The notes under the pieces: model-generated | Seen by the model: the letters and a program-made list of their open reading frames with translations, nothing else | Told to the model about the DNA's origin: nothing | The model's database searches: none | NCBI RefSeq assembly: GCF_019091085.1 | Contig: NZ_JAGXJY010000001.1 | Location: forward strand, 248,001 to 312,000 | Length of the DNA: 64,000 nucleotides | Reading direction: 5' to 3' | DNA from: Mesorhizobium sp. GbtcB19 | GTDB taxonomy: Bacteria; Pseudomonadota; Alphaproteobacteria; Rhizobiales; Rhizobiaceae | Position numbers and translations under genes: made by a program | Shown: piece by piece, positions 1 through 64,000 of the stretch | Position numbering within the stretch: position 1 is the stretch's first letter | Layout of the letters: each line of letters begins with the position of its first letter

Positions 1-255
1 TGCCTTGCCGTCCTTTCGCCGATCAAGCCTCAAGCCGTCTTCTGCATGATTGTCATTTGCGGCCTGCGGCAAGCGCTGGCGGGCCACCAGCCACAGACAA
101 GCCGCCCCAAGCGCATCGTGTTTGGCGAGCCAACTCCAGGCCGGCCGAGTGCCGCGAAAGCGCACAGGTGGCTCGGGCGGCTTGTTGTCATTGTCGGCGG
201 CCAGGATCCGATCTGCTGCCTGTTCTAGCAGTTTGCATCGTGCGGCGGCGTTCAT
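1..255 (-). CDS. Hypothetical protein, partial (C-terminus beyond window)
   Basis: An open frame starts with ATG at 255 and stays open to the left edge, giving 85 residues without a stop. Its ATG overlaps the TGA of the upstream initiator-like gene in an ATGA, so the two are probably translationally coupled. The visible part is basic and proline-rich, with a Trp-rich segment (WSWLAKHDALGAACLWLVARQ) near residues 40-60. I recognise no domain. Its place directly after the initiator-like gene suggests a replication accessory or regulatory role, as for the gene after a phage O-type initiator. This is inference from position only. Confidence 0.6.
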   Translation of the reverse strand, partial: MNAAARCKLLEQAADRILAADNDNKPPEPPVRFRGTRPAWSWLAKHDALGAACLWLVARQRLPQAANDNHAEDGLRLDRRKDGKA

Positions 256-1529
256 GCTGCCTCCGGTTCGTACACTAGATCGAGAATCTCCTGCGGCGCA
301 CGGCGAAATCTTCCATCGGGAAGCAATGTGAACCTGTGAAAGTCGAGGCAGTCAGTCGATTCCACTTCATCGCGTCCGCACGCTTGCGCCAAACGCTGCA
401 ATCGCTCCTGGCCTTCGTCTTGTTTCTTGCTGCTGTTGGATTCTATGACAATCTCAAGGATGCCAGACGGCGCGCCCTCGATTACGCCATCGGTCGTTCC
501 GGGCTCGATGAGGTGAAACACTATAACTTTATCGCCCGCGACGTTCTCCGTCATCTCGGCGCGCTCAATCTCGACGTGCCTCGCCGCGGCCTTTGCTGCA
601 GGCGTCGTGCGGTTGTCGTTGGCGGGTGGCGGCTGCCGTATAACCTTGCGGTCGGCTTCGTCGTAACGCTCCTCGGCAAGCCACTTCTCGAGCGGCATTC
701 GCCTCTTGCCCGGCTTCGCGCTGGCTGCCCAAGCCGCAGCCCGCTCAGCGATACGGTCAACATCGGGATCAGCGATAGCGGCAAAGGCCGCCTTACTGGC
801 TTGCCGGCTGCCGTATTTGCCGTAGGCAGCCCACACGCGCTCGAAACCCGCCGTAGCCGCCCCGGTGGCCCCGATAGGGCCAGCCGGGTGCGGCGCCCCA
901 GCGGCGGATACATCAGTACCCTTACCCGTCTCCGGGTCTTTCGTACCCGGGTCGGGTAAGAGAGTCTTCGTCCCGATAGAGTGGGACGCATCACTGCTTA
1001 GTGTTCCGGTAGAGCGGGACACCTCTGTCCCGGTAGAATGGGACGCTAAGGGATTATCATTAGCGTCCCGGTAAGGTGGGACGCTAATCGGTGATGGGGT
1101 TGGTAATGTTCCCTGGGTTGCCAGTTCAAGCACATTTAGCACCGGCACGTAGCGCGAAGCGCCGCGGCCTTTGCCGACGAATGTACGGACTAGCCAACCT
1201 GTCTCAATCAACAAAATGATCGCACGCTGAACAGCCGACCGCGAAAGATTGCGCGCACCGTCTGGCGCACGTCCACGCATCGTGGCTACGATATGCCTAA
1301 CGGAGGCAAGAGCGTCACCGTATGTGTGCATGTACCAGCCGATAAGAAAGCGATAGACGGTGCGGGCGGGCTCAGTAAGGCGCTCATCGTAATCAATCAA
1401 CTGGGACATGCGGAACTGGGCCACTGGACCGTGAGCTTCGCCTACTTCGTGGGTCCAATATGCTCGGGTGGATCCGGTTTCTTCAGGTAGCGTTTTCAAC
1501 ACAGGCGACGGCCTCTCTAGCAAGTTCAT
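252..1529 (-). CDS. Winged-helix replication-initiator-like protein
   Basis: About 425 residues from the ATG at 1529. Residues about 45-130 look like a winged helix-turn-helix: a helical stretch beginning LTEPARTVYRFLIGWYMHTY, then LSRSAVQRAIILLIETGWLV and a basic wing (GKGRGASRY). A low-complexity Ser/Thr/Gly linker follows, and its DNA contains four 18-bp dyad repeats. The C-terminal part is charged and ends beside the next gene. Initiators of the lambda O and plasmid Rep type place their origin iterons inside the gene in this way. There is no good ribosome site at 1529; ATG 1409 is an alternative and would remove a 47-base overlap with the upstream gene. The HTH call is firm, the initiator role is inferred. 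Confidence 0.65.
   Translation of the reverse strand: MNLLERPSPVLKTLPEETGSTRAYWTHEVGEAHGPVAQFRMSQLIDYDERLTEPARTVYRFLIGWYMHTYGDALASVRHIVATMRGRAPDGARNLSRSAVQRAIILLIETGWLVRTFVGKGRGASRYVPVLNVLELATQGTLPTPSPISVPPYRDANDNPLASHSTGTEVSRSTGTLSSDASHSIGTKTLLPDPGTKDPETGKGTDVSAAGAPHPAGPIGATGAATAGFERVWAAYGKYGSRQASKAAFAAIADPDVDRIAERAAAWAASAKPGKRRMPLEKWLAEERYDEADRKVIRQPPPANDNRTTPAAKAAARHVEIERAEMTENVAGDKVIVFHLIEPGTTDGVIEGAPSGILEIVIESNSSKKQDEGQERLQRLAQACGRDEVESTDCLDFHRFTLLPDGRFRRAPQEILDLVYEPEAA
921..960. repeat. Inverted repeat beside the iterons
   Basis: CTTACCCG at 921-928 and CGGGTAAG at 953-960 form the outer arms, and CCGGGT with ACCCGG form inner arms around a short loop. The dyad lies 9 bases from the first iteron, inside the coding sequence. 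It may be a structural part of an origin, or a protein-binding site. Confidence 0.6.
970..1082. repeat. Four 18-bp dyad iterons inside the initiator-like gene (putative origin)
   Basis: Four copies of GTCCCGGTAGANTGGGAC occur at 970-987, 1003-1020, 1027-1044 and 1065-1082. Each has 5-bp arms GTCCC/GGGAC around an 8-base centre; the second has one arm mismatch (GTTCC). The last copy extends to a perfect 10-bp-arm dyad (TTAGCGTCCC/GGGACGCTAA). The repeats force the translated repeat HSTGT/RSTGT/HSIGT. Lambda ori has the same design: four 18-bp dyad iterons in the middle of gene O. Function as an origin is inference. Confidence 0.6.
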
Positions 1530-1713
1530 CTGCAACGGCTGGCGGGAAGGTAACTGCGGCACCACCAAAGTGCTGCGGCCCGTAAACGCGCCACCCATTG
1601 CCCGCTCGCGTCAGTTTCAAATCATAGAGGCGCACGCCGTTTTCTAGCTCGGCGTCGAAGCGAGCACGCACGTTGCCGGCAGCTAGTTGGGGTCGAATTG
1701 CGAGGATTCTCAT
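1483..1713 (-). CDS. Small conserved-looking protein, unknown function
   Basis: 76 residues from the ATG at 1713, which has a strong ribosome site (GGGAG about 6-10 bases upstream on the minus strand). A longer reading from 1782 exists but lacks such a site. The protein has alternating beta-like segments (GVRLYDLKLTRAGNGWRVYG) followed by an amphipathic helix, loosely recalling SpoVG-type folds, but I would not assign that family. It lies between the AlpA-like regulator and the initiator-like gene on the same strand and ends inside or just before the latter, so it is probably co-transcribed with them. Confidence 0.6.
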   Translation of the reverse strand: MRILAIRPQLAAGNVRARFDAELENGVRLYDLKLTRAGNGWRVYGPQHFGGAAVTFPPAVADELAREAVACVENAT

Positions 1714-1921
1714 CCTATCTCCCTCCGGCAATGCTTGCCGACGGTGGGTTGGCGCCTGGTCAACGTGTGAAAATGTTGCCAAGAAAGTCGTCGACCGCGG
1801 TAAGCGTCATCAAAGCGCGCGTCGTCAGGGCGCTCGCGCGCCCTGCCGTAATGATTTTCCATTTTCATCAGTCCTGGTGGGTGGTAGGGCTTCTTGGCGC
1901 CAGTAAGATCGCCAGCGTCTT

Positions 1922-2116
1922 TCAGGCTGCTCGGGCTGCGATGCGGTCAGCAATCCAGGTGCGCACCTCAGACGCCACGAAAGCAATCCTCTTTTCACCG
2001 AGCGGCACAGCGCGCGGGAAGCGCCCTTCCCGACGGTATCGATTCAACATAGACCGTGACAAGGATGTCAGGCGGGCCGCGTCATTCAAAGAAAGTAGCT
2101 GGTGGTTGTCGTTCAT
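1922..2116 (-). CDS. AlpA-family / MerR-like excisionase-type regulator
   Basis: 64 residues. The segment LSLNDAARLTSLSRSMLNRY followed by RREGRFPRAVPLGEKRIAF is the typical AlpA/excisionase winged helix: a helix-turn-helix, then a wing that reads the site, and a C-terminal helix beginning VRTWI. A good ribosome site (GGAGG) sits 6 bases before the ATG. In P4-like islands AlpA activates int and may help excision. Here it is encoded downstream of the integrase on the same strand, behind an AT-rich spacer with its own promoter-like site. Confidence 0.88.
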   Translation of the reverse strand: MNDNHQLLSLNDAARLTSLSRSMLNRYRREGRFPRAVPLGEKRIAFVASEVRTWIADRIAARAA

Positions 2117-2298
2117 AATTCCTCCGTGCGCTCGGAAGATCCGGTCGCTATTAGACTCTGATCGTGAATGGTCTGATCTGGAGGTTTCGTCACGCTACGC
2201 GCGGCGCCGTCTCGTGGCGCTACGACCGGTTCACCGGCGGTTTGAGGCGGAAAACACCGCAGTCACATGTCGAGTCGACATTGACAATAGTACCAACA

Positions 2299-2327
2299 AA
2301 GTTAGCACATTTTTTCTAAAAAGTCAA
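2299..2327 (-). promoter_or_regulatory. Promoter-like site upstream of the alpA-like gene
   Basis: On the minus strand TTGACT (2327-2322) and TAACTT (2304-2299) are separated by exactly 17 bases in an AT-rich stretch. The site is about 180 bases before the alpA-like ATG, so it implies a long leader. A second TTGACA lies just upstream near 2354. Confidence 0.45.
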
Positions 2328-2352
2328 GCCAATCTCGCGAATTTTCAATGTG

Positions 2353-3696
2353 TCAAGTTATTTCTTTTATGTGCGACAGTACGCCACAGTAAGCCGCCCA
2401 GTCGTCCGCGAGCCGATGCCTCTTCTCTAGTGCATCACCACGCGCATAAGCTCGCTCAACCGCATCACCCACAGCATGGGCCAAAGCCATCTCGGCCAGC
2501 TCGCGCGGATGATCGGACGCCTCCGTTGCCCAGTCCTTGAACGCTGACCGCATGCCGTGAGGCGTAGCAATCTTCGGCTTGCCGTCTTCGCCAAGTTGCT
2601 TCGGGTCCACCCAGCCCTCGCGACCAGCCTTCCGTTCCGCAGCATCCATCCGCTTGATGACCGCGGCTAGCGTCATGTCGGAAAGCTCACCTCCGCGCAC
2701 CGCAGGGAATACGAGGTCGTTGTCTTCAAAACGCCGCGTGGCCTTCAGCAGAGCCACTGCGGCAAGAGACAGTGCTACCCGGTGTTCCTTGCCCGACTTC
2801 ATTCTCCTAGCCGGGATCACCCACATCCTTCCGACAAGGTCAATCTCCGACCATCTTGCGCCCCTGACCTCGCCGCTACGGGCGGCTGTGATGGTCGTGA
2901 ACTCCAACGCCCTAGCGCCCGCGCCTTCGACTGCTCGCAGTTTCGTCATAAACGCCGGCAACCGCCTCCACGGGAGCGCCGGATGGTTGCTGCTGTTGGC
3001 GATGGCATCGGGCTTGTGCAGGACGTGCTCGAGATTGCCCTTCCAGGCGGCCGGATTCGTGCCACTGCGCAACCCCTCTACCGTCGCAGCATCAAGCACA
3101 CGCTCAATGCGCTCTCGCAGCTTTTCAGCGGTCTCCTGCTTTTCACCCCACAGCGGCCGAACGACGGAAAGCACGTCCTGCACATCGATGCCAGCAATCG
3201 CCTTAGGGCGCAGCGGCGCCGCGTGATTGTTTAGAGTGTTGCGCCACCCTGCTTCCGTCTTAGCACCGCGCCAGCGTCCGGCTTTCACGGCCGCGTCAAT
3301 GTAATCGTCCGAATACTCGCCGAATGTCCTCAAGGCGCTTTTGGCCTTCGCCACCTCGATAGCCTGGATTCGCCGGTTGGCGACAGGATCTGTCCCTTGG
3401 CGCAGTAGACTCCGGGCCTCCTCGGCCTTCTGGCGTGCTTCGGCAAGCCCCACGGTATGTAACGGCCCCAGCCCCATCTCGCGCCGCTTGCCACCAAACC
3501 TGTAGTCCAAAATCCAGTATCTCGCCTTTCCTTTCGTAACCAGCCACAACCCACCGCCGTCGCGCAGCTTCTTCGCTTTGCTAACCTCGATTTTCTTGAC
3601 CGTTAGAACGTTCCGTGCATGGCTCCCCAAATCGCCGTTCCCCGCTTTTTCCCCGCTATTGGGTCGGTGGCTAGCAGTATACGACATGGACAGCAT
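2353..3696 (-). CDS. Tyrosine-type integrase (P4-like, DUF4102 arm-binding domain)
   Basis: About 447 residues. The N-terminal part (KKLRDGGGLWLVTKG, then RYWILDYRFGGKRREMGLGP) is the DUF4102 arm-type DNA-binding domain of P4/CP4 integrases. The catalytic domain keeps the full set of residues: Arg of TAARSGE (about 273), Lys of RRMKSGK, His-x-x-Arg of PHGMRS (about 380-383), His of LAHAVGD and Tyr of ERAYARG (about 417). It should catalyse insertion and excision of the element. Family members usually start nearer the KKI segment, so the first 30 residues may be over-called; ATG 3687 is an alternative and no start has a clear ribosome site. Confidence 0.95.
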   Translation of the reverse strand: MLSMSYTASHRPNSGEKAGNGDLGSHARNVLTVKKIEVSKAKKLRDGGGLWLVTKGKARYWILDYRFGGKRREMGLGPLHTVGLAEARQKAEEARSLLRQGTDPVANRRIQAIEVAKAKSALRTFGEYSDDYIDAAVKAGRWRGAKTEAGWRNTLNNHAAPLRPKAIAGIDVQDVLSVVRPLWGEKQETAEKLRERIERVLDAATVEGLRSGTNPAAWKGNLEHVLHKPDAIANSSNHPALPWRRLPAFMTKLRAVEGAGARALEFTTITAARSGEVRGARWSEIDLVGRMWVIPARRMKSGKEHRVALSLAAVALLKATRRFEDNDLVFPAVRGGELSDMTLAAVIKRMDAAERKAGREGWVDPKQLGEDGKPKIATPHGMRSAFKDWATEASDHPRELAEMALAHAVGDAVERAYARGDALEKRHRLADDWAAYCGVLSHIKEIT

Positions 3697-3719
3697 GGGC
3701 AACCGATTTGCATAATTTC

Positions 3720-3792
3720 AACGTGTTACACGTGCGTACGTGTGCGCTATGGTCACCAATGGTTACCAAAATGGCTCCGGCCCGGGGAGCCA
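3720..3792. promoter_or_regulatory. Cluster of short dyads upstream of the integrase (possible attachment/regulatory region)
   Basis: Three dyads are packed upstream of the integrase: ACACGT/ACGTGT around 3728-3743, a GGTCACCAATGGTTACC near-palindrome around 3751-3767, and TGGCTCC/GGAGCCA with a 7-base loop at 3772-3792. Such arrays are common at integrase promoters and att regions. I cannot tell which role applies. The remainder of 3793-4332 shows no recognisable gene apart from the weak frame at 4051. Confidence 0.35.
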
Positions 3793-4050
3793 ACTAACCT
3801 CAAGCACTGAACCGAAAGCCGAACGGCCGCTTTGCTGGCTGGATTCGTCATGGCCAACGCCGGACGAGATCGTCCGCAAAATCGCTTAGGCAGGAGCCTA
3901 GGACGAGCTCCTGGTGCCGTAGGTGACACACGCCAGAGAATGTATCGTTCTACACAATTCCCAATTGGTGGACTCGCCCGAAATATCGGCAGTTAATTCC
4001 CCATCAGCACAAAAAGGGACGGAGGGCCTCGAACATCGGGAGGAACGACA

Positions 4051-4251
4051 TTGCCTGCACAAAAAGAGGACTATCGGACCAATAGAGCCGACTATGTGAT
4101 TGCCGCGATGCAAGGCCGGGCGACTGCTGACAGCGGTCGCAATGAGAAGCTGAAGACACTTTGGCTGAGAGACAGACGATCCGCCAGATTGGCCGCGAAT
4201 CCGTGTGAAAGTTTGCCAGGACCAAGAAGGCCGACCCGCCCCGTCAGGTAA
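4051..4251 (+). CDS. Doubtful small open reading frame
   Basis: 66 codons from a TTG that follows a good purine-rich site (GGGAGG, 7 bases away). The product is basic, with no motif I recognise and no hydrophobic segment. Without the ribosome site I would dismiss it. It is listed because it is the only plausible protein in an otherwise empty 630-base stretch. Confidence 0.22.
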   Translation: MPAQKEDYRTNRADYVIAAMQGRATADSGRNEKLKTLWLRDRRSARLAANPCESLPGPRRPTRPVR

Positions 4252-4332
4252 TCTTGCGCGCGGCTCGAAAAAGGCCCGCGGTCAAAGGCGATGACAGCGG
4301 GCCAAAGGAGAGCGCCATAAGAACTGCCTGCC

Positions 4333-4524
4333 TCAGGCGGGTACGCCTTCATGGATGGCTTTCCTGATCTCGGAGCGGAACTCCGGCGTATCGTGCTCCC
4401 CATGAACAGACACCGCGTGTTGTACCGCTGCCTCAATCAGCTCGTCCTCGCGATCTGCCGAGATCGCGACCGTGCACTTCATTTCACTCGGGAATTCTCG
4501 GCAGTCTATGTATTTGCGTGCCAT
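4333..4524 (-). CDS. DUF1059 family protein
   Basis: 63 residues matching the DUF1059 pattern: MARKYIDCREFPSEMKCTV at the start, then a helix (EDELIEAAVQHAV), HGEHDTPEFRSEI and a short end. Full-length members are about 60 residues. A strong ribosome site (GGGAGG, 6 bases) precedes the ATG. Function is unknown for the family; the two conserved Cys may bind metal or be redox active. It stands alone, with no operon partner. Confidence 0.88.
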   Translation of the reverse strand: MARKYIDCREFPSEMKCTVAISADREDELIEAAVQHAVSVHGEHDTPEFRSEIRKAIHEGVPA

Positions 4525-4872
4525 CGGTTCCTCCCTGGAAATCCTGCCGTTTCAGGCAACGAAACAGGATACTCCTGCCGGCTGACTTCGGAAAGCCTCT
4601 GACAAGCCGACACGGCAGGCCGCCAGCACCCGCGCTCTTGCAGATCGCGTCCACCACTAAAACGTCCGGCGTCTTCCCGGCCCACGACGCGCGCCCCAGT
4701 GCGCTGTGCTCGGCCGCAAGGGCGGTATCGCTTGCCGAGAGCTTCCGCGATCACACCATGTCGCGCTGGCGAACATTAGCTATCATGCAGGTGAAGATAT
4801 TCTCGCGGGCCGGCGCCGGGTTTAACCCCAACCAGGCAGCGGCGCCGTTCACTTGGTGGCAACCTGAAAATG

Positions 4873-4910
4873 AAGGGCTCGTTCCCGTTTGGGCGAGCCC
4901 TTATTCTTTC
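4873..4910 (+). terminator. Intrinsic terminator-like hairpin
   Basis: AAGGGCTCG (4873-4881) pairs perfectly with CGAGCCCTT (4894-4902) around a 12-base loop and is followed by ATTCTTTC. No protein gene ends here on the plus strand. The upstream stretch 4790-4870 contains another dyad (GGCGCC at both ends of a 35-base span), so a short untranslated RNA may end at this site. Confidence 0.55.
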
Positions 4911-4967
4911 CGGTGGAAGCCGGCATGATGTCTCAATTCGAGACCAAAATCATGGCCCGGATTTTGC

Positions 4968-5078
4968 ACCGTAGAGATTGCCGGTGTTCCTCCCACTGGT
5001 CCTGATCGCGGGGATCGGGCAGAACTTTCGCCGGGCTTGAGGATTGGGGACAATCTTCGCCCGGCGAGTTTTCTTTTC
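4968..5078 (+). ncRNA. Candidate trans-acting sRNA with anti-Shine-Dalgarno loop
   Basis: Three consecutive hairpins can be drawn. The first is CCGGTG/CACTGG (4981-4999) with a 7-base loop TTCCTCC. The second is CCTGATC/GATCGGG (5001-5019). The third is a long terminator stem (5028-5067) followed by GTTTTCTTTTC. A CCTCC loop complementary to ribosome binding sites, ahead of an intrinsic terminator, is the layout of rhizobial aSD sRNAs such as the alpha-r14/NfeR1 type. The 5' end is a guess; a weak promoter-like pair lies near 4942-4970. The homology is not proven. Confidence 0.5.
5028..5078 (+). terminator. Strong intrinsic terminator
   Basis: TCGCCGGGC (5028-5036) pairs perfectly with GCCCGGCGA (5059-5067). 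An inner stem GAGGATTG/CAATCTTC extends it with one G-T pair, and GTTTTCTTTTC follows. No coding gene precedes it on this strand, so it most likely ends the candidate sRNA. Confidence 0.7.
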
Positions 5079-5120
5079 AATCCAGCAGATCATCTCTCTC
5101 AGCGTCGGCGCTATCAGTGC

Positions 5121-5216
5121 GGCAACGCGTTCACCTTTCCTTTGCAGCCCGCCTCGGTTCCTGAACCCGAGAGCGCCGGGCTTCGATCGATAGCCTTCAT
5201 AGCAAATTTGTGCAGG
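5121..5216. repeat. Degenerate copy of the TACGGTGAC element (copy 1)
   Basis: The inner part matches the other copies (CCTTTCCTTT, GCCCGCCTCGGTTCCTGAA, and TAGCCTTCATAGCAAATTTG identical to 7585-7604), but both terminal inverted repeats are lost. It lies between the sRNA candidate and the TadG-like gene. Confidence 0.65.
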
Positions 5217-5393
5217 TCGGGCGGCCTGAAGGTCCGCGACTTGCAACTGCCAAATGTCGCAGTCCAGAACGTTCGGTGGTCTTAGGTCGTCCGACGCAAA
5301 GGTCTGCCAGACCCCCTTGCTAAAGTCCCAAATATAAGAATATCCTAAAATTGCGAGGAATGTCAGCGGCACAGGGGCAAGGGGGTGGCTGCG

Positions 5394-6887
5394 ATGTTTC
5401 GGGGGATTCGTGCGTTTTGGAAGGATCAACGCGGCGTGGCGATGATCCTGGTCGCGATCATGTTGCCGGTCCTCATCGGCTTCGCGGTGCTAGCCATAGA
5501 CATGAGCCGGGCCACCTCTTTGCACAACGACCTGCAAAAGGGAGCCGACGCCATGGCTTTGGCGTCGGCGGCCGAGCTGGACGGAAGGTCTGACAGCATT
5601 ACGCGCGCCGACCGTGCGTTGGCGGCCCTTCTGTCAAACAAGTATCAGTTTGCCAGCGGTTCTGATGTCCCCACGGTGCTTGCCAGAGCTGGCGTGACGC
5701 GTCGCTACCTGCGCTCGCTCCCGCCATCCGACGACACAGCGATCCGAGTGCAGGACGTCATCACTGATGAGGTGAACGACTCGAAGAACGCGCAACTGGT
5801 GGAGGTCACCGTCACTCCGGTAGGCTTCGACGCGATCTTTCCCGTCTTCGGCAGTTCCACCAGCGATTCCTTCACCATAGGCGCGGTCGCCGTTGCCGGC
5901 TTCAAGCAGTCAATCTGCGAGACTGTCCCGATCTTCATGTGCAACCCATTCGAGACGACAACCCCAGCTACCAGCAAGACCATTCAACAGGCCTTTGCTG
6001 CCGGCGACACCTACAGCCGTGAATTTCGCATTCTCAAGGTCGATTCCAATCCAGGCCCTGGGAACTTTGGATTGATCGATAACAACTTGACTTCGCTGAG
6101 GGATGCTATCGCCACTGGAACGGCCGGGACATGCTACAGCCGTGACGCTCTCACAACCAAGACCGGTGTCACGCTCGGGCAAGTGAACGCCGGCTTGAAC
6201 GTGCGGTTCGATATCTACAGCCAGTCCTTGAAGAAGCAGGACAGAAATTGGCAGTACCGGCCAGCGACCAATGTTCGCAAGGGCGCAAGCAAAACCAGTA
6301 ACTGCAACAAATACGACGTCGCCACGGACGGATCCGCGCTGCCTCTTCCATCGGGAACCAATTACGATTCCTCCAAGGGCATGACCGACAAGATCACCTC
6401 GCAAAGCTTCTGGAATACCTACTGGGCCACCAACCACAAAAACGCGGCCTACCCTAACGTCCCCGCGGCGAGCCATCCGTTGCGGACAACCACGTTGCCG
6501 GCATCTCGATATGACGTCTACAAGTACGAGATTTCGCACGGCCTGGTCGGGGACAAATCCAAGGGGCCTTCTAACGAAGTTGGAACCCCCTCTTGCTTCA
6601 AGGGTGACACGCCGACCGGGGACCCTGACCGGCGCCTGCTGAATATGGCGATCGTGAATTGCCTTTCTGACGCCACGAAAATCAATGGCCATACGCAACT
6701 CCGGCCGGACGGATACGCCAGCGTTTTCCTCATCAGTCCGATCCAGAAGCAGAACAAGAACGATGATGACGAGTCGTCGACCGGAGCCGAGAAACCGATC
6801 AGCTTGGAGATTGTGGACGTCGACGGACCGTTCGGAAACGGCACACTCGACAAGGCGCTGCGGAACGAAGCGCAGCTTTACCGGTAA
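5394..6887 (+). CDS. TadG-like / TadE-family pilus-associated protein
   Basis: 497 residues from the ATG at 5394 (AGGGGG 10 bases upstream). The N-terminus WKDQRGVAMILVAIMLPVL continuing into a hydrophobic helix is the Flp/TadG-type prepilin-like segment: a short basic head, one membrane helix, then a SRATSLHNDLQKGADAMALA stretch typical of TadG. The remainder is a large Ser/Thr-rich extracellular domain with several Cys (CETVPIFMCNPF and later CFKGD, NCLSD) that may form disulfides. TadG proteins sit in the envelope and assist tight-adherence pili. No tad secretion gene is in the window, so it is an orphan that may use machinery encoded elsewhere. Confidence 0.8.
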   Translation: MFRGIRAFWKDQRGVAMILVAIMLPVLIGFAVLAIDMSRATSLHNDLQKGADAMALASAAELDGRSDSITRADRALAALLSNKYQFASGSDVPTVLARAGVTRRYLRSLPPSDDTAIRVQDVITDEVNDSKNAQLVEVTVTPVGFDAIFPVFGSSTSDSFTIGAVAVAGFKQSICETVPIFMCNPFETTTPATSKTIQQAFAAGDTYSREFRILKVDSNPGPGNFGLIDNNLTSLRDAIATGTAGTCYSRDALTTKTGVTLGQVNAGLNVRFDIYSQSLKKQDRNWQYRPATNVRKGASKTSNCNKYDVATDGSALPLPSGTNYDSSKGMTDKITSQSFWNTYWATNHKNAAYPNVPAASHPLRTTTLPASRYDVYKYEISHGLVGDKSKGPSNEVGTPSCFKGDTPTGDPDRRLLNMAIVNCLSDATKINGHTQLRPDGYASVFLISPIQKQNKNDDDESSTGAEKPISLEIVDVDGPFGNGTLDKALRNEAQLYR

Positions 6888-6987
6888 GCAAACGAAAGGC
6901 CCGCTGGCCGCCAGGTGGCGCTCTTAAGCTTCCATTTCCTTTCGAGCGGTAGGTTCGGCGCGGAACATTTCGGGAGTTGTCCGATCC

Positions 6988-7230
6988 GTGTCAGTGCATG
7001 CCTTCCCAATCAGCCGAGAACTTCCCGCCATTCGAATCGTGGCCAGCGCAATTGCTCGGCTTCCCAGCGACGAGGCGGCTAAGCTCTGGAGGGAAACTGC
7101 TACGCATCTGCTTTCCGTCGCGATCGAACGCGGCCAGAATATCAATGATGCGCGGGCCGAAGTCCGTCGCTTCTTCGACGCGGTTCAGTCGGCTCTGCAC
7201 AGCAAGCCATCCGTCCAGCCGGTATCCTGA
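6988..7230 (+). CDS. Small rhizobial protein, possibly DUF6074-like
   Basis: 80 residues from a GTG at 6988 with CGGGAG about 11 bases upstream. The sequence is helical, with an initial IRIVASAIARLPSDEAAKLW segment and a closing VRRFFDAVQSAL helix. The last motif recalls the rhizobial DUF6074 proteins, but this is from memory of the pattern and not certain. Codon use fits a real gene: acidic and basic residues alternate as in a helical bundle. Function is unknown and there is no operon partner. Confidence 0.55.
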   Translation: MSVHAFPISRELPAIRIVASAIARLPSDEAAKLWRETATHLLSVAIERGQNINDARAEVRRFFDAVQSALHSKPSVQPVS

Positions 7231-7260
7231 GAAAGCCTCGCTGCCGGTCCCGCTTTAGAA

Positions 7261-7433
7261 AATACGGTGACAGTGCACTTTTTCTTGTTGCGGCCCGCCC
7301 TTTTCCGGGTTCCAGGAACTCACCGTCGAGCGCATGGCTGTCAGGAAAATACGGTGACAGTGCACTTTTTCTTGTTGCGGCCCGCCCTTTTTCCGGGTTC
7401 CAGGAACTCACCGTCGAGCGCATGGCTGTCAGG
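7261..7433. repeat. Tandem duplication with TACGGTGAC end (copies 2a and 2b)
   Basis: Two nearly identical units, 7261-7345 and 7348-7433, lie with a period of 87 bases and differ mainly by one extra T. Each begins TACGGTGACAGTGCAC, the terminal repeat of the element family, and continues CTTTTTCTTGTTGCGGCCCG, but the right half differs from other copies (ACTCACCGTCGAGCG). The stretch 7231-7800 contains only such repeats. Confidence 0.85.
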
Positions 7434-7511
7434 CGTGAAGAAACAATTGTGCTCGCCAGTAGCCTCGCAACGTCAAAATGGCAAACACACTGGAGCGAAG
7501 GTCTTGGGGAC

Positions 7512-7619
7512 TACGGTGACGGTGCCCTTTCCTTTTCGGCCAGCCGCGGGCTCCTGAAATCCAGGAGCGATGGGCTTTGACCAATAGCCTTCATAGCAAA
7601 TTTGCGCACTGTCACCGTA
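7512..7619. repeat. Complete 108-bp TACGGTGAC element (copy 3)
   Basis: TACGGTGACGGTGCCC (7512-7527) and GCGCACTGTCACCGTA (7604-7619) form 16-bp terminal inverted repeats with two mismatches. The interior contains CCTGAAATCCAGGAGC and TGGGCTTTGACCAATAGCC. This is the best preserved copy and defines the unit. Its size and ends suggest a miniature mobile element or REP-like palindromic unit with no coding capacity. Confidence 0.8.
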
Positions 7620-7800
7620 AATCCCCCCAAGCCCCTATCCACTCCGCAATCGCTGGCGCGGGCCAACGGGAGGACGGCCCTTCACTCCGTTGAACCGCCC
7701 CCCCATTCGGGCGGCGCCGCTGCTGTACGCTGGGCTTTCCGCACACTGTCATTGCAGCCTCGGCTCTGATACGAGCCGAAGGCGCACATGGGGGCTCTAC

Positions 7801-8274
7801 ATGGATGAGAAGAACTATCGTCAACTTGCGGTTCGGATCGCTGAACAGGCAACGCCGGCCCAAAGCGACGCGCTCAAGGCTTGGGCACTCAAGCTTCTCG
7901 ACATTCGGAACTCGGACCTGCCTGTCCGCCAAAAGGCGAAGAAGGCAATAGCCGCAACGGTCTCAAGCAAGGTCATCTGGCCGCTGGTGAAGATCGTAGC
8001 ATCACAGACCAAAAGCGTTGGCTGGGACAATCGCTCCGTCGCCCAGCGATTGGGCCTTGGTGCTGCCGCTGTTGGCGTTGCAGTGTTCGGCGGCCAAAGC
8101 GCGGGCATTGCTGCCCTTGGTGGGGCCGTTGGTGTGCCATTGTGGGTGGTGCTTGGCGCAGGTTCGATGTTCGTACGCTACCTTTACGAAGAACTCGCCC
8201 TTCGCTCGAAGGACAACGGCGGAGCGTCCTACTCCGTCGTAGATGCCGAGAAGATTGACGACGACAAAGCCTAG
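7801..8274 (+). CDS. Hypothetical membrane-associated protein
   Basis: 157 residues from the ATG at 7801, preceded by GGGGG. The first 75 residues are a soluble helical region (MDEKNYRQLAVRIAEQ onward). Residues about 82-122 are a long glycine/alanine-rich hydrophobic stretch (LGLGAAAVGVAVFGGQSAG, then LPLWVVLGAG-like) that could form two membrane helices. The end is acidic (VVDAEKIDDDKA). I recognise no family. It lies between repeat copies 3 and 4 with no partner, so its context gives no function. Confidence 0.6.
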   Translation: MDEKNYRQLAVRIAEQATPAQSDALKAWALKLLDIRNSDLPVRQKAKKAIAATVSSKVIWPLVKIVASQTKSVGWDNRSVAQRLGLGAAAVGVAVFGGQSAGIAALGGAVGVPLWVVLGAGSMFVRYLYEELALRSKDNGGASYSVVDAEKIDDDKA

Positions 8275-8399
8275 CCCTTGTCCAACGCCAACGTTCGTTG
8301 TGCATGGCAAATGGCGTCCCCGGCCGGTCCGGAGGCGTTCGGGGCTACCCAATGTCCCACACCAGCGCCCCCCTCGAAGCCGCTACCGGAGACACGAAT

Positions 8400-8502
8400 T
8401 ACGGTGACAGCGCACCTTTTCCTTTTGCGGCCAGCCTCGGATTGCTGAATCCAGGAGCGCTGGCCTTGATCATTAGCCACCGCAATTCGCCAGTCTGCGA
8501 CC
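8400..8502. repeat. TACGGTGAC element (copy 4)
   Basis: It begins TACGGTGACAGCGCAC and aligns along the whole 108-bp unit (CCTTTTCCTTTTGCGGCCAG, then CTGAATCCAGGAGCGCTGG), but its right terminal repeat has decayed to about GCCAGTCTGCGACC. The remaining 8503-8634 shows nothing I recognise. Confidence 0.7.
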
Positions 8503-8634
8503 GGCGTCGCGATTGCTCGCCAGTTGAAGGCAAACCAGGGAGAACGACGTTAGGCCCAACGGAATGGGCATTCAGTCCAAATTGCTGGCTTTCACGACGC
8601 CCAATAACCTCGCGAAGGGGAAAGGCAGGGGTAC

Positions 8635-8823
8635 ATGGCGGGAAAACGGGCGATTGCTGTCAAAGACTGGTCATGCGCCATGAGCGACGAGATCGGCCGC
8701 GTGGTCTTGGCCATAAACTCCACCGAAGGTGAAACGACCTACGTTCTCATGACAGTCTTTCAGGCGGCAAAAATGGCCCAGGAACTGCGGTCGCCGAAAC
8801 TGGTCCCCCGATACGATATGTAG
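8635..8823 (+). CDS. Small hypothetical protein
   Basis: 62 residues from the ATG at 8635 with a purine-rich site (CAGGGG). ATG 8680 would give 47 residues. The core GRVVLAINSTEGETTYVLMT looks like a beta-hairpin followed by a helix (AAKMAQELR). There is no known domain. It is framed on both sides by repeat copies, which may mean it was carried or trapped between them. The amino-acid composition is normal for a real protein, but the evidence is thin. Confidence 0.42.
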   Translation: MAGKRAIAVKDWSCAMSDEIGRVVLAINSTEGETTYVLMTVFQAAKMAQELRSPKLVPRYDM

Positions 8824-8912
8824 CCCTATGCGGCCTGCTTCGTGTTCCTGAATCCAAAGGCGCTGGGCTTTGACCAACAGCCGTCATGGCTGATTTGTGC
8901 ACTGTCACCGTA
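8822..8912. repeat. TACGGTGAC element (copy 5)
   Basis: The right end is perfect (GTGCACTGTCACCGTA at 8897-8912) and the interior TTCCTGAATCC, GCGCTGGGCTTTGACCAACAG matches the family. The left terminal repeat is not recognisable. With copy 4 it brackets the small gene at 8635. Confidence 0.7.
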
Positions 8913-9021
8913 GTTCCCGATCGTACGCGGTTGTCAGGCTGCGCCGCCATATATTAGCAATAGCTTGTATTTGTTGACCCGCAGGCAGATAATATCGGTC
9001 GGGCATCTGAGGGACTGTCCG

Positions 9022-9207
9022 ATGCGTTGGCCCCTGTTCGTCATCGCGCTCATTATTGGCTTCATTCTGTGGGACCGCTTCGAGAACGACGGCACCTATA
9101 CCGCCGAAGTCGAGCGAAGTTTCCGGGACGCATCGTTGGACATGCCGGGAGGCGGAGGGTGGAAGCCTCCAACCATCACCGTCAACCGCGATGCATTCAA
9201 ACCCTGA
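9022..9207 (+). CDS. Small single-pass membrane protein
   Basis: 61 residues from the ATG at 9022, with a TGAGGGA site 8-14 bases upstream. An N-terminal membrane helix (MRWPLFVIALIIGFILW) is followed by a short polar domain containing Gly-Gly-Gly-Gly and PPTITVNRD. Such small anchored proteins are common in rhizobia; the function is unknown. The longer reading from 8965 has no ribosome site. Confidence 0.6.
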   Translation: MRWPLFVIALIIGFILWDRFENDGTYTAEVERSFRDASLDMPGGGGWKPPTITVNRDAFKP

Positions 9208-9331
9208 TAAACCCTGAACGCCTCGCAGGGTGGGTTGAATCTCGATAACCCCGATAGCAAAGAGAGCCGGCTGGCCCGGCTAATCGACGGGAGCCCACGC
9301 GCCGCTGCCCTCTGCCCACCCCGCATGGGCC

Positions 9332-9362
9332 AAATTCGCCTACCCATTGTGCCGGCGAATTT
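9332..9362. terminator. Hairpin in the 9208-9440 gap
   Basis: AAATTCGCC (9332-9340) and GGCGAATTT (9354-9362) pair perfectly around 13 bases, followed by TGCTTTGC. It may terminate the small gene at 9022. The rest of the gap shows no other feature. Confidence 0.4.
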
Positions 9363-9440
9363 TGCTTTGCGGCTCGGCCACCCTGCCTTAGCCTCGCTCC
9401 TCGCAACACCTTGCCGACAAGCCGATCGCCGGACCATGCC

Positions 9441-10517
9441 GTGCCCCTGAAAGCCACCGCCCATATCGAGGCCATGTCCGCTTTTGCGCTGGCGAATTTC
9501 GGTGGCTATGACCGGCCGACGCTGGCCCAGAACGAGAGCGCCTTCCCGCCCAGCCCGCGCGCCGTCGAAGCCGGCCGCGACGCCGTGGCGCGCAGCCATC
9601 TTTATCCGGACCCGGACTGGACCTTGCTGCGCGATGCGATCGCCGAGGTGTACGGGGTCGAACGTGACCTGATCCTGTGCGGCGCGGGCTCGATGGAGCT
9701 GATCGCCTGCACTATCGCGGCCTTCGCCGGTCCTGGCGCGGAGGTGCTGGGCACGGACTATGCCTATAATTTTGCCGCTTCGGCGGCGGCGCGTGTCGGG
9801 GCCGCCTATGTCAAGGCGTCAGAGCGCGACTATGCGGTGTCGATCGATGCCATTCTGGCAGCGGTGACGCCGGCGACGCGCATCGTCTTCGTCTGCAATC
9901 CGGGCAACCCGACCGGCACACGCATCCCCAACGCCGAATTGCTGCGCCTGCGCGCGGCGCTTCCCGGCGACGTTCTGCTGCTGATCGATCAGGCCTATGG
10001 CGAATTCGACGATCAGGATCCGCACGCCATCTTTGCGCTGGCCGGGCGCGGCGACACCGTCGTCCTGCGCACCTTGTCCAAGGCCTACGGACTGGCCGGC
10101 GCGCGCATCGGCTGGGGGCTGTTTCCACCCCAGATCGCCGCCGAAGTGCGCAAGATGCAGAATTCCAACCAGGTCTCCACCGTCAGCCTCGCCATGGCCG
10201 TCGCGGTCGTCGAGGACCAGGCCTATATGCGCGCCATCGTGGCGCGCACCGCCGATAGTCGCGGCCGCTTCGCGCAAGGCTTGCGGGCGGCCGGTTACGA
10301 GGTGCCTGAAAGCCGGACGAATTTCGTGCTGGTCCGCTTTGCCGACGTAGCAGCAGCGGCGGCCGCCGACACCGCTCTTCGCGGCGCCGAGATCATCGTG
10401 CGCGGCCTCGCCGGTTACGGCCTGACCGACTGCCTGCGCATAACCGTCGGGCCGCAGGACGTCATGGACCGCGCGCTGCGCGTCCTGACCGCCATGCGCG
10501 GCCGGCAATCCTGGTAG
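9441..10517 (+). CDS. Histidinol-phosphate-aminotransferase-like PLP enzyme
   Basis: About 358 residues from GTG 9441 (ATG 9474 is an alternative; no clear ribosome site for either). It is a fold-type I class I/II aminotransferase of HisC type: CNPGNPTGT substrate loop, IDQAYGEF with the PLP-contacting Asp and Tyr, and TLSKAYGLAGARIGW containing the Schiff-base Lys. It moves an amino group between an amino acid and a keto acid. It lies 22 bases before an allantoinase-like deacetylase on the same strand and begins the catabolic island, so a role with an amino acid released from that pathway is more likely than histidine synthesis. Substrate unknown. Confidence 0.85.
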   Translation: MPLKATAHIEAMSAFALANFGGYDRPTLAQNESAFPPSPRAVEAGRDAVARSHLYPDPDWTLLRDAIAEVYGVERDLILCGAGSMELIACTIAAFAGPGAEVLGTDYAYNFAASAAARVGAAYVKASERDYAVSIDAILAAVTPATRIVFVCNPGNPTGTRIPNAELLRLRAALPGDVLLLIDQAYGEFDDQDPHAIFALAGRGDTVVLRTLSKAYGLAGARIGWGLFPPQIAAEVRKMQNSNQVSTVSLAMAVAVVEDQAYMRAIVARTADSRGRFAQGLRAAGYEVPESRTNFVLVRFADVAAAAAADTALRGAEIIVRGLAGYGLTDCLRITVGPQDVMDRALRVLTAMRGRQSW

Positions 10518-10539
10518 CGGCTTCATCCGAGGGGATTTC

Positions 10540-11457
10540 ATGACGTCAGACGCGCCGTATCTGCCCGCCCGCGATTTCATCGGCTATGGCGAGCGGCCGC
10601 CGGCGGCTGAGTGGCCGGGCGGCGCGAAACTGGCGCTCAACATCGTCGTCAACTACGAGGAGGGCGCGGAATACTCGATCGGCGAAGGCGACGGCGTTTC
10701 CGAGGCGATCCTGTCCGACCTTGCCGTGTCGCCGGCCGTGCCCGGCCTGCGCAACCGCAACATGGAATCGCTCTACGAATACGGCTCGCGCGTCGGCGTC
10801 TGGCGGCTGATCTCGCTGTTCCAGGACAAGGGCGTCATCCCGACCTTCTATGTCGTCGGCCGCGCGCTGGAGCTCAACCCGACCGCCGGCAAGGCGATCG
10901 CGACGCTTGGCAGCGACATCGTCTGCCATGGCTGGCGCTGGATCGACTACGCGCCGCTCAGCGAAGAGGAAGAGCGCCAGCATATCGCCATGACGGTGGA
11001 TACTGTGCGCAAGATCACCGGCATCGACCCGGTTGGCTGGTACACCGGCCGGCCGAGCCTCAACACCAGAAGGCTGGTCGCCGAGCATGGCGGCTTCCTG
11101 TTCGACTGCGACGACTACAATGACGACCTGCCCTATTTCGTCGAAGTCGGCGCCAAGCGCCATCTGGTCGTCCCGCACTCTTTCGACAACAACGACAGCC
11201 GCTTTTCGCGCGGCTCAGGCCTCGAGACCGGGAGCCAGTTCTTCGAATATGTCAGCGACGGCGTCGACTGGCTGCTGAAGGAAGGCCAGACGGCACCGCG
11301 CATGATGACGGTGTCGCTGCATTGCCGGCTGGCGGCGCGCCCCGGCCGCATGATCGGGCTGGAGCGTTTCCTCGATAAGGTCACGTCCCATCCCGACATC
11401 TGGGTCTGTCGGCGCTCCGACCTCGCCCGGCATTGGCTCAGCCGGTTCGGCGGCTAG
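10540..11457 (+). CDS. PuuE-like allantoinase / polysaccharide-deacetylase-family protein
   Basis: 305 residues with GAGGGG 9 bases before the ATG. The opening DFIGYGERPPAAEWPGG, then NIVVNYEEGAEYS, and a later CHGWRWIDY and LNTRRLVAEHGGFL are the pattern of the metal-independent allantoinase PuuE in the NodB-fold deacetylase superfamily, which opens a hydantoin ring by hydrolysis. A paralogue with the same motifs lies at 39737, so one copy stands at each end of the catabolic island. A cyclic ureide substrate is inferred; allantoin itself is possible but no urate oxidase or ureidoglycolate gene is here. Confidence 0.85.
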   Translation: MTSDAPYLPARDFIGYGERPPAAEWPGGAKLALNIVVNYEEGAEYSIGEGDGVSEAILSDLAVSPAVPGLRNRNMESLYEYGSRVGVWRLISLFQDKGVIPTFYVVGRALELNPTAGKAIATLGSDIVCHGWRWIDYAPLSEEEERQHIAMTVDTVRKITGIDPVGWYTGRPSLNTRRLVAEHGGFLFDCDDYNDDLPYFVEVGAKRHLVVPHSFDNNDSRFSRGSGLETGSQFFEYVSDGVDWLLKEGQTAPRMMTVSLHCRLAARPGRMIGLERFLDKVTSHPDIWVCRRSDLARHWLSRFGG

Positions 11458-11512
11458 AGCAATTCCAGGAAAGGTGCGAAGCGGTTTTCCGTCCGGGATT
11501 GCGTCAAAAACA
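11458..11512. repeat. Short palindromic intergenic repeat between convergent genes
   Basis: GCAATTCC (11459-11466) and GGGATTGC (11495-11502) with inner GGAAA/TTTCC form a hairpin, and CAAAAA follows. The GTGCGAAGCGGTTTTCCGTC core is a sequence I associate with rhizobial intergenic repeats. It may also act as a two-way terminator between the genes ending at 11457 and 11545. Confidence 0.5.
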
Positions 11513-11544
11513 GCGGAGCCACCGAACCGTTACCGGCGAAGCCC

Positions 11545-12447
11545 CTACTTGTTCGGCACCTCGTACACCTTGCCGTGCCAAGGTGCTGCATCGATCTGGT
11601 CGAGCGCCATCACGTAGAGCACCTTCTCATCCGGCCCGAAGGCGAAGTTTGGCATCGATGGCGACGGCACCGAAAGCGTGCGCAAAAGCTTGGCGTCCTT
11701 GTCGACGACGATGATCTTGCCCGGCGCATCGAGCGAGCGCGGGCTCTGGCCGATATACATCTCGCCCGCCTTGTCCATCTTGATCCCGTCGGGCCAGATA
11801 TGCGCCTGGCTCGGGAAGAGATCGTCGAGCCGCAGGAAGACGCGGCGGTTGCTTAAGGTGTGGTCGGACGAGACGTCGAATTCGATGATCCTGTTGTCCT
11901 CGGTCTCGACCAGATAGAGGATCTTGCCGTCATTCGACATGGCGAGACCATTGGCATTGTGCAGGTCGCCCGCGACCTTCTTCACGCTGCCGTCCTTGCC
12001 GATGTAGTAGGCCGAAGCATCGATCAACGGACCGCCCTTGCCGGAGCCGGTGAAATAGACGCCGCCATCCTTGTCGGGCGCAAAATCGTTCGGTCCGCTG
12101 AACGGCTTGCCGTCCGTGTCCTTGTCATAGGCCGGCAGTGTCTTGCCGTCGGCCGAGATGCGGCCGATCGTGTTGTTGTCGTAGCAGGTGACGAGGAACT
12201 CGCCGGTCGTCGTCGGCAGGACGGCAGACGGGCCGCAGCCATCCATCTTCCAGAAAATGTCGTTCTTCGTGCCGTCCCACATGTCCACGGAGCCGCGGCC
12301 ATATTCGACGTAGAAAAGCTTGTCCTGATACCAGATCGGACCTTCGGCGAACCACGCGTCGTCGTTGACCACTTTGACGTCGGCAGCCTGCGCGGCGGAC
12401 ACCATCACCAGGGCAAGCATCGTGCCCAGCAAATGCCGTTTGATCAT
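11545..12447 (-). CDS. Secreted SMP-30/gluconolactonase-like protein
   Basis: 300 residues from ATG 12447 (AAGGGGAA upstream). The first 21 residues are a clean signal peptide ending SAAQA-ADV, so the mature protein is periplasmic. The six-bladed propeller of SMP-30 lactonases is indicated by the metal-site segments FAEGPIW, FSGPNDF and WPDGIK, which supply Glu, Asn and Asp ligands. Family members hydrolyse lactones. It lies 69 bases downstream of the DMGDH-like gene on the same strand and probably belongs to the operon started by the substrate-binding protein gene. The substrate is unknown. Confidence 0.85.
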   Translation of the reverse strand: MIKRHLLGTMLALVMVSAAQAADVKVVNDDAWFAEGPIWYQDKLFYVEYGRGSVDMWDGTKNDIFWKMDGCGPSAVLPTTTGEFLVTCYDNNTIGRISADGKTLPAYDKDTDGKPFSGPNDFAPDKDGGVYFTGSGKGGPLIDASAYYIGKDGSVKKVAGDLHNANGLAMSNDGKILYLVETEDNRIIEFDVSSDHTLSNRRVFLRLDDLFPSQAHIWPDGIKMDKAGEMYIGQSPRSLDAPGKIIVVDKDAKLLRTLSVPSPSMPNFAFGPDEKVLYVMALDQIDAAPWHGKVYEVPNK

Positions 12448-12516
12448 GCGTTTCCCCTTTAGTTGCTTGAAGTCCCTTTCGAATGCCGGGCCTGCCAATC
12501 GCCGGGTGTTCGCCGC

Positions 12517-14934
12517 TTACGACCGCAGTCGCTTGCCGCCCGGGTCGAAGGGCGGATGCGGAAGCAACACCGCGTCATGCGGCCTGCCCAATATGGCGAC
12601 GGTCACCTTGTCCCCGGCCTTGGCGGTTCCGGCCTTGACGTAGCCCATGGCCAGCGACTGCTCGACGAAATAGCCATAGGCGCCTGACGAGACCTGGCCG
12701 ATCGGCGTGCCGTCCGGCAGGAAGATCGGCTCGCCGCCGGTGGCGTCGGCATCCTTCGCCGATACGGAAAGCATGATCAGTTGATCCCGCGCCGGCTTGT
12801 CGGCGACGGCGAGATAGGCATCGCGGTTGAGGAATTCCTTGTCCGTCTTGATCAGGCGATCGAGCTGCACCTCCTGCGGCCAGTATTCCGGCGAGTACTC
12901 GCGGCTCCAGCTGCCGTAGCCCTTTTCGACGCGCAGCGACATCAGCGCGCGCGATCCGACCGGTCCGGCGCCGACTTCCGCGCCTGCCTTGAGCAGCGCG
13001 CTGTAGAGCTCGACCTGGTTGCCGGCCTTGCAGTGCAACTCCCAGCCGAGATCGCCGGTGAAGGAGACCCTGAGCGCCACCACATCGACGCCGGCGACCG
13101 TGATCTGGCGCGAGCGCATGAACGGGAAGGCTTCGTTCGACAGATCGTCATTGGTCAGCCGCTGCAAGAGCTCGCGCGATTTCGGCCCGGCGACATTGAA
13201 ACCGCCAAGCTCCTCGGTGCGCGAGCGGAAAGTGGTGCCCTCGGGCAGCGGCACCGATTTGAAGAAGCGCTGATGGTAGCGCTCGGCCATGCCCGAGCCG
13301 ACCACCATGAACTCGTCCTCCGCCAGCCTGGTGACGGTGAAATCGCCGGCGATGCCGCCGCGCTTGCCGATCAGCGGCGTGAGGCAAGAGTTGCCGACCT
13401 TGGTCGGCATGCGGTTGGCGAAGAGCTCGTTCAGCCAGGCTTCCGCGCCCGGGCCCTTCACCTCGTATTTGGCGAAATTGGAGATGTCGATGATGCCGGC
13501 ATGCTCGCGCAGCATGCGCGCCTCGCGGCCGACCGGCCCCCACCAGTTCTGGCGGGTGAAGCCGATCGTCTCCTCGCGCGGCTCGCCTTCGGCCGCGAAC
13601 CACAGCGGATGCTCCCAGCCGAAATTGAGACCGAAGACGGCGCCCATCTCTTTCTGCATTTCATAGGCCGGCCGGGTCCGCACCGGGCGGCCGGCGGCGC
13701 GTTCCTCGTTCGGGAAATGGATCTTGAAGCGGTGGCTGTACTGATCCTGCACGCGGGCCTTGGTGAAGGCCTTGCCGGCCCAGTGGCCGAAGCGCGCCAT
13801 GTCCCAGCCGAACATGTCGAGCGTCGGCTCGCCTTCGATCATCCATTCGGCGGCGAGCTTGCCCATGCCGCCCGACTGCGAGAAGCCGGGGATGATGCCG
13901 TTGCAGCAGAAATAATTGCTGAGCTCCGGCACCGGCCCGAACAGCACGGCACTGTCCGGCGACCAGATCATCGGACCGTTGATCACCTTCTTGACGCCGG
14001 CGGTGGCGGCCGCGGGAACGCGCTGGACGGCGCGCATCATGTTCTCCTCGATGCGGTCGAGGTCGTCGGGAAACAGCTCGTGGCCGAAGTCCAGCGGGGT
14101 GCCTTCCTCGGCCCAGAACTTCATGTTGCGCTCGTAAGCGCCGATCAGCAGCCCGAGGCCTTCCTGGCGCAGGTAATATTCGCCGTCGCGGTCGGCGACC
14201 GACGGCAGACGCCGGCCCATCGAGGCGATTTCCGGAATGGTCTCGGTGACGAAATACTGGTGCTCGGTCGGGATCAGCGGCAGCTGCAGCCCGGCCATGG
14301 CGGCGACCTCCCTGCCCCACAGCCCGGCGGCGTTGACCACCCATTGCGTGCGGATGTCGCCCTTCGGCGTGCGCACGATCCAGCTGCCGTCGGCTTGCGC
14401 CTCGGTCGCGGTAACCGGCGTGAAGCGATGGATTTCCGCACCGCGCTGCCGCGCGCCGGCGGCGTAGGCCGCCGTCACGCCTGAGGGATCGACGTTGCCG
14501 CCCTCTGGCTCATACATGATGCAGCGTATGCCGTCGAAATCGACCAGCGGATGCAGCCGCTCCGCCTCGTCGCGGCCGACTTCATAGAAGTTCATCTTGT
14601 AGCGCCGCGCCTTGGCTTCCTGCAGCCGCAGCTGATGCTCGCGCGCCTCGGTCTGGGCAAGGTAGAGCGAGCCCGGCTGGAAGATGCCGCAGCCCTGGCC
14701 GGTTTCGGCCTCAAGCTCCTTGTAAAGAGCCATCGTGTAATGCTGCAGCCGGCTGATGTTGGTGGAATCATGCAGGCCGTGGATGTTGGCCGCCGCGTGC
14801 CATGTCGAGCCCGAGGTCAGCTCGTTGCGCTCGAGGAGGACGACATCCGTCCAGCCGAACTTGGCGAGATGATAGAGGATCGAGCAGCCGATCAGACCGC
14901 CGCCAATGACGACGGCTTGTGCATGAGTACGCAT
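12517..14934 (-). CDS. Dimethylglycine/sarcosine dehydrogenase-like FAD enzyme with GcvT domain
   Basis: 805 residues. Residues 7-36 are the FAD dinucleotide fold (VVIGGGLIGCSILYHLAKFG). SGSTWHAAANIHGLH contains the His (about 46) that aligns with the covalent-flavin His of dimethylglycine dehydrogenase. The C-terminal half from about 440 is the GcvT/aminomethyltransferase fold (SNFAKYEVKGPGAEAWLNEL, then GDLGWELH) that passes formaldehyde to tetrahydrofolate. It should oxidatively demethylate a tertiary or secondary N-methyl amine. Upstream by 150 bases is a substrate-binding protein gene on the same strand. The natural substrate may not be dimethylglycine. Confidence 0.9.
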   Translation of the reverse strand: MRTHAQAVVIGGGLIGCSILYHLAKFGWTDVVLLERNELTSGSTWHAAANIHGLHDSTNISRLQHYTMALYKELEAETGQGCGIFQPGSLYLAQTEAREHQLRLQEAKARRYKMNFYEVGRDEAERLHPLVDFDGIRCIMYEPEGGNVDPSGVTAAYAAGARQRGAEIHRFTPVTATEAQADGSWIVRTPKGDIRTQWVVNAAGLWGREVAAMAGLQLPLIPTEHQYFVTETIPEIASMGRRLPSVADRDGEYYLRQEGLGLLIGAYERNMKFWAEEGTPLDFGHELFPDDLDRIEENMMRAVQRVPAAATAGVKKVINGPMIWSPDSAVLFGPVPELSNYFCCNGIIPGFSQSGGMGKLAAEWMIEGEPTLDMFGWDMARFGHWAGKAFTKARVQDQYSHRFKIHFPNEERAAGRPVRTRPAYEMQKEMGAVFGLNFGWEHPLWFAAEGEPREETIGFTRQNWWGPVGREARMLREHAGIIDISNFAKYEVKGPGAEAWLNELFANRMPTKVGNSCLTPLIGKRGGIAGDFTVTRLAEDEFMVVGSGMAERYHQRFFKSVPLPEGTTFRSRTEELGGFNVAGPKSRELLQRLTNDDLSNEAFPFMRSRQITVAGVDVVALRVSFTGDLGWELHCKAGNQVELYSALLKAGAEVGAGPVGSRALMSLRVEKGYGSWSREYSPEYWPQEVQLDRLIKTDKEFLNRDAYLAVADKPARDQLIMLSVSAKDADATGGEPIFLPDGTPIGQVSSGAYGYFVEQSLAMGYVKAGTAKAGDKVTVAILGRPHDAVLLPHPPFDPGGKRLRS

Positions 14935-15034
14935 AGTTGAGCTTTCTTCCCTTGGTTCGGCGACTTGTTTGGCGCTCTCTGGCAGCGCTTTGGGATTTCA
15001 TTTAGCTGACTGATCAAGCGCAGTCGCCGGCTAA

Positions 15035-15062
15035 GTCAGGGGCACAAAATTGCGCCCCTGAC
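15035..15062. terminator. Hairpin between substrate-binding and DMGDH-like genes
   Basis: GTCAGGGGC (15035-15043) pairs perfectly with GCCCCTGAC (15054-15062) around a 10-base loop. No T run follows on the minus strand, so it may stabilise the upstream message or cause partial termination, giving more binding protein than enzyme. Confidence 0.5.
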
Positions 15063-15083
15063 CATTGCTTTGATCTGGCCGGT

Positions 15084-16739
15084 TCAGGCCTTGTCCAGCC
15101 AGACCTTGTCCAGCTGCAGTTCGAAGGTCTGATGCATGCCGAGGTTCTTCACGTAAGGGGCATGGTGGCGGTAGAGCGAGCGCCAGAACGCCTGGACGAG
15201 AATGCCGGAGTCCTGCAGGATGAACTCCACCTCCTTCATCATTTCCTTGCGCTTTTCGGGGTCGGCGATGGCCATCGCCGCGTTGAGCTTCTTGTCGAAA
15301 TCCGGATTGGCGTAGCCAGATTCGTTCCACGCCTCACCGCTGCGATAGGCGATCGCCAGCACCTGCACGCCCAGCGGCCGCATGCCCCAGTCGGTGGTCG
15401 ACCAGGGATATTTCGTCCAGTCGTTCCAGAACGAGGAACCCGGGATGATGGTGCGCTTGACCTTGAACCCGGCATCGCGCATCTGCGCGGCGACGACGTC
15501 GGCCGGGTCCTTCACATAGTCCGCATCGTAGGAGATGAGCTCGAACTCGTGATCCGTCTGGCCGGCCTCGGCCATCAGCGCCTTGGCCTTCGCCAGGTCG
15601 CGCGGAACTTTCGGCAGCGCGTAATATTCCGGATGGATCTGACAGACATGGTGGTTTTCGGCGACTTGGCCCAGGCCGCTGTAGCCAAGCTTCAGCACCG
15701 TCTCGTTGTCGACCGCCAGCTGGATGGCATTGCGCACCCGCTTGTCGTCATAAGGCTTGTTGGTCACGTTGGTGCGCAGCACGATGGTGCCGGCGGTGAC
15801 CACCTGCTCCTTGACCAGGCCCATGCTGTCATAGAGATCGACCGTGCCGCCGACCGTCTGATAGTTGCAATCGATCTCGCCGGCCTCGAAGGCGCTGCCG
15901 ATGGCCGGGTTGGAGGCGTCGGATCCGTAGTCGGTCCAGTCGACGCCGTCGAGATAGGGCTCGCCGCCGAACCAGGTGAAGTCCTTGCGCCGCCGCACCG
16001 AGGCCGATTCACCGACCTTGTACGAGATCAGCTCATAGGGGCCGGTGCCGGGCGTCTTCAGCATGTTGGCGCCGTTCTTGTCGAAGTCGCGATGGACGAT
16101 GACCGCCGGATAGTCGGAAAAGCCCGGGATGATGGTGACGTCCGACTGGTTGCATTTCAGCTTCACCGTATGGTCGTCGACCTTGGTGATGGCGCCTGCG
16201 GCGGCCTTCTTGGTGGTCGTGTCGATCAGCGAGCCCATGCGTCCGGCCATCGAATTGCCTTCGGCCGCCTTATCGCACCAGCGTGCGATGTTGTAGACGA
16301 TGTCGTCGGCGTTGAAGTCGTCGCCGTTCGACCATTTCACGCCCTTGCGCAAATGCAGCGTGTATTCGGTGGCGTCGTCGCTCACCTCCCAGCTCTCGAC
16401 CAGGTGGCCCTCGAAGGTGAAGTCGGTGGTGTAGCGGATCATATAGTCGTTGCACTGGCGCATGACGTTGGCGATTTCCGACCAGTCCCAGGCGCGCGGA
16501 TCCTTCATGTCCTTGATGATCATCTGCATCTTCAGGATGCCGCCCTTCTTGCCGGGCAAAGGTGCGGCGGCCTTGGCCGGCTCGATCCCTGCCATCGAAT
16601 AGGCGAGCGCCGTGGAAGCGCCCATCACGCTGGCCATGGCGAGGAATTCGCGGCGGTCCATCCCGCCTTTTTTGACTTCGACTGCGTAGCTTTCGATGAC
16701 CGCCGGGACGCGGTCACCGTCGCTCTTGAACATTGTCAT
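15084..16739 (-). CDS. ABC transporter substrate-binding protein, family 5, Tat signal
   Basis: 551 residues from ATG 16739 (GGAG upstream). [20 protein letters not shown] carries the twin-arginine signal (Arg 29-30), so the protein is exported folded. The mature part has the family 5 pattern: [20 protein letters not shown] followed by a [20 protein letters not shown] block, which in relatives binds peptides, nickel or opine-like compounds. No permease or ATPase genes adjoin it, so it must use a transporter encoded elsewhere. It leads a minus-strand set with the DMGDH-like and SMP-30 genes and has a GGCC-flanked AT-rich dyad in its upstream region. Confidence 0.92.
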
Positions 16740-16881
16740 CGTTGTTCTCCGGTTCAGGGCTTTTTGCCCGTTGCATTCCCCTTGCGGCACGCATGTTAGG
16801 GGCGATGCAAAAATCCCGGAAGGGCTCGATCCTTCACAAACCGCAGAAAACCGGCCTTTGAGACCTAAAAAAACAATGCCA

Positions 16882-16906
16882 TTGGCCCGTCAAATTTTTG
16901 AGGCCG
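16882..16906. promoter_or_regulatory. GGCC-flanked AT-rich site upstream of the substrate-binding gene
   Basis: TTGGCC and GGCC bracket CGTCAAATTTTTGA. The arrangement resembles the two better dyads at 17883 and 36519 and is a candidate site for the adjacent GcvA-like regulator, although the spacing (14 rather than 11) differs. Confidence 0.3.
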
Positions 16907-16915
16907 AAACCGGTG

Positions 16916-17809
16916 CTAAGGCCGAGCCGCGTCTTCCCTGGCTCTCGAAAGGATCCATTCCTTGACCGTGCGCGCGATGTTTCCTTTCGAAAGCTGGCTC
17001 TCGGTCAGATAGTAATTCCAGGGGCTTGGCGGTCGCACCGGAAACGGCTCGACGAGCAGCCCGCGATCCATGTAGGCGTGTGAGAGCGAACGCTGCGTGG
17101 CGACCAGGCCGGCGCCCATGGCGGCGAGCTCGAGCGCGATGTTGGAGGCATTGGTCGACAGGCCCTTGTCGTGCTCCTCCAGATCGACGCCAAGCGCCTC
17201 TGCGACCACTTGCCAATATTCCTGGCGGCCGTGAACGAAGATCCAGTCCACCTTGAGCATGTCCTGCGGCGTCTTCAGCGCATGCTCGCCTTCGAGCATG
17301 CCGGGCGCGCACAAAAGGACCAGTTCGTCGTTCCACAGCGGAATGGCCGCGGGCGGCCGGTCGTCGAAGCGTCGCGTCGAGATGGTGATGTCGGCGATCT
17401 GCTCGCTGATGTCCTCCCAGATCGTGCCGTGCAGCACGATCTCGATCTCCGGATGCTTTTTCCGGAATGCGGCCATGCACCCCGCCAGCCAGTTCTCCGC
17501 GAGGCTCATCGGGCAGGAAACCACCACCGTGCGGTTGCGTGAGGAAGCCACGATCGCTTCGGTCGCCTGGTCGATCTGGTCGAGCGCCTGCCGCAGCGTC
17601 GGCAGGAACGCCTCCCCCATCTCGGTCAGCTTCAGGCTGCGCGGATAGCGTATGAACAATTGCCGGCCGATATAGTGTTCCAGCGCCCGCACATGTGTGC
17701 TGACCGCCGCCTGGGTGTAGCCCAGCTCCTTGGCCGCCGTGGTGAAGCTCAAATGACGGGCCGAGCTCTCGAACGAGCGGATATAATTCAAGGGGGGTGG
17801 CGGCTTCAT
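16916..17809 (-). CDS. LysR-family regulator, GcvA-like
   Basis: 297 residues from ATG 17809 with AGGAGACCGGG just upstream. The N-terminus has the LysR helix-turn-helix with the GcvA signature (PPLNYIRSFESSARHLSFTT, AAKELGYTQAAVSTHVRALE). The rest is the two-lobed effector domain. It is transcribed away from the mmgE/prpD-sox operon across a 172-base gap that holds a T-N11-A type dyad. It is the only regulator inside the catabolic island and is the natural candidate to control it; GcvA relatives often respond to glycine or related amino acids. Confidence 0.93.
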   Translation of the reverse strand: MKPPPPLNYIRSFESSARHLSFTTAAKELGYTQAAVSTHVRALEHYIGRQLFIRYPRSLKLTEMGEAFLPTLRQALDQIDQATEAIVASSRNRTVVVSCPMSLAENWLAGCMAAFRKKHPEIEIVLHGTIWEDISEQIADITISTRRFDDRPPAAIPLWNDELVLLCAPGMLEGEHALKTPQDMLKVDWIFVHGRQEYWQVVAEALGVDLEEHDKGLSTNASNIALELAAMGAGLVATQRSLSHAYMDRGLLVEPFPVRPPSPWNYYLTESQLSKGNIARTVKEWILSRAREDAARP

Positions 17810-17882
17810 CCCGGTCTCCTGCTTCCACACTCGCCATAGCTATCGCACGAGCAATCGGCCATTGAATTGCAGACGAGCGACA

Positions 17883-17906
17883 TGGCATCAATATTTTTGG
17901 CCAAAG
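17883..17906. promoter_or_regulatory. Candidate LysR operator in the lysR/prpD divergent region
   Basis: TGGCA, then 11 AT-rich bases (TCAATATTTTT), then GGCCA; the right side continues AAGCCGCC. It fits the T-N11-A rule for LysR sites and matches the dyad at 36519 closely. Confidence 0.45.
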
Positions 17907-17981
17907 CCGCCAAACTAATCGCGTGCCTGCGCGATGAACCCAATTTAATGATGTTGTGAAGAGACAGGGGGAGAGAAGCGC

Positions 17982-19379
17982 GTGGCTGTGCCGTCATACC
18001 GGCGTGAGGGGCCTGTCGTCAGTTCCGATACGTTCGCCCGCCTTGCCGATTTTGTGCTGCGGCGTCCCGCTTCCGTCTTCCCTCAACCGGTGCTGGAACA
18101 GGCACGCTACCTTCTGCTCGACACGTTGGGGATCGCAGTCGCGGCCGGGCCGATGGACGCAGGCCGGATCGCGCGCGACGCCGCCGTGCTGCTCTATGGT
18201 TCGAGCGATCCGCAATATTCGGCCCGCATGCTGTTCGACGGGCGCCGCGCCAGCATCGCCGGCGCGGCTTACGCTGTCGCCACGCAGACCGACAACCTCG
18301 ACGGCCATGACGGCTACAGCCCCACCAAAGGCCATATCGGCGTCGCGGTGGTGCCAGCGCTTGCCGCGCTCGCGGAAGCGAGGTCGGATCTTACCGGGCC
18401 GGAGGCGCTCGCATCCCTGATCATCGGCTACGAAGTCGCCGGCCGGGCCGGCATTGCCTTGCATGCGACGGTGAGCGACTACCACACCTCCGGCGCCTGG
18501 AATGCTCTGGGCGTGGCGGCGGTGGCGGCACGGCTGCGGCGACTCGACGAAACGCAATTGCGCGAAGCGCTCGGCATTGCCGAATATCACGGTCCGCGCA
18601 GCCAGATGATGCGCGAGATCGCCACGCCGACGATGCTGCATGACGGCTCCGGCCCGGGCGCTCTCATCGGCCTTTCGGCGGCGGTGCTCGCCGAACGCGG
18701 CTTCACCGGCGCGCCGGCGATCACCGTCGAGGCGCCGGACGTCGCGGCGCACTGGCAGGACCTCGGCGTCTTCTGGCAATCATTGCATCAATACGTGAAA
18801 CCCTACCCTATCTGCCGCTGGGCGCATGCGGCGATCGACGCGGTGCGCGGACTTTGCCTGGCGCACAATCTCGACGCCTCGGACATCGCCAACGTTCAGG
18901 TCAACAGCTTCCACTATGCGGCCACGCTGTTCGACGGCATGCCGGACACGACCTCGAAGGCGCAGTACAGCCTGCGCTTCGCCGTCGCGACCTTCATTCT
19001 CCATGGGCGCATCGGGCTGGAGCATATTTCCGGCGCCGGGCTCAAGGATGCCGCGGTCGCGGACATGCTCACCCGCATTGCGGTCACCGAAAGCGAGCGC
19101 CACAGCGCCCGCTTCCCGGCCGGCCGCTGGGCCGACGTCGTGATCTCGACCAACGATGGACGTGTGCTGATGTCGGGCGACGTGCACGCGCGCGGCGGCC
19201 CGGAAGCGCCGATGACCAAGCAGGATGTCGAGGCCAAATACATGGAGTTCGCCGCGCCCGTGCTCGGCTCCGGCCGCGCCACGGCGATCCGCGACGCTGT
19301 GCTTTCGCTCAATGACCGCGACAGCCGCTTCTCCGATCTCTCGGCGCTGCTCTACAATCCGCCCAAGATTTCGAGCTGA
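17982..19379 (+). CDS. MmgE/PrpD-family protein
   Basis: 465 residues from GTG 17982, preceded by GGGGGAGAG. It matches the MmgE/PrpD family along its length: YLLLDTLGIAVAAGPMDAG, then DNLDGHDGYSPTKGHIGVAV with the conserved Asp/His/Lys cluster, and the C-terminal YSLRFAVAT block. Founding members are 2-methylcitrate dehydratase and cis-aconitate decarboxylase; many others, including iminodisuccinate epimerase, handle different carboxylates. It is the first gene of a nine-gene operon, 7 bases before soxB. The reaction is unknown; a dehydratase or epimerase acting on a pathway carboxylate is likely. Confidence 0.88.
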   Translation: MAVPSYRREGPVVSSDTFARLADFVLRRPASVFPQPVLEQARYLLLDTLGIAVAAGPMDAGRIARDAAVLLYGSSDPQYSARMLFDGRRASIAGAAYAVATQTDNLDGHDGYSPTKGHIGVAVVPALAALAEARSDLTGPEALASLIIGYEVAGRAGIALHATVSDYHTSGAWNALGVAAVAARLRRLDETQLREALGIAEYHGPRSQMMREIATPTMLHDGSGPGALIGLSAAVLAERGFTGAPAITVEAPDVAAHWQDLGVFWQSLHQYVKPYPICRWAHAAIDAVRGLCLAHNLDASDIANVQVNSFHYAATLFDGMPDTTSKAQYSLRFAVATFILHGRIGLEHISGAGLKDAAVADMLTRIAVTESERHSARFPAGRWADVVISTNDGRVLMSGDVHARGGPEAPMTKQDVEAKYMEFAAPVLGSGRATAIRDAVLSLNDRDSRFSDLSALLYNPPKISS

Positions 19380-19386
19380 GCCCGCA

Positions 19387-20628
19387 ATGCCCCTCAGGCT
19401 TCTGAAATACGGTCTCAGCAGGGACTATCCGGTCAGCGGCGACATCCCGGCCACACCCGCGCTGAAGCCTGCCTACGACGTCGTCATCATCGGCGGCGGC
19501 GGACATGGACTGTCCTGCGCGCATCATCTGGCAAAGTATCACGGCATAAAGAGCGTCGCGGTGCTGGAGAAAGGCTACCTCGCCGGCGGCAACACCGCGC
19601 GCAACACCACCACCATCCGTTCCAACTACATCACGCCGGAAGGCATCGCCTTCTACAAGGAAGGCGTCGAGCTGTTCGAGCGCCTGTCGCAAGAACTCGA
19701 CTTCAACGTGATGTTCTCGCAGCGCGGCCAGCTCACGCTCGCGCACACCGAAGCGACGATGCGCAGCTTCCACATGCGCGCCGAAATGGGCAAGCACATG
19801 GGCACGCGCACCGAGGTCGTCGACCAGAAGGGCGTCGAAGAGCTCTGCCCGCTCATCAACATGGACTATGGTGGCGCGCTCGAAATCCTCGGCGGGCTCT
19901 GGCATGCCGACGGCGGAACGGCGCGCCACGATGCGGTCGCCTGGGGCTATGCCGCGCAGGCGTCGCGGCGCGGCGTCGAGATCCACCAGCGCACCGAGGT
20001 GCAGGGCTTCGAGGTCGTCGGCGACCGCGTTCAGGCCGTCAAGACGAACAGGGGCCGCGTCGCCTGCGGCCAGGTGCTGATCGCCACCGGCGGCATGAAC
20101 TACGACGTCGCGCTGATGGCCGGCGTTGAGCTTCCCATCCGCTGCTATCCGCTGCAGGCGATGGTGACCCAACCCCTGAAGCCTTGGCTGCACACACTGG
20201 TTTCCTCGGTGTCGCTGCACACCTATCTCGTCCAGTCCTCGCGTGGCGAGGTCGTCATCGGCGGCGGCTCCGATCCCTACCAGCTCTATTCGACGCGCTC
20301 GACGCTCGACATGAAGGTGCACCTCGCGGAAGGCGCCGTCCATCTGTTCCCCTTCCTGCAGGGCGTGCGGCTGCTGAGGCAATGGGCCGGCATCACCGAC
20401 ATGACGCCGGACTACAGTCCGATCATGGGCGCCAGCCCGCTCGCCAACCTCTGGCTCGACTGCGGCTGGGGCACCTGGGGCTTCAAGGCGACGCCCGTCG
20501 CGGGAAAGCGCATGGCGCAGACGATAGCCGATGGCCGCGTGCCCGATATCCTCAAACCATTCGCATTGGAGCGCTTCGAAACCTTCAGGCTGCTCAATGA
20601 AATGGGCGCGACCGCCGCGAGCCACTGA
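19387..20628 (+). CDS. soxB: Sarcosine oxidase beta subunit-like
   Basis: 413 residues. VVIIGGGGHGLSCAHHLAKY is the FAD fold, YLAGGNTARNTTTIRSNY is the typical SoxB loop, and GGTARHDAVAWGYA (around 177-190) includes the His in the FMN-attachment region of heterotetrameric sarcosine oxidase. DCGWGTWGFKATPVAGK closes the FAD domain. It should hold FAD and FMN and be the site of N-methyl amine oxidation. It is followed 3 bases later by the delta subunit, then alpha and gamma, in the order B-D-A-G used by genuine sox operons. The substrate may be another secondary amine. Confidence 0.93.
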   Translation: MPLRLLKYGLSRDYPVSGDIPATPALKPAYDVVIIGGGGHGLSCAHHLAKYHGIKSVAVLEKGYLAGGNTARNTTTIRSNYITPEGIAFYKEGVELFERLSQELDFNVMFSQRGQLTLAHTEATMRSFHMRAEMGKHMGTRTEVVDQKGVEELCPLINMDYGGALEILGGLWHADGGTARHDAVAWGYAAQASRRGVEIHQRTEVQGFEVVGDRVQAVKTNRGRVACGQVLIATGGMNYDVALMAGVELPIRCYPLQAMVTQPLKPWLHTLVSSVSLHTYLVQSSRGEVVIGGGSDPYQLYSTRSTLDMKVHLAEGAVHLFPFLQGVRLLRQWAGITDMTPDYSPIMGASPLANLWLDCGWGTWGFKATPVAGKRMAQTIADGRVPDILKPFALERFETFRLLNEMGATAASH

Positions 20629-20631
20629 CAG

Positions 20632-20898
20632 ATGAAACTGCTGACCTGCCCCATGAACGGCCCGCGCAACATCGACGAGTTCCAGTCCTTCGGACCGGTG
20701 CGCGCGAGGCCCGATCCGAACGCAACCGCTGACCCGGAATGGTCGCGGCATCTGTTCCGCGCCGAGAACCGCCAGGGCGTCGTCGTCGAGTGGTGGCGGC
20801 ACGTGCCGAGCAACTATTTCTTCCTGGCCGAGCGCGATCTGGTCAGCAACGAGATCATCCGCACCTTCGACGCGTCCGAACCGCGGGGCCGCGCATGA
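20632..20898 (+). CDS. soxD: Sarcosine oxidase delta subunit-like, altered zinc site
   Basis: 88 residues. It has the delta-subunit layout (MKLLTCPMNGPRNIDEFQSF, then VVEWWRHVPSNYFFLAERD). Characterised delta subunits bind zinc through Cys6, Cys9, His59 and Cys63. Here Cys6 and His57 remain but Asn9 and Asn61 replace the two other Cys, so the classical zinc site cannot form. The gene overlaps the alpha-subunit ATG in an ATGA, so complex assembly is still expected. This points to a divergent branch of the enzyme family, perhaps with another substrate. Confidence 0.88.
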   Translation: MKLLTCPMNGPRNIDEFQSFGPVRARPDPNATADPEWSRHLFRAENRQGVVVEWWRHVPSNYFFLAERDLVSNEIIRTFDASEPRGRA

Positions 20899-23750
20899 AC
20901 CGGCTGCCCGCCCCTTTCGGAAGCCGCATCGATCGCAGCCGCCCCATCCGCTTCAGCTTCGAAGGCAAGCCCTTCGAAGGCTATGCAGGCGACAGCATGG
21001 CCAGCGCGCTCGCCGCGTCCGGCCAATGGGTGCTGTCGCGCTCGTTCAAATATCACCGTCCGCGCGGCATCCTGTCGATGACCGGGGCCGACGCCAACGC
21101 GCTGGTGCAGTTGCCGTCCGACCCGAACGTTGCCGCCGAGCGCACGCCGATCAGCGAAGGGTTGCGGGTCAGCGCGCAGAACGTCAACGGCTCGCTCGAG
21201 CATGATCGTGACGCCGTCATGGACAGGTTCGGCCGCTTCCTGCCGGTCGGTTTCTACTACCGTACCTTCATGGGCCCGCGCCGCGACAGCTGGCTGAAAT
21301 TCTGGGAGCCTATAATCCGCCGCAAGGCAGGCCTGGGCCTCGTCGACACCAAGGCGCCGCACCGCCATTTCGACAAGACCCATCTGCATTGCGACGTGCT
21401 CGTGGTCGGCGCCGGCCCGGCGGGACTGAGCGCCGCGATCGCCGCCGCCGAGGCCGGCGCAGATGTGGTGCTGTGCGACGAGAATCCCGAGATCGGCGGC
21501 GCGCTGACTTATGGCCGCTACGATCCGGCCATCCTCTCCGGCCTGTCGTCAAAGCTTGAGGCGCTTCCCAATCTCAAGGTGCTGACCGGCACCGTCTGCA
21601 ATGGCTGGTACGAGGACAATTGGCTGCCGCTGATCCAGGGCGACCGGCTTCATCGCACGCGTGCCCGGGAAGTGATCCTGGCGACCGGCGCCATCGAGCA
21701 ACCGGCCGTCTTCCGCAACAACGATCTGCCGGGGATCATGCTCGGCGGCGCCGCGCAGCGCCTGATCCGCCACTATGGCGTGCGGCCCGGCCAAAGTGCG
21801 GTGGTGCTCGCCGCCAATGACGACGGTTATCGGACGGCCCTCGACCTGCTCGATGCGGGCCTATCGGTCGTCGAGCTTGTCGATCCGAGGCCTGCCGGTG
21901 TAGCCGGCTCGCTGGAAGCCGAACTCCGCGGCAAGGGCGTCGCCATCCGCAACGGCGCGACCGTCGAGGCGGCGGAAGGCACGGCCGGAAATCGTCACCT
22001 CGCCCGCGTCCGCGTCGGTGGAAGCTGGACCGCCTGCGATCTGCTCGCCGTTTCGATCGGCAGCGCGCCGGCATGGCAATTGCCATGTCAGGCCGGCGGC
22101 AAGGTCGGTTACGATGCCGGCATGCAAACGATGACGATCACGCTGCCGCAAGGTTCCGTCCATCTCGCCGGCGCCGTTGCCGGAGCGGACGATCTGGAAG
22201 ATGCGATCGCCAGCGGCCGGCGCGCGGCTGCAAACGCGCTTTCACGGCTCGGCCACGCAGTGGCGGTAGAATCTCCGGTCACACCGAAAACCATTCGGCC
22301 ACGCTATGTGCAGCCCATCGTCGCCGACCCCAAGGGGCGCGACTTCGTCGACTTCGACGAGGACCTGCAGGTCAAGGATCTGCAGAACGCGACCAAGGAG
22401 GGCTATCGCGAGATCGAGCTGGTCAAGCGCTTCACCACCGTCGGCATGGGTCCGAGCCAGGGGCGCCATTCGGCCCTGGCCACGGCCCGGATCGTCGCCG
22501 AGGCGACCGGCCGAACCGTCGGCGAAATCGGCATCACCACGGCGCGTCCTCCCGTCGGGCCGGAAACGCTCGGCGTGCTCGCCGGCCACCACGAAGTGCT
22601 GGAGCGCCGCACCGCGCTGCACGCGCGGCATGTCGCGCTGAATGCCGCGATGAAGCCGGTCGGCGCCTGGTGGCGGCCCTATTACTACGGCGACGCCAGC
22701 AGCGCCGGGGAAGCCGTCCGCGAGGAAATCCTCGCCGTGCGCGAAGGCGTCGGCCTGCTCGACGTCTCGACCCTCGGCAAACTGGAGATCCGCGGGCCGG
22801 ACGCCGGTGAATTTCTCGACCGCCTCTACACGATGGCGCATGCCAACCAGCCTGTCGGTCGCGTCCGCTATTGCCTGATGCTCAACGAGATGGGTTCGGT
22901 GGTCGACGATGGCGTCGCCTACCGGATGGCGCAGGATCAGTTCTATGTGACGGCAACCACCGGCGCCGTCGCGCGCGTCTATGCCGACATGCTATTCTGG
23001 AACGCCGAGTGGCGCCTGAAGGTCGACGTGCTCAACCTGACCGGCGCGTTCTCAGGCCTCAACGTCACCGGACCCAAGGCGCGTCAAGTGCTTGGGGCGC
23101 TGGAGAGCGACATCGATTTCAGCCGCGATGCCTTCCCCTATCTCAGCGGCCGCGACGGCATGGTCGCCGGCGTGCCGGTGCGGGTGATGCGCATCGGCTT
23201 CACGGGCGAGCTCAGCTACGAACTGCATTGTCCCTCGAGCCTCGCGCCCAGCCTCTGGGATGCGGTGATGGCGGCGGGCCGACCGCATGGCTTGCGTCCC
23301 TACGGCCTGGAAGCGTCCCGCATATTGCGCCTGGAGAAAGGTCATATCCTGATCGGCCAGGACACGGACGCGATCACCACGCCCGACGAACTGGGCTTCG
23401 GCTGGGCGGTCTCGAAGAAGAAGCCGTTCTTCGTCGGCAAGCGCTCCATCGAGATGCGCGCAAGGCTCGGGCAGACCCGCAAGCTGGTCGGGTTGAACTT
23501 CCCCGCCGGCACCCGAAACATCCCGGGCGAAAGCTGCCTGGTTCTGCGCGGCGGCGCCCCTGTCGGCCAGACCACCTCGGTCGGATATTCGCCGTCGCTC
23601 GGGCGCCATATCGCGCTCGCCTATGTCCATGTCGACGACCAGGCGGAAGGCAGCCGCGTGACGGTGAAATGCCGCAACGGCGAACTCATCGAAGCACCAG
23701 TCGTCGCCCACGCCTTCTTCGACCCGACCAACGCGCGGCAGGAGATCTAG
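20895..23750 (+). CDS. soxA: Sarcosine oxidase alpha subunit-like
   Basis: 951 residues. The N-terminal 2Fe-2S-ferredoxin-like fold (IRFSFEGKPFEGYAGDSMAS), the central NAD/FAD-type domain (DVLVVGAGPAGLSAAIAAAE around 170; VILATGAIEQPAVFRNNDLP) and a C-terminal GcvT tetrahydrofolate domain (LDVSTLGKLEIRGPDAGEFL, GFTGELSYELH) are in the SoxA order. With SoxB it should oxidise an N-methyl group and pass the one-carbon unit to folate. The ATG overlaps the soxD stop by 4 bases and its stop directly abuts the soxG ATG, showing tight coupling. Confidence 0.94.
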   Translation: MNRLPAPFGSRIDRSRPIRFSFEGKPFEGYAGDSMASALAASGQWVLSRSFKYHRPRGILSMTGADANALVQLPSDPNVAAERTPISEGLRVSAQNVNGSLEHDRDAVMDRFGRFLPVGFYYRTFMGPRRDSWLKFWEPIIRRKAGLGLVDTKAPHRHFDKTHLHCDVLVVGAGPAGLSAAIAAAEAGADVVLCDENPEIGGALTYGRYDPAILSGLSSKLEALPNLKVLTGTVCNGWYEDNWLPLIQGDRLHRTRAREVILATGAIEQPAVFRNNDLPGIMLGGAAQRLIRHYGVRPGQSAVVLAANDDGYRTALDLLDAGLSVVELVDPRPAGVAGSLEAELRGKGVAIRNGATVEAAEGTAGNRHLARVRVGGSWTACDLLAVSIGSAPAWQLPCQAGGKVGYDAGMQTMTITLPQGSVHLAGAVAGADDLEDAIASGRRAAANALSRLGHAVAVESPVTPKTIRPRYVQPIVADPKGRDFVDFDEDLQVKDLQNATKEGYREIELVKRFTTVGMGPSQGRHSALATARIVAEATGRTVGEIGITTARPPVGPETLGVLAGHHEVLERRTALHARHVALNAAMKPVGAWWRPYYYGDASSAGEAVREEILAVREGVGLLDVSTLGKLEIRGPDAGEFLDRLYTMAHANQPVGRVRYCLMLNEMGSVVDDGVAYRMAQDQFYVTATTGAVARVYADMLFWNAEWRLKVDVLNLTGAFSGLNVTGPKARQVLGALESDIDFSRDAFPYLSGRDGMVAGVPVRVMRIGFTGELSYELHCPSSLAPSLWDAVMAAGRPHGLRPYGLEASRILRLEKGHILIGQDTDAITTPDELGFGWAVSKKKPFFVGKRSIEMRARLGQTRKLVGLNFPAGTRNIPGESCLVLRGGAPVGQTTSVGYSPSLGRHIALAYVHVDDQAEGSRVTVKCRNGELIEAPVVAHAFFDPTNARQEI

Positions 23751-24332
23751 ATGGCCGCCGGCACGGCAACCCGCATCTATCCCTTCATGCCCGGCGGCGC
23801 GGCCGACGGCATCAAGCTGGTTTCCGGCGCGGTCGTGCTGAGCGATCTTACCGCCAGCCCGCGTTTTGGCCTGAAGGGCTGCGGCAGCGCCGCCTGGCTT
23901 GCCGCGCAAGGCATTCCCCTCCCGGCCGTCAATCGCATCGGCAAGCATCACGGCATGCAGGTCCTGCGCCTCGGCAACGAGGACATCCTGCTTCTCGCCG
24001 AGGGCGTGGGCGAGACGCTCGCCGAAGTCAAAACCGCTTGGCACGCCGCGACGGCGCCGAAAGGCTATTCGTCATGGCGCGAGGAAGGCTGGGCATGGCT
24101 GCGCCTTTCCGGCCCTCGCCTCGCCGAGGCGATGAACGGGCTTTGCGCGCTGGACCTGAGACCCGAAAAGTTCGGCCCGGACGACATCGCCCAGACGCGC
24201 GTCGGCCATATCGAGGCCGTGACGTTCCGTTCGCCGGCGGGTTTCGACATACTCTTCGACATCACCGCTTCCGCCTACTTCGCCCGCAGCGTGGCGGCGG
24301 TAGCCACGCATATCGACCAGCACAATGCCTAG
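23751..24332 (+). CDS. soxG: Sarcosine oxidase gamma subunit-like
   Basis: 193 residues starting immediately after the soxA stop. SoxG proteins are small GcvT-related subunits of about 180-210 residues. The middle here (SWREEGWAWLRLSGPRLAEA, then GLCALDLRPEKFGPDDIAQ) matches, and the end DILFDITASAYFARSV is the usual closing block. Weak conservation is normal for gamma subunits; operon position makes the call safe. Confidence 0.88.
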   Translation: MAAGTATRIYPFMPGGAADGIKLVSGAVVLSDLTASPRFGLKGCGSAAWLAAQGIPLPAVNRIGKHHGMQVLRLGNEDILLLAEGVGETLAEVKTAWHAATAPKGYSSWREEGWAWLRLSGPRLAEAMNGLCALDLRPEKFGPDDIAQTRVGHIEAVTFRSPAGFDILFDITASAYFARSVAAVATHIDQHNA

Positions 24333-24341
24333 AGGATTTTC

Positions 24342-25250
24342 ATGACCCGCCCGCAAGGAACCATCGCCCCCATCCTGACGCCGTTCGAAGACGACGGCCG
24401 CATTGCGCGCGATCTCTGGATTTCCCATGCCAAATGGGTCCTCGGCCAGGGCGCGCATTTCCTCTCGCCCTTCGGCACGACGGGCGAAGCGCTCTCGTTG
24501 TCCTTGCGAGAGCGCATGCAGGCGCTGGAGTGGCTGGTCGAGGCCGGTATCGCGCCGGACCGGCTGATGCCCGGCACCGGCGTCACCGCGCTGCCCGAAA
24601 CGGTGGAATTGTCAGCCCACGCGGTCGGCCTCGGCTGCGCTGCGGTCATGGTGCTGCCCTCCTTCTTCTACACCGGTGCCGGCGACAACGGTCAGGCGCG
24701 CTATTACAGCGAGTTGATCGAGAAGGTGGCAAAGCCTTCGATGCGCGTGATCCTCTACCACATCCCACAGAATTCGGGCGTGCCGGTCAGCCCGACGCTT
24801 ACGGCCAGGCTGAGCAAGGCCTTCCCGGACACGGTCGTCGCCTATAAGGACAGCGCCGGCGACTGGAACAACACCGCCGCCGTCATCGCCGCCGCGCCCG
24901 ATATTTCGGTCTTCCCGAGCTCCGAGGCACAGCTCACCAAGGGTCTCGCCAGCGGCGCCGCCGGCTGCATTTCGGCGACCGTCAATCTGAACGCCGCCGC
25001 CATCCGCCGGCTCTATGACGCGGCCCGCAGGGACGAGGACGTCACCGAGGCGGATGCCGCTGTCAAAGCGTTCAGGAAAGTGATCCAGGATGCAGGGCTG
25101 ATTCCGGCGATGAAGGCGGTGCTTGCGGTCAAGTCCGGCGACCGGCGCTGGCTGAACCTGCGCGCGCCGCATGAGAATGCGACGCTGGAAAGCGGCCAGG
25201 CGCTGCTTGCCGCGCTCGGCAGCGCCGCCGACCATATTGGCCGCAATTGA
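24342..25250 (+). CDS. Dihydrodipicolinate-synthase-family lyase (DapA/NAL superfamily)
   Basis: 302 residues. It is a class I aldolase-type TIM barrel with GTTGE (45-49) for the carboxylate, Tyr139 in LYHIPQNSG and the Schiff-base Lys169 in VVAYKDSAGD. The family includes dihydrodipicolinate synthase, N-acetylneuraminate lyase and several keto-acid lyases or dehydratases. In this operon, 9 bases after soxG and 7 before a 2-hydroxyacid dehydrogenase, it more likely cleaves or dehydrates a keto acid from the catabolic pathway than makes lysine. The exact reaction cannot be read from the sequence. Confidence 0.9.
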   Translation: MTRPQGTIAPILTPFEDDGRIARDLWISHAKWVLGQGAHFLSPFGTTGEALSLSLRERMQALEWLVEAGIAPDRLMPGTGVTALPETVELSAHAVGLGCAAVMVLPSFFYTGAGDNGQARYYSELIEKVAKPSMRVILYHIPQNSGVPVSPTLTARLSKAFPDTVVAYKDSAGDWNNTAAVIAAAPDISVFPSSEAQLTKGLASGAAGCISATVNLNAAAIRRLYDAARRDEDVTEADAAVKAFRKVIQDAGLIPAMKAVLAVKSGDRRWLNLRAPHENATLESGQALLAALGSAADHIGRN

Positions 25251-25257
25251 GATCGCG

Positions 25258-26226
25258 ATGTCGGCGCGCCCAACCATCATCCTGCACACCGACAAGCCGG
25301 CCGGCGCGCTCGCCGTGCTCGCCGAGACGCATCCCGATCTCGACGTCCACACCTGCGACACCTATGCCGGCCTTCCCGCGCTGATCGAGCGGACCGGCGC
25401 CGAGGTGGTCTATTCGATCCGCTTCGACGGCACGCCGCGCTATCCGCGCCAGGCCCTTGTCGAGGGCCCGACGGTGAAATGGGTGTCGATCGGCGGCTCC
25501 GGCACCGACCATCTCGGGCATTGGGATCCGACGCGGGTGACGGTGACCAATTCGGCCGGCGTCGCCGCCGGCATGCTGGCCGAATATGCGCTCGGCGCCA
25601 TGCTCTCCTTCTCGCTTGACCAGCGCGGCTTCGAACGCCGGCAGCAGGCAAGGCAGTGGGGCGGCGGCCGTGTCGAGCCGATCGAAGGCAAGACCGTCCT
25701 CATTATCGGCCTCGGCAAGACCGGCGAGGCCGTGGCGCGACGCGCGCAGGCGATGGGCCTGCACACGCTGGGCGTCCGCGCGCGGCCGAAGCCGACGCCC
25801 TGCCTCGACGAGGTTCATGGCGTCGACGCCCTGCTGCCACTGATTGCCCGCGCCGATTTCATCGTCTGCTGCGTGCCTTTGCTGCCGACCACGCGGGGGC
25901 TGCTCGGCGAGGCCGCTTTTGCCGCGATGAAGCCCTCCGCCGTCCTCATCGACATTTCGCGCGGCGGCGTCGTTGAAGAAGCGGCCCTGCTCACCGCCCT
26001 TGACGGTAAGCGGATCAAAGGGGCGGCGCTCGACGTCTTCGCGACGGAGCCGCTGCCTGCGGAGCATCCGCTCTGGCGCTACGACAATGTCGCCGTCACG
26101 CCGCATTGCGCGGCGGTCTATGACGGCTGGGACATCAAGTCGGTGCGCATGTTCGCCGACAATCTGGCGCGCTACCGCAAAGGCGAGCCGCTGGAAAACG
26201 TGGTCAATCCGGAACGCGGCTATTGA
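25258..26226 (+). CDS. D-2-hydroxyacid dehydrogenase (NAD-dependent)
   Basis: 322 residues. The NAD-binding motif LIIGLGKTGEAVARRA lies near 145-160, and the catalytic set Arg (ISRGGVVEEAAL), Glu (ATEPLPAEHP) and His (VTPHCAAVY) is complete. Family members interconvert 2-keto and D-2-hydroxy acids such as glyoxylate/glycolate or hydroxypyruvate/glycerate. A glyoxylate-type substrate would suit ureide or glycine-type catabolism. ATG 25258 lies 7 bases after the upstream stop. Confidence 0.9.
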   Translation: MSARPTIILHTDKPAGALAVLAETHPDLDVHTCDTYAGLPALIERTGAEVVYSIRFDGTPRYPRQALVEGPTVKWVSIGGSGTDHLGHWDPTRVTVTNSAGVAAGMLAEYALGAMLSFSLDQRGFERRQQARQWGGGRVEPIEGKTVLIIGLGKTGEAVARRAQAMGLHTLGVRARPKPTPCLDEVHGVDALLPLIARADFIVCCVPLLPTTRGLLGEAAFAAMKPSAVLIDISRGGVVEEAALLTALDGKRIKGAALDVFATEPLPAEHPLWRYDNVAVTPHCAAVYDGWDIKSVRMFADNLARYRKGEPLENVVNPERGY

Positions 26227-26247
26227 AGGCCGGAAGGGAATAATCCG

Positions 26248-27789
26248 ATGTCGCAGGACAGGCGCGGCGGTGGCCGCAGATCGAAACTCGGACGCAGCGG
26301 CGGCGGCATCTCGCAATTGCCGTGGCAGAGCGTGAAAAACCCCTACCCGCCGATGCGGCTCCTCGATGAAGAGCGCATGGAACAGCTGCACAAGACCTCG
26401 ATGCGCATCCTGTCCGAGCTCGGCATCCGCGTCATGAGTGAAAAGGTGATGGACTTGTTCGCCGCGGCCGGCGCCATCGTCGACCGCGAGGAGCGGACCA
26501 TCCGCATCGACGAGAGCATCGTCACCGAGGCTCTGCGCAACGTTCCCTCGTCCTTCACGCTGACCAGCCGCAATCCGGAAAAGCAGGTCCATTTCGGCGG
26601 CAACTCGTTGGTTTTCGGCCTGGTCGCCGGTCCGCCCAATGTACATGACCGCATCAACGGCCGCCGCCAGGGCAATCTCCCCGACTACCAGAACTTCATC
26701 CGGCTGGCGCACCACTTCAACGCCATCCACATCATCGGCAACCAGGTGGTGGCGCCGATGGAACTGCCGGCCAATGCGCGTCATCTCGACACCTACCATG
26801 CCAATCTGACGTTGAGCGACCTCTCCTTCCATTGCACGGCGATCGGCCGAGCCAGGGCCATGGACGGCATCAACATGATGGCGATCGCGCGCGGCATCTC
26901 CGTCGAGGAGATGCGCGCCTCGCCGGGCGTGACGACGATCATCTCGATCAACTCGCCGCGCCTGTTCGACGACGCGATGGCCGAAGGCCTGATCGCCATG
27001 GCCGAGCATGGCCAGCCGGTGACCGTCACGCCGTTCACGCTGATGGGGGCGATGACGCCGGTGACGCTGGCCGCGGCGCTTTGCCAGCAAAACGCCGAGG
27101 CGCTGTTCGGCATCGTGCTGACGCAGCTCGTCAATCCCGGCACGCCGGTGATGTATGGCGCCTTCACCTCCAATGTCGACATGAAGTCGGGCGCGCCGGC
27201 TTTCGGCACGCCGGAGAACGCCAAGGCCAACATCATCGCCGGGCAGTTGGCGCGGCGCTACAATCTGCCCTACCGCACCTCCAATGCGAATGCCTCCAAC
27301 GTCGTCGACCTGCAGGCCGCCTACGAGACCGAGATGGCCACCTGGGGCGCGGTGCTCGGCGGCGCCAATTTGATCTATCACGCCGCCGGTTGGCTGGAGG
27401 GCGGGCTGACGGCGTCTTACGAGAAGCTCGTGCTGGACGTCGAGATCCTGCAGAACATGATGGAATTCCTGCGGCCGCTGCCGTTCCAGGAAGACGACCT
27501 CGGCTTCGAGGCCATCAAGTCGGTGCCGGCCGGCGGCCATTTCTTCGGCGCCGAGCACACCATGTCGCGCTACACCACCGCCTTCTACCAGCCGATGCTC
27601 TCCAACTGGCAGAACCACGGCGCCTGGGAGGAGGCCGGCGGCAAGGATGCGCTGGAGCGCGCGACCGACCTTTGGCAGCTGGCTCTGCACGACTACGAGG
27701 AACCGGTGATGGATCCCGCGATCCGCGAGGAGCTAGACGCCTATGTCGCGCGTCGCCGCGAGGAGATCGCCGCCAATCCGGAAACTTAG
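26248..27789 (+). CDS. MttB-like trimethylamine methyltransferase family protein (non-pyrrolysine)
   Basis: 513 residues, continuous with no in-frame TAG, so it belongs to the non-pyrrolysine MttB branch. Its opening PMRLLDEERMEQLHKTSMRI and LSELGIRVMSE, and later TSNANASNVVDLQAAYET, fit the family. Characterised relatives (MtgB, MtpB, MtcB) demethylate glycine betaine, proline betaine or carnitine onto a corrinoid protein. No corrinoid protein or second methyltransferase gene is nearby. It probably acts on a quaternary or tertiary N-methyl compound before the sox-like oxidase; the methyl acceptor is unknown. Confidence 0.9.
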   Translation: MSQDRRGGGRRSKLGRSGGGISQLPWQSVKNPYPPMRLLDEERMEQLHKTSMRILSELGIRVMSEKVMDLFAAAGAIVDREERTIRIDESIVTEALRNVPSSFTLTSRNPEKQVHFGGNSLVFGLVAGPPNVHDRINGRRQGNLPDYQNFIRLAHHFNAIHIIGNQVVAPMELPANARHLDTYHANLTLSDLSFHCTAIGRARAMDGINMMAIARGISVEEMRASPGVTTIISINSPRLFDDAMAEGLIAMAEHGQPVTVTPFTLMGAMTPVTLAAALCQQNAEALFGIVLTQLVNPGTPVMYGAFTSNVDMKSGAPAFGTPENAKANIIAGQLARRYNLPYRTSNANASNVVDLQAAYETEMATWGAVLGGANLIYHAAGWLEGGLTASYEKLVLDVEILQNMMEFLRPLPFQEDDLGFEAIKSVPAGGHFFGAEHTMSRYTTAFYQPMLSNWQNHGAWEEAGGKDALERATDLWQLALHDYEEPVMDPAIREELDAYVARRREEIAANPET

Positions 27790-27801
27790 GAATTCCGCCT
27801 T

Positions 27802-29292
27802 ATGCCTTATGATCTCGTCATCCGCCGCGCGACGCTGATCGCCGGCGACGGCTCGAAACCCTTCGAGGCCGACATTGCGGTCAACGGCGACAGGATCGCC
27901 GCGATCGGTCGGCTGGACGACGCGCAGGGCATCGAGCAGATCGACGCCAAGGGCAAGGTCGTCGCACCGGGCTTCATCGACGTGCACACCCATGACGACG
28001 GCGCGCTGCTGGCCCCACTCGGCATGGACCCGAAGATCAGCCAGGGCGTGACGACGGTGATCGCCGGCAATTGTGGCGTCAGCCTGGCGCCGCTGCTTCT
28101 CAACGGCACACCGCCGCCGCCCTTCACGCTGGTCGGCGGCCGCGAGAATTTCCGCTTCGACCGTTTTGCCGACTATGTCGCGGAGCTGAAGCGCCGCGGC
28201 ATCGCCACCAACGCCGCCCTGCTCGTCGGCCACACCACCTTGCGCCAGCGCTGCATGCCAGTGACCGATCGTCCGGCCAATGAAGCGGAAACGGTGGCCA
28301 TGCAGGACGCGGTGGCAGAGGCCATGGCCGAGGGTGCGTTCGGCCTCAGCACCGGGCTTGACTATCCACCGGCGATCGACTCATCGACCGACGAGGTCAA
28401 GGCGCTGGCTGCGACCGCTGCGCATCTCGGCGGCCCCTACGTCACCCACACCCGCAATTATTTCGAAACCATGGACGAGGCGATCGAGGAGGCTATCGAC
28501 ATTGCCGATCACGCCGGTGGCAAGCTGTTCATCTCGCACCACCAGTGCACCGGCCGCGCCAATTTCGGCAAGAGCCGGCCCTCGCTGGAAAGGATCGACC
28601 GGGCGCGCGAGACGATGGACATCGGCATGGACGTCTATCCCTATGCCGCGAGCTCGACGGTGCTGCGGCTGCAGCGCTGCGACACAGGGTTGAAGATCCT
28701 CGTCACCTGGTCCGATCCGCATCCGGAAATGGCCAGGCGCGAGATCGCCGACATTGCCCGCGAATGGAACTGCACGGAGCGCGAGGCCGGCCAGCGCCTG
28801 CTGCCGGCCGGCGCGGTCTACTTCCAGCTCGACGAGGACGACGTGCGCAACATCATCGCGCATCCGCGCACCATGATCGGCTCGGACGGCCTGCCGCACG
28901 ACATCCATCCACATCCGCGGCTCTGGGGCACGTTTCCACGCGTGCTCGGGCACTACGCGCGTGACATCGGGTTGCTCACCTTGGAAGAGGCTGTGTTCCG
29001 CATGACCGGGCTGCCCGCGAAGGAATTCGGCATTGCGCAACGCGGCCTGCTGGCCGAAGGCAACTTCGCCGACCTCGTCATCTTCGATCCGGAGACCATC
29101 ATCGACACCGCGACCTTCGAGGAGCCGCGCCGGCCCGCTGCCGGCATCGAACATGTCTTCGTCAACGGCGTGCCCGTCTGGCGCGGCGGCAGGGCGACCG
29201 GTGCGCTACCCGGCGCGGTTCTGAAACCGTCAGCTTCAAAGACGCTCGTCAGAGGCGCGTGCGGCTGCGCCGAAGATCATAGCGCCTCATAG
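27802..29292 (+). CDS. N-acyl-D-amino-acid deacylase-like amidohydrolase
   Basis: 496 residues of the D-aminoacylase branch of the amidohydrolase superfamily. Metal-site motifs are complete: FIDVHTHDD, the Cys of GNCGVS, His of YVTHTRN, His of FISHHQCTG and Asp of GSDGLPHD. Relatives remove acyl groups from D-amino acids or open N-acyl/ureido derivatives. It ends the plus-strand operon and overlaps the convergent amidase gene by 16 bases. With D-hydantoinase and D-carbamoylase opposite, a D-configured amino-acid intermediate is suggested. Confidence 0.9.
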   Translation: MPYDLVIRRATLIAGDGSKPFEADIAVNGDRIAAIGRLDDAQGIEQIDAKGKVVAPGFIDVHTHDDGALLAPLGMDPKISQGVTTVIAGNCGVSLAPLLLNGTPPPPFTLVGGRENFRFDRFADYVAELKRRGIATNAALLVGHTTLRQRCMPVTDRPANEAETVAMQDAVAEAMAEGAFGLSTGLDYPPAIDSSTDEVKALAATAAHLGGPYVTHTRNYFETMDEAIEEAIDIADHAGGKLFISHHQCTGRANFGKSRPSLERIDRARETMDIGMDVYPYAASSTVLRLQRCDTGLKILVTWSDPHPEMARREIADIAREWNCTEREAGQRLLPAGAVYFQLDEDDVRNIIAHPRTMIGSDGLPHDIHPHPRLWGTFPRVLGHYARDIGLLTLEEAVFRMTGLPAKEFGIAQRGLLAEGNFADLVIFDPETIIDTATFEEPRRPAAGIEHVFVNGVPVWRGGRATGALPGAVLKPSASKTLVRGACGCAEDHSAS

Positions 29293-29942
29293 ATCCGGTC
29301 GACGCTCTCCAGAGTGTAGGCGAACTCCACCGGCCGCGTGCAGCGCCAGCCATCGAAAGGCTGGCCGGCGAGCGCCTTTAGCGCCTCGGGCAGACGCAAT
29401 ATGCCGCCGCCATAGAGCCGGTTCGCCATGTCGAGCATGCCGGTGCGGTGCATGGCCTCGGTCATGCTGCCGCAGGCTTCCTTGACCAGCCAGACGCGAA
29501 AGCCCTGGTAAACCGCGTCGAACACGCTTGCGGTCACGCAGCTGTCGGTCAGCACGCCGGCCACGACGAGATTTTCGATGCCGAGCGCGGCGAGCCGCTG
29601 CGACAGGTCGGTGCGGCGAAAGGCGCTCGGCCAGTGCTTGTGGATGACGATGTCGCCCGGCAGCGCCGCCACCTCGGCGCAGATTTGAGCTCCCTCGCTG
29701 CCGGCAACGGCGGAGCGGAATTCCTCGGTCAGGATCTCTTCCTGCCGCGCATAGCCGTCACGTTCCTCCGGCTTCACCCAGGCCTGCGCATGGATGACAG
29801 GCACACCCGCCTTGCGGGCTGCTTCGATCAGTGTTGCGGCGTTGGCGAGCACCGCGTCATAGCCGATGACCGGCCATGCGGCGCCGGGACGGTATTCGTT
29901 CTGCAGGTCGGTGACCAGCAAGGCGGTCTTGGCAAGGTTCAT
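29277..29942 (-). CDS. Isochorismatase-fold cysteine hydrolase (N-carbamoylsarcosine-amidase-like)
   Basis: 221 residues. The Asp-Lys-Cys triad is visible: Asp12 in LLVTDLQNEY, Lys102 in IVIHKHWPSAF and Cys135 in LTDSCVTASVFDA. The family includes N-carbamoylsarcosine amidase, nicotinamidase, ureidoacrylate amidase and isochorismatase. The neighbours (hydantoinase, two other carbamoylases, sox-like oxidase) favour a carbamoyl or ureido substrate. N-carbamoylsarcosine to sarcosine would link directly to the sox-like enzyme. Last gene of its operon; ATGA overlap with the gene before. Confidence 0.88.
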   Translation of the reverse strand: MNLAKTALLVTDLQNEYRPGAAWPVIGYDAVLANAATLIEAARKAGVPVIHAQAWVKPEERDGYARQEEILTEEFRSAVAGSEGAQICAEVAALPGDIVIHKHWPSAFRRTDLSQRLAALGIENLVVAGVLTDSCVTASVFDAVYQGFRVWLVKEACGSMTEAMHRTGMLDMANRLYGGGILRLPEALKALAGQPFDGWRCTRPVEFAYTLESVDRIYEAL

Positions 29943-31216
29943 GGCTGATCCGTGTCGAAGTCGGTGACGAAGCGTAGAAGCAGCCGGATCGCCTGGTCGA
30001 GGTCGGCGATCTCCATCGCTTCATGCGGATTGTGGCTGCCATTCTCGTTGCGCACGAACAGCATGGCGGTTGGAATGCCGGCGCCGGCAAACGTGGCTGC
30101 GTCGTGGCCTGCCCCGCTCGGCACATGCGGCGCCCGCATCTGCAATTCGGTGGCGGCGCGATCGAGCTTCGCGATCAGTGCCGGCGACATGGTCGCCGGT
30201 TCCCAAGTGAAGCGCGGACCGGTCTCGAAGGTCACACCGCGCTTGCCGCCGACCTCGGCGAGAATGGCTCGCAGCCGCGCTTCGATCCGCTCCAAAACGA
30301 CTGCCTCGGCGCTGCGCACGTCAAGCGTGAAACCGAGCTCTCCCAACACCCGGCTGCCGCCGTGCTGCGTCGGATCGGACTGCACGCGGCCGAAGGTGAT
30401 GGTGGCCTCGAGCCCCTCGCGTTCGAGGGCATCCCATTCCGCCTCCAAACCCGCGACCAGATCGGCAAAGCCGAGCACGGCGTCATGCCGGGCAAAGCGC
30501 GGCTCCGCGCCCGAATGGGCGTAAGCGCCGAGGCACTTCGCGTCGACATAGCGGAACCCGCCGGCAATCCCGGTGACGATACCGACCGGCGCTTCGGCGG
30601 CGACCAGGCGCGGTCCCTGCTCGATATGGGCTTCGACGAAGACCGCGATCTTGTCTGTATCAATCCCCGGCACGCCCCGCCGCACCGCGTCGGGGTCGAA
30701 GCCTTCCTCGCGCATGTGGTCGGCAAGCGTGCGGCCGCTGTCGGAGCGTTTTGCTTCGAGTGCCTGAGGATCGAGCAAACCAAGTGCCGCCTGGCTGCCC
30801 GGGTAGGACAGCGGAAACCAGACCGCCTCCTCGGCGCGCGTCGCCAGCACGATGAGATCGCGCGGCAATTGGATGTTTTGTTCGAGCAGTTCGGCCATCA
30901 CCGCCAGCCCAGCCACGACACCGGCAGCCCCATCAAAATTGCCGCCATGCGCCACGCTGTCGAGATGCGAGCCGATGACGATCGCGGGCAGGTCGGGGCT
31001 ACGGCCTTTCAGCGTCAGGTACAGGTTGCCGGCGGCATCGATGCGCGCAGCGGCTCCAAGCTTCTCCCCTTCTGCGCGCACGAGATCATGGGCGAAGCGC
31101 TCGCCGGGTCCGTAAGCGACGCGCGTGATCCCTGGCGCATCGGTCGTGGCTTCGGCGAGTCTCTCCAGCAGGCGTCCGGCCAACCTGTCACCGGCCGTCA
31201 ACACGGCATCGCTCAT
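29939..31216 (-). CDS. M20 Zn-dependent carbamoylase / allantoate amidohydrolase-like
   Basis: 425 residues of the hydantoinase/carbamoylase subfamily of M20 peptidases. Metal and catalytic motifs are IGSHLDSVAHGGNFDGAAGV, the Glu pair in RAEEAVWFP, EAHIEQGPRL and the C-terminal SGAGHDAATFA. Relatives hydrolyse N-carbamoyl-L-amino acids, allantoate or ureidoglycolate, releasing ammonia and CO2. Its ATG overlaps the stop of the FAD oxidoreductase gene, and its own stop overlaps the next ATG. The presence of three carbamoyl-cleaving enzymes in one operon argues for several ureido intermediates or for different stereochemistry. Confidence 0.92.
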   Translation of the reverse strand: MSDAVLTAGDRLAGRLLERLAEATTDAPGITRVAYGPGERFAHDLVRAEGEKLGAAARIDAAGNLYLTLKGRSPDLPAIVIGSHLDSVAHGGNFDGAAGVVAGLAVMAELLEQNIQLPRDLIVLATRAEEAVWFPLSYPGSQAALGLLDPQALEAKRSDSGRTLADHMREEGFDPDAVRRGVPGIDTDKIAVFVEAHIEQGPRLVAAEAPVGIVTGIAGGFRYVDAKCLGAYAHSGAEPRFARHDAVLGFADLVAGLEAEWDALEREGLEATITFGRVQSDPTQHGGSRVLGELGFTLDVRSAEAVVLERIEARLRAILAEVGGKRGVTFETGPRFTWEPATMSPALIAKLDRAATELQMRAPHVPSGAGHDAATFAGAGIPTAMLFVRNENGSHNPHEAMEIADLDQAIRLLLRFVTDFDTDQP

Positions 31217-32373
31217 GACGCAACCTGCCGGGCGGCAGTCTCTGCGCCGCGCAGCCGATGCGGCGTAAGTTCTGCAAGCGATACGCCTTGCCTTGCGACA
31301 TCGTCCGGCATGCCGCCACCGGCGATCAGGCTGGCGCAGACGCGCGATAGCGCCGGCGACGTCTTGATGCCGTAGCCGCCCTGCCCGACCAGCCAGACGA
31401 AATCCGGAAATTCGTCATCTGGCCCGACCACCGGCGACCCGTCGGAAACGAAGGTCCGCAAGCCCGCCCAGGAACGCGACACGCGCTGCACCTCAATCGT
31501 GGTCGCTCGTTCGAGACGCTCGGCGCCGATCGCGACGTCGATGTCTTCCGCAAAGGCGTCCATCGGTTCCGACGGCGTCGCATCGGCCGGCGAGACGAAC
31601 AACTGCCCGGCATCCGGCTTGAAATAGAATTCAGCGCCGACATCGTTGACCAGCGGCCAATCGGAAATGTCGACACCCTCAGGTGCGGGAATGTTGAAGG
31701 CGGTACGGCGCTTAGGCTCTAGGCCGACCGGACGCACGCCCGCCATCAGCGCAATCTCGTCGCCCCAGGCGCCGGCCGCATTGACGATCAGCGGCGCAAG
31801 GAATGTCCCCGCTTCCGTCTCGACCCGCCATTGGCCGCCATGCCTGCCGATACCTCTCACCCCGGCCTTGGTGACGACGCGCGCGCCATGCGCACGCGCG
31901 CCGCGCAAGAAACCCTGATGCAGGCCGTTGACGTCGATGTCCATCGAATGCGGTTCGATGTAAGCGCCGGCGAGATAATCCTCGCGCAGCACCGGCACGC
32001 GTGCAATCGCTTCGGCCGGTGTCATCGCGACGATCGAGGGGACAAGCGCCTGCGCGGCTTCCAGATCCTCGCGCAGCAAGTCAAGCTGATCGGCGCGCGC
32101 TACCGTGATCATGCCGCGTTTGCTGAGCAGCGGATAATCGCAAAATCCCGCCGGCGGCTCGGTGAGGAAGGCTCGGCTTGCCAGCACGATGCGGCGGATG
32201 ACGCCGTTGCCGTAATTCTCGGTGAAACTCGCCGCCGAACGTCCCGTGGTGTGGTAGCCGCAATGGCTCTCGCGCTCGAGCAGAATGACCTTCCTGTCGC
32301 GCGAAATCTCGAAGGCAGCGCCGGCGCCGGCCATGCCGCCGCCGATGATGATCACGTCGGTCTGCTCGCTCAT
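31213..32373 (-). CDS. FAD-dependent oxidoreductase, D-amino-acid-oxidase-like (DAO family)
   Basis: 386 residues from ATG 32373. VIIIGGGMAGAGAAFEISRD is the FAD fold, TTGRSAASFTENYGN the DAO-family loop, and WAGLRTFVSDGSPVVGP with VGQGGYGIKTSPA closes it. Relatives oxidise D-amino acids, glycine or sarcosine to imino acids. Directly after hydantoinase, D-carbamoylase and the FrhB-like gene, the simplest role is oxidation of the freed D-amino acid, with RidA from the same operon clearing the imine. ATGA overlaps on both sides. Confidence 0.9.
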   Translation of the reverse strand: MSEQTDVIIIGGGMAGAGAAFEISRDRKVILLERESHCGYHTTGRSAASFTENYGNGVIRRIVLASRAFLTEPPAGFCDYPLLSKRGMITVARADQLDLLREDLEAAQALVPSIVAMTPAEAIARVPVLREDYLAGAYIEPHSMDIDVNGLHQGFLRGARAHGARVVTKAGVRGIGRHGGQWRVETEAGTFLAPLIVNAAGAWGDEIALMAGVRPVGLEPKRRTAFNIPAPEGVDISDWPLVNDVGAEFYFKPDAGQLFVSPADATPSEPMDAFAEDIDVAIGAERLERATTIEVQRVSRSWAGLRTFVSDGSPVVGPDDEFPDFVWLVGQGGYGIKTSPALSRVCASLIAGGGMPDDVARQGVSLAELTPHRLRGAETAARQVAS

Positions 32374-33677
32374 GGATCCCCCAAAACTGTTCCGCGCGGC
32401 ACGGCAGGCGGCTCGCCCAGGCGGCCGCGCCGGGCGCGATCGCGGGCGCCGCGGCCTTCGGCAAGATTCTCGGCCAGCGAATTCTGCGAGGCGCAATCCC
32501 GCAAGGCGAGGTCGCTGATCAAGGGCACCGGCCTGCCTGCGATTGCCATGCCCTTCAGCCGCGCCCAGACGGCACGGCGCTTGCGCACCTGATGCGACTG
32601 CAAGTCGCCGATCTCGGCGATCCCGCTCTGCCGCTTGATCTCCAGCACGCCAGCCTCGACTGCCGCATCGAACAACTCCAGCCCGCGCTTGGTGCGCACG
32701 ATGATACCGTTGAGCGGCTCGTCCTCGACCGCCGGTCCACCATTCAGCCAGGCGTCCGAAACCGCGATATCCGCGACCTGCCCGATCGCGTCGGGGCAGA
32801 TCTTGCAGCGCGGCTGGATCATCCACTTGTCCTCATCTTCCCAGAGCTGCCGGTAGCTGATCTCGAAGGCGCGGCCATCGCGAGTTTCGATGCGGTTGAG
32901 GCCGGGATTGCCGTGACCCCGGTAGCGGAACAGAGATAACTCCTCCTCGCGGAGCCCAAAACGTTGCAGCACCTGTTCCGACTTGGTCAGGTCCGAGGCG
33001 CCGCCGCAGACGAAGGCGAGCGCATAGCGCATGTGCTCGTCGACGCGCGGATCGAGCCGCGCCAGGTTGCGCACCGCGGTGATATCGCAAGGCTTGGCGA
33101 TCAGCGCGAACGGCTCACCACGGTCGAGGATGTCGTTGAAGTCGACCAGGGCTCCCGCTGGACCATAGCGCGAGCCGGCGCCTTCGAGCACGGAAGCCGC
33201 GTCGAAGCTCAGCTTGCGTTCCGTGCGCATCGGCATGGAACGCGACGCCGCGACATGCAGCACGAATTTTACCCGTCCCGAGTTGAGCAGGAATTGCCCG
33301 AGCGCCGTCAGCGTCCCGCCGCCCGAGCCGACAAACCGCGCCGTAGGGTCGGCCGCGCGGCCGAGCACCAGCCTTTCGACAGGTCCCCAGACAGTGTCCG
33401 TCAACACGGCCTCATCCAACTGTGGCGGACCGGCGATGCGCGTTCCTGGGCAGACGGCATTGATCTTCGCCAGTGTCGCCTTGTCCAAAGCCCGCCTCGC
33501 CACCGGCCGCTCGCGCCCTTCCGGCGTCATCACCATCTCGACGTCGCCGGGGCCGGCGATCGATCGGCAGAGGCCGCAACCGATGCAAAGCCCGTTTTCG
33601 ACGATCTCGCTCAGCGTCAGCGGATCGGGCGAGAGCGGCATTGTGGCTTGGCTGTGGCTGGTTTCGATCACGCCCAT
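32370..33677 (-). CDS. FrhB/FdhB-family Fe-S flavoprotein (coenzyme F420 hydrogenase beta-like)
   Basis: 435 residues. An N-terminal ferredoxin-like cluster motif CIGCGLC, with a following CPG, precedes the FrhB_FdhB_N region and the FrhB_FdhB_C signature (PRCKICPDAIGQVADIAVSDAW). Relatives transfer electrons between F420, ferredoxin or another donor and a substrate through FAD and 4Fe-4S clusters. Rhizobia are not known to make F420, so this member probably uses ferredoxin or a quinone-linked partner. It is wedged between D-carbamoylase and the DAO-like gene, whose ATG overlaps its stop, so it may be the electron acceptor of that oxidoreductase. Confidence 0.88.
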   Translation of the reverse strand: MGVIETSHSQATMPLSPDPLTLSEIVENGLCIGCGLCRSIAGPGDVEMVMTPEGRERPVARRALDKATLAKINAVCPGTRIAGPPQLDEAVLTDTVWGPVERLVLGRAADPTARFVGSGGGTLTALGQFLLNSGRVKFVLHVAASRSMPMRTERKLSFDAASVLEGAGSRYGPAGALVDFNDILDRGEPFALIAKPCDITAVRNLARLDPRVDEHMRYALAFVCGGASDLTKSEQVLQRFGLREEELSLFRYRGHGNPGLNRIETRDGRAFEISYRQLWEDEDKWMIQPRCKICPDAIGQVADIAVSDAWLNGGPAVEDEPLNGIIVRTKRGLELFDAAVEAGVLEIKRQSGIAEIGDLQSHQVRKRRAVWARLKGMAIAGRPVPLISDLALRDCASQNSLAENLAEGRGARDRARRGRLGEPPAVPRGTVLGDP

Positions 33678-33690
33678 CGCGATGTCGATC

Positions 33691-34605
33691 TCAGACCGGT
33701 TCAGAGATGCGTCGGTACTGATCCGGCCGCCGGTAGAGCGCGAAGTTGAAATTCACCTTGCGACACATCTCGATCAGGTCGAGATCGGCGCGGTGCACGA
33801 TCACCTCGTCGTCGAGCGACATCGCCTGCGCCGCGATCTCGCCGGTCGGCGCGATGATGCAGGAGCCGCCGATCAGCGCCTGGCCGTCTTCCTGCCCGGC
33901 CTTGGCGGCGGCGCCGATCCAGAGCGTGTTCTGGTAGGCGCCGGCCTGCATCGGCAAATGGTTGTGAAACATTCTCAGATGCGCCAGCGCCGGCGCCTCG
34001 TCGAGCAGCAGCGGCGTGTTGTAGCCGAGCAGCGCCACCTCGGCGCCGTTGAGGCAAAGCATGCGGTAGGTTTCCGGCCAGCGGCGGTCGTTGCAGATGG
34101 CAAGGCCGACGCGCACGCCGCGATAATCGAAGACCGGAAAGCCGAGATTGCCAGGTTCGAAGTAACGGCGTTCGAGATGCGTTGTCGTGCCTGCCTCCGG
34201 CTCGCTCGAACCCGGCACATGCATCTTGCGGTAACGGCCAATGAAGACGCCGTCAGGCCCGACCAGATCCATCGTGTTGAAGTGGCGCGTGCGCCCCTCT
34301 TCCCGCGCGAGCTCGCAGTAGCCCAGCGCGAAGCCGACCTTCAGCCGCGCGGCGGCATCGTAGAGCCGCTGCGTCTCCAGCCCCGGCATCGAGGCCTCGA
34401 AGAAGGCGTCGATCTCGGCCTGGTCGTCGATGCGCCAGCGCGGGAAGAAGGTGGTGAGCGCCATCTCCGGAAAGACCGCGATCTCGGCGCCGGCGGAAGC
34501 GGCCTTCTCAAGCAGATGCACTAGGCGCCCGACCGTCTCGGCGCGCGAGGCGCTGCGCTGGATCGGTCCGGTCTGGCAGACGGCGATGGTCAGGCATCGA
34601 GCCAT
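33691..34605 (-). CDS. N-carbamoyl-D-amino-acid hydrolase (D-carbamoylase, nitrilase superfamily)
   Basis: 304 residues from ATG 34605, with GAGG 9-12 bases upstream. The catalytic triad is Glu47 (VFPEMAL), Lys127 (RYRKMHVPG) and Cys171 (LAICNDRRWPETYR). Both the spacing and the CNDRRWPETYR block match characterised D-carbamoylases (Glu47, Lys127, Cys172; 304 residues). It converts an N-carbamoyl-D-amino acid to the D-amino acid, CO2 and ammonia. Its start overlaps the end of the hydantoinase gene by 16 bases. This is the best-supported assignment in the island. Confidence 0.93.
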   Translation of the reverse strand: MARCLTIAVCQTGPIQRSASRAETVGRLVHLLEKAASAGAEIAVFPEMALTTFFPRWRIDDQAEIDAFFEASMPGLETQRLYDAAARLKVGFALGYCELAREEGRTRHFNTMDLVGPDGVFIGRYRKMHVPGSSEPEAGTTTHLERRYFEPGNLGFPVFDYRGVRVGLAICNDRRWPETYRMLCLNGAEVALLGYNTPLLLDEAPALAHLRMFHNHLPMQAGAYQNTLWIGAAAKAGQEDGQALIGGSCIIAPTGEIAAQAMSLDDEVIVHRADLDLIEMCRKVNFNFALYRRPDQYRRISEPV

Positions 34606-36020
34606 GGTGTCCAATCCTCGACTGGTTTTCTAAGATGCGTGGGATCGGCGGCGGCGCGCGCCACAAAGCGCCCGAACCCCGGTTCGGCCTGCAGCTTGCC
34701 GTCGACAACCACCGGCACGCCGCGCACCAGCACCGTGGTCGGCTTGCCGGTGACACTTCTGCCTTCGTAAGGCGTGAAATCGACGCGCGAATGCAGCGCC
34801 TTGTGCCCGAGCGTCCAGCGCGCCGTCGGGTCCCACAGGGCAATATCTGCGTCGAGGCCAACGGCGATACGGCCCTTGCGGTCGGCAAAGCCGTAGATCG
34901 ACGCGGCGTTGCGCGAGGTGAGATCGAGATAGCGCTCGAGCGTCAGGCGGCCGGTGAGCAGCCCTTCCGAGAACAGCAGCGGCAGACGCGTCTCAATGCC
35001 GGGAATGCCGCTCAGCGTCGTGGTGAAGCCTGGCGTTTCGGACCGGCCGATCTTGTCGGCGAAATAGTATGGCGAATGGTCCGACGACCAGAGGTCGATG
35101 CCGCCGTCAATCAGTTCTTGCCACAGATGCTCATGGCTGCGCGGCGAGCGCGGCGGCGGCGAGAAGACGAAGCGCGCCGCGTCTTTGCCTGGACGATCGA
35201 GGTCGACGGCCCCGACGAACAGATATTGCGGGCAGGTTTCGGCTATCGCGTCGACGCCGCGCGCCTTCGCCCGCGCCACCTCCTCGGCCGACTGCCAGGA
35301 CGAGACATGCACGATGGTCATGCGCGCGCCGGTCATCTCGGCGAAGGCCAGCGCGCGATGCGTCGCCTCGCGCTCCATCGTCTCGCTGTGGGCCACCAGA
35401 TGATAGCGCATGTCGGTACGGCCGAGATCGATCAGCCGCTGGCGCGTGCGCCGGATCGCGGCGTCGTTCTCGGCATGGACCATGACGATCCAGCCAAGGC
35501 GGCTCGCCGTATCGAGAACCTTGAAGAACAAATCGTCGTCGACGGCAAAACCCTGATAGGTCATGAACAACTTGACCGAGGCGATGCCGCGCCCGGCAAG
35601 CGCGTCGAGCTGACCCTCGACGTCCGCGCCGGTGCCCATGGTCACCACGGCATGCAGTCCGTAGTCGATCACAGCACGTCCCGCGGCGCGCTCCAGCGCG
35701 CGGTCGATGGCGCCGATGGTCGTCATGTCCTGTCCAGGCATGCCGAACGGCACGATGCAGGTGGTGCCGCCAAAGGCGGCCGAGATCGTGCCGGAATAGA
35801 AATCGTCGGCATTGCCCGCCCCGCCCCAAACCGGCTGGTCGAGATGGCAATGCGCATCGATGCCGCCGGGCATCACCCAGCGGCCATTGGCATCGATAGC
35901 CTTCTCGCCGGAGAGGCTCTTGCCGATGGCGGCGATGCGGCCGTCATCGATGCCGATGTCGCACTCGGCCCAGCCGTCGTCGAGCGCTACGCGCCCGCCC
36001 TTGATCACCAGCTCATGCAT
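34590..36020 (-). CDS. D-hydantoinase / dihydropyrimidinase
   Basis: 476 residues. All metal-site motifs are present: DAHCHLD, the carboxylated Lys in SVKLFMTY, His in VMVHAEND, His in TIVHVSS and Asp in SSDHSPY. It hydrolyses a 5-substituted hydantoin or dihydropyrimidine to the N-carbamoyl amino acid, which the next gene can cleave. Length and motif order match the family. It follows RidA by 39 bases. Confidence 0.93.
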   Translation of the reverse strand: MHELVIKGGRVALDDGWAECDIGIDDGRIAAIGKSLSGEKAIDANGRWVMPGGIDAHCHLDQPVWGGAGNADDFYSGTISAAFGGTTCIVPFGMPGQDMTTIGAIDRALERAAGRAVIDYGLHAVVTMGTGADVEGQLDALAGRGIASVKLFMTYQGFAVDDDLFFKVLDTASRLGWIVMVHAENDAAIRRTRQRLIDLGRTDMRYHLVAHSETMEREATHRALAFAEMTGARMTIVHVSSWQSAEEVARAKARGVDAIAETCPQYLFVGAVDLDRPGKDAARFVFSPPPRSPRSHEHLWQELIDGGIDLWSSDHSPYYFADKIGRSETPGFTTTLSGIPGIETRLPLLFSEGLLTGRLTLERYLDLTSRNAASIYGFADRKGRIAVGLDADIALWDPTARWTLGHKALHSRVDFTPYEGRSVTGKPTTVLVRGVPVVVDGKLQAEPGFGRFVARAAADPTHLRKPVEDWTPWLDA

Positions 36021-36059
36021 TGGCCAGCTCTTCTGTTCAAATCTGCCCCGCCGGCCGGC

Positions 36060-36410
36060 TCAGCCGACAGCCGCCGTCACCATGATCTCGACGCGATACT
36101 GGTCGCCGGCGAGCCGCGCTTCCACCGTGGCGCGCACCGGCATGGCGCTCCTGTCGATCCAAGCGTCCCAGGCCGTGTTCATCATCTCGAAATCGGCGAT
36201 GTCCCGCAGCCAAATCTGCGCGCTGAGCAGCTTCGACTTGTCGCTGCCGGCCTTGGCCAGAAGCGCGTCGATCTTGGCAAGGATCTGCTTGGTCTGGCTG
36301 GTGGTGTCGCCGGAAAGGTCATCCGCTGTCAGGCCGGCGACATAGACGGTGCCGTTGTAGCGGAGCACCCGGCAGAAACGCTGTCCGTTTTCGAGGCGTT
36401 CGATGGTCAT
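36060..36410 (-). CDS. RidA-family enamine/imine deaminase
   Basis: 116 residues. The YjgF/YER057c/UK114 pattern is present: YNGTVYVAGLTADDLSGDTT, then LAKAGSDKSKLLSAQIWLRD, and PVRATVEARL, whose Arg binds the substrate carboxylate. RidA hydrolyses reactive 2-imino or enamine acids, as formed by amino-acid oxidases. It is the first gene of the hydantoin operon and fits the DAO-like enzyme encoded downstream. Confidence 0.9.
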   Translation of the reverse strand: MTIERLENGQRFCRVLRYNGTVYVAGLTADDLSGDTTSQTKQILAKIDALLAKAGSDKSKLLSAQIWLRDIADFEMMNTAWDAWIDRSAMPVRATVEARLAGDQYRVEIMVTAAVG

Positions 36411-36514
36411 GCTGTTCCCTTCCGCTGGTTCCCGGGTTTGGTTTTTGCCTATGGTAAGGAGGGTGCAAAACCGCTGTAAAGCCCGCCACGCGCCGAGATG
36501 CCGCTTTCCTTTGC

Positions 36515-36547
36515 CGGCATGGCCAAAAAAATTATGGCCATAGCCGC
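36515..36547. promoter_or_regulatory. Candidate LysR operator in the ridA/MFS divergent region
   Basis: ATGGCC (36519-36524), 11 bases AAAAAAATTAT, then GGCCAT, flanked by GCCGG and AGCCGC. It shares form, spacer length and flanks with the dyad at 17883, which suggests that the same regulator controls the operons diverging here. Confidence 0.45.
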
Positions 36548-36644
36548 GTCAATCTTCGTTTGTGGCAACCACGGCAGAGTGTAGCTTCTGCTCGGGCTGC
36601 CGTCGGTCAACGGTCACGCCAGGGGAGCCACTGCAGCCGCATCC

Positions 36645-37898
36645 ATGAGGTCGATCGCTCAATCCGCGGCGCGGCTCTGGCAAAATGCCGAGCGGTCCCG
36701 CGCCATGCTGCCGATCATGGTCGGCGTTTGCCTCGCCTGCATCGGCAGCGCCATGCTGACCACCGCCGTGTCGCTGCATCTCGGCAAGCCCGGCATCTCA
36801 CCGCAAGTCGTGCAGATCGTGCTGACCGCCTATCCCGTCGGCTTTCTCATCGGATGCCTGGTCACCCGCCCGGCAGTCGCCCAATACGGCCACGAGCGGA
36901 CCTTCGTGGTGATCCTGGTGCTGGCGCTGTTGGCGGCTTGTGGCTTCGTCTTCACCGACTTCCTGCCGAGCTGGATCTGCTTCCGCCTGCTCGGCGGCAT
37001 GGCGATGGCATCGCTCTTCGTCGTCTGCGAAAGCTGGATCAACCTCTATGCCGAGCAGCACAATCGCGGCGCGCTGTTCTCGCTCTACATGCTGACCACG
37101 GCGATCGCGGTGCTGCTCGGACAGCTCCTCGTCGGACTGGTCGGCCCACAGTCTCCGCATCTGTTCCCGGTTGCGGCCGCGACCGTGCTGCTGGCGCTGA
37201 TCTCCAAATTCATCGGCGGCCGCTGGCCGGCGTTGCCTGCCGTGTCTGTCGATCCTGACCATGCGAGTTCTGCTAGACCGGTCAAGCGGCTAGGCCCGCT
37301 GGCACTGTTCCGGCTGGCGCCCGTCACGGTCGTCGCGATCTTCCAGGGCGGCATCACCAACATGAACATCTTCGTGCTGACGCCGATCTACGGCACGCAG
37401 ATCGGCCTGTCGGCGGGCACGACGGTCGGGCTGGTCACGACCATCAGCATCGCCGGCATGCTCGCCCAGACGCCGGTCGGCTGGCTGTCGGACCGGTTTG
37501 AGCGGCGCATCATATTGCTGGTCCAGGGCATCCTGTCCGTCACGCTGTGCGCCACGATTGCCTGGCTCGGCAATTTCTCGGTGCCGCTGCTTTTCGTGCT
37601 GTTCTTCCTCTACGGTTGCACCGCGCTGACCGTCTATCCGGTGGCGATGGCGTTCGGCGCCTCGCAACTGCACAGCCGGCACATGGTCGGCGCTTCCGGC
37701 ACGCTGCTCCTCCTTTATTCGATCGGCAACGTCGCGACGCCCGGCATTTCCGCAGGTCTGATGCAGCATATGGGCGCGCCGGCGATGTTTCTGCTGCTCG
37801 GCGGCGGCGCCGGGCTGGTGACCTTGGCCGCCTGCTACAATCTTCTGCGCCGTCCCGTCACAATGGCGACCCTGCAGCCGATCGAGGAGCAGGTCTGA
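36645..37898 (+). CDS. MFS transporter
   Basis: 417 residues with about 12 hydrophobic segments and the MFS loop motif variants GCLVTRPAVAQYGHERTF after helix 2 and GWLSDRFERRI between helices 8 and 9. It resembles the YcaD/NarK-like sugar or drug carriers without a clear substrate class. It opens a six-gene plus-strand operon; the SDR that follows overlaps its stop by one base. It probably imports or exports a pathway compound. ATG 36705 is an alternative start closer to the first helix. Confidence 0.88.
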   Translation: MRSIAQSAARLWQNAERSRAMLPIMVGVCLACIGSAMLTTAVSLHLGKPGISPQVVQIVLTAYPVGFLIGCLVTRPAVAQYGHERTFVVILVLALLAACGFVFTDFLPSWICFRLLGGMAMASLFVVCESWINLYAEQHNRGALFSLYMLTTAIAVLLGQLLVGLVGPQSPHLFPVAAATVLLALISKFIGGRWPALPAVSVDPDHASSARPVKRLGPLALFRLAPVTVVAIFQGGITNMNIFVLTPIYGTQIGLSAGTTVGLVTTISIAGMLAQTPVGWLSDRFERRIILLVQGILSVTLCATIAWLGNFSVPLLFVLFFLYGCTALTVYPVAMAFGASQLHSRHMVGASGTLLLLYSIGNVATPGISAGLMQHMGAPAMFLLLGGGAGLVTLAACYNLLRRPVTMATLQPIEEQV

Positions 37899-38656
37899 TG
37901 ACGGATATGAAACGCCTTGAAGGCAAAGTCATCCTGATCGCCGGCGCGGCCAGCGGCATCGGCGCGGCGATTGCCGGCCGCTGTATCGCTGAAGGCGCAA
38001 AGGTTGTCTGCGCCGACTACGATCTTGAGCCAGCGACGAAACTTGCCGCAGCGCTCGGGCCTTCCGCGGCCGTTTGCCAGTGCGACGTGACGAAGATTGA
38101 CTCCGCCAGATCGGCCGTCGACTTCGCCGAGAAGAAATTCGGCCGGCTCGACGGACTGGTGCACAATGCGGCCGCGCCTTCGACCAGCGCCACCGTTGTC
38201 AATCTCGATGAGAGCGCCTGGCGGCACGAGATCGATGTCGGCCTGACCGGCGCCTTCCTGATGAGCAAGTTCGCCGTGCCGCTGATGGCTGCCGGCGGCG
38301 GCGGCTCTGTCGTCTTCATCGGCTCGCAATTCGGGCGCGTCGCCACCACAAGGGCCGTCGCCTATTGCGCCGCCAAGGCCGGGCTGATCCACCTCGCCAA
38401 GGCAATGGCCGTCGATCACGCGCCCGACAATATCCGCGTCAACAGCCTCTCGCCGGGCGCCGTGGCGACGACGCGGCTTTTGCGCCGATTTGCCGATTTC
38501 GAGGCCGCCAATGCCGGCCTTGGGCCGGCGCATCTGCTCGGCCGCATCGCCGAGCCTGAAGAGATCGCCGCGGCGGCGGCCTTCCTGCTTTCCTCCGACG
38601 CATCCTTCGTCACCGGATCCGACATGCTCGTGGACGGCGGCTATGCGACGCGCTGA
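37898..38656 (+). CDS. SDR-family oxidoreductase
   Basis: 252 residues of the classical short-chain dehydrogenase type: LIAGAASGIGAAIA nucleotide motif, HNAAAPS in place of NNAG, Ser in FIGSQFG and YCAAK as the catalytic Tyr-Lys pair. The end LVDGGYATR is typical. The residue after the second strand is Asp (CADYD), which favours NAD over NADP. The start overlaps the MFS stop (TGATG). Substrate unknown; an alcohol or hydroxy acid of the pathway. Confidence 0.92.
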   Translation: MTDMKRLEGKVILIAGAASGIGAAIAGRCIAEGAKVVCADYDLEPATKLAAALGPSAAVCQCDVTKIDSARSAVDFAEKKFGRLDGLVHNAAAPSTSATVVNLDESAWRHEIDVGLTGAFLMSKFAVPLMAAGGGGSVVFIGSQFGRVATTRAVAYCAAKAGLIHLAKAMAVDHAPDNIRVNSLSPGAVATTRLLRRFADFEAANAGLGPAHLLGRIAEPEEIAAAAAFLLSSDASFVTGSDMLVDGGYATR

Positions 38657-38686
38657 ACCCGAAACCGCTTTTTCAAAGGAGTTCCC

Positions 38687-39709
38687 ATGACGCTGCTCGT
38701 CACCGGCGGCACCGGCTTCGTCATGAGCGTGGTCGCGCGCGCATGGCTCGACCGCGACCCTCTGGCCCGCGCCGTGATCCTCGATCGCTCCGGCCTCGAC
38801 GCGGCGGCCGAAAAGCATTTCGCGCCGGTGCGCGATAGGCTCACGGTGATTTCCGCCGACATCCTCAACCCGCAGGACTGGTCCGCGACGCTCGACAAGC
38901 ACGGCATCACGGCGATCGTGCATGGCGCGACGATCACGCCGATCTCGCGCGGCAGCGCCTCGGAGGCGAAACGCCAGCCGGAGGCCGAGGACCCCGCCCG
39001 GATCGTCGACGTCAATCTCATGGGCACCGTGCGGATGCTGGACTGGGCGCGCACAAATCCGGACCTGAAGCGCTTCGTCTATGTCAGCTCCGGTTCCGTC
39101 TACCGCCACAACGGGCCCGACTGGGCGAGCGAGCCGCTGCCGGAAGACGGCTATGTCGCGCCGCTGACGCTCTACGGCATCTCGAAATTCGCCTCCGAGA
39201 TGGTCACCAACCGCTATGCCGACTTGTTCGGCCTGTCGGCGGTCTCGGTGCGGCTTGCCTCCGTCTACGGCCCGATGGACCGCGCCACCGAGAGCCGCAA
39301 TTTTCGCCATGTTCCCAACCGCGTCGCGCATATGGCTTTGGCCGGCGAGACGATCAAGCCGAACAGCCTCGAACCCGTCGGCGATTACCTGACCTCGACC
39401 GACGTTGCCGCCGCGATCCTGGCGCTGATCGATGCGCCGCGCCTCAATTACCGCCACTACAACATCGGCTCCGGCTCCAGCCAGACCATCGGCGAGATCA
39501 TCGGCTGGGCAAGGGAACGCGTGCCCGGGCTGAAGGCCGAGGTGACGGTCGGCGATGACGCCAACATCGTCCAGGATGTGCGGCTGAAAGGCGGCATGTG
39601 GGGCGCCTATGACATCGCCCGCATCCTGCGCGACACGGAATGGCGGCCGCGCCCCGGCAAGGAAGCCTTCCACGCCTATATGGACTGGATTGCCGCCAAC
39701 GAAAGCTGA
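38687..39709 (+). CDS. NAD-dependent epimerase/dehydratase family protein
   Basis: 340 residues of the extended SDR type. LLVTGGTGFVMSVV is the nucleotide motif, VSSGSVYRH supplies the Ser and LYGISKFASEM the Tyr-x-x-x-Lys pair. The C-terminal half (YNIGSGSSQTIGEIIGWARE) is the substrate lobe. AAAGGAG precedes the ATG. Relatives act on nucleotide sugars, but others reduce uronate or keto substrates; with no sugar genes nearby the second group is more likely. Confidence 0.9.
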   Translation: MTLLVTGGTGFVMSVVARAWLDRDPLARAVILDRSGLDAAAEKHFAPVRDRLTVISADILNPQDWSATLDKHGITAIVHGATITPISRGSASEAKRQPEAEDPARIVDVNLMGTVRMLDWARTNPDLKRFVYVSSGSVYRHNGPDWASEPLPEDGYVAPLTLYGISKFASEMVTNRYADLFGLSAVSVRLASVYGPMDRATESRNFRHVPNRVAHMALAGETIKPNSLEPVGDYLTSTDVAAAILALIDAPRLNYRHYNIGSGSSQTIGEIIGWARERVPGLKAEVTVGDDANIVQDVRLKGGMWGAYDIARILRDTEWRPRPGKEAFHAYMDWIAANES

Positions 39710-39736
39710 GCCAAACTGAGCCGAAGGAGGACGACG

Positions 39737-40669
39737 ATGCCGACCGATCCGCAGCAAGCGCAGCAGCCGCGCGACTTCGTCGGCTACGGACCGCATCCGC
39801 CCTTCGTCACCTGGCCGGGCGGCATCAAGCTCGCCATCAACCTCGTGCTCAACTACGAGGAAGGCTCCGAATACTCATGGCTGGAGGACGGCCGCAACGA
39901 CAATTGGGGCGAGTACAATCTGTCCGGCAGCATGCCGGTGCGCGACCTCGGCACCGAGACGCATTACGAATATGGCAGCCGCGCCGGCGTCTGGCGCCTG
40001 GCCAGGCTGTTCGACCGCTACGACATTCCGGTCACCTTTTCCGCCTGCGCCGTGGCGCTCGAACGCAATCCGCCTTTGGTCGAGTGGATGAAGGCGCGCA
40101 GGCATGACCTGATGGGCCATGGCCTGCGCTGGATCGACTACACGACGATGGAGCGAGTTGAGGAAGAGCGCCATCTGCATGAGGCGATCGCGCTTTACGA
40201 GAAGCTGCTGGGCAAGCGCCCGTTGGGCTGGAACTGCCGCTCGCTGCCAAGCGTCAACACCCGCGATCTCCTGGTGAAGGAAGGCGGCTTCCTTTACCAC
40301 TCCGATCCCTGCAATGACGACCTGCCCTATTTCCTCGACCACCAGGGCACTGAGATCCTGGTCGTGCCTTACTCCAAGGCACTCAACGACAGCCGCTATC
40401 TCGTCGCCCCCGGCTACGGCAATCCGCGCGACTTCGCCGAGGACTGCCGCTCGGCCATCGACTATATGCTCTCCGAAGCCGACGAGACCGGCGGCCGCAT
40501 GCTGACCATCGGCATCCACGCGCGCTGGACGGGCCAGCCCAACCGCGCCTCGGGCCTGCGCGAGGTCATAGAGCATGTCCAGCAAAGCGACGGCGCCGCC
40601 TTCATGCGCCGCGAGGATATCGCGCGCTTCTGGCTCGCGAACCACGCGCGTTTCGAACAGCGCGGCTGA
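39737..40669 (+). CDS. PuuE-like allantoinase / deacetylase, second copy
   Basis: 310 residues. DFVGYGPHPPFVTWPGG, NLVLNYEEGSEYS, MGHGLRWIDY and VNTRDLLVKEGGFLYHSDP follow the same pattern as the protein at 10540, so the two are paralogues. Both keep CNDDLPYF/YNDDLPYF in the active-site half. A strong AAGGAGG ribosome site precedes it. It is followed 11 bases later by a dihydroorotase-like protein, the other classical allantoinase fold, so this pair may act on successive or alternative ring substrates. Confidence 0.88.
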   Translation: MPTDPQQAQQPRDFVGYGPHPPFVTWPGGIKLAINLVLNYEEGSEYSWLEDGRNDNWGEYNLSGSMPVRDLGTETHYEYGSRAGVWRLARLFDRYDIPVTFSACAVALERNPPLVEWMKARRHDLMGHGLRWIDYTTMERVEEERHLHEAIALYEKLLGKRPLGWNCRSLPSVNTRDLLVKEGGFLYHSDPCNDDLPYFLDHQGTEILVVPYSKALNDSRYLVAPGYGNPRDFAEDCRSAIDYMLSEADETGGRMLTIGIHARWTGQPNRASGLREVIEHVQQSDGAAFMRREDIARFWLANHARFEQRG

Positions 40670-40680
40670 GGGATAGCTAC

Positions 40681-42015
40681 GTGTTCGAAACGCTGATCTG
40701 CGGCGCAACGGTGGTCAACGCAGAGGGGACTACGCGTGCCGATGTCGGCATCACGGCAGGCAGGATCGCCGCACTCATGCCTCCCGGCGAAACGACGGAA
40801 GCCGGCAAAATCGTCGATGCCTCGGGTTGCTTCCTGCTGCCAGGCCTTGTCGACGCGCATGCGCATCTGCGCGATCCAGGACTGACCCACAAAGAAGACT
40901 TCTCCTCCGGCACCCATGCGGCGGCACTCGGCGGCGTGACGACCGTGCTCGACATGCCGACTGACGAGCCGTGGACGGCCACCTCTGAGCTGCTCGCCGA
41001 CAAGATGGCGATGGCCGAAGGCCGCATCCATGTCGATGTCGGCCTGCAGACCGTGGTCAGCCGCGACCTGTCGCTTGTCCCTCGCCTGCTCGACCGCGCG
41101 CCGGTCTCGTTCGAGTTGTTCACCGCCGACGTGCCGGACGCCTTTCTGTTCGCAACGCTCGACGCCGTCGCCGAGGCGCTGAAGGCGTTCGCGGGCGCCG
41201 AGACGCTGATCGGCATCTCGTCCGGCGACCAGTCGATCCTGGCCGGCAGCGCGATGCGCGACCGTTCCGGCAGCATCGCCGCCTTCCTGGACAGCCGGCC
41301 GCCGCTTGCGGAGGCCAACGGTGTCGCCCGCGCGCTCGTCGCCGCTGCTTCGGCTGAGGCAAAAATCCACGTCCGCCAGATCAACTCAGAGCTTGGCGTC
41401 GAGACCTGGAGCCGGCTGCGCGGCATGGCTGACGCCAGCGTCGAGACCACGCCGCAGAACCTGTTCTTCACCGCCGCCGACTATGAGACGCAAGGCGCCA
41501 ATCTGAAGGCCTCGCCGCCGTTGCGATCGCCACACGACGTCGACGCGTTGCGCGCCGCGCTAAGCGCCGGCCTGATCGACATCGTCGCCACCGACCACGC
41601 CCCACACGCGCCGGCCGAAAAGGCTGCGCGCTATGCTGCTTTCGCCGACATTACGGGCGGCATGCCGGGATTGCAGACGCTGCTTCAGACCATGCTCAAG
41701 CTGACCGACGAAGGGCTCATCGCCCTGCCCGACCTCGTGCGCATGTGCTCAACCAATCCGGCCGAGCGCTTCGGCCTTAGCCGACGCAAGGGGAGGATCG
41801 CCGTCGGCTATGATGCCGATCTGCTCATCGTCGACCCGCGCCAATCCAGCACCATCGCCAATGCCGATCAGGTGTCGCGGGCGGGCTACACGCCCTTCGA
41901 CGGCTGGACCGTGAAAGCGCGCCTGACCAGCGTCTTCCTGCGCGGCCATGAGATCGTGCGCGAAGGCAGGCTGGTCGGTCCGACGCTTGGAAAGATCGTC
42001 ACCCGGGAGCGCTGA
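40681..42015 (+). CDS. Dihydroorotase/allantoinase-like amidohydrolase with altered metal site
   Basis: 444 residues from GTG 40681 (GAGGGA upstream). The fold and ends are normal: DAHAHLRDPGLTHKED at the first metal pair, KIHVRQINS with one His, TDHAPHAPAEK with the Asp, and the NPAERFGLSRRKGRIAVGYD closing block. But the carboxylated-Lys motif (usually FKxF/VKLF) reads FELF, so Glu replaces Lys, and the usual HAE/HAEN segment reads GISSGD, without His. A binuclear centre bridged by Glu, a mononuclear site, or loss of activity are all possible. The hydantoinase at 34590 keeps the normal residues. Confidence 0.88.
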   Translation: MFETLICGATVVNAEGTTRADVGITAGRIAALMPPGETTEAGKIVDASGCFLLPGLVDAHAHLRDPGLTHKEDFSSGTHAAALGGVTTVLDMPTDEPWTATSELLADKMAMAEGRIHVDVGLQTVVSRDLSLVPRLLDRAPVSFELFTADVPDAFLFATLDAVAEALKAFAGAETLIGISSGDQSILAGSAMRDRSGSIAAFLDSRPPLAEANGVARALVAAASAEAKIHVRQINSELGVETWSRLRGMADASVETTPQNLFFTAADYETQGANLKASPPLRSPHDVDALRAALSAGLIDIVATDHAPHAPAEKAARYAAFADITGGMPGLQTLLQTMLKLTDEGLIALPDLVRMCSTNPAERFGLSRRKGRIAVGYDADLLIVDPRQSSTIANADQVSRAGYTPFDGWTVKARLTSVFLRGHEIVREGRLVGPTLGKIVTRER

Positions 42016-42020
42016 ACACC

Positions 42021-42794
42021 ATGGCCTTGCTCGCAGACAAAACCGCCATCGTCACCGGAGCGAGTTCCGGCATCGGCCGCGCGATCGCGCTGAAATTCGC
42101 GGCCGAAGGCGCCAACGTCGTCGTCGCCGACACGGTGGAGCGTCCGATCGAAGGTGGTGAGAGCACCGTCGACATGATCCACGCCGACGGCGGCACGGCC
42201 ATCTACGTCAAGACCGACATTTCGGACTGGAGCGCGGTCGATGCGCTCGTCGGCGCAACCGTCGATCGGTTTGGCCGGCTCGACGTGATGGTCAACAATG
42301 CCGCGATCTACACCAGCACCAATCTGGTCGAGACCACGCCGGAGCAGTGGAACCGCGTCATCGGCGTCAACCTGACCGGCTTTTTCTACTGCAACAAACG
42401 CGCCGTCACGCAGATGCTGACCCAGGCGCCGGTCAACGACGTGCGCGGCCGCGTCATCAATATCTCCTCGCAGCACGGCATGGTCGCCTGCCCCGGCGAC
42501 CTGCCCTATTCGGTGAGCAAGGGCGGCATCGTGCAGATGACGCGCCAGATCGCGGTCGACCATGCCGACGACCTGATCGTCTGCAACGCCATCGCTCCGG
42601 GCAAGATCATCACCGGAAAACCGGGCGTCGCCAACGATCCCGACGCGCTCGACTATTCGCGCCGCCGCACGCCCTGGCCCCGGCTCGGGCATCCCAACGA
42701 CGTGGCGGGCGCGGCGCTGTTCCTCGCCAGTGACATGGCCAGCTACGTCACCGGCATCAACCTGATGGTGGATGGCGGCTGGATGGCCGGCTGA
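42021..42794 (+). CDS. SDR-family oxidoreductase
   Basis: 257 residues, classical SDR: IVTGASSGIGRAIA, NNAAIYTS, Ser in ISSQHG, and YSVSK. The charged residue after strand 2 is Asp (VVADT), favouring NAD. LMVDGGWMAG closes the fold. It begins 5 bases after the upstream stop and is the last gene of the operon. The substrate is unknown. In the 153 bases after it I see only a GC-rich imperfect hairpin around 42818-42875. Confidence 0.92.
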   Translation: MALLADKTAIVTGASSGIGRAIALKFAAEGANVVVADTVERPIEGGESTVDMIHADGGTAIYVKTDISDWSAVDALVGATVDRFGRLDVMVNNAAIYTSTNLVETTPEQWNRVIGVNLTGFFYCNKRAVTQMLTQAPVNDVRGRVINISSQHGMVACPGDLPYSVSKGGIVQMTRQIAVDHADDLIVCNAIAPGKIITGKPGVANDPDALDYSRRRTPWPRLGHPNDVAGAALFLASDMASYVTGINLMVDGGWMAG

Positions 42795-42947
42795 CGCACT
42801 TGGCAGTGGAACGAGGCCTGTCTGCCGGCGCTTCGCCAAGGGCGGATCATCCCCGAGCCGGCGCCAGCGAAGCGTTAGCTATTCCGCCATCCGGAGCTTG
42901 CGCCTTAGCGTCCTCCGCGCCAAGCTGGCGGCCTCTGGAGGAACCAC

Positions 42948-43379
42948 ATGCGCAACATCACGGCATCGGCGCTGCTTTTGGTGGCGGCATTTTTCACGAC
43001 CAACGCGAGCGCGCTGGACAGTTCGAACACGCCGGTCGTGGTGACCCCGCTGGCGTCAAAGACGACGACGGCGTCCGGCCAGCCGATCACGCTGCCGCAA
43101 AAAAATGTCGAGGTTCAGGTGTCAGCCTATCAGATAGCGCCGGGCGCGACGCTTCCGGTGCACAAGCACCCCTTCCCGCGCTACGCCTATGTCGAGCAGG
43201 GAACGCTGAAGGTCACTAATGTCGAGACCGGCGCCGCCAACACCTACAAGACCGGCGACTTCATCGTCGAGATGATCGGGCAATGGCACCAGGCCACCAA
43301 CATCGGCGCCGATCCGGTGAAGCTGTTGGTGATCGACCAGGTCGAGCAAGGCGCCAAGAACACGATCCTGAAGCAGTAG
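42948..43379 (+). CDS. Secreted cupin-domain protein
   Basis: 143 residues with GGAGG before the ATG. Residues 1-22 are a signal peptide (ASALLLVAAFFTTNASA). The mature protein is a single cupin barrel with the two metal motifs: HKHPFPRYAYVEQGTLKV and IGQWHQATN. It binds a metal in the periplasm; the role may be sensing, isomerisation or dioxygenation. It stands alone, closed by a strong terminator. Confidence 0.88.
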   Translation: MRNITASALLLVAAFFTTNASALDSSNTPVVVTPLASKTTTASGQPITLPQKNVEVQVSAYQIAPGATLPVHKHPFPRYAYVEQGTLKVTNVETGAANTYKTGDFIVEMIGQWHQATNIGADPVKLLVIDQVEQGAKNTILKQ

Positions 43380-43384
43380 CGACA

Positions 43385-43418
43385 AGGCCCCCGCTTCGAC
43401 GCGGGGGCCTGTTTGTGC
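43385..43418 (+). terminator. Intrinsic terminator after the cupin gene
   Basis: AGGCCCCCGC (43385-43394) pairs perfectly with GCGGGGGCCT (43401-43410) around 6 bases, then GTTTGTG. It lies between convergent genes and may serve both. Confidence 0.8.
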
Positions 43419-43419
43419 C

Positions 43420-43875
43420 TCATCCCCAGGCGCCCACCGGCTGCTTCGTGGTGGCGTTCAGGCGGTTGAAGGCGTTGATCAACGCGATCTGGATCACCAG
43501 GGCGGCGAGCGCCTTGTCGTCATAGTGGCGCGCAGCCTCGTCCCAGACGTCGTCCGGCACCGCGTCGGAACGGTCGGCCAGGCGCGTCGCGGCCTCGGCG
43601 AGCGCAAGCGCCGCGCGTTCCGCATCGGTGAAGTAAGGCGTCTCCCGCCATGCCGACACGGCAAAGATCCGTTCATCCTTCTCGCCTGCTTTCTTCAGCT
43701 CGCGCGCATGCATGTCGACGCAGACGGCGCAGGCGTTGATCTGGCTGGCGCGAAGATGAATGAGCTTGCGTGTCACATAAGGCACGTCGCCGGCTTCGGT
43801 CGATTTGTCGAGCGCCAGCAGCGCCTGCAGCGCGCCGGGAATGAGCATCACCGGGTTCTTCAATCTTGCTTCCAT
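43420..43875 (-). CDS. AhpD-like carboxymuconolactone-decarboxylase-family protein
   Basis: 151 residues. The AhpD signature is clear: HLRASQINACAVCVDMHARE with the CxxC redox pair and the nearby His. Relatives are alkylhydroperoxidases or peroxidase-associated reductants. GAGGAG precedes tandem ATGs at 43878 and 43875. The promoter region holds two AGTTAT-type palindromes, so the gene is probably controlled by a dedicated repressor, possibly redox-responsive. Confidence 0.9.
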   Translation of the reverse strand: MEARLKNPVMLIPGALQALLALDKSTEAGDVPYVTRKLIHLRASQINACAVCVDMHARELKKAGEKDERIFAVSAWRETPYFTDAERAALALAEAATRLADRSDAVPDDVWDEAARHYDDKALAALVIQIALINAFNRLNATTKQPVGAWG

Positions 43876-43920
43876 CATCCGTCTCCTCAGGTTCTGCGGC
43901 CGACAGGTCCGCATCAATCA

Positions 43921-43961
43921 ATAACTTTTCAGTTATGAGTTATCCATAACTTTGGAGTTAT
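43921..43961. promoter_or_regulatory. Twin 16-bp palindromic operators
   Basis: ATAACTTTTCAGTTAT (43921-43936) and ATAACTTTGGAGTTAT (43946-43961) have the same 6-bp arms ATAACT/AGTTAT around 4 bases, 25 bases apart, with a further AGTTAT between them. They lie between the divergent ahpD-like and cutC genes. Confidence 0.7.
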
Positions 43962-44066
43962 GTGTTGTCAAGCGACTTCCCTGACTGGACCGATGGTTGC
44001 GGCTTTCGCGATGGCGCGCCCGATGCTAGGGCAGGACATTTCCTCGAGAAGCATGGACGGAAACCG

Positions 44067-44822
44067 GTGGTGGACACGCAAAAACCCCTGATCGAAATCT
44101 GCGTCGAAGGCATTGACGGGCTGCTCGCCGCGCAGGCCGCCGGCGCCGACCGGGTCGAGCTCTGCGCCAGCCTGGTCGAGGGCGGCATCACGCCGAGCCT
44201 CGGCACGGTGCGCGCCGCGCTCGCAAGCGCGACCATTCCCTTCCATGTCATCGTGCGGCCGCGCGGCGGCGACTTCCTCTACAGCGAGGCCGAATATCGC
44301 TCGATGCTGGCCGATGTCGAAGCGCTGCGCGAACTCCGCGTCGCCGGCGTCGTCGTCGGCTGCCTGACCGCGGACGGCGCCATCGACGAGGCGCGCATGA
44401 GCGCGCTGGTCGAGGCTGCCGGCCCGCTCAACGTCACCTGCCACCGCGCCTTCGACATGACGCGCGATCCGGCCGAGGCGCTCGAAACGCTGATCCGCTG
44501 CAAGGTCGGCCGCGTGCTGACCAGCGGCCAGCGCGACACGGCGGTCGAAGGGGCCGAGCTTCTGGCGGAGCTCGTTCGCCTGGCCGGCTCGCGCATCATC
44601 ATCCTCGGCTGCGGGGCGCTGGCGCCCGACACCATCGGCGACGTGCGCAAGCGGACCGGACTGACCGAAATGCATTTTGCAGCACTTGCGGATGTGCCGA
44701 GCGCCATGCGCTACCGCAACCCGAATGTCGGCATGGGCGGCACCGACCTCGACCGCGAATACCGCAACACCGTGACCGACGAGGCCCAGGTGGCGGCGAC
44801 GATCGCGGCCGCGAGAGCCTGA
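44067..44822 (+). CDS. cutC: CutC copper-homeostasis-family protein
   Basis: 251 residues from GTG 44067, which gives the normal family length; a reading from 43962 would add a non-homologous N-terminus. It is the CutC TIM barrel: IEICVEGIDGLLAAQAAGAD, RVELCASLVEGGITPSLG, VIVRPRGGDFLYS, and VTCHRAFDMTRDP. The family was linked to copper tolerance, but its direct role is uncertain. The stop overlaps the next ATG (TGATG), so the GNAT gene is coupled to it. Confidence 0.92.
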   Translation: MVDTQKPLIEICVEGIDGLLAAQAAGADRVELCASLVEGGITPSLGTVRAALASATIPFHVIVRPRGGDFLYSEAEYRSMLADVEALRELRVAGVVVGCLTADGAIDEARMSALVEAAGPLNVTCHRAFDMTRDPAEALETLIRCKVGRVLTSGQRDTAVEGAELLAELVRLAGSRIIILGCGALAPDTIGDVRKRTGLTEMHFAALADVPSAMRYRNPNVGMGGTDLDREYRNTVTDEAQVAATIAAARA

Positions 44823-45331
44823 TGGCCAAGACGATGACCAAAGAACTGCTGCCGATCGAACAGGTTTCGCCCGCCGACGAGGCCGTCATCCTGGCGCTCA
44901 ACAACGAGCATGCGGCGGAGCTGTCCTGGCTCGAGCCGGAACGGCTTTCATTCCTGCTCGGCGAGGCTTTCTACACGCGGCGCATCGGCTCGCTCGAAGC
45001 CTTCATCATGTGCTTCGACCAGGACGCCGGCTATGACAGCCCGAACTTCCTCTGGTTCCGCGAGCGCTATCCGCGCTTCGTCTATGTCGACCGCGTCGTG
45101 GTCGCGGCCGCGGCGCGTGGCCGCGGCCATGCCCGCCGGCTCTATGAGGATCTGTTCGAGCAGGCCCTGCGCGCCGGCCACACGATCGTCACATGCGAGG
45201 TCAATGCCGATCCGCCCAATCCAGCCTCGGACGCCTTCCACGCGGCGCTCGGCTTCGCCGAAGTCGGCGATGCGGTGATCCACGGCGGCAAGAAGTCGGT
45301 GCGTTATTGGGCGAAGCCCATCGCAGACTGA
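44822..45331 (+). CDS. GNAT-family N-acetyltransferase
   Basis: 169 residues. The acetyl-CoA loop appears in VDRVVVAAAARGRGHARRLY (Q/RxxGxG/A type, here RGRGHA), followed by the C-terminal helix and the DAFHAALGFAEVGD motif. It transfers an acetyl group to an amine substrate that cannot be identified. It is translationally coupled to cutC. Confidence 0.9.
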   Translation: MAKTMTKELLPIEQVSPADEAVILALNNEHAAELSWLEPERLSFLLGEAFYTRRIGSLEAFIMCFDQDAGYDSPNFLWFRERYPRFVYVDRVVVAAAARGRGHARRLYEDLFEQALRAGHTIVTCEVNADPPNPASDAFHAALGFAEVGDAVIHGGKKSVRYWAKPIAD

Positions 45332-45406
45332 GCAGCGCGGCGCCACTGGCCAGGAAAACAAGCCCCGGCTAATATAGCCACTCCGCTGGCTGGGGGGCGC
45401 GACATC

Positions 45407-45892
45407 ATGCCGAGCAATGTCTTCCGCTTCGACGAAAGCTGGGACATCCCCGAGGGCACGCCCCAGGAAGTGTGGGATGTGCTGGCGGACGCCGAGCTTC
45501 TGCCGCTCTGGTGGGGTGATGCTTATAAGGAGGTCGAGCCGCTCGACAAGAAGGGCAAGGGTGTCGTCGGCTCGCGCGCGAGAGCCAGGGCGCGCGGTGC
45601 TCTGCCCTATGAGCTGAACTTCATCATCGAGGCGGCCGAGCTCGAGCCCGGCCGGCTGGTGGTGGTCAAGACCTTCGGCGATTTCGACGGGCTGTGGCGG
45701 GCCGAATTGTCGCCCTCCGGAGAAGGCACGCATGTCGAGCTGATCTGGCAGGTCACGGTCGAGAGGCCGATTCTCAAGCTCCTGGCGCCGCTGCTGAGAC
45801 CCGCCTTCGCCTGGAACCATCGCTGGACCACACCGCGCGGCGAGGCCGGGCTTCGCCGCTATCTCGCCGCGCAAAAGAACGGCAAGGCCTGA
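45407..45892 (+). CDS. SRPBCC (START-like) family protein
   Basis: 161 residues. The fold is suggested by [20 protein letters not shown] at the start, the central [19 protein letters not shown] strands, and a long C-terminal helix ending in [17 protein letters not shown]. Family members bind lipids or aromatic ligands, or act as cyclases. It is monocistronic and convergent with the acyltransferase gene 3 bases away. The specific role is unknown. Confidence 0.85.
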
Positions 45893-45894
45893 CC

Positions 45895-46917
45895 TTACCA
45901 GTTGCGGTTGAGCCAGCCGCGAGCCGGTTTTTCGACGATGTAATAGCTCGCCAGCGCGCAGGCGAACACCGCAGCCAGCAGCGGCAGCGGCGCGCTGCCG
46001 CGCTCATAGACGAATTTGTAGAAAGGCTGCTGCCAGAGATAGAGCGAGTAGGACCACAGCCCGAGCATCACCATCGGCCGCGACGACAACAGCCCCGTCA
46101 GATAGCCGCCGGCGAAGTCGAGCGTGTTGACGGCCAGCGCCAGCAGCGGCAGGGCAACGACATAATGGATCGGGGTCGGCACGGGATCGAGGAACAGCAG
46201 CACGCCGCCAATCGCCGCCGCAAGCGCCGCATGCTGGCTCTTCAGGAAGGCCGGCAGGCGGCCGTCGGCCTTGAGCAGGCAGATCGCGGCGGACAAAAGG
46301 ATCGAGGCGATGTGCACGTCGGTGCGCCAGTAGGTGGTCTCGTAGCTCATGCCGAGAAGCCCATACGAAATGGCGCCATTGGCCATCGCGAGCAGCGCCA
46401 GCACCAGGAGCAGCCGCACGACATTCGCCCTTCCGGTGACCACCACGCTGATCAGCGCCAGCAGGATATAGGAATGCTCCTCGACGCAGAGCGACCAGAT
46501 ATGGTCGAGCGCACCGGCCCGGTTGATGAAGATGCCGGCGTAATTGTAGGTGAATGTCAGCGCCGTCAGCGCCGCCTTCCATTTGAAGGTGATGAAGGTC
46601 CCGGCAAGGCCGGTCATGGCGGCAAATACGAACACCAGCAGCGCGGGATAGATGCGCGAGAAGCGGCGCTTGAAGAATTTCTTCAGCGGAAAACGCTCGA
46701 TGAACAGGATCTCGCCCATCAGCCGGCCGCTGAGCACGAAGAAGAACTCGACGCCGAGCACGCCGAGATTGATTCCCGGCACCGGGAAGAAATGGCCGAT
46801 CAGCACCAGGGCGATCGAAAGGCCGCGCCAGCCGTCGAGATAGGCCAGCCTTGCGCGTGCCGCTTTGTCTTCTGTGGCCCGTGGCAGGACACCGGCGGAC
46901 GCGGAGATGTCGGTCAT
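45895..46917 (-). CDS. Acyltransferase family 3 (OafA/YrhL-like) membrane protein
   Basis: 340 residues from ATG 46917. Residues about 25-30 carry LDGWRGLSIALVLIGHF with the catalytic His, and WSLCVEEHSYILLAL is the second family motif (usually VEEQFYL). About ten hydrophobic segments follow. It transfers acyl groups to sugars of surface polysaccharide or to peptidoglycan-type substrates across the inner membrane. No polysaccharide gene lies beside it. GTG 46947 is an alternative start. It has its own promoter-like site upstream. Confidence 0.88.
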   Translation of the reverse strand: MTDISASAGVLPRATEDKAARARLAYLDGWRGLSIALVLIGHFFPVPGINLGVLGVEFFFVLSGRLMGEILFIERFPLKKFFKRRFSRIYPALLVFVFAAMTGLAGTFITFKWKAALTALTFTYNYAGIFINRAGALDHIWSLCVEEHSYILLALISVVVTGRANVVRLLLVLALLAMANGAISYGLLGMSYETTYWRTDVHIASILLSAAICLLKADGRLPAFLKSQHAALAAAIGGVLLFLDPVPTPIHYVVALPLLALAVNTLDFAGGYLTGLLSSRPMVMLGLWSYSLYLWQQPFYKFVYERGSAPLPLLAAVFACALASYYIVEKPARGWLNRNW

Positions 46918-46988
46918 GCCCGTCTTTCGCAACTCGAGGTCCCGCACGGGATCGCCGTGCCGGAACCGCTTCGTCTCCCGCCACGTTT

Positions 46989-47017
46989 ATTTTGCAGTGC
47001 GGGATATTATTGTGCAA
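46989..47017 (-). promoter_or_regulatory. Promoter-like site of the acyltransferase gene
   Basis: On the minus strand TTGCAC (47017-47012) and CAAAAT (46994-46989) are separated by 17 bases, about 70 bases before the start codon. Confidence 0.4.
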
Positions 47018-47069
47018 GTGCGAAGCTGCGAATTCTCAGGTAAATCCCGCCAAGTGGTTGCGAATACAA

Positions 47070-47104
47070 AAGGAAAAGGGGCCGCGACGGCCCCTTCCTT
47101 TGAT
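47070..47104 (-). terminator. Terminator of the coxSLM operon
   Basis: AAGGGGCCG (47076-47084) and CGGCCCCTT (47088-47096) pair perfectly around a 3-base loop. On the minus strand TTTTCCTTTTG follows, and the pairing extends through AAAGGAA/TTCCTTT. It lies 17 bases past the coxM stop. Confidence 0.85.
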
Positions 47105-47120
47105 CCGGGTTGAAAGCGTT

Positions 47121-47918
47121 TCAGGCGTTGGCGGCGGCCGCCGCGCGCTTGGCCATCACCGCGATGAGGTTGGCGCGGTAGTCGGCGGAGGCGTGAATAT
47201 CGCTCATCAGCCCCTTTGCCGGCACCTTGAGACCGTTGAGCGCCGAGGCATCGAAGCTCTTCGCCAGCGCCGCCTCGACTTCCTTGGAGCGGAAGACGCC
47301 GTCCTCGCCGGCCCCGGTTACCGCGGCCCTCACCCCGTCCTTGCCCTTGGCCACGAACACGCCGACGATGGCGTAGCGCGAAGCCGGGTTGCGGAATTTC
47401 TCGTAAGCCGCCTTGGCCGGAGCGGTGAAGCTCACCGCCGTGACGATCTCGCCTTCCTTCAGCGCCGTCTCGAACAGGCCCTTGAAGAATTTGTCCGCCG
47501 CGATCTCGCGCTTGTTGGTGATGATCGTCGCGCCCAGCGCCAGCAGCGCCGCCGGATAGTCGGCCGCCGGGTCGTTGTTGGCGATCGAGCCGCCGATCGT
47601 GCCCTTGTAGCGCACCGCCGGGTCGCCGATCAGCGATGCCATATGGGCAAGCGCCGGGCAGGCCTTCTTCAGCTTCTCGTCGGCCGAGACGTCGTAATGC
47701 GTGGTCGCCGCACCAATGGTGACCGTCTTGCCGGAAACCTTGACGCCCTGCAGTTCCTTCAGCCGCGACACGTCGACCAGGTCCGACGGCGCCGCGAGCC
47801 GCGTCTTCATGGCGGGGATCAAGGTCATGCCGCCGGAGAGCAGCTTGGCGTCGCCGTTCTTCAACAGCTTGGCGGCATCGGCGACCGAGGCGGCGCGGTG
47901 ATAGTTGACCGAATACAT
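47121..47918 (-). CDS. coxM: CO-dehydrogenase-type FAD subunit (form II CoxM-like)
   Basis: 265 residues. It is the FAD-binding subunit of the xanthine-oxidase/CODH family: LLSGGMTLIPAMKTRLA for the pyrophosphate and TIGGSIANNDPAADYP for the second FAD motif. It moves electrons from the Fe-S subunit to the respiratory chain or another acceptor. It is the last gene of coxS-coxL-coxM, 12 bases after coxL. Confidence 0.92.
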   Translation of the reverse strand: MYSVNYHRAASVADAAKLLKNGDAKLLSGGMTLIPAMKTRLAAPSDLVDVSRLKELQGVKVSGKTVTIGAATTHYDVSADEKLKKACPALAHMASLIGDPAVRYKGTIGGSIANNDPAADYPAALLALGATIITNKREIAADKFFKGLFETALKEGEIVTAVSFTAPAKAAYEKFRNPASRYAIVGVFVAKGKDGVRAAVTGAGEDGVFRSKEVEAALAKSFDASALNGLKVPAKGLMSDIHASADYRANLIAVMAKRAAAAANA

Positions 47919-47930
47919 GATCGCTCCTCC

Positions 47931-50279
47931 TCAGTGCTTCTTGGCGCGGATGGCCGACCACACGGTCGACGGCGACGCCGGCATGGCGATGTCGGGGACG
48001 CCAAGCGCATCGGTGATGGCATTGATGATCGCCGGCGGCGAGCCGATGGCGCCGGCCTCGCCGCAGCCCTTGATGCCGAGCGGATTGCTGGGGCACGGCG
48101 TGTTCGAGGTCGAGACCTTGAACGACGGCAGGTCACCCGCGCGCGGCATGGTGTAGTCCATGTAGCTTGCGGTCAGCAGTTGCCCGCTTCCGTCGTAGTG
48201 AGCGCCTTCGAGCAGCGCTTGGCCGATGCCTTGCGCGATGCCGCCATGCACCTGTCCCTCGACGATCATCGGGTTGATGATGTTGCCGAAATCATCCGCC
48301 GCGACGAACTGGATGATGTCGGTGACACCCGTCTCCGGATCGATTTCGACCTCGCTGATGTAGCAGCCCGCCGGGAAGGTGAAGTTCGCCGGATCGTAGA
48401 AGGCGGTTTCCTTCAAGCCCGGCTCCATGCCGGCCGGCAGATTGTGAGCGGTATAGGCGGCAAGCGCCACCTGGAACCAGGGCAGGCTCTTGTCGGTGCC
48501 GGCGACCTTGACCTCGCCATTTTCGATGACGATGTCGCCCTCGTCCGCTTCGAGCAGATGCGCCGCGATCTTCTTGGCCTTTGCCTCGACCTTGTCGAGC
48601 GCCTTTGAGAGCGCCGACAAGCCGACGGCGCCCGAGCGCGAGCCGTAGGTGCCCATGCCCATCTGCACCTTGTCGGTGTCGCCGTGGACGATCGAGACCG
48701 AGTCGAGCGGCACGCCGAAACGCTGGTTGACCACCTGTGCGAAGGTCGTTTCATGGCCCTGGCCATGGCTGTGCGAGCCGGTCAGCACCTCGATCGTGCC
48801 GACGGCGTTCACCCGCACCTCTGCCGATTCCCACAGGCCGACGCCGGCGCCGAGCGAGCCGACGGCCGCCGACGGCGCGATGCCGCAGGCCTCGATGTAG
48901 CAGCTCATGCCGATGCCGCGCAGCTTGCCGCGCTTGGCGGCATCCGCCTTGCGCCTGGTGAAGCCGGCATAGTCGGCCGCCTTCATCGCCGCGTCGAGCG
49001 AGGCGTTATAGTCGCCGGCGTCATAGTTCATGATCACCGGCGTCTGGTGCGGAAAGGACGTGATGAAGTTCCGCCGCCTCAACTCCGCTGGGGACACGCC
49101 GAGCTCGCGCGCGGCGGTCTCCATCGTGCGCTCCAGGAGGTAAGTCGCTTCCGGCCGCCCCGCCCCGCGATAGGCATCGACCGGAGCGGTGTTGGTGTAG
49201 ACGGTGCGCACATTGGCGTGGATCGCCGGGATGTTGTACTGACCCGACAAAAGCGTGGCGTAGAGATAGGTCGGCACGCAGGACGAGAACAGCGACATGT
49301 AGGCGCCGAGATTGGCTATCGTGTCGACCTTGAGGCCGGTGATGCGGTTGTCCTTGTCGAAGGCCATCTCGACCGTCGAGACATGGTCGCGGCCATGCGC
49401 GTCCGAAAGGAAGCTCTCGGTGCGGTCGGCCACCCATTTGACCGGAACACCGGTCTTCTTCGAGGCCCACAGGCAGACGATCTCTTCCGGATAGATGTAG
49501 ATCTTGGAGCCGAAACCGCCGCCGACATCCGGCGCGATCACGCGCAGCTTGTTCTCCGGCGCGACATTGTAGAAGGCGCTCATCACCAGCCGCGCGACAT
49601 GCGGGTTCTGCGAGGTCGTCCAGCAGGTGTAGTGGTCCTCGGCCTTGTCGTAATGGCCAAGTGCGGCGCGCGGCTCCATCGCGTTGGGCACCAGGCGGTT
49701 GTTGACGATCTTCATGCGCGTGACATGCGCCGCCGACTTGATCGCCGCGTCGGTCGCCTTGCCGTCGCCGATCTCCCAGTCGAAGATCAGGTTGTTGTCG
49801 GACTCGGCATGGATCTGCGGCGCGCCGGCCTGGATCGCCTTCGTGGCGTCGACCACGGCCTTCAGTTCCTTGTAGGTGATCTCGACCGCTTCGGCCGCGT
49901 CGCGCGCCTGGCCCTTGGTCTCGGCGACGACGATCACGACCGCGTCGCCGACATAGCGCACCTTGTCGACCGCGAGCGGCGACCACGCACCCATCTTCAT
50001 CGGCGAGCCGTCCTTCGAGTGGATCATCCAGCCGCAGATCAGATTGCCGATACCGTCGGCCTTGAGCTCCTTGCCGGTCAAGACGCCGATGACGCCTGGC
50101 ATGGCTTGCGCCTTCTTCACGTCGATCTTCTTGATCTGCGCATGCGCGTGCGGGCTGCGCACGAACACGGCATGCTTCATGCCGGGAACCACCATGTCGT
50201 CGACATAGCGGCCGCCGCCGGTGATGAACCTCTTGTCTTCCTTGCGCGCCACGCGGGCGCCGACGCCTTCGATACCCAT
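47931..50279 (-). CDS. coxL: Molybdenum hydroxylase large subunit (form II CoxL-like)
   Basis: 782 residues with the Mo-pterin-binding aldehyde-oxidase/xanthine-dehydrogenase domains ([20 protein letters not shown] at the start; [37 protein letters not shown] with the catalytic Glu). The active-site loop reads AYRGAGR (369-375), the form II motif; true CO-oxidising form I enzymes have AYRCSFR. Form II enzymes from rhizobia have weak or uncertain CO activity and may oxidise aldehydes or other small molecules. Gene order S-L-M also fits form II. Confidence 0.94.
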
Positions 50280-50302
50280 TGCGGAAATTCCTCCTCCGGA
50301 AT

Positions 50303-50389
50303 TCGGTGAATGGTGAATTGCAAAATGGTGAATGGTCGAACGAGCCAGGCAGCGGCTCTATTCACCATTCACTATTCACCATCCACTCT
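50303..50389. repeat. GGTGAAT repeat hairpin between coxS and coxL
   Basis: GGTGAAT occurs at least three times (50305-50335) and its complement ATTCACC at least twice (50360-50380). The best stem pairs AATGGTGAAT (50324-50333) with ATTCACCATT (50360-50369), and an inner stem GAGCC/GGCTC sits in the loop. It lies in the 108-base intercistronic gap and may alter the S:L ratio by processing or attenuation. Confidence 0.65.
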
Positions 50390-50888
50390 AAGCTGCCTGT
50401 TTCGCCCTGCCCTTGGCGCCCTTCGACATCGTCTGCGATGCCGAAAGAATCGCCTTGACGATGTTGTGGTAGCCCGTGCAGCGGCAGATATTGCCGTCGA
50501 GCTCGGCCCGCACCGTCGCCTCGTCGAGGCCTTGCGGGTGGCGCGCGATCATGTCGGTCGCCGCCATGATCATGCCCGGCGTGCAGAAGCCGCATTGCAG
50601 CCCGTGATGCTCCTTGAACGCGGCCTGGACAGGATGCAGTTCGGCGCCGTTTGCCAGCCCTTCGATGGTGACGATGGTCGAGCCCGAGGCCTGCGCGGCC
50701 AGCATGGAACAGGATTTAACCGCCCGACCGTCGACATGCACGACGCAGGCGCCGCATTGCGAAGTGTCGCAACCGACATGCGTTCCGGTGAGGCCCAGAT
50801 GTTCCCTGAGGAAATGCACCAGCAGCGTTCGGTCTTCGACGCTCCCGCTGACCCGTTTCCCATTCACAGTCAACGACACGTCCGACAT
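50388..50888 (-). CDS. coxS: 2Fe-2S subunit of molybdenum hydroxylase (CoxS-like)
   Basis: 166 residues. Two 2Fe-2S motifs are complete: [16 protein letters not shown] (plant-ferredoxin type, with the fourth Cys in KSCSML) and [10 protein letters not shown] ... GNICRCTGY in the helical C-terminal half. It carries electrons from the Mo site to FAD. GGGAGG lies 5 bases before the ATG. The C-terminus has a lysine-rich tail ([10 protein letters not shown]). It leads the operon. Confidence 0.94.
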
Positions 50889-50905
50889 GCAACCTCCCTG
50901 GGTAT

Positions 50906-50917
50906 TAACCTTGGTTA
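50906..50917. promoter_or_regulatory. Small palindrome upstream of coxS
   Basis: TAACCTTGGTTA is a perfect 12-bp palindrome 18 bases upstream of the coxS ATG. It may be an operator. The rest of the 259-base gap to the FIST gene has no other clear site. Confidence 0.35.
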
Positions 50918-51147
50918 TCGCGTGCCGATGCCGTGCCTGTGCTTCGGCAGTGCGTTATTCAGGCACCGTACAACGCGCAAAACAGCGCTGCCAGCGCTCC
51001 GCCCCTTGTACTTTCGGTCATGGCCGGCAGGCTGTTGAGCACGGCGCCCGGCCCATTGCCAAATCAGGGATTGAGGGCAAAGATACCCTCGACGCGGGCG
51101 CACAAGAAAAGATGCGCATAGAATAAGAAAAGACACGTATAAAAGCG

Positions 51148-52341
51148 TTGGAGGAATCGCGGAGAAGGCAGCTGGCCAGTTCGAGCACACGCTATGCATC
51201 GGGCCTTTCGGCGCTCACCACGGATGAGCCCGATCCGAACGCCTTTGCCCGCGCTGTCGCTGCCGAAGCCGCAATCGTCGACGCCAGCTTCGCGCTCCTG
51301 TTCTTCTCGCAAAGTCTTGTCGATGCGTCGGCGCTGGCGCTGGCGCTTAAACTGCACGCGCCATCGCTTGCCTATGCCGGCTGCTCGACCGCCGGCGAAA
51401 TCACGCCGCAGGGACTGGAGGAAGGGCATATCCTTGCCCTGCTTCTGCCGTCGGCATCGTTCTCGGTCGTCAGTACCATGGTCGAAAACCTCTCCTCGTC
51501 CGGAATGGACAGGATCACCGGCGAGGTCGCGGCGCTGCGGCGCCTGCTGCGCGGCCGCGCCGGCCACGACCGGGCCAAGAACATATTCGCGCTCTGCTTC
51601 ATCGACGGGCTGTCCTACGCCGAGGAAGCGGTGACCTCGGCCATCCATTGGGGGCTGGACGACATTCCCCTGATCGGCGGCTCGGCCGGCGACGACTTGA
51701 AATTCGAGACGACGAGGCTGATCGCCAACGGCAAGGTCGCGTCCGACAGCGCCATCGTCGTGCTGGTCGCGACCGAGATTCCCTTCCACGTCTTCAAGAC
51801 GGACAATTTCATTCCCACCGACGAGAAGCTGGTGGTGACGGCGTCGGATCCGGACCATCGCGTCGTGCGCGAATTCAACGCCACCAACGCGGCGGAAGAA
51901 TATGCCGCTTCCGTCGGCATCGTGCCGCAGACGCTGACACCGCTGAGCTTTGCCTCGCACCCCGTCGTGGTGAAGGTCGGCGGCGAATATTACTGCCGCT
52001 CGATCCAGCGCATGCACCCCGACGGTTCGCTGTCCTTCTTCTGCGCCATCGACGACGGCGTCGTGCTGTCAATCGCCCAGCCGAAGAACATGGTGGAAGC
52101 GACGCGCAGCGCCCTCCAGGACGTCGAGCACAGGCTCGGCGGCATCGACATGATCCTCGGTTTCGACTGCGTGCTGCGCCGGCTCGACGCGCGCAACCGC
52201 CAGGTTTTTCGCGATATCTCCGAGCTCTATCGGACCAACAAGGTCATCGGCTTCGGCACTTACGGCGAGCAGTATCGCTCTATGCACCTCAACCAGACTT
52301 TCACCGGCATCGCCTTCGGCGAGCGCCAGGCGGCCGAGTGA
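51148..52341 (+). CDS. FIST-domain sensor protein (NosP-like)
   Basis: 397 residues. The FIST N domain (SLAYAGCSTAGEITPQGLEE; IDGLSYAEEAVTSAIHWGLD; IPLIGGSAGDDLKF) is followed by FIST_C (VVKVGGEYYCRSIQRMHPDG; GIDMILGFDCVLRRLD; VIGFGTYGEQY). The closing FGTYGEQYRSMHLNQTFTGI matches NosP-type proteins, some of which bind haem and sense nitric oxide. The gene abuts a hybrid histidine kinase, as nosP abuts nahK. The start is uncertain: TTG 51148 is the first in-frame initiator, with no obvious ribosome site. Confidence 0.88.
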   Translation: MEESRRRQLASSSTRYASGLSALTTDEPDPNAFARAVAAEAAIVDASFALLFFSQSLVDASALALALKLHAPSLAYAGCSTAGEITPQGLEEGHILALLLPSASFSVVSTMVENLSSSGMDRITGEVAALRRLLRGRAGHDRAKNIFALCFIDGLSYAEEAVTSAIHWGLDDIPLIGGSAGDDLKFETTRLIANGKVASDSAIVVLVATEIPFHVFKTDNFIPTDEKLVVTASDPDHRVVREFNATNAAEEYAASVGIVPQTLTPLSFASHPVVVKVGGEYYCRSIQRMHPDGSLSFFCAIDDGVVLSIAQPKNMVEATRSALQDVEHRLGGIDMILGFDCVLRRLDARNRQVFRDISELYRTNKVIGFGTYGEQYRSMHLNQTFTGIAFGERQAAE

Positions 52342-52346
52342 GCGCG

Positions 52347-53684
52347 ATGCCGCTTCGCGACATCAACGACATCGAACGACTGAAGAAGATCAACGCGGCG
52401 CTGGTCAGCCGTGTCGAGCGCTCGATGGACCAGCAGGGCAACGCCTTCACGCTGTTCCAGACCGCCATTTCGCTGGAAAACCGGGTGCGCAACCGCACCG
52501 AGGAGCTGCACGCCACGCTGCGCCGGCTGGAACAGTCGAACATCGACCTGAGCGCCGCCAAGGAGAACGCCGAACTGGCGAACCTTTCCAAGACCAGGTT
52601 TCTCGCCGCCGCCAGCCACGACGTGCTGCAGCCGCTGAACGCCGCGCATCTGTCGGTGTCGGCGCTGGCCGAGGTCCAGACCAGCGATGAAGGCAAAAAA
52701 CTGGTGCGCCAGGTCGAGCGCTCGCTGGAGACGATGGAAGACCTGCTGCGCACGCTGCTCGACATCTCCAAGCTCGACGCCGGCGTGGTGCAGCCGGAGA
52801 CCGGCGATGTCAGCCTGGAGACGCTGTTTTCCTCGCTGCGCTCGGATTTCCTGCCCGAGGCGGAAAAGAAGGGCCTGTCGCTGAAATTCCGGCCGGTCAA
52901 TGTCGTCGTGCGTTCCGACCGCACGCTTTTGCGCCGCATCCTGCAGAACATCCTCTCCAACGCGCTGCGCTACACCCGCTCGGGCGGCGTGCTGGTCGGC
53001 ACCAGGCATCGCGGCGACACCATCCGAATCGATGTCGCCGACACCGGCTGCGGAATCCCTGAGGACCAGCGCGAGGCGGTGTTCGAGGAATTCCACCGAG
53101 GTACCGCGACGCTTGCCGATACCGGGCTCGCCGGCGGGCTCGGCCTCGGCCTGGCGATCGTGCGCCGCATGGCCGCCGCCCTCGGCCACCCCGTGACCTT
53201 CTCCTCCAAGGTCGGGCGCGGCACCATCTTCCACATCGACGTGCCGGTCGGCATGGCGCCGGCCGAACCGGCGACGGCCGTCGCCGACATGGACCGTCCG
53301 CGCGGCTATGGCCTGTTCGGCACCAAGGTGCTGCTGGTCGAGAACGACGCCGACGTGCTCTCGGCCATGACCTCGCTGCTCGAACGCTGGCAATGCCTGG
53401 TGCGCGCCGCGACCTCGACCGACGATGCGCTCGATCTCCTGGGAGACACCGCATGGGTGCCCGACATCGTCATTGCCGACCAGCATCTCGACGGCGGCGA
53501 CCTCGGCACCGCGACCATCGCCGAAGTGCGCGACTATCTCGGCCGTCCGGTGCCGGCCCTGATCGTCACCGCCGACGGCTCCGAACCTGTCGCCAAGGCG
53601 GCGCGGGCCGCCGGCATCGAGCTGATGCGCAAGCCGCTGAAGCCGGCGCAGTTGCGGGCGCTGCTGGCGCATCTGTTGGCTTAG
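52347..53684 (+). CDS. Hybrid histidine kinase (NahK-like)
   Basis: 445 residues. A coiled-coil (about 36-80) leads into HisKA with the phospho-acceptor His91 (AAASHDVLQPLNA). The HATPase domain has the N box (LQNILSNALRYT) and G boxes (DTGCGIP, GLGLGLAIV). A receiver domain follows from about 326 (KVLLVEND) with Asp378 (IADQHLD) and Lys429. There is no membrane segment, so input probably comes from the FIST protein encoded just upstream; GTG 52338 would overlap its stop. The convergent LuxR-type regulator at 54279 is a possible target. Confidence 0.92.
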   Translation: MPLRDINDIERLKKINAALVSRVERSMDQQGNAFTLFQTAISLENRVRNRTEELHATLRRLEQSNIDLSAAKENAELANLSKTRFLAAASHDVLQPLNAAHLSVSALAEVQTSDEGKKLVRQVERSLETMEDLLRTLLDISKLDAGVVQPETGDVSLETLFSSLRSDFLPEAEKKGLSLKFRPVNVVVRSDRTLLRRILQNILSNALRYTRSGGVLVGTRHRGDTIRIDVADTGCGIPEDQREAVFEEFHRGTATLADTGLAGGLGLGLAIVRRMAAALGHPVTFSSKVGRGTIFHIDVPVGMAPAEPATAVADMDRPRGYGLFGTKVLLVENDADVLSAMTSLLERWQCLVRAATSTDDALDLLGDTAWVPDIVIADQHLDGGDLGTATIAEVRDYLGRPVPALIVTADGSEPVAKAARAAGIELMRKPLKPAQLRALLAHLLA

Positions 53685-53802
53685 CTTCTCCGTATCCCTT
53701 TGAACTGAGGGGAGCGGGCCGCTGATCGATTGGAAGGGGTTAATAGGCAAACACACGGTCAATAGGAAATCACGCCACACCTCTTCCAAATTATCGACTG
53801 CG

Positions 53803-54033
53803 TTGACGAGCGAGACCGAAATCGATGTAGTAGACCTGTTGGACAGATTTCCAATTGATCACGTCGTAAAGGTGCTCGTTTGGGGAATTACCGATACGCT
53901 TGAAAGAAATTTTTCCGACGTTGACCGGGTCAGATATTCTTTTTTTATCGATACGATCCGATATAATTTGAGCTACGATATGAAAGATGAGTACAAAGAA
54001 TCTTACGGAGCTTACATAACTTTTTTTATTTGA
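53803..54033 (+). CDS. Unrecognised protein in an AT-rich island (5' part of a probable split gene)
   Basis: 76 codons from TTG 53803; no ATG or ribosome site is seen and the frame is open further upstream. The product is acidic and mixed (DLLDRFPIDHVVKVLVWGI, then VRYSFFIDTIRYNLSYDMKD), with normal protein composition. It ends at a TGA just after a run of seven T. Removing one T would join it in frame to the next one, giving about 144 codons. Base composition is far more AT-rich than all neighbours, so it is probably transferred DNA. No family recognised. Confidence 0.5.
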   Translation: MTSETEIDVVDLLDRFPIDHVVKVLVWGITDTLERNFSDVDRVRYSFFIDTIRYNLSYDMKDEYKESYGAYITFFI

Positions 54034-54037
54034 AAAG

Positions 54038-54235
54038 ATGGGAAAAGTATACGAATACGACGAAAGTCTTCTTTTTCTTTTGTGGGGTCTCGTAACTAGA
54101 GATCGATGGCTTGACAAGGGAACCACCGTCGACTGGATATTCGAAGTCGTAGAGATATATTTCGAAGAAAGAGGGTTTAGCATCCAAGAGTTGTACAGTA
54201 GATCGTTAGACAAACTTTCGAGTCAAACTGCGTAA
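54038..54235 (+). CDS. Unrecognised protein in an AT-rich island (3' part of a probable split gene)
   Basis: 65 codons from ATG 54038. The frame is open back to 54020, where it meets the T7 run ending the previous one. The product (YDESLLFLLWGLVTRDRWLD, VDWIFEVVEIYFEERGFSIQ) has alternating aromatic and acidic residues and a helical look. It may be the C-terminal half of one protein with 53803-54033, or a separate small protein with a weak GAAAAG site. Function unknown. Confidence 0.5.
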   Translation: MGKVYEYDESLLFLLWGLVTRDRWLDKGTTVDWIFEVVEIYFEERGFSIQELYSRSLDKLSSQTA

Positions 54236-54278
54236 TACGGATTTGTAGAAACTCCTGAGCAGACCAATTCCTCTAACC

Positions 54279-54962
54279 TCAAAACCCCGCCTGATCCCGA
54301 AACAGCTCCGCATTGTCGAGCTTCGATACCTCGATCACCGCCTGAGTGCGGCTATACACATTGAGCTTGCGCAATATCTCCGAGACATGCGCTTTCACGG
54401 TGGTCTCGCCCACCTGCAGTTCATAGGCGATCTGCTTGTTCAGCATGCCCTGGCGCAGCATCTGCAGGACCCTGAGCTGCTGCGGCGTCAGCCTCGCCAG
54501 GCGCTGCACCATGTCGGCGCGATCGGTGCTGTCGGGGTCCGGCGGCTGGCCCTCATAGTTTTCCGGCACATAGACCGCGCCGTCCATCACCGATCGGATG
54601 GCGGCGGCGAGGTCGCTCTTCCGAGCCGATTTCGGGATGAAGCCGGCGGCACCATAGGACAGCGCCTCGGAGATGATCTTCGGCTCCTCGTAGCCGGACA
54701 CGATCACCACCGGCAGCCGCGGATAGCGGGTCCTGAGTTGCAGCAGGCCTTCGAAGCCATGCACGTCGGGCATGCTGAGATCGAGCAGCGCGAGATCGAA
54801 CGGCTTGGCGCCGGCGAGCAGCTCGATCGCCTCGGCGATCGAGCGGGCCTCGACCGTGTCGACATCCGGATAGGCCATCTGCACGGCGCTATGCAGCGCC
54901 TCGCGAAACAGCGGGTGGTCGTCGATGATCAGGAAGCGGGCGCGATCGTTGACGGTGGTCAT
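54279..54962 (-). CDS. LuxR/NarL-type response regulator
   Basis: 227 residues from ATG 54962. The receiver domain has the acidic pair (LIIDDHP), Asp61 (ALLDLSMPD) and Lys111 (GFIPKSARK). The output domain is a LuxR HTH (LARLTPQQLRVLQMLRQGML, NKQIAYELQVGETTVKAHVS). It binds DNA when phosphorylated. It is convergent with the hybrid kinase across the AT-rich island, and the three genes FIST-kinase-regulator probably form one signalling set that the island has interrupted. Confidence 0.93.
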   Translation of the reverse strand: MTTVNDRARFLIIDDHPLFREALHSAVQMAYPDVDTVEARSIAEAIELLAGAKPFDLALLDLSMPDVHGFEGLLQLRTRYPRLPVVIVSGYEEPKIISEALSYGAAGFIPKSARKSDLAAAIRSVMDGAVYVPENYEGQPPDPDSTDRADMVQRLARLTPQQLRVLQMLRQGMLNKQIAYELQVGETTVKAHVSEILRKLNVYSRTQAVIEVSKLDNAELFRDQAGF

Positions 54963-55163
54963 GACAGGGGCATCGGTTCGGTTTCTGTGGCCAGAGGATA
55001 GTCCCCTGAAGATGTCCAGATTATTGCCAAATAGTACATCGCCCAATGGCAAACGATGTCGCCACCGAAACGGCAAGGCCGTTTCGCCAGCGCAGCGCCT
55101 TGCCCAGGCGTCGAAATCGGTCGAAGGTGCGGGCGACTTCGTAGCTCACAGCAGAGACATGAA

Positions 55164-55858
<695 letters not shown>

Positions 55859-55862
<4 letters not shown>

Positions 55863-56509
55863 GCGATCTCGTCCTCCACAATTACTACCGCTCCTCCACC
55901 TCCTACCGGGTGCGCATCGCGCTGGCGATGAAGGGGCTGGACTACACCTATGTGCCGCATCATCTACGCCATGGCGAGCATCTCGAGCCCGCCTATCTCG
56001 CGGTCAATCCGCAAGGTCTGGTGCCGGCGCTGGTGCTGGACGACGGCAGGTTGCTGACCCAGTCGCTGGCGATCATCGAATATCTCGACGAGATTGAGCC
56101 CGAGCCTCCGCTGCTGCCCAGGGATGCGCTCGGCCGCGCCCGTGTCCGCATGCTGGCGCAGATGATCGCCTGCGATATCCACCCCGTGAACAATCTGCGC
56201 GTGCTGACGTCGCTGCGCAGCTTGTTCGGCGCCGGCGACGAGGATGTCGTCAACTGGTTCCGGCACTGGGTGAACGAGGGATTCCAGCCGCTTGAGAAGA
56301 TTCTGGCTTCATCGCCCGAGACCGGCACGTTCTGCCATGGCGACACGCCGGGGCTGGCCGATATCTGCCTTGCCGCGCAGGTCACCAACAACGCCCGCTT
56401 CGGCGTCGACATGGCGCCCTACCCTGTGATTGCGCGCGTCCACGCCGCCTGCATGGCACTGCCGGCGTTCCAGAAAGCCGCGCCGCAGAATCAGATCGAT
56501 GCCGAATAG
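55859..56509 (+). CDS. maiA: Maleylacetoacetate / maleylpyruvate isomerase (zeta-class GST)
   Basis: 216 residues. HNYYRSSTSYRVRIALAMKG is the zeta-class glutathione site (SSCSWR-like, here SSTSYR, with Thr in place of Cys). AVNPQGLVPALVLDDG, LTQSLAIIEYLDE and the C-terminal GDTPGLADICLAAQVTN follow the family. It isomerises a cis-enol product with glutathione as cofactor. It is translationally coupled to the FAH-family gene. Confidence 0.9.
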
Positions 56510-56972
56510 GGAAGCCAAAGACGCCGACGAGGCCAAGACGCTCGCCGACATCGAAGAGTATGGCTGCCACATTCTCTATGTGCTGGAGGAGGACGAGCAT
56601 CCGCCCTTCGCCTACTCGGTCGGGATAGAGCATAATTTTGGCACCCCCGAATTGGTCGTCATCGGACTCAAGCCGGAGCTTTCGATGACTATCATCAACG
56701 AGTATTGCCGACGCGTGCGCGGCGGCGAGAGGTTCAGCGTCGGTGAGCGGGCGTCGGGTTTCCTGGGAGGCGGCTTCGACTGTCAGTTCGGTGCTGTCCA
56801 TCCCGATCATTACCCGGAGCATTTCGGCTGGGACATATGGTTCTACGACGGACCGGATTTCCGGATTATGCAGCTTATTTTCCCGTCAACATCCGGGGTT
56901 TGGCCGTGGGACGCCGAAGCGGATGAATGGTTTCGCGAACGGCAGCCACTGCTTGACACCCCGCCGCCATAA
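56499..56972 (+). CDS. DUF4262 domain protein
   Basis: 157 residues. DIEEYGCHILYVLEEDEHPP, FAYSVGIEHNFGTPELVVIG and the ending WPWDAEADEWFRERQPLL match the DUF4262 pattern. The family has no known function and is often near toxin or restriction-like genes in other genomes, but not here. Its ATG lies inside the last codons of maiA (11-base overlap), so it is probably co-transcribed. Confidence 0.88.
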   Translation: MPNREAKDADEAKTLADIEEYGCHILYVLEEDEHPPFAYSVGIEHNFGTPELVVIGLKPELSMTIINEYCRRVRGGERFSVGERASGFLGGGFDCQFGAVHPDHYPEHFGWDIWFYDGPDFRIMQLIFPSTSGVWPWDAEADEWFRERQPLLDTPPP

Positions 56973-58202
56973 CTAGCGCCCCACCTTCAGCGTCGCCGCC
57001 CAGAACGCCAGCGCAAGCAGCCCGATTCCCGCGCCGAGCAGGCAGACGCCGGTCCAGCCCCAGGCTGCATAGGTCATGGTCGAGGCAATAGAGCCCAGCG
57101 CGCTGCCTAGTGAGTAAAAGATCATGTAGCCGCCGACCAGCCGGCTGCGGGCATCCGGCCGGCGCGCGAAGATCAAGCTTTGATTGGTGACGTGCACCGC
57201 CTGGATGGCGAGGTCGAGCATGACGATGCCCAGCACAAGCAGCCAGAGTGAGGAACCCATGCAGGCGATCGGCAGCCACGCGACGGCCATCAGCAACAGG
57301 CTGAGGCCGGTCACCAATTGGCCTTGCCCGCGATCGACAAGCATGCCGGTCCAGCGTGCGCCCAGCGCACCGGCAACACCGGCCAGGCCGAACAATCCAA
57401 TTGCGGTATGCGACAGCGAAAAAGGCGGCGCCGCCAGCGGCAGCACCAGCGGCGCCCATAGCACGTTGAAGCCGGCGAAGATCAGCATGGCGAGCACTGC
57501 GCGCACGCGCAGCAGCGGCTCCTCCACGAAAAGAAGCAGCACCGAGCCCAGCAGCCGGGTATAGGATGTGCGTGGCCGCGCGGCCTCATGGCGAGGCAGG
57601 ACGCGAAACAGGATCACCGCCATCGCCAGCGTCAGCAGCGCCGAGACGAGATAGACGGAGCGCCAGCCGGCGAAATCGGCGACTAGTCCCGAAACGAAGC
57701 GCGCCAGCAGGATGCCGAGGATGACGCCGCTGGTCACGGTGCCAACGGCCCGCCCGCGCTCCGCCGGCGCCGCCAGGTCGGCGGCATAGGCGACAAGGAC
57801 TTGGACGACGACGGCAAGCAGGCCGACTATCGCGAGGCTCGCGAGCAAGACGCCTGCGCTCGGCGACAGGCCGACAACGACCAGCGCCAGCGCCGAAAGC
57901 ACCGCCTGGGTCGCCACCAGCTTGCGGCGGTCGAAAAGATCGCCGAGCGGCACGATGAAGAACAGACCGACCGCATAGCCGATCTGCGTCACCGTAACCA
58001 CGATGCCGACCGAGGCCGGATCGATCGCAAAGTCGCGCGCAATGGCGTCGAGCAGCGGATGCGCGAAGTAGACATTGGCGACGCTCAAGCCGCAGGCAAT
58101 CGCAAAGGTCAGCGCCGTGAGGCGCGGCAATCCTGCTTTGGCCTTCGCTGCCTTGCCGTCTTCGAGCTGCCGCAGGTCGGCTCCTTGCAGTTGCAGATTC
58201 AT
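56973..58202 (-). CDS. MFS transporter (YbcL/YnfM-like)
   Basis: 409 residues from ATG 58202 with GGAGGGGGCG directly upstream. Twelve hydrophobic segments and the MFS loop GDLFDRRKLVATQAVL after helix 2 are visible. Relatives export drugs or arabinose-like compounds. It diverges from an HxlR-type regulator, and two perfect palindromes lie between them, so repression by that regulator and induction by an electrophile or drug is a reasonable model. Confidence 0.9.
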   Translation of the reverse strand: MNLQLQGADLRQLEDGKAAKAKAGLPRLTALTFAIACGLSVANVYFAHPLLDAIARDFAIDPASVGIVVTVTQIGYAVGLFFIVPLGDLFDRRKLVATQAVLSALALVVVGLSPSAGVLLASLAIVGLLAVVVQVLVAYAADLAAPAERGRAVGTVTSGVILGILLARFVSGLVADFAGWRSVYLVSALLTLAMAVILFRVLPRHEAARPRTSYTRLLGSVLLLFVEEPLLRVRAVLAMLIFAGFNVLWAPLVLPLAAPPFSLSHTAIGLFGLAGVAGALGARWTGMLVDRGQGQLVTGLSLLLMAVAWLPIACMGSSLWLLVLGIVMLDLAIQAVHVTNQSLIFARRPDARSRLVGGYMIFYSLGSALGSIASTMTYAAWGWTGVCLLGAGIGLLALAFWAATLKVGR

Positions 58203-58216
58203 CGCCCCCTCCATTC

Positions 58217-58266
58217 GGTTTCAACTTGAAACCATTGCGGGATATGCAAGAAGGTTTTATCTTGCA
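58217..58266. promoter_or_regulatory. Two palindromic operators between MFS and hxlR-type genes
   Basis: GGTTTCAACTTGAAACC (58217-58233) is a perfect 17-bp palindrome. TGCAAGA (58245-58251) and TCTTGCA (58260-58266) form a second, with an 8-base centre. Both fit dimeric winged-helix regulators. Confidence 0.7.
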
Positions 58267-58293
58267 ACCAAAATCGGAGACTGGACCAACCAC

Positions 58294-58752
58294 ATGGTGA
58301 AACGGACGAGCCATCAAAGCGCGGACTGCCTTATCGCCCGGCCGCTGGACGCAATCGGCGACTGGTGGTCGCTGCTCATCGTGCGTGATGCCTTCGACGG
58401 AATGCGGCGCTTCGGCGAATTCCAGAGAAGCCTCGGCGTGGCCAAGAACATCCTGTCGGCGCGCCTGCGCAATCTGGTCGCGCATGGCATCCTCGAAACC
58501 GTTCCGGCGCCGGACGGCAGCGCGCATCATGAATATGTGCTGACCGAAAAAGGCCGTGGCCTGTTCTACGTCCTGGTGGCACTGCGCCAGTGGGGCGAGA
58601 CCTATTTCTCCGGGCCGGGCGAACCCTACACCTTCATGGTCGACACCCGGACCGGCAGGCCGATCAGGCGCCTGGAAGTGCATGCCGAGGACGGACGCAG
58701 GCTTGTGCCGGGCGAAACGCGGCTGGCCGATTTCCGCCAGCAGCCGGATTAG
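58294..58752 (+). CDS. HxlR-family transcriptional regulator
   Basis: 152 residues. CLIARPLDAIGDWWSLLIVR, then RRFGEFQRSLGVAKNILSAR and the wing EYVLTEKGRGLFYVL are the HxlR winged helix with the conserved Cys near the N-terminus (Cys12) that in relatives senses electrophiles or redox change. The C-terminal extension of about 45 residues (FMVDTRTGRPIRRLEVH) is seen in many HxlR proteins. It probably controls the divergent MFS gene. Confidence 0.92.
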   Translation: MVKRTSHQSADCLIARPLDAIGDWWSLLIVRDAFDGMRRFGEFQRSLGVAKNILSARLRNLVAHGILETVPAPDGSAHHEYVLTEKGRGLFYVLVALRQWGETYFSGPGEPYTFMVDTRTGRPIRRLEVHAEDGRRLVPGETRLADFRQQPD

Positions 58753-58857
58753 CTGGATCGGCAAGCCGGTTCAGGACTGGCAGAATCGATTTCCGGTCAA
58801 CCGGCAGTGGAATCGGCTATCGTCGCCTCAAAACGCGTCAGTAATGGGAGTTTGCCG

Positions 58858-59898
<1,041 letters not shown>

Positions 59899-59905
59899 CA
59901 GGTGC

Positions 59906-60769
59906 CTACCTTGCGAACTTCTTCGCCCCGAATACACAGGCCACGACGCCCAGCGTGACGACTACCATCATCGGGCTGACCTTTTCGTGCAGCAGGCTCG
60001 CCGCCAGCGCCAGGCCGAAGAAGGGCTGCAGCAACTGCAACTGCCCGACGGCGGCGATGCCGCCTTGCGCGAGGCCGCGATACCAGAAGATGAAGCCGAT
60101 CAGCATGCTGAACAGCGAGACATAGCCGAGGCCTATCCAGGCGCCCGAGCCGACGCCGGCGAAAGAGGCCGGCAGCGTCACGAAAGTCAGCGCCAGCATA
60201 ACCGGCAGCGACAGCGCCAGCGCCCAGCAGATCACCTGCCAGCCGCCGAGCCGGCGCGACAGGGCGGCGCCCTCGGCATAGCCAAGCCCGCACACGATGA
60301 TGGCCCCCAGCATCAGGCCGTCGCCGACCGGCGACGCGGTCACGCCCTGCGACAGGGCAAAGCCCGCGACCAGGGCGCTGCCGATGCAGGAGAACAGCCA
60401 GAAGGCCGGACGAGGACGGTCGCCGCCGCGCAGCACGCCGAAGATCGCGGTCGCCAGCGGCAGCAGGCCGACGAAGATGATCGAATGCGCCGTGGTGACA
60501 TGCTTCAACGCCAGCGCCGTCAGCAACGGAAAGCCGACGACGACGCCCAGCGCCACGACGACGAGCGAGGCGAGATCGCCGCGCTCCGGACGCTTCTGGC
60601 GGAACACCAGCAGCATCGCAATCCCGAGCAGGCCGGCAATCGCCGCGCGAGCCGACGTCAGGAATGTCGGATCGAAATCGGCCACCGCCACATGCGTTGC
60701 CGGCAGCGAGCCGCTGAAGATCAGCACGCCGATGAATCCGTTCAGCCAGCCGCTCGCAGTCTTGTCCAT
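59906..60769 (-). CDS. EamA-family (DMT) transporter
   Basis: 287 residues with ten hydrophobic segments in two EamA repeats (VLIFSGSLPATHVAVADFDP at the start; the second repeat begins around LMLGAIIVCGLGYAEG). It probably exports amino acids or related metabolites. It diverges from a MocR/PdxR-type regulator, which in other bacteria often controls such a transporter. Confidence 0.9.
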   Translation of the reverse strand: MDKTASGWLNGFIGVLIFSGSLPATHVAVADFDPTFLTSARAAIAGLLGIAMLLVFRQKRPERGDLASLVVVALGVVVGFPLLTALALKHVTTAHSIIFVGLLPLATAIFGVLRGGDRPRPAFWLFSCIGSALVAGFALSQGVTASPVGDGLMLGAIIVCGLGYAEGAALSRRLGGWQVICWALALSLPVMLALTFVTLPASFAGVGSGAWIGLGYVSLFSMLIGFIFWYRGLAQGGIAAVGQLQLLQPFFGLALAASLLHEKVSPMMVVVTLGVVACVFGAKKFAR

Positions 60770-60833
60770 TCGAGGCTCCGTTGTTTCGCTTTCCTATCGG
60801 CTGGATGCCTATGGTCCCGCCAGAGACAATGGA

Positions 60834-60875
60834 GTACAATTCTGCAAAACTGTAATGGCATTATGAGCAGTACAG
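60834..60875. promoter_or_regulatory. Shared promoter region of eamA and mocR-type genes
   Basis: The AT-rich stretch contains GTACAATTCTGC, ACTGTAATGGC and CAGTACAG, giving CTGTA/GTAC half-sites in direct and inverted order just before the regulator ATG. MocR proteins bind such repeats; exact sites are not resolved. Confidence 0.35.
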
Positions 60876-62297
60876 ATGACGGATATTCCTCTTGAGATTG
60901 ACGGCGCGCGCACGCTGGTCGAAAGCGTGATGGCGACGATCCGCCACCGCATCGCGGCGCGCGCGCTGACGCCCGGAGCGCGTTTGCCGTCGATCCGGGC
61001 GCTCGCCAAATCCCTGCAGGTCTCGAAATCCACCGTGGTCGAGGCCTATGAGCGCCTTGCCGCCGAAGGTACGATCCGCTCGCGGCCGGGCTCCGGCTTC
61101 TACGCCGCCGGCCAGCTCGCGCCGCTGTCGCTCGCCGAGATCGGTCCTAAGCTCGATCGGGCCGTCGACCCGCTCTGGGTGTCGCGGCAGTCGCTGGAGG
61201 CCGGCGAAGAGATGCTGAAACCCGGCTGCGGCTGGCTGCCGGCGTCCTGGATGCCGCAGGCCGCCTTGCGCCGGGCGCTGAGAACAGCCGCCCGCGCCGA
61301 CGACGCGGCACTTGCCGATTACGGCACGCCGCTTGGCCTGCCGCCGCTGCGCCAGTTGCTGGCGCGGCGCATGGCCGAGCATGGCGTCGAAGCCTCGCCC
61401 GACCAGATCATGCTGACCGATTGCGGCACCCAGGCGATCGACCTTTTGTGCCGCTTCCTGCTCGAGCCCGGCGATGCCGTCCTGGTCGACGATCCCTGCT
61501 ACTTCAACTTTCACGCGCTGCTGCGCGCGCATCAGGCCAAAGTGGTCGGGGTGCCCTACACGCCTTCTGGACCAGATATCGAGCGCTTCGCCGAAGCACT
61601 CGCCGAGCACCGGCCGCGCCTCTACATCACCAATTCCGGCATCCACAACCCGACAGGTGCGATCCTGTCGCCGGTCACCGCGCATCGGCTGCTGAAACTC
61701 GCCGACCAGGCGGACCTCACCATCGTCGAGGACGACATTTTCGCTGACTTCGAACATAGCCCTGCCCCAAGGCTCGCGGCCTTTGACGGGCTGCAGCGCG
61801 TCGTCCAGATCGGCTCCTTCTCAAAAACGTTGTCGGCCTCGGTGCGCTGCGGTTTCATCGCAGCACCCGCCGACTGGATGGAGGGCCTGACCGATCTCAA
61901 GATCGCCACGACTTTCGGCGGCGCGCGCTTGGCTTCGGAGCTCGTGCTGACGCTGTTGAAAGACGGCAGCTACCGCAAGCATGTCGAGCAGTTGCGCGCC
62001 CGCCTGTCGCGCGCCATGGCCGAGACGGCCGGCCGGCTGAAAGCGTTGGGCATCGCTCCGTGGATCGACCAGACTGCCGGCATGTTCCTGTGGTGCCGGC
62101 TGCCCGACGGCATCGACGCCGCCGATGTCGCGCGGCATGCGCTCTCGGACAATGTCGTATTGGCGCCCGGCAACGCCTTCAGCCTGTCGCACACCGCCGG
62201 CCGCTTCATGCGCTTCAACGTCGCGCAATGCGGGGACGAACGCGTCTTTCGGGCGCTCGATAACGCCATGGCCGCATCGCGGCGCAAAGCCGCCTAG
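60876..62297 (+). CDS. MocR/PdxR-type regulator (GntR HTH fused to aminotransferase fold)
   Basis: 473 residues. The GntR winged helix (RALTPGARLPSIRALAKSLQ, VSKSTVVEAYERLAAEG) occupies 20-80. The aminotransferase-like domain has the PLP features NSGIHNPTG, DDIFADF and the Lys of QIGSFSKTLSASVRCGF. It is a PLP-responsive regulator of vitamin B6 or amino-acid genes. The divergent EamA transporter is the likely target. Confidence 0.92.
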   Translation: MTDIPLEIDGARTLVESVMATIRHRIAARALTPGARLPSIRALAKSLQVSKSTVVEAYERLAAEGTIRSRPGSGFYAAGQLAPLSLAEIGPKLDRAVDPLWVSRQSLEAGEEMLKPGCGWLPASWMPQAALRRALRTAARADDAALADYGTPLGLPPLRQLLARRMAEHGVEASPDQIMLTDCGTQAIDLLCRFLLEPGDAVLVDDPCYFNFHALLRAHQAKVVGVPYTPSGPDIERFAEALAEHRPRLYITNSGIHNPTGAILSPVTAHRLLKLADQADLTIVEDDIFADFEHSPAPRLAAFDGLQRVVQIGSFSKTLSASVRCGFIAAPADWMEGLTDLKIATTFGGARLASELVLTLLKDGSYRKHVEQLRARLSRAMAETAGRLKALGIAPWIDQTAGMFLWCRLPDGIDAADVARHALSDNVVLAPGNAFSLSHTAGRFMRFNVAQCGDERVFRALDNAMAASRRKAA

Positions 62298-62340
62298 ATG
62301 GCCTGATCAGCCGGTGAGCCGACGCCGCAAGGTCTGTCGA

Positions 62341-62462
62341 GATTCGGGTCAGGCCGAGTCGAAAATGGTGGGTTCCGAGAACCGGAGCGGAGCGTACTTT
62401 TCGTACGTGAGCACCGGAAGCGGAGGAAGCCGCCATTTGCAGACCGGTCTCACCCGAATATC
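62341..62462. repeat. Large palindromic intergenic element (RIME-like)
   Basis: GATTCGGGTCAGGCCG (62341-62356) is nearly the reverse complement of CGGTCTCACCCGAATATC (62445-62462). Inner arms run inward to a central GCGTAC/GTACGT hairpin (about 62391-62408). It resembles palindromic units repeated in rhizobial genomes. It may also terminate the two convergent genes. Confidence 0.6.
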
Positions 62463-62469
62463 GGCAGAC

Positions 62470-62964
62470 CTAACCTGCCCGCTTGCGGCGCTCATACATC
62501 ATCACCAGCGTTTCGGCTGTCAGTGCCGGCTTCTGCTCGCCTTCGATCTCGACCGTGTTCTCCGCCTTCATCAGATACTGGCCGGGGCCGCGATCCTCCA
62601 TGGAAAGCAGCGTCGTGCGCAGCCGGATGCGCGCGCCGACCCGCACCGGGGCCAGGAAGCGCACCTTGTCGAAGCCGTAGTTGAAGGCGGCTTGCGTGTT
62701 TTCCGGCACGATGCCCATCTCCAGCGCCAGCGCGCCGATGATCGACAAGGTCAGGTAGCCATGCGCGATCGTGGTGCGGAACGGGCTCTGCCGTTTCGCC
62801 CGCTCGGGATCGACATGGATCCATTGATGGTCGCCCGTGCACTCGGCGAACTGGTCGATGCGCTGCTGGTCGACCGTCGTCCAATCGGACACGCCGAGCT
62901 CCTGCCCGGACATCGTGCGCAACTGTTCGAAAGTCGGCGGCGTTTTCGGCCGTGTCTCCGTCAT
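62470..62964 (-). CDS. MaoC-family (R)-specific enoyl-CoA hydratase
   Basis: 164 residues of the single hot-dog type. The hydratase-2 motif is intact (FAECTGDHQWIHVDPERAKR, with Asp and His), followed by IAHGYLTLSIIG and NYGFDKVRFLAPVRVG. It hydrates enoyl-CoA to (R)-3-hydroxyacyl-CoA and can feed polyhydroxyalkanoate synthesis; the phasin gene upstream on the same strand supports this. Confidence 0.92.
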   Translation of the reverse strand: MTETRPKTPPTFEQLRTMSGQELGVSDWTTVDQQRIDQFAECTGDHQWIHVDPERAKRQSPFRTTIAHGYLTLSIIGALALEMGIVPENTQAAFNYGFDKVRFLAPVRVGARIRLRTTLLSMEDRGPGQYLMKAENTVEIEGEQKPALTAETLVMMYERRKRAG

Positions 62965-63147
62965 TCCTGCCTTCCCATCACTCCTGCATGTCTCCCGACC
63001 ATGAAGCGGCGACCTCTGTCAATTCGTGGCCGCGCTATTTTCGCAGGTAGAGTTGATGCTTTCGCGGCAAGCCAGAACGCATGGGCGCACTAGCCGGTTG
63101 CATATCAGCGCGCCCTGAATTGCAAGCCAGGAATGCCGGCCAACCTA

Positions 63148-63573
63148 TTATTTGTCGTAGCCGGCCCGGATTTCCGCCATCGCATCCCTGATCCGGTCGC
63201 GCAGGATTTCGACCGATTCGGTGCTGGATTTCCGCACCAGGTCAGCCACTTCGCTGGCATTCTTCAGCGTCGTCTCGAACGACCTGCGGGCAAATTCGGC
63301 CTGCTTGGCCATCAGCTCCTGCGGATTGCCGGGCGTCTGGTAGTTCTGCGCCATCCGCGTGACCTCGTGCATGGCGTTCTGCACCATCTCATGCTGTCTC
63401 GCCAGCACCGAGGATGCGCCGGCCGCGCTCGTCCGGGCCGACTTTTCCAGCGCTTCGAGGTTCTTGCGATGGTGATCGAGGATCGCCTGGACATCGACAT
63501 TCGGCAACTTGAGGTCGCGGCCGAACCTGCTGAACATGTCGAGGAACGAGTCGGAACCCGGTTGTTTTGCCAT
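63148..63573 (-). CDS. Phasin-family protein
   Basis: 141 residues with GGGAGG before the ATG. It is helical throughout (LDMFSRFGRDLKLPNVDVQA, AILDHHRKNLEALEKSARTS, MAKQAEFARRSFETTLKNAS), with the amphipathic repeats of phasins that coat polyhydroxyalkanoate granules. It lies 180 bases upstream of the MaoC gene on the same strand; a separate promoter for each is possible. Confidence 0.9.
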   Translation of the reverse strand: MAKQPGSDSFLDMFSRFGRDLKLPNVDVQAILDHHRKNLEALEKSARTSAAGASSVLARQHEMVQNAMHEVTRMAQNYQTPGNPQELMAKQAEFARRSFETTLKNASEVADLVRKSSTESVEILRDRIRDAMAEIRAGYDK

Positions 63574-63638
63574 GCTGTGCCTCCCTGCCAGCCGCCACGC
63601 GGCGCCCTATAAGCAGAATAGTGCGCGGCTAGTCCACG

Positions 63639-64000
63639 TCAATTGACCAGGAACAGCCGCTCAGCTGCGTAAAGCACCAGGCCGGCGAGCCCGCCGATGA
63701 TCATGCCGTTGAAACGGATATATTGCAGGTCCTTGCCGATGTTCATCTCTATAAGCCGCGTCAGTTGCGCCAGGTCCCAGCGCTTGACCTGGTCGGCGAT
63801 GAATTTCGACACCCCGCTCTTCTGGCTCTCGACGAAGGAGGCCAGCGCCACGACAAAACCCTGGTTCATGTCGGCCCTGATCTGGGCATCGTCGGCCAGA
63901 TGCCGGCCGACCTCGACGAACATGTTGGCGAGGTGCTCGCGGATCGTCGAATTCGGCGCGTTGACGTCCTGCTCGATGAACAGGCGCAGGCTTGTCCACG
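63639..64000 (-). CDS. DUF445-family membrane protein, partial (N-terminus beyond window)
   Basis: The C-terminal 120 residues are in the window; the frame is open to the right edge, reading WTSLRLFIEQDVNAPNSTIR into the visible part. The end (GKDLQYIRFNGMIIGGLAGL, VLYAAERLFLVN) is the membrane-anchored closing block of DUF445 (YjiN-like) proteins. The function is unknown. Confidence 0.88.
   Translation of the reverse strand, partial: WTSLRLFIEQDVNAPNSTIREHLANMFVEVGRHLADDAQIRADMNQGFVVALASFVESQKSGVSKFIADQVKRWDLAQLTRLIEMNIGKDLQYIRFNGMIIGGLAGLVLYAAERLFLVN

Follow-up and report, generated by a model that had tools for sequence, protein, structure and literature searches.

A Mesorhizobium gene island that looks like a jointly controlled disposal line for an N-methylated ring compound

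In hydantoinase operons of the Agrobacterium type, a D-hydantoinase, a D-carbamoylase and a D-amino-acid-oxidase-type enzyme are encoded in one operon, and the creatinine/N-methylhydantoin pathway joins ring opening and decarbamoylation to a sarcosine-oxidase logic. Both systems are partly mirrored in an island found at positions 9441-42794 of the 64,000-nucleotide stretch analysed here (the window), which comes from Mesorhizobium, a genus known for legume-root symbionts. The same window carries an integrase gene at 2353-3702. The island, a block of about 28 genes, looks like a jointly switched disposal line for an N-methylated ring compound. Its RidA-to-isochorismatase operon codes for the same three enzyme types as the Agrobacterium-type operons; unlike them, however, the island would have a single LysR regulator control N-demethylases, SDRs, PuuE-like proteins and an FrhB-like protein as well, and a hydantoin racemase (Asp/Glu racemase family), which would mark a classical operon, was not found among the island proteins scanned against Pfam (all but SoxD). 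The ring-opening, decarbamoylation and sarcosine-oxidase logic of the creatinine/N-methylhydantoin pathway is present, but the island adds the demethylases MttB and DMGDH. Moreover, neither the creatininase family, creatinine deaminase nor HyuA/HyuB, the families that define creatinine breakdown, was detected among the same Pfam-scanned proteins (all but SoxD), which speaks against a route that the initial annotation of this DNA had named as a partial parallel.

The left-hand part of the island comprises:

9411..10517, + strand, HisC-like PLP aminotransferase (PF00155, 170.7 bits; TIGR01141 249.3, below the cut-off of 276.55); starts at 9411 (TTG) or 9441 (GTG)
10540..11457, + strand, PuuE1, allantoinase-like cyclic amidase of the polysaccharide-deacetylase family (TIGR03212 386.8 bits, below the cut-off of 424.6)
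11545..12498, - strand, SMP-30/gluconolactonase family protein, optional (PF08450, 117.9 bits)
12517..14934, - strand, DMGDH-like FAD/folate N-demethylase (DAO, FAO_M, GCV_T and GCV_T_C domains)
15084..16790, - strand, family-5 (peptide/nickel type) ABC solute-binding protein (PF00496, 228.2 bits)
16916..17809, - strand, LysR-type regulator (PF00126 and PF03466); start inferred, GTG at 17830 possible

The DMGDH-like protein matches mitochondrial DMGDH (5l46) with 624.7 bits. No permease genes lie beside the gene for the solute-binding protein. The SMP-30 gene is found in 22 of 80 DMGDH loci and sits in the MttB operon of a compact version of the island, described below. To the right of the regulator gene follows the PrpD-Sox-MttB operon:

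17982..19379, + strand, MmgE/PrpD-family protein (PF03972 and PF19305)
19387..20628, + strand, SoxB-like beta subunit of the heterotetrameric sarcosine-oxidase type (369.3 bits to 2gag_B; TIGR01373 447, below the cut-off of 529)
20632..20898, + strand, SoxD-like delta subunit, not in the list of open reading frames (73% to an annotated Ruegeria delta subunit)
20895..23750, + strand, SoxA-like alpha subunit with 2Fe-2S, FAD and folate domains (TIGR01372 893 bits, cut-off 1164)
23751..24332, + strand, SoxG-like gamma subunit, by operon position (TIGR01375 weak, 29 bits against a cut-off of 143.95)
24342..25250, + strand, DHDPS-family lyase/aldolase or deaminase (PF00701, 114 bits)
25258..26226, + strand, D-2-hydroxyacid dehydrogenase (PF02826, 170 bits); start inferred
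26248..27789, + strand, MttB-family methyltransferase (PF06253, 688.8 bits, cut-off 25)
27802..29292, + strand, Amidohydro_3-family protein (PF07969, 131 bits), not found in the compact version

The order SoxB, SoxD, SoxA, SoxG and the Fer2, FAD and folate domains of the alpha subunit are those of the heterotetrameric sarcosine oxidase type, while SoxA, SoxB and SoxG all score below their TIGR subfamily cut-offs. SoxD was detected by tblastn in six of six loci tried. It occupies 20632-20898, and the SoxA start earlier placed at 20739 is corrected to 20895. In 8 of 80 DMGDH loci, PrpD, DHDPS and MttB are retained but SoxA, SoxB and SoxG are absent; SoxA is uninformative as a family-search marker, as it has a match in 199 of 199 genomes, mostly paralogues of about 40% identity. 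The nearest solved relative of the PrpD protein is IDS-epimerase, a weak match (72.7 bits). The D-2-hydroxyacid dehydrogenase, present in 11 of 80 DMGDH loci, is 90% identical to its counterpart in the congener G155, 70-72% to those of the compact version and 69% to that of Ruegeria.

To our knowledge, the substrates and corrinoid needs of the MttB-family methyltransferases of aerobes are largely open. The solved relatives of the island protein are 4yyc, 2qne and 9yce, the last a glycine betaine methyltransferase. It is not a trimethylamine methyltransferase of the pyrrolysine type (TIGR02369 309.4, below 525; no in-frame amber stop found in the gene). The island holds no corrinoid protein for MttB, and the sole PF02607 match in the genome (C1:384329) lies about 109 kb off, beside another MttB. 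Because the island connects this family with a defined regulon whose operator is predicted, induction offers a direct route to the substrate.

Two further operons diverge from a common promoter region and fill the right-hand part of the island:

29277..29942, - strand, isochorismatase-family hydrolase (PF00857, 138 bits); its solved relatives are functionally mixed
29939..31216, - strand, M20 carbamoylase-type hydrolase (NF009527 467.7, above 461; TIGR01879 265.9, above 204)
31213..32373, - strand, DAO-family oxidase/dehydrogenase (PF01266, 176 bits)
32370..33677, - strand, FrhB/FdhB-like protein, a probable iron-sulphur flavoprotein (PF04432 and PF04422)
33691..34605, - strand, D-carbamoylase of the CN_hydrolase family (333.5 bits to N-carbamoyl-D-amino-acid hydrolase 6lei); starts at 34605 (ATG) or 34614 (TTG)
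34590..36020, - strand, HydA, D-hydantoinase/dihydropyrimidinase family (TIGR02033 453.6, above the cut-off of 393.25)
36060..36410, - strand, RidA-family protein (PF01042, 83.1 bits)
36645..37898, + strand, MFS transporter (PF07690, 141.4 bits)
37898..38656, + strand, SDR1 dehydrogenase (PF13561, 211.4 bits)
38687..39709, + strand, NAD-dependent epimerase/dehydratase-family protein (PF01370, 130.3 bits)
39737..40669, + strand, PuuE2, second allantoinase-like cyclic amidase (TIGR03212 279.5 bits, below the cut-off of 424.6)
40681..42015, + strand, dihydroorotase/allantoinase-like amidohydrolase (PF01979 94.3 bits; TIGR00857 281.9, above 279.05; TIGR03178 299.3, below 357.85)
42021..42794, + strand, SDR2 dehydrogenase (PF13561, 207.8 bits), the final gene of the block by flank analysis

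HydA matches the D-hydantoinase 1nfg with 356.4 bits. D-carbamoylases use a Glu-Lys-Cys triad; the island protein has the triad-type motifs FPEM, YRKMH and ICNDRRWPE, and its nearest solved chains are N-carbamoyl-D-amino-acid hydrolases. The isochorismatase-family protein matches N-carbamoylsarcosine amidohydrolases with 58.6 and 55.5 bits, and a functionally unannotated chain with 65.5. PuuE2 scores 251 bits to 1z7a and 248.1 to the PuuE structure 3cl6. Plain use of allantoin was rejected as a function, both PuuE scores (386.8 and 279.5) falling below 424.6 and the AllB score (299.3) below 357.85, as was use of ergothioneine (HydA 246.4 and 203, below 650 and 600 in the ErtD models; M20 268.5, below 520 for ErtE). 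In the FrhB-like protein, cysteines 31, 34, 37, 76, 197, 224, 291 and 294 are invariant across five sequences. Coenzyme F420 is an unlikely partner, because CofH had no match in the genome, by a search that was positive in 11 of 14 controls. Of four loci with FrhB relatives inspected outside Mesorhizobium, two are polysaccharide clusters and two contain ectoine or betaine genes nearby, so that FrhB yields no clue to the substrate.

All of the enzyme types listed by the initial annotation are thus present at the family level, as judged by Pfam and NCBIfam profile scores and by comparison with solved chains, and its view that they form a single catabolic unit, in which several non-homologous ring openers are combined with N-demethylases of three types, is supported. 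Its list lacked SoxD, PrpD, the DHDPS-family, SMP-30, FrhB-like, Amidohydro_3 and MFS proteins, the two SDRs and the epimerase-like protein. The presence of PrpD and of SDR, epimerase-like, SMP-30 and DHDPS-family proteins suggests that the carbon skeleton is hydroxylated and chiral, which the earlier scheme leaves unexplained. All 28 frames in the window are uninterrupted from start to stop, and dN/dS ranges from 0.015 to 0.28 for the 27 island genes compared with G155 (27 rather than 28, since SMP-30 has no match there); the genes are therefore under purifying selection and are not chance reading frames. The single stop met in this comparison is upstream of the likelier LysR start, 17809.

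The promoters of the island share an operator-like sequence:

17878..17910, + strand, operator-like site in the LysR/PrpD divergent promoter, kept in 35 distinct sequences
36515..36547, + strand, operator-like site in the RidA/MFS divergent promoter, kept in 24 sequences
16864..16893, no strand assigned, weak operator-like copy upstream of the solute-binding protein gene (intergenic pair score 14, tied second)

The sites were first spotted by eye, and were tested by an all-pairs comparison of 12 intergenic regions (one of which, 19380-19461, is inside SoxB if SoxB starts at 19387) and by an out-of-sample scan of 22 loci. The sites at 17878-17910 and 36515-36547 form the top intergenic pair, with a score of 17 that none of 300 mononucleotide shuffles, which preserve base composition only, reached; the copy before the solute-binding protein gene is low in the weight matrix (median 13.7). 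With a matrix trained on large-form sites only, the top match fell on the LysR/PrpD and DMGDH/ABC promoters in both compact genomes (the site at one compact LysR/PrpD promoter being weak, 7.9 bits) and on the LysR/MttB promoter in eight of eight Sinorhizobium, Shinella, Rhizobium and Pseudaminobacter loci scanned. The compact version and related LysR/MttB promoters of Sinorhizobium thus carry the 33-base sequence too. In loci L137 and L140 the best matches (13.1 and 10.0) precede DMGDH, not MttB. The scan found no convincing site in L149 (10.2), no strong match in four Rhodobacterales loci (maximum 11.1) and a maximum of 5.2 in two paralogue loci. With the weight matrix, no promoter site was seen at the pRL12 and pAMI1 loci. 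Across the genome there are 10 copies of the 13-base core versus 6 of a reversed control, and the core is therefore not specific alone. In loci of compact Mesorhizobium, S. meliloti and Shinella, the helix-turn-helix of LysR retains 89-91% identity. That the island is one genetic unit with common operator-like sites is well supported, and these sites, as putative targets of the LysR protein, would define a single regulon. The initial annotation had held that a response of the operons to different signals would tell against a joint function; at the sequence level, the common operator-like site suggests the opposite.

HydA and the epimerase-like gene occur in the identical 39 of 119 genomes of the genus, and DMGDH in those 39 plus two, counts that are inflated by linked inheritance; in 38 of the 39, DMGDH and the epimerase-like gene lie 10.7-26.8 kb apart on one contig. 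The full marker set is present in 39 of 119 sampled genomes, so a compound that recurs in soil or at roots is the probable substrate. The same block ends are kept amid many different flanks (6 of 20 newly fetched right flanks were dropped, as their stretches did not include SDR2, and a left flank was used only if it had at least 1500 bases, or 800 for three loci). By marker spacing, four of the 39 genomes have a compact, reshuffled version. Two of these were read over 40 kb; they retain 18 of the 28 genes, including the MttB/Sox/PrpD and SDR/epimerase/PuuE2 operons, and place HydA in tandem with DMGDH, directly downstream. No D-carbamoylase, M20, isochorismatase, DAO or RidA was found in these 40 kb, nor D-carbamoylase at E ≤ 1e-60 in any of the four compact-form genomes. 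Another of the 39, G258, has no FrhB match found and is classed as large form because D-carbamoylase is present. Non-homologous proteins also replace one another: in 39 DMGDH loci the HisC-like aminotransferase is accompanied by PuuE1 (31), by HyuB (7) or by neither (1), and never by both, and none of 80 DMGDH loci combines PrpD, present in 53, with a mandelate-racemase-family protein, present in 6.

Parts of the island recur in other genera. The operon of Rhizobium pRL12 and Paracoccus aminophilus pAMI1 (GlxA, ABC, MFS, hydA, SDR, epimerase-like, PuuE, TPP enzyme, dihydroorotase-like, SDR, SDR) has relatives of MFS, SDR1, the epimerase-like protein, PuuE2, the dihydroorotase-like protein and SDR2 in the order of the island, but its HydA is only 45-46% identical, a TPP-dependent enzyme is present, GlxA replaces LysR, and no demethylases were found in the stretches read. 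The epimerase-like protein is 73-80% identical in 16 Rhizobium, Neorhizobium and Paracoccus plasmid records; at the family level its gene has matches in 184 of 199 genomes (E ≤ 0.001), those above 40% identity, among the matches listed, being in G000 and G155 only. The pRL12/pAMI1-type operon has part of the core, and the same substrate might explain both. The Leisingera/Ruegeria cluster shares DMGDH, PrpD, SoxBDAG, the D-2-hydroxyacid dehydrogenase (69%), MttB and the HisC-like aminotransferase, but HyuA/HyuB and an EutA-like racemase replace PuuE and HydA, the right-hand operon is absent from the stretch, LysR is 43-44% identical, and the four loci lack a strong operator match. The pSymA-type cluster of Sinorhizobium shares DMGDH (83-85%), MttB (84-85%), LysR and the operator-like site; in contrast, a glycine-betaine-type ABC transporter, a DddP-like M24 protein and a mandelate-racemase-family protein replace PrpD and the ring openers.

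We see about an even chance that the island is a single LysR-controlled catabolic unit for an N-methylated, chiral, hydroxylated compound with at least one cyclic amide. The lack of a corrinoid protein in the island, the DMGDH loci without SoxA, SoxB and SoxG, the inflation of the co-occurrence counts and the weakness of some operator-like sites count against this reading. Uptake would involve the family-5 ABC binding protein and the MFS transporter. MttB may demethylate a fully methylated nitrogen, and the DMGDH-like protein and the four-subunit Sox enzyme would remove N-methyl groups, passing the carbon to tetrahydrofolate. A chiral intermediate could be inverted or dehydrated by PrpD, the cyclic amide bonds would be opened by HydA, PuuE2 and the dihydroorotase-like protein, and the carbon skeleton would be degraded by the SDRs and the epimerase-like, DHDPS-family and D-2-hydroxyacid dehydrogenase proteins. 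In the large form, D-carbamoylase, M20, isochorismatase, DAO, RidA and FrhB, and PuuE1 with the aminotransferase, may constitute an accessory branch acting on N-carbamoyl-D-amino-acid-like intermediates through decarbamoylation, D-amino acid oxidation and imine hydrolysis by RidA. The N-methylated cyclic ureide or hydantoin first suggested as the substrate is partly supported: the coupling of demethylation to cyclic-amide opening stands, but the case for "hydantoin" in particular is not made, and the compound may be a lactam or a betaine, because none of D-carbamoylase, M20, isochorismatase, DAO and RidA was detected in the compact version. For the same lack of decarbamoylases, "ureide" fits the large form only, in which the carbamoylases make it the favoured substrate class. 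A more far-reaching reading, which we consider less likely than not, is an undescribed aerobic pathway for a fully N-methylated (betaine-type) cyclic amide, in which three mechanistically different demethylases would act in series, MttB first and without a dedicated corrinoid partner. Cyclic amidases that are non-homologous yet interchangeable would then open the ring, and one LysR operator code common to Mesorhizobium and Sinorhizobium would govern all of these steps.

Possibly, though we would not presently assume it, the one pathway serves a compound other than a ureide, either a cyclic betaine or an N-methyl lactam alkaloid. HydA, PuuE and the dihydroorotase-like protein would then hydrolyse lactams or imides, and the large form would have its decarbamoylases as a later add-on or accessory. 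The compact version, in which no decarbamoylase was found in the 40 kb read, nor D-carbamoylase at E ≤ 1e-60 in its four genomes, is consistent with this, as are the HyuA/HyuB ring opener beside the same core in Leisingera/Ruegeria, for which the highest-scoring named families are those of the caprolactamase subunits (420.4 and 190.4 bits, below the cut-offs of 1000), the glycine-betaine-type transporter and mandelate-racemase-family protein beside the orthologous LysR/DMGDH/MttB core of Sinorhizobium, and the kinship of MttB with 9yce. However, the D-hydantoinase/D-carbamoylase pair of the large form is under selection (dN/dS 0.11 and 0.06, respectively), an observation that fits poorly with a substrate other than a ureide. 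It is improbable, in our estimate, that one regulator controls two functions, betaine demethylation for C1 and nitrogen supply and scavenging of hydantoins and D-amino acids. The same genome does have two further MttB-DMGDH pairs, with no hydantoinase relatives found in the surrounding 20 kb, and the right-hand operon occurs without demethylases on the Rhizobium and Paracoccus plasmids, but the HydA-DMGDH tandem of the compact version and the operator-like site common to the promoters argue for a joint function. Finally, that unrelated neighbours have gathered in a hot spot for catabolic genes, as the integrase gene and the separate occurrence of modules in other taxa could suggest, is very improbable and largely refuted by the constant ends across contexts, the reshuffled yet largely complete gene set and the common operator-like sites, where random loss of single modules across the genus would have been expected.

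The block of 28 genes that begins with an aminotransferase (start at 9411 or 9441) and ends with SDR2 (at 42794) lies in a genome of 6.7 Mb, in which the window covers contig C1 248001-312000. Gene models were built from codon bias together with Pfam and NCBIfam scans; every frame is open, and SoxD, absent from the ORF list, was found by reading the sequence and then confirmed. The block is organized as follows:

Left part, plus strand: aminotransferase, PuuE1
Left part, minus strand: LysR, solute-binding protein, DMGDH, SMP-30
Left part, second plus-strand set: PrpD, SoxB, SoxD, SoxA, SoxG, DHDPS-family protein, D-2-hydroxyacid dehydrogenase, MttB, Amidohydro_3
17878-17910: operator-like site, LysR/PrpD promoter
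Middle operon, minus strand: RidA, HydA, D-carbamoylase, FrhB-like protein (32370-33677), DAO-like protein, M20, isochorismatase
36515-36547: operator-like site, RidA/MFS promoter
Right operon, plus strand: MFS, SDR1, epimerase-like protein, PuuE2, dihydroorotase-like protein, SDR2

Counterparts of the DMGDH-like protein in many Mesorhizobium species share 96-98% identity with it, which would place the genome in Mesorhizobium. In the congener G155 the block is colinear with that of the window, with 85-99% protein identity, except for SMP-30, which has no match in the G155 block; dN/dS ranges from 0.015 to 0.28 over the 27 genes compared. An EmrA/EmrB-like efflux pair, assigned by reading the sequence and not by family search, is found in G155 between SDR2 and a cupin gene (L088:13711-16571), and there is none at that place in the window.

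The initial annotation viewed the block as a single unit, and this view is backed by co-occurrence, constant ends, a reshuffled compact form and common operator-like sites. Among 119 genomes of the genus, our own included, taken evenly from a larger group, HydA and the epimerase-like gene occur in an identical set of 39; DMGDH occurs in these 39 and in G263, a fragmented assembly 79% complete, and G309. An FrhB orthologue (at least 78%) is present in 34 of the 39 island genomes. In 38 of the 39 a single contig carries both the epimerase-like gene and DMGDH, with 10.7-26.8 kb between them; in the remaining one they are on separate contigs. Linkage by itself could yield such co-occurrence, which is insufficient alone as proof of a unit. 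The ends of the island are constant while its surroundings vary: nucleotide similarity sorts 33 left flanks into 21 groups, and 18 flanks on the right into 9 (six more fetched right flanks were excluded because SDR2 lay outside the stretch), these counts being upper bounds on the number of sites.

In four genomes (G233, G267, G294 and G305) a stretch of about 13 kb contains HydA, DMGDH and the epimerase-like gene, an FrhB orthologue is missing, and D-carbamoylase has no match at E <= 1e-60 genome-wide. This compact form was examined over 40 kb in two of the four, G267 and G305. HydA and DMGDH stand there in tandem (in G267 with a gap of 35-75 bases, depending on the choice of HydA start), divergent from a full ABC transporter, MFS, SDR1, the epimerase-like gene, PuuE2, the dihydroorotase-like gene and SDR2; next, in a single direction, come SMP-30, MttB, D-2-hydroxyacid dehydrogenase, DHDPS, SoxG, SoxA, SoxD, SoxB and PrpD, and then LysR. 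The aminotransferase, PuuE1, RidA, D-carbamoylase, FrhB, DAO, M20, isochorismatase and Amidohydro_3 were not found in either 40 kb stretch. The gene content of these loci thus defines a core of 18 genes, reshuffled yet still together, and nine genes that are accessories of the large form. The compact-form solute-binding protein differs from that of the window, being 81-85% identical to a Rhizobium pRL12 protein that itself shares 36-38% with the window's.

When 12 intergenic regions within the block and just to its right were compared in all pairs, LysR/PrpD with RidA/MFS gave the top score, 17, which none of 300 mononucleotide shuffles equalled (shuffle maximum 15); two pairs followed at 14 each, one being the same two regions in opposite orientation and the other RidA/MFS with the promoter of the solute-binding protein. 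The sites at 17878-17910 and 36515-36547 are among the best-conserved stretches of their promoters (35 distinct sequences for LysR/PrpD, 24 for RidA/MFS). A weight matrix trained on large-form sites alone (31 + 23) was scanned over 22 other loci. In both compact genomes its top matches fell in the LysR/PrpD and DMGDH/ABC regions, with 29.9, 24.8 and 18.1 bits and one weak value of 7.9. All eight loci from Sinorhizobium, Shinella, Rhizobium and Pseudaminobacter had theirs in the LysR/MttB region, at 16.1-31.5 bits, and L139 had its own between LysR and PrpD (32.4); in L137 and L140 the match lay upstream of DMGDH instead (13.1 and 10.0). Among the 22, L149 had no convincing site, and neither had the two paralogue loci or the four loci from Rhodobacterales, where LysR is at 43-44%. 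At the level of sequence, operator-like sites common to the promoters argue against operons that answer to different signals, which the initial annotation had named as the finding that would count against it.

Demethylation and cyclic-amide opening are coupled, because HydA and DMGDH form a tandem in the compact form and ring openers are interchangeable on the same core. Among 80 DMGDH loci, 59 of which cover at least 20 kb, 39 have a HisC-like aminotransferase: 31 with PuuE1, seven with HyuB, one with neither and none with both. The seven HyuB loci belong to one Rhodobacterales group, and their HyuA and HyuB resemble caprolactamase subunits, with scores under the cut-offs. A ring opener lies within 10 kb in 40 of the 80, a raw count. 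PrpD (53 of 80) and a mandelate-racemase-family protein (6 of 80) never co-occur within the stretches examined. Since the nearest solved relative of PrpD, IDS-epimerase, matches at only 72.7 bits, a role for PrpD in epimerisation is a guess. Eight DMGDH loci (L112, L125, L126, L128, L129, L132, L135 and L141) carry PrpD, DHDPS and MttB, and no SoxA, SoxB or SoxG was seen in their stretches. At L121 two adjacent solute-binding-protein matches (93% and 97%) are found, versus a single one elsewhere.

Relatives of MttB usually operate together with a corrinoid protein. None for MttB was found within the island. The genome matches PF02607, the corrinoid cap, at one place only (C1:384329-384547, 72 kb right of the window), in a 253-residue frame that lies on the same contig some 109 kb away and adjoins a paralogue of MttB (39%). 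The genome encodes seven MttB-family proteins, and either the single PF02607 protein serves all seven or the island MttB functions otherwise. No MetH-sized match was found in this genome, with E. coli and Caulobacter controls positive (9 of 14 controls overall), and it may lack a classical MetH. Two more MttB-DMGDH pairs occur in the same genome (L099 and L100, at C1:709967-711490 and 365011-366522), with 65% and 49-50% identity to the island MttB and 43% and 41% to its DMGDH; the pair is therefore a recurrent unit.

With MttB, DMGDH and Sox in one regulon, N-methyl groups would be removed stepwise, from a quaternary, then a tertiary, then a secondary amine, a scheme that fits this enzyme set. 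The presence of the SDRs, epimerase-like protein, SMP-30, DHDPS-family protein and D-2-hydroxyacid dehydrogenase hints that the carbon skeleton is hydroxylated. The D-hydantoinase and D-carbamoylase pair of the large form, with DAO and RidA, gives a complete logic from hydantoin through carbamoyl-D-amino acid and D-amino acid to 2-oxo acid. The N-methylated ureide or hydantoin proposed initially is thus sustained in part, by this logic and by the tie between demethylation and cyclic-amide opening; but the compact form lacks the branch, so that a substrate common to both forms need not be a ureide. We give about an even chance to an N-methylated cyclic amide, probably a ureide in the large form. 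The absence of the carbamoyl-D-amino acid branch from the compact form would favor a lactam or cyclic betaine that is not a ureide; the hydantoin logic of the large form is less suited to such a substrate, which is possible but less probable.

The individual enzymes of the island belong to known families, and their combination falls under no curated family or pathway among those tested. A conserved Rhizobium/Paracoccus plasmid operon (L108, L001, L004, L005 and L006) has the right-hand core in common with the island; it comprises GlxA, a family-5 ABC transporter, MFS, hydA, an SDR, an epimerase-like gene, PuuE, a TPP enzyme (NF004807), a dihydroorotase-like gene and two SDRs, and no demethylase was seen in these stretches. 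A Sinorhizobium meliloti plasmid cluster (L003:8188-22420) has a LysR operator-like site matching that of the island, and comprises DMGDH, LysR, MttB, GlxA, a DddP-like M24 protein, isochorismatase, a betaine-type ABC transporter, a mandelate-racemase-family protein and an Ldh-family oxidoreductase. The FrhB-like protein has eight invariant cysteines, and the genome encoding it has no match to CofH; relatives are found in polysaccharide clusters, and one of 53-54%, on a plasmid of Pseudomonas, has a betaine-type transporter nearby. No tRNA gene was found in the window. A phage-type integrase with an arm-binding domain (2353-3702) lies in a gene-poor, lower-GC stretch left of the island. Immediately to the right of the island, outside the block, 47121-50279 encodes two subunits, the medium (FAD) and the large (molybdopterin) one, of an enzyme of the xanthine-dehydrogenase/CO-dehydrogenase type.
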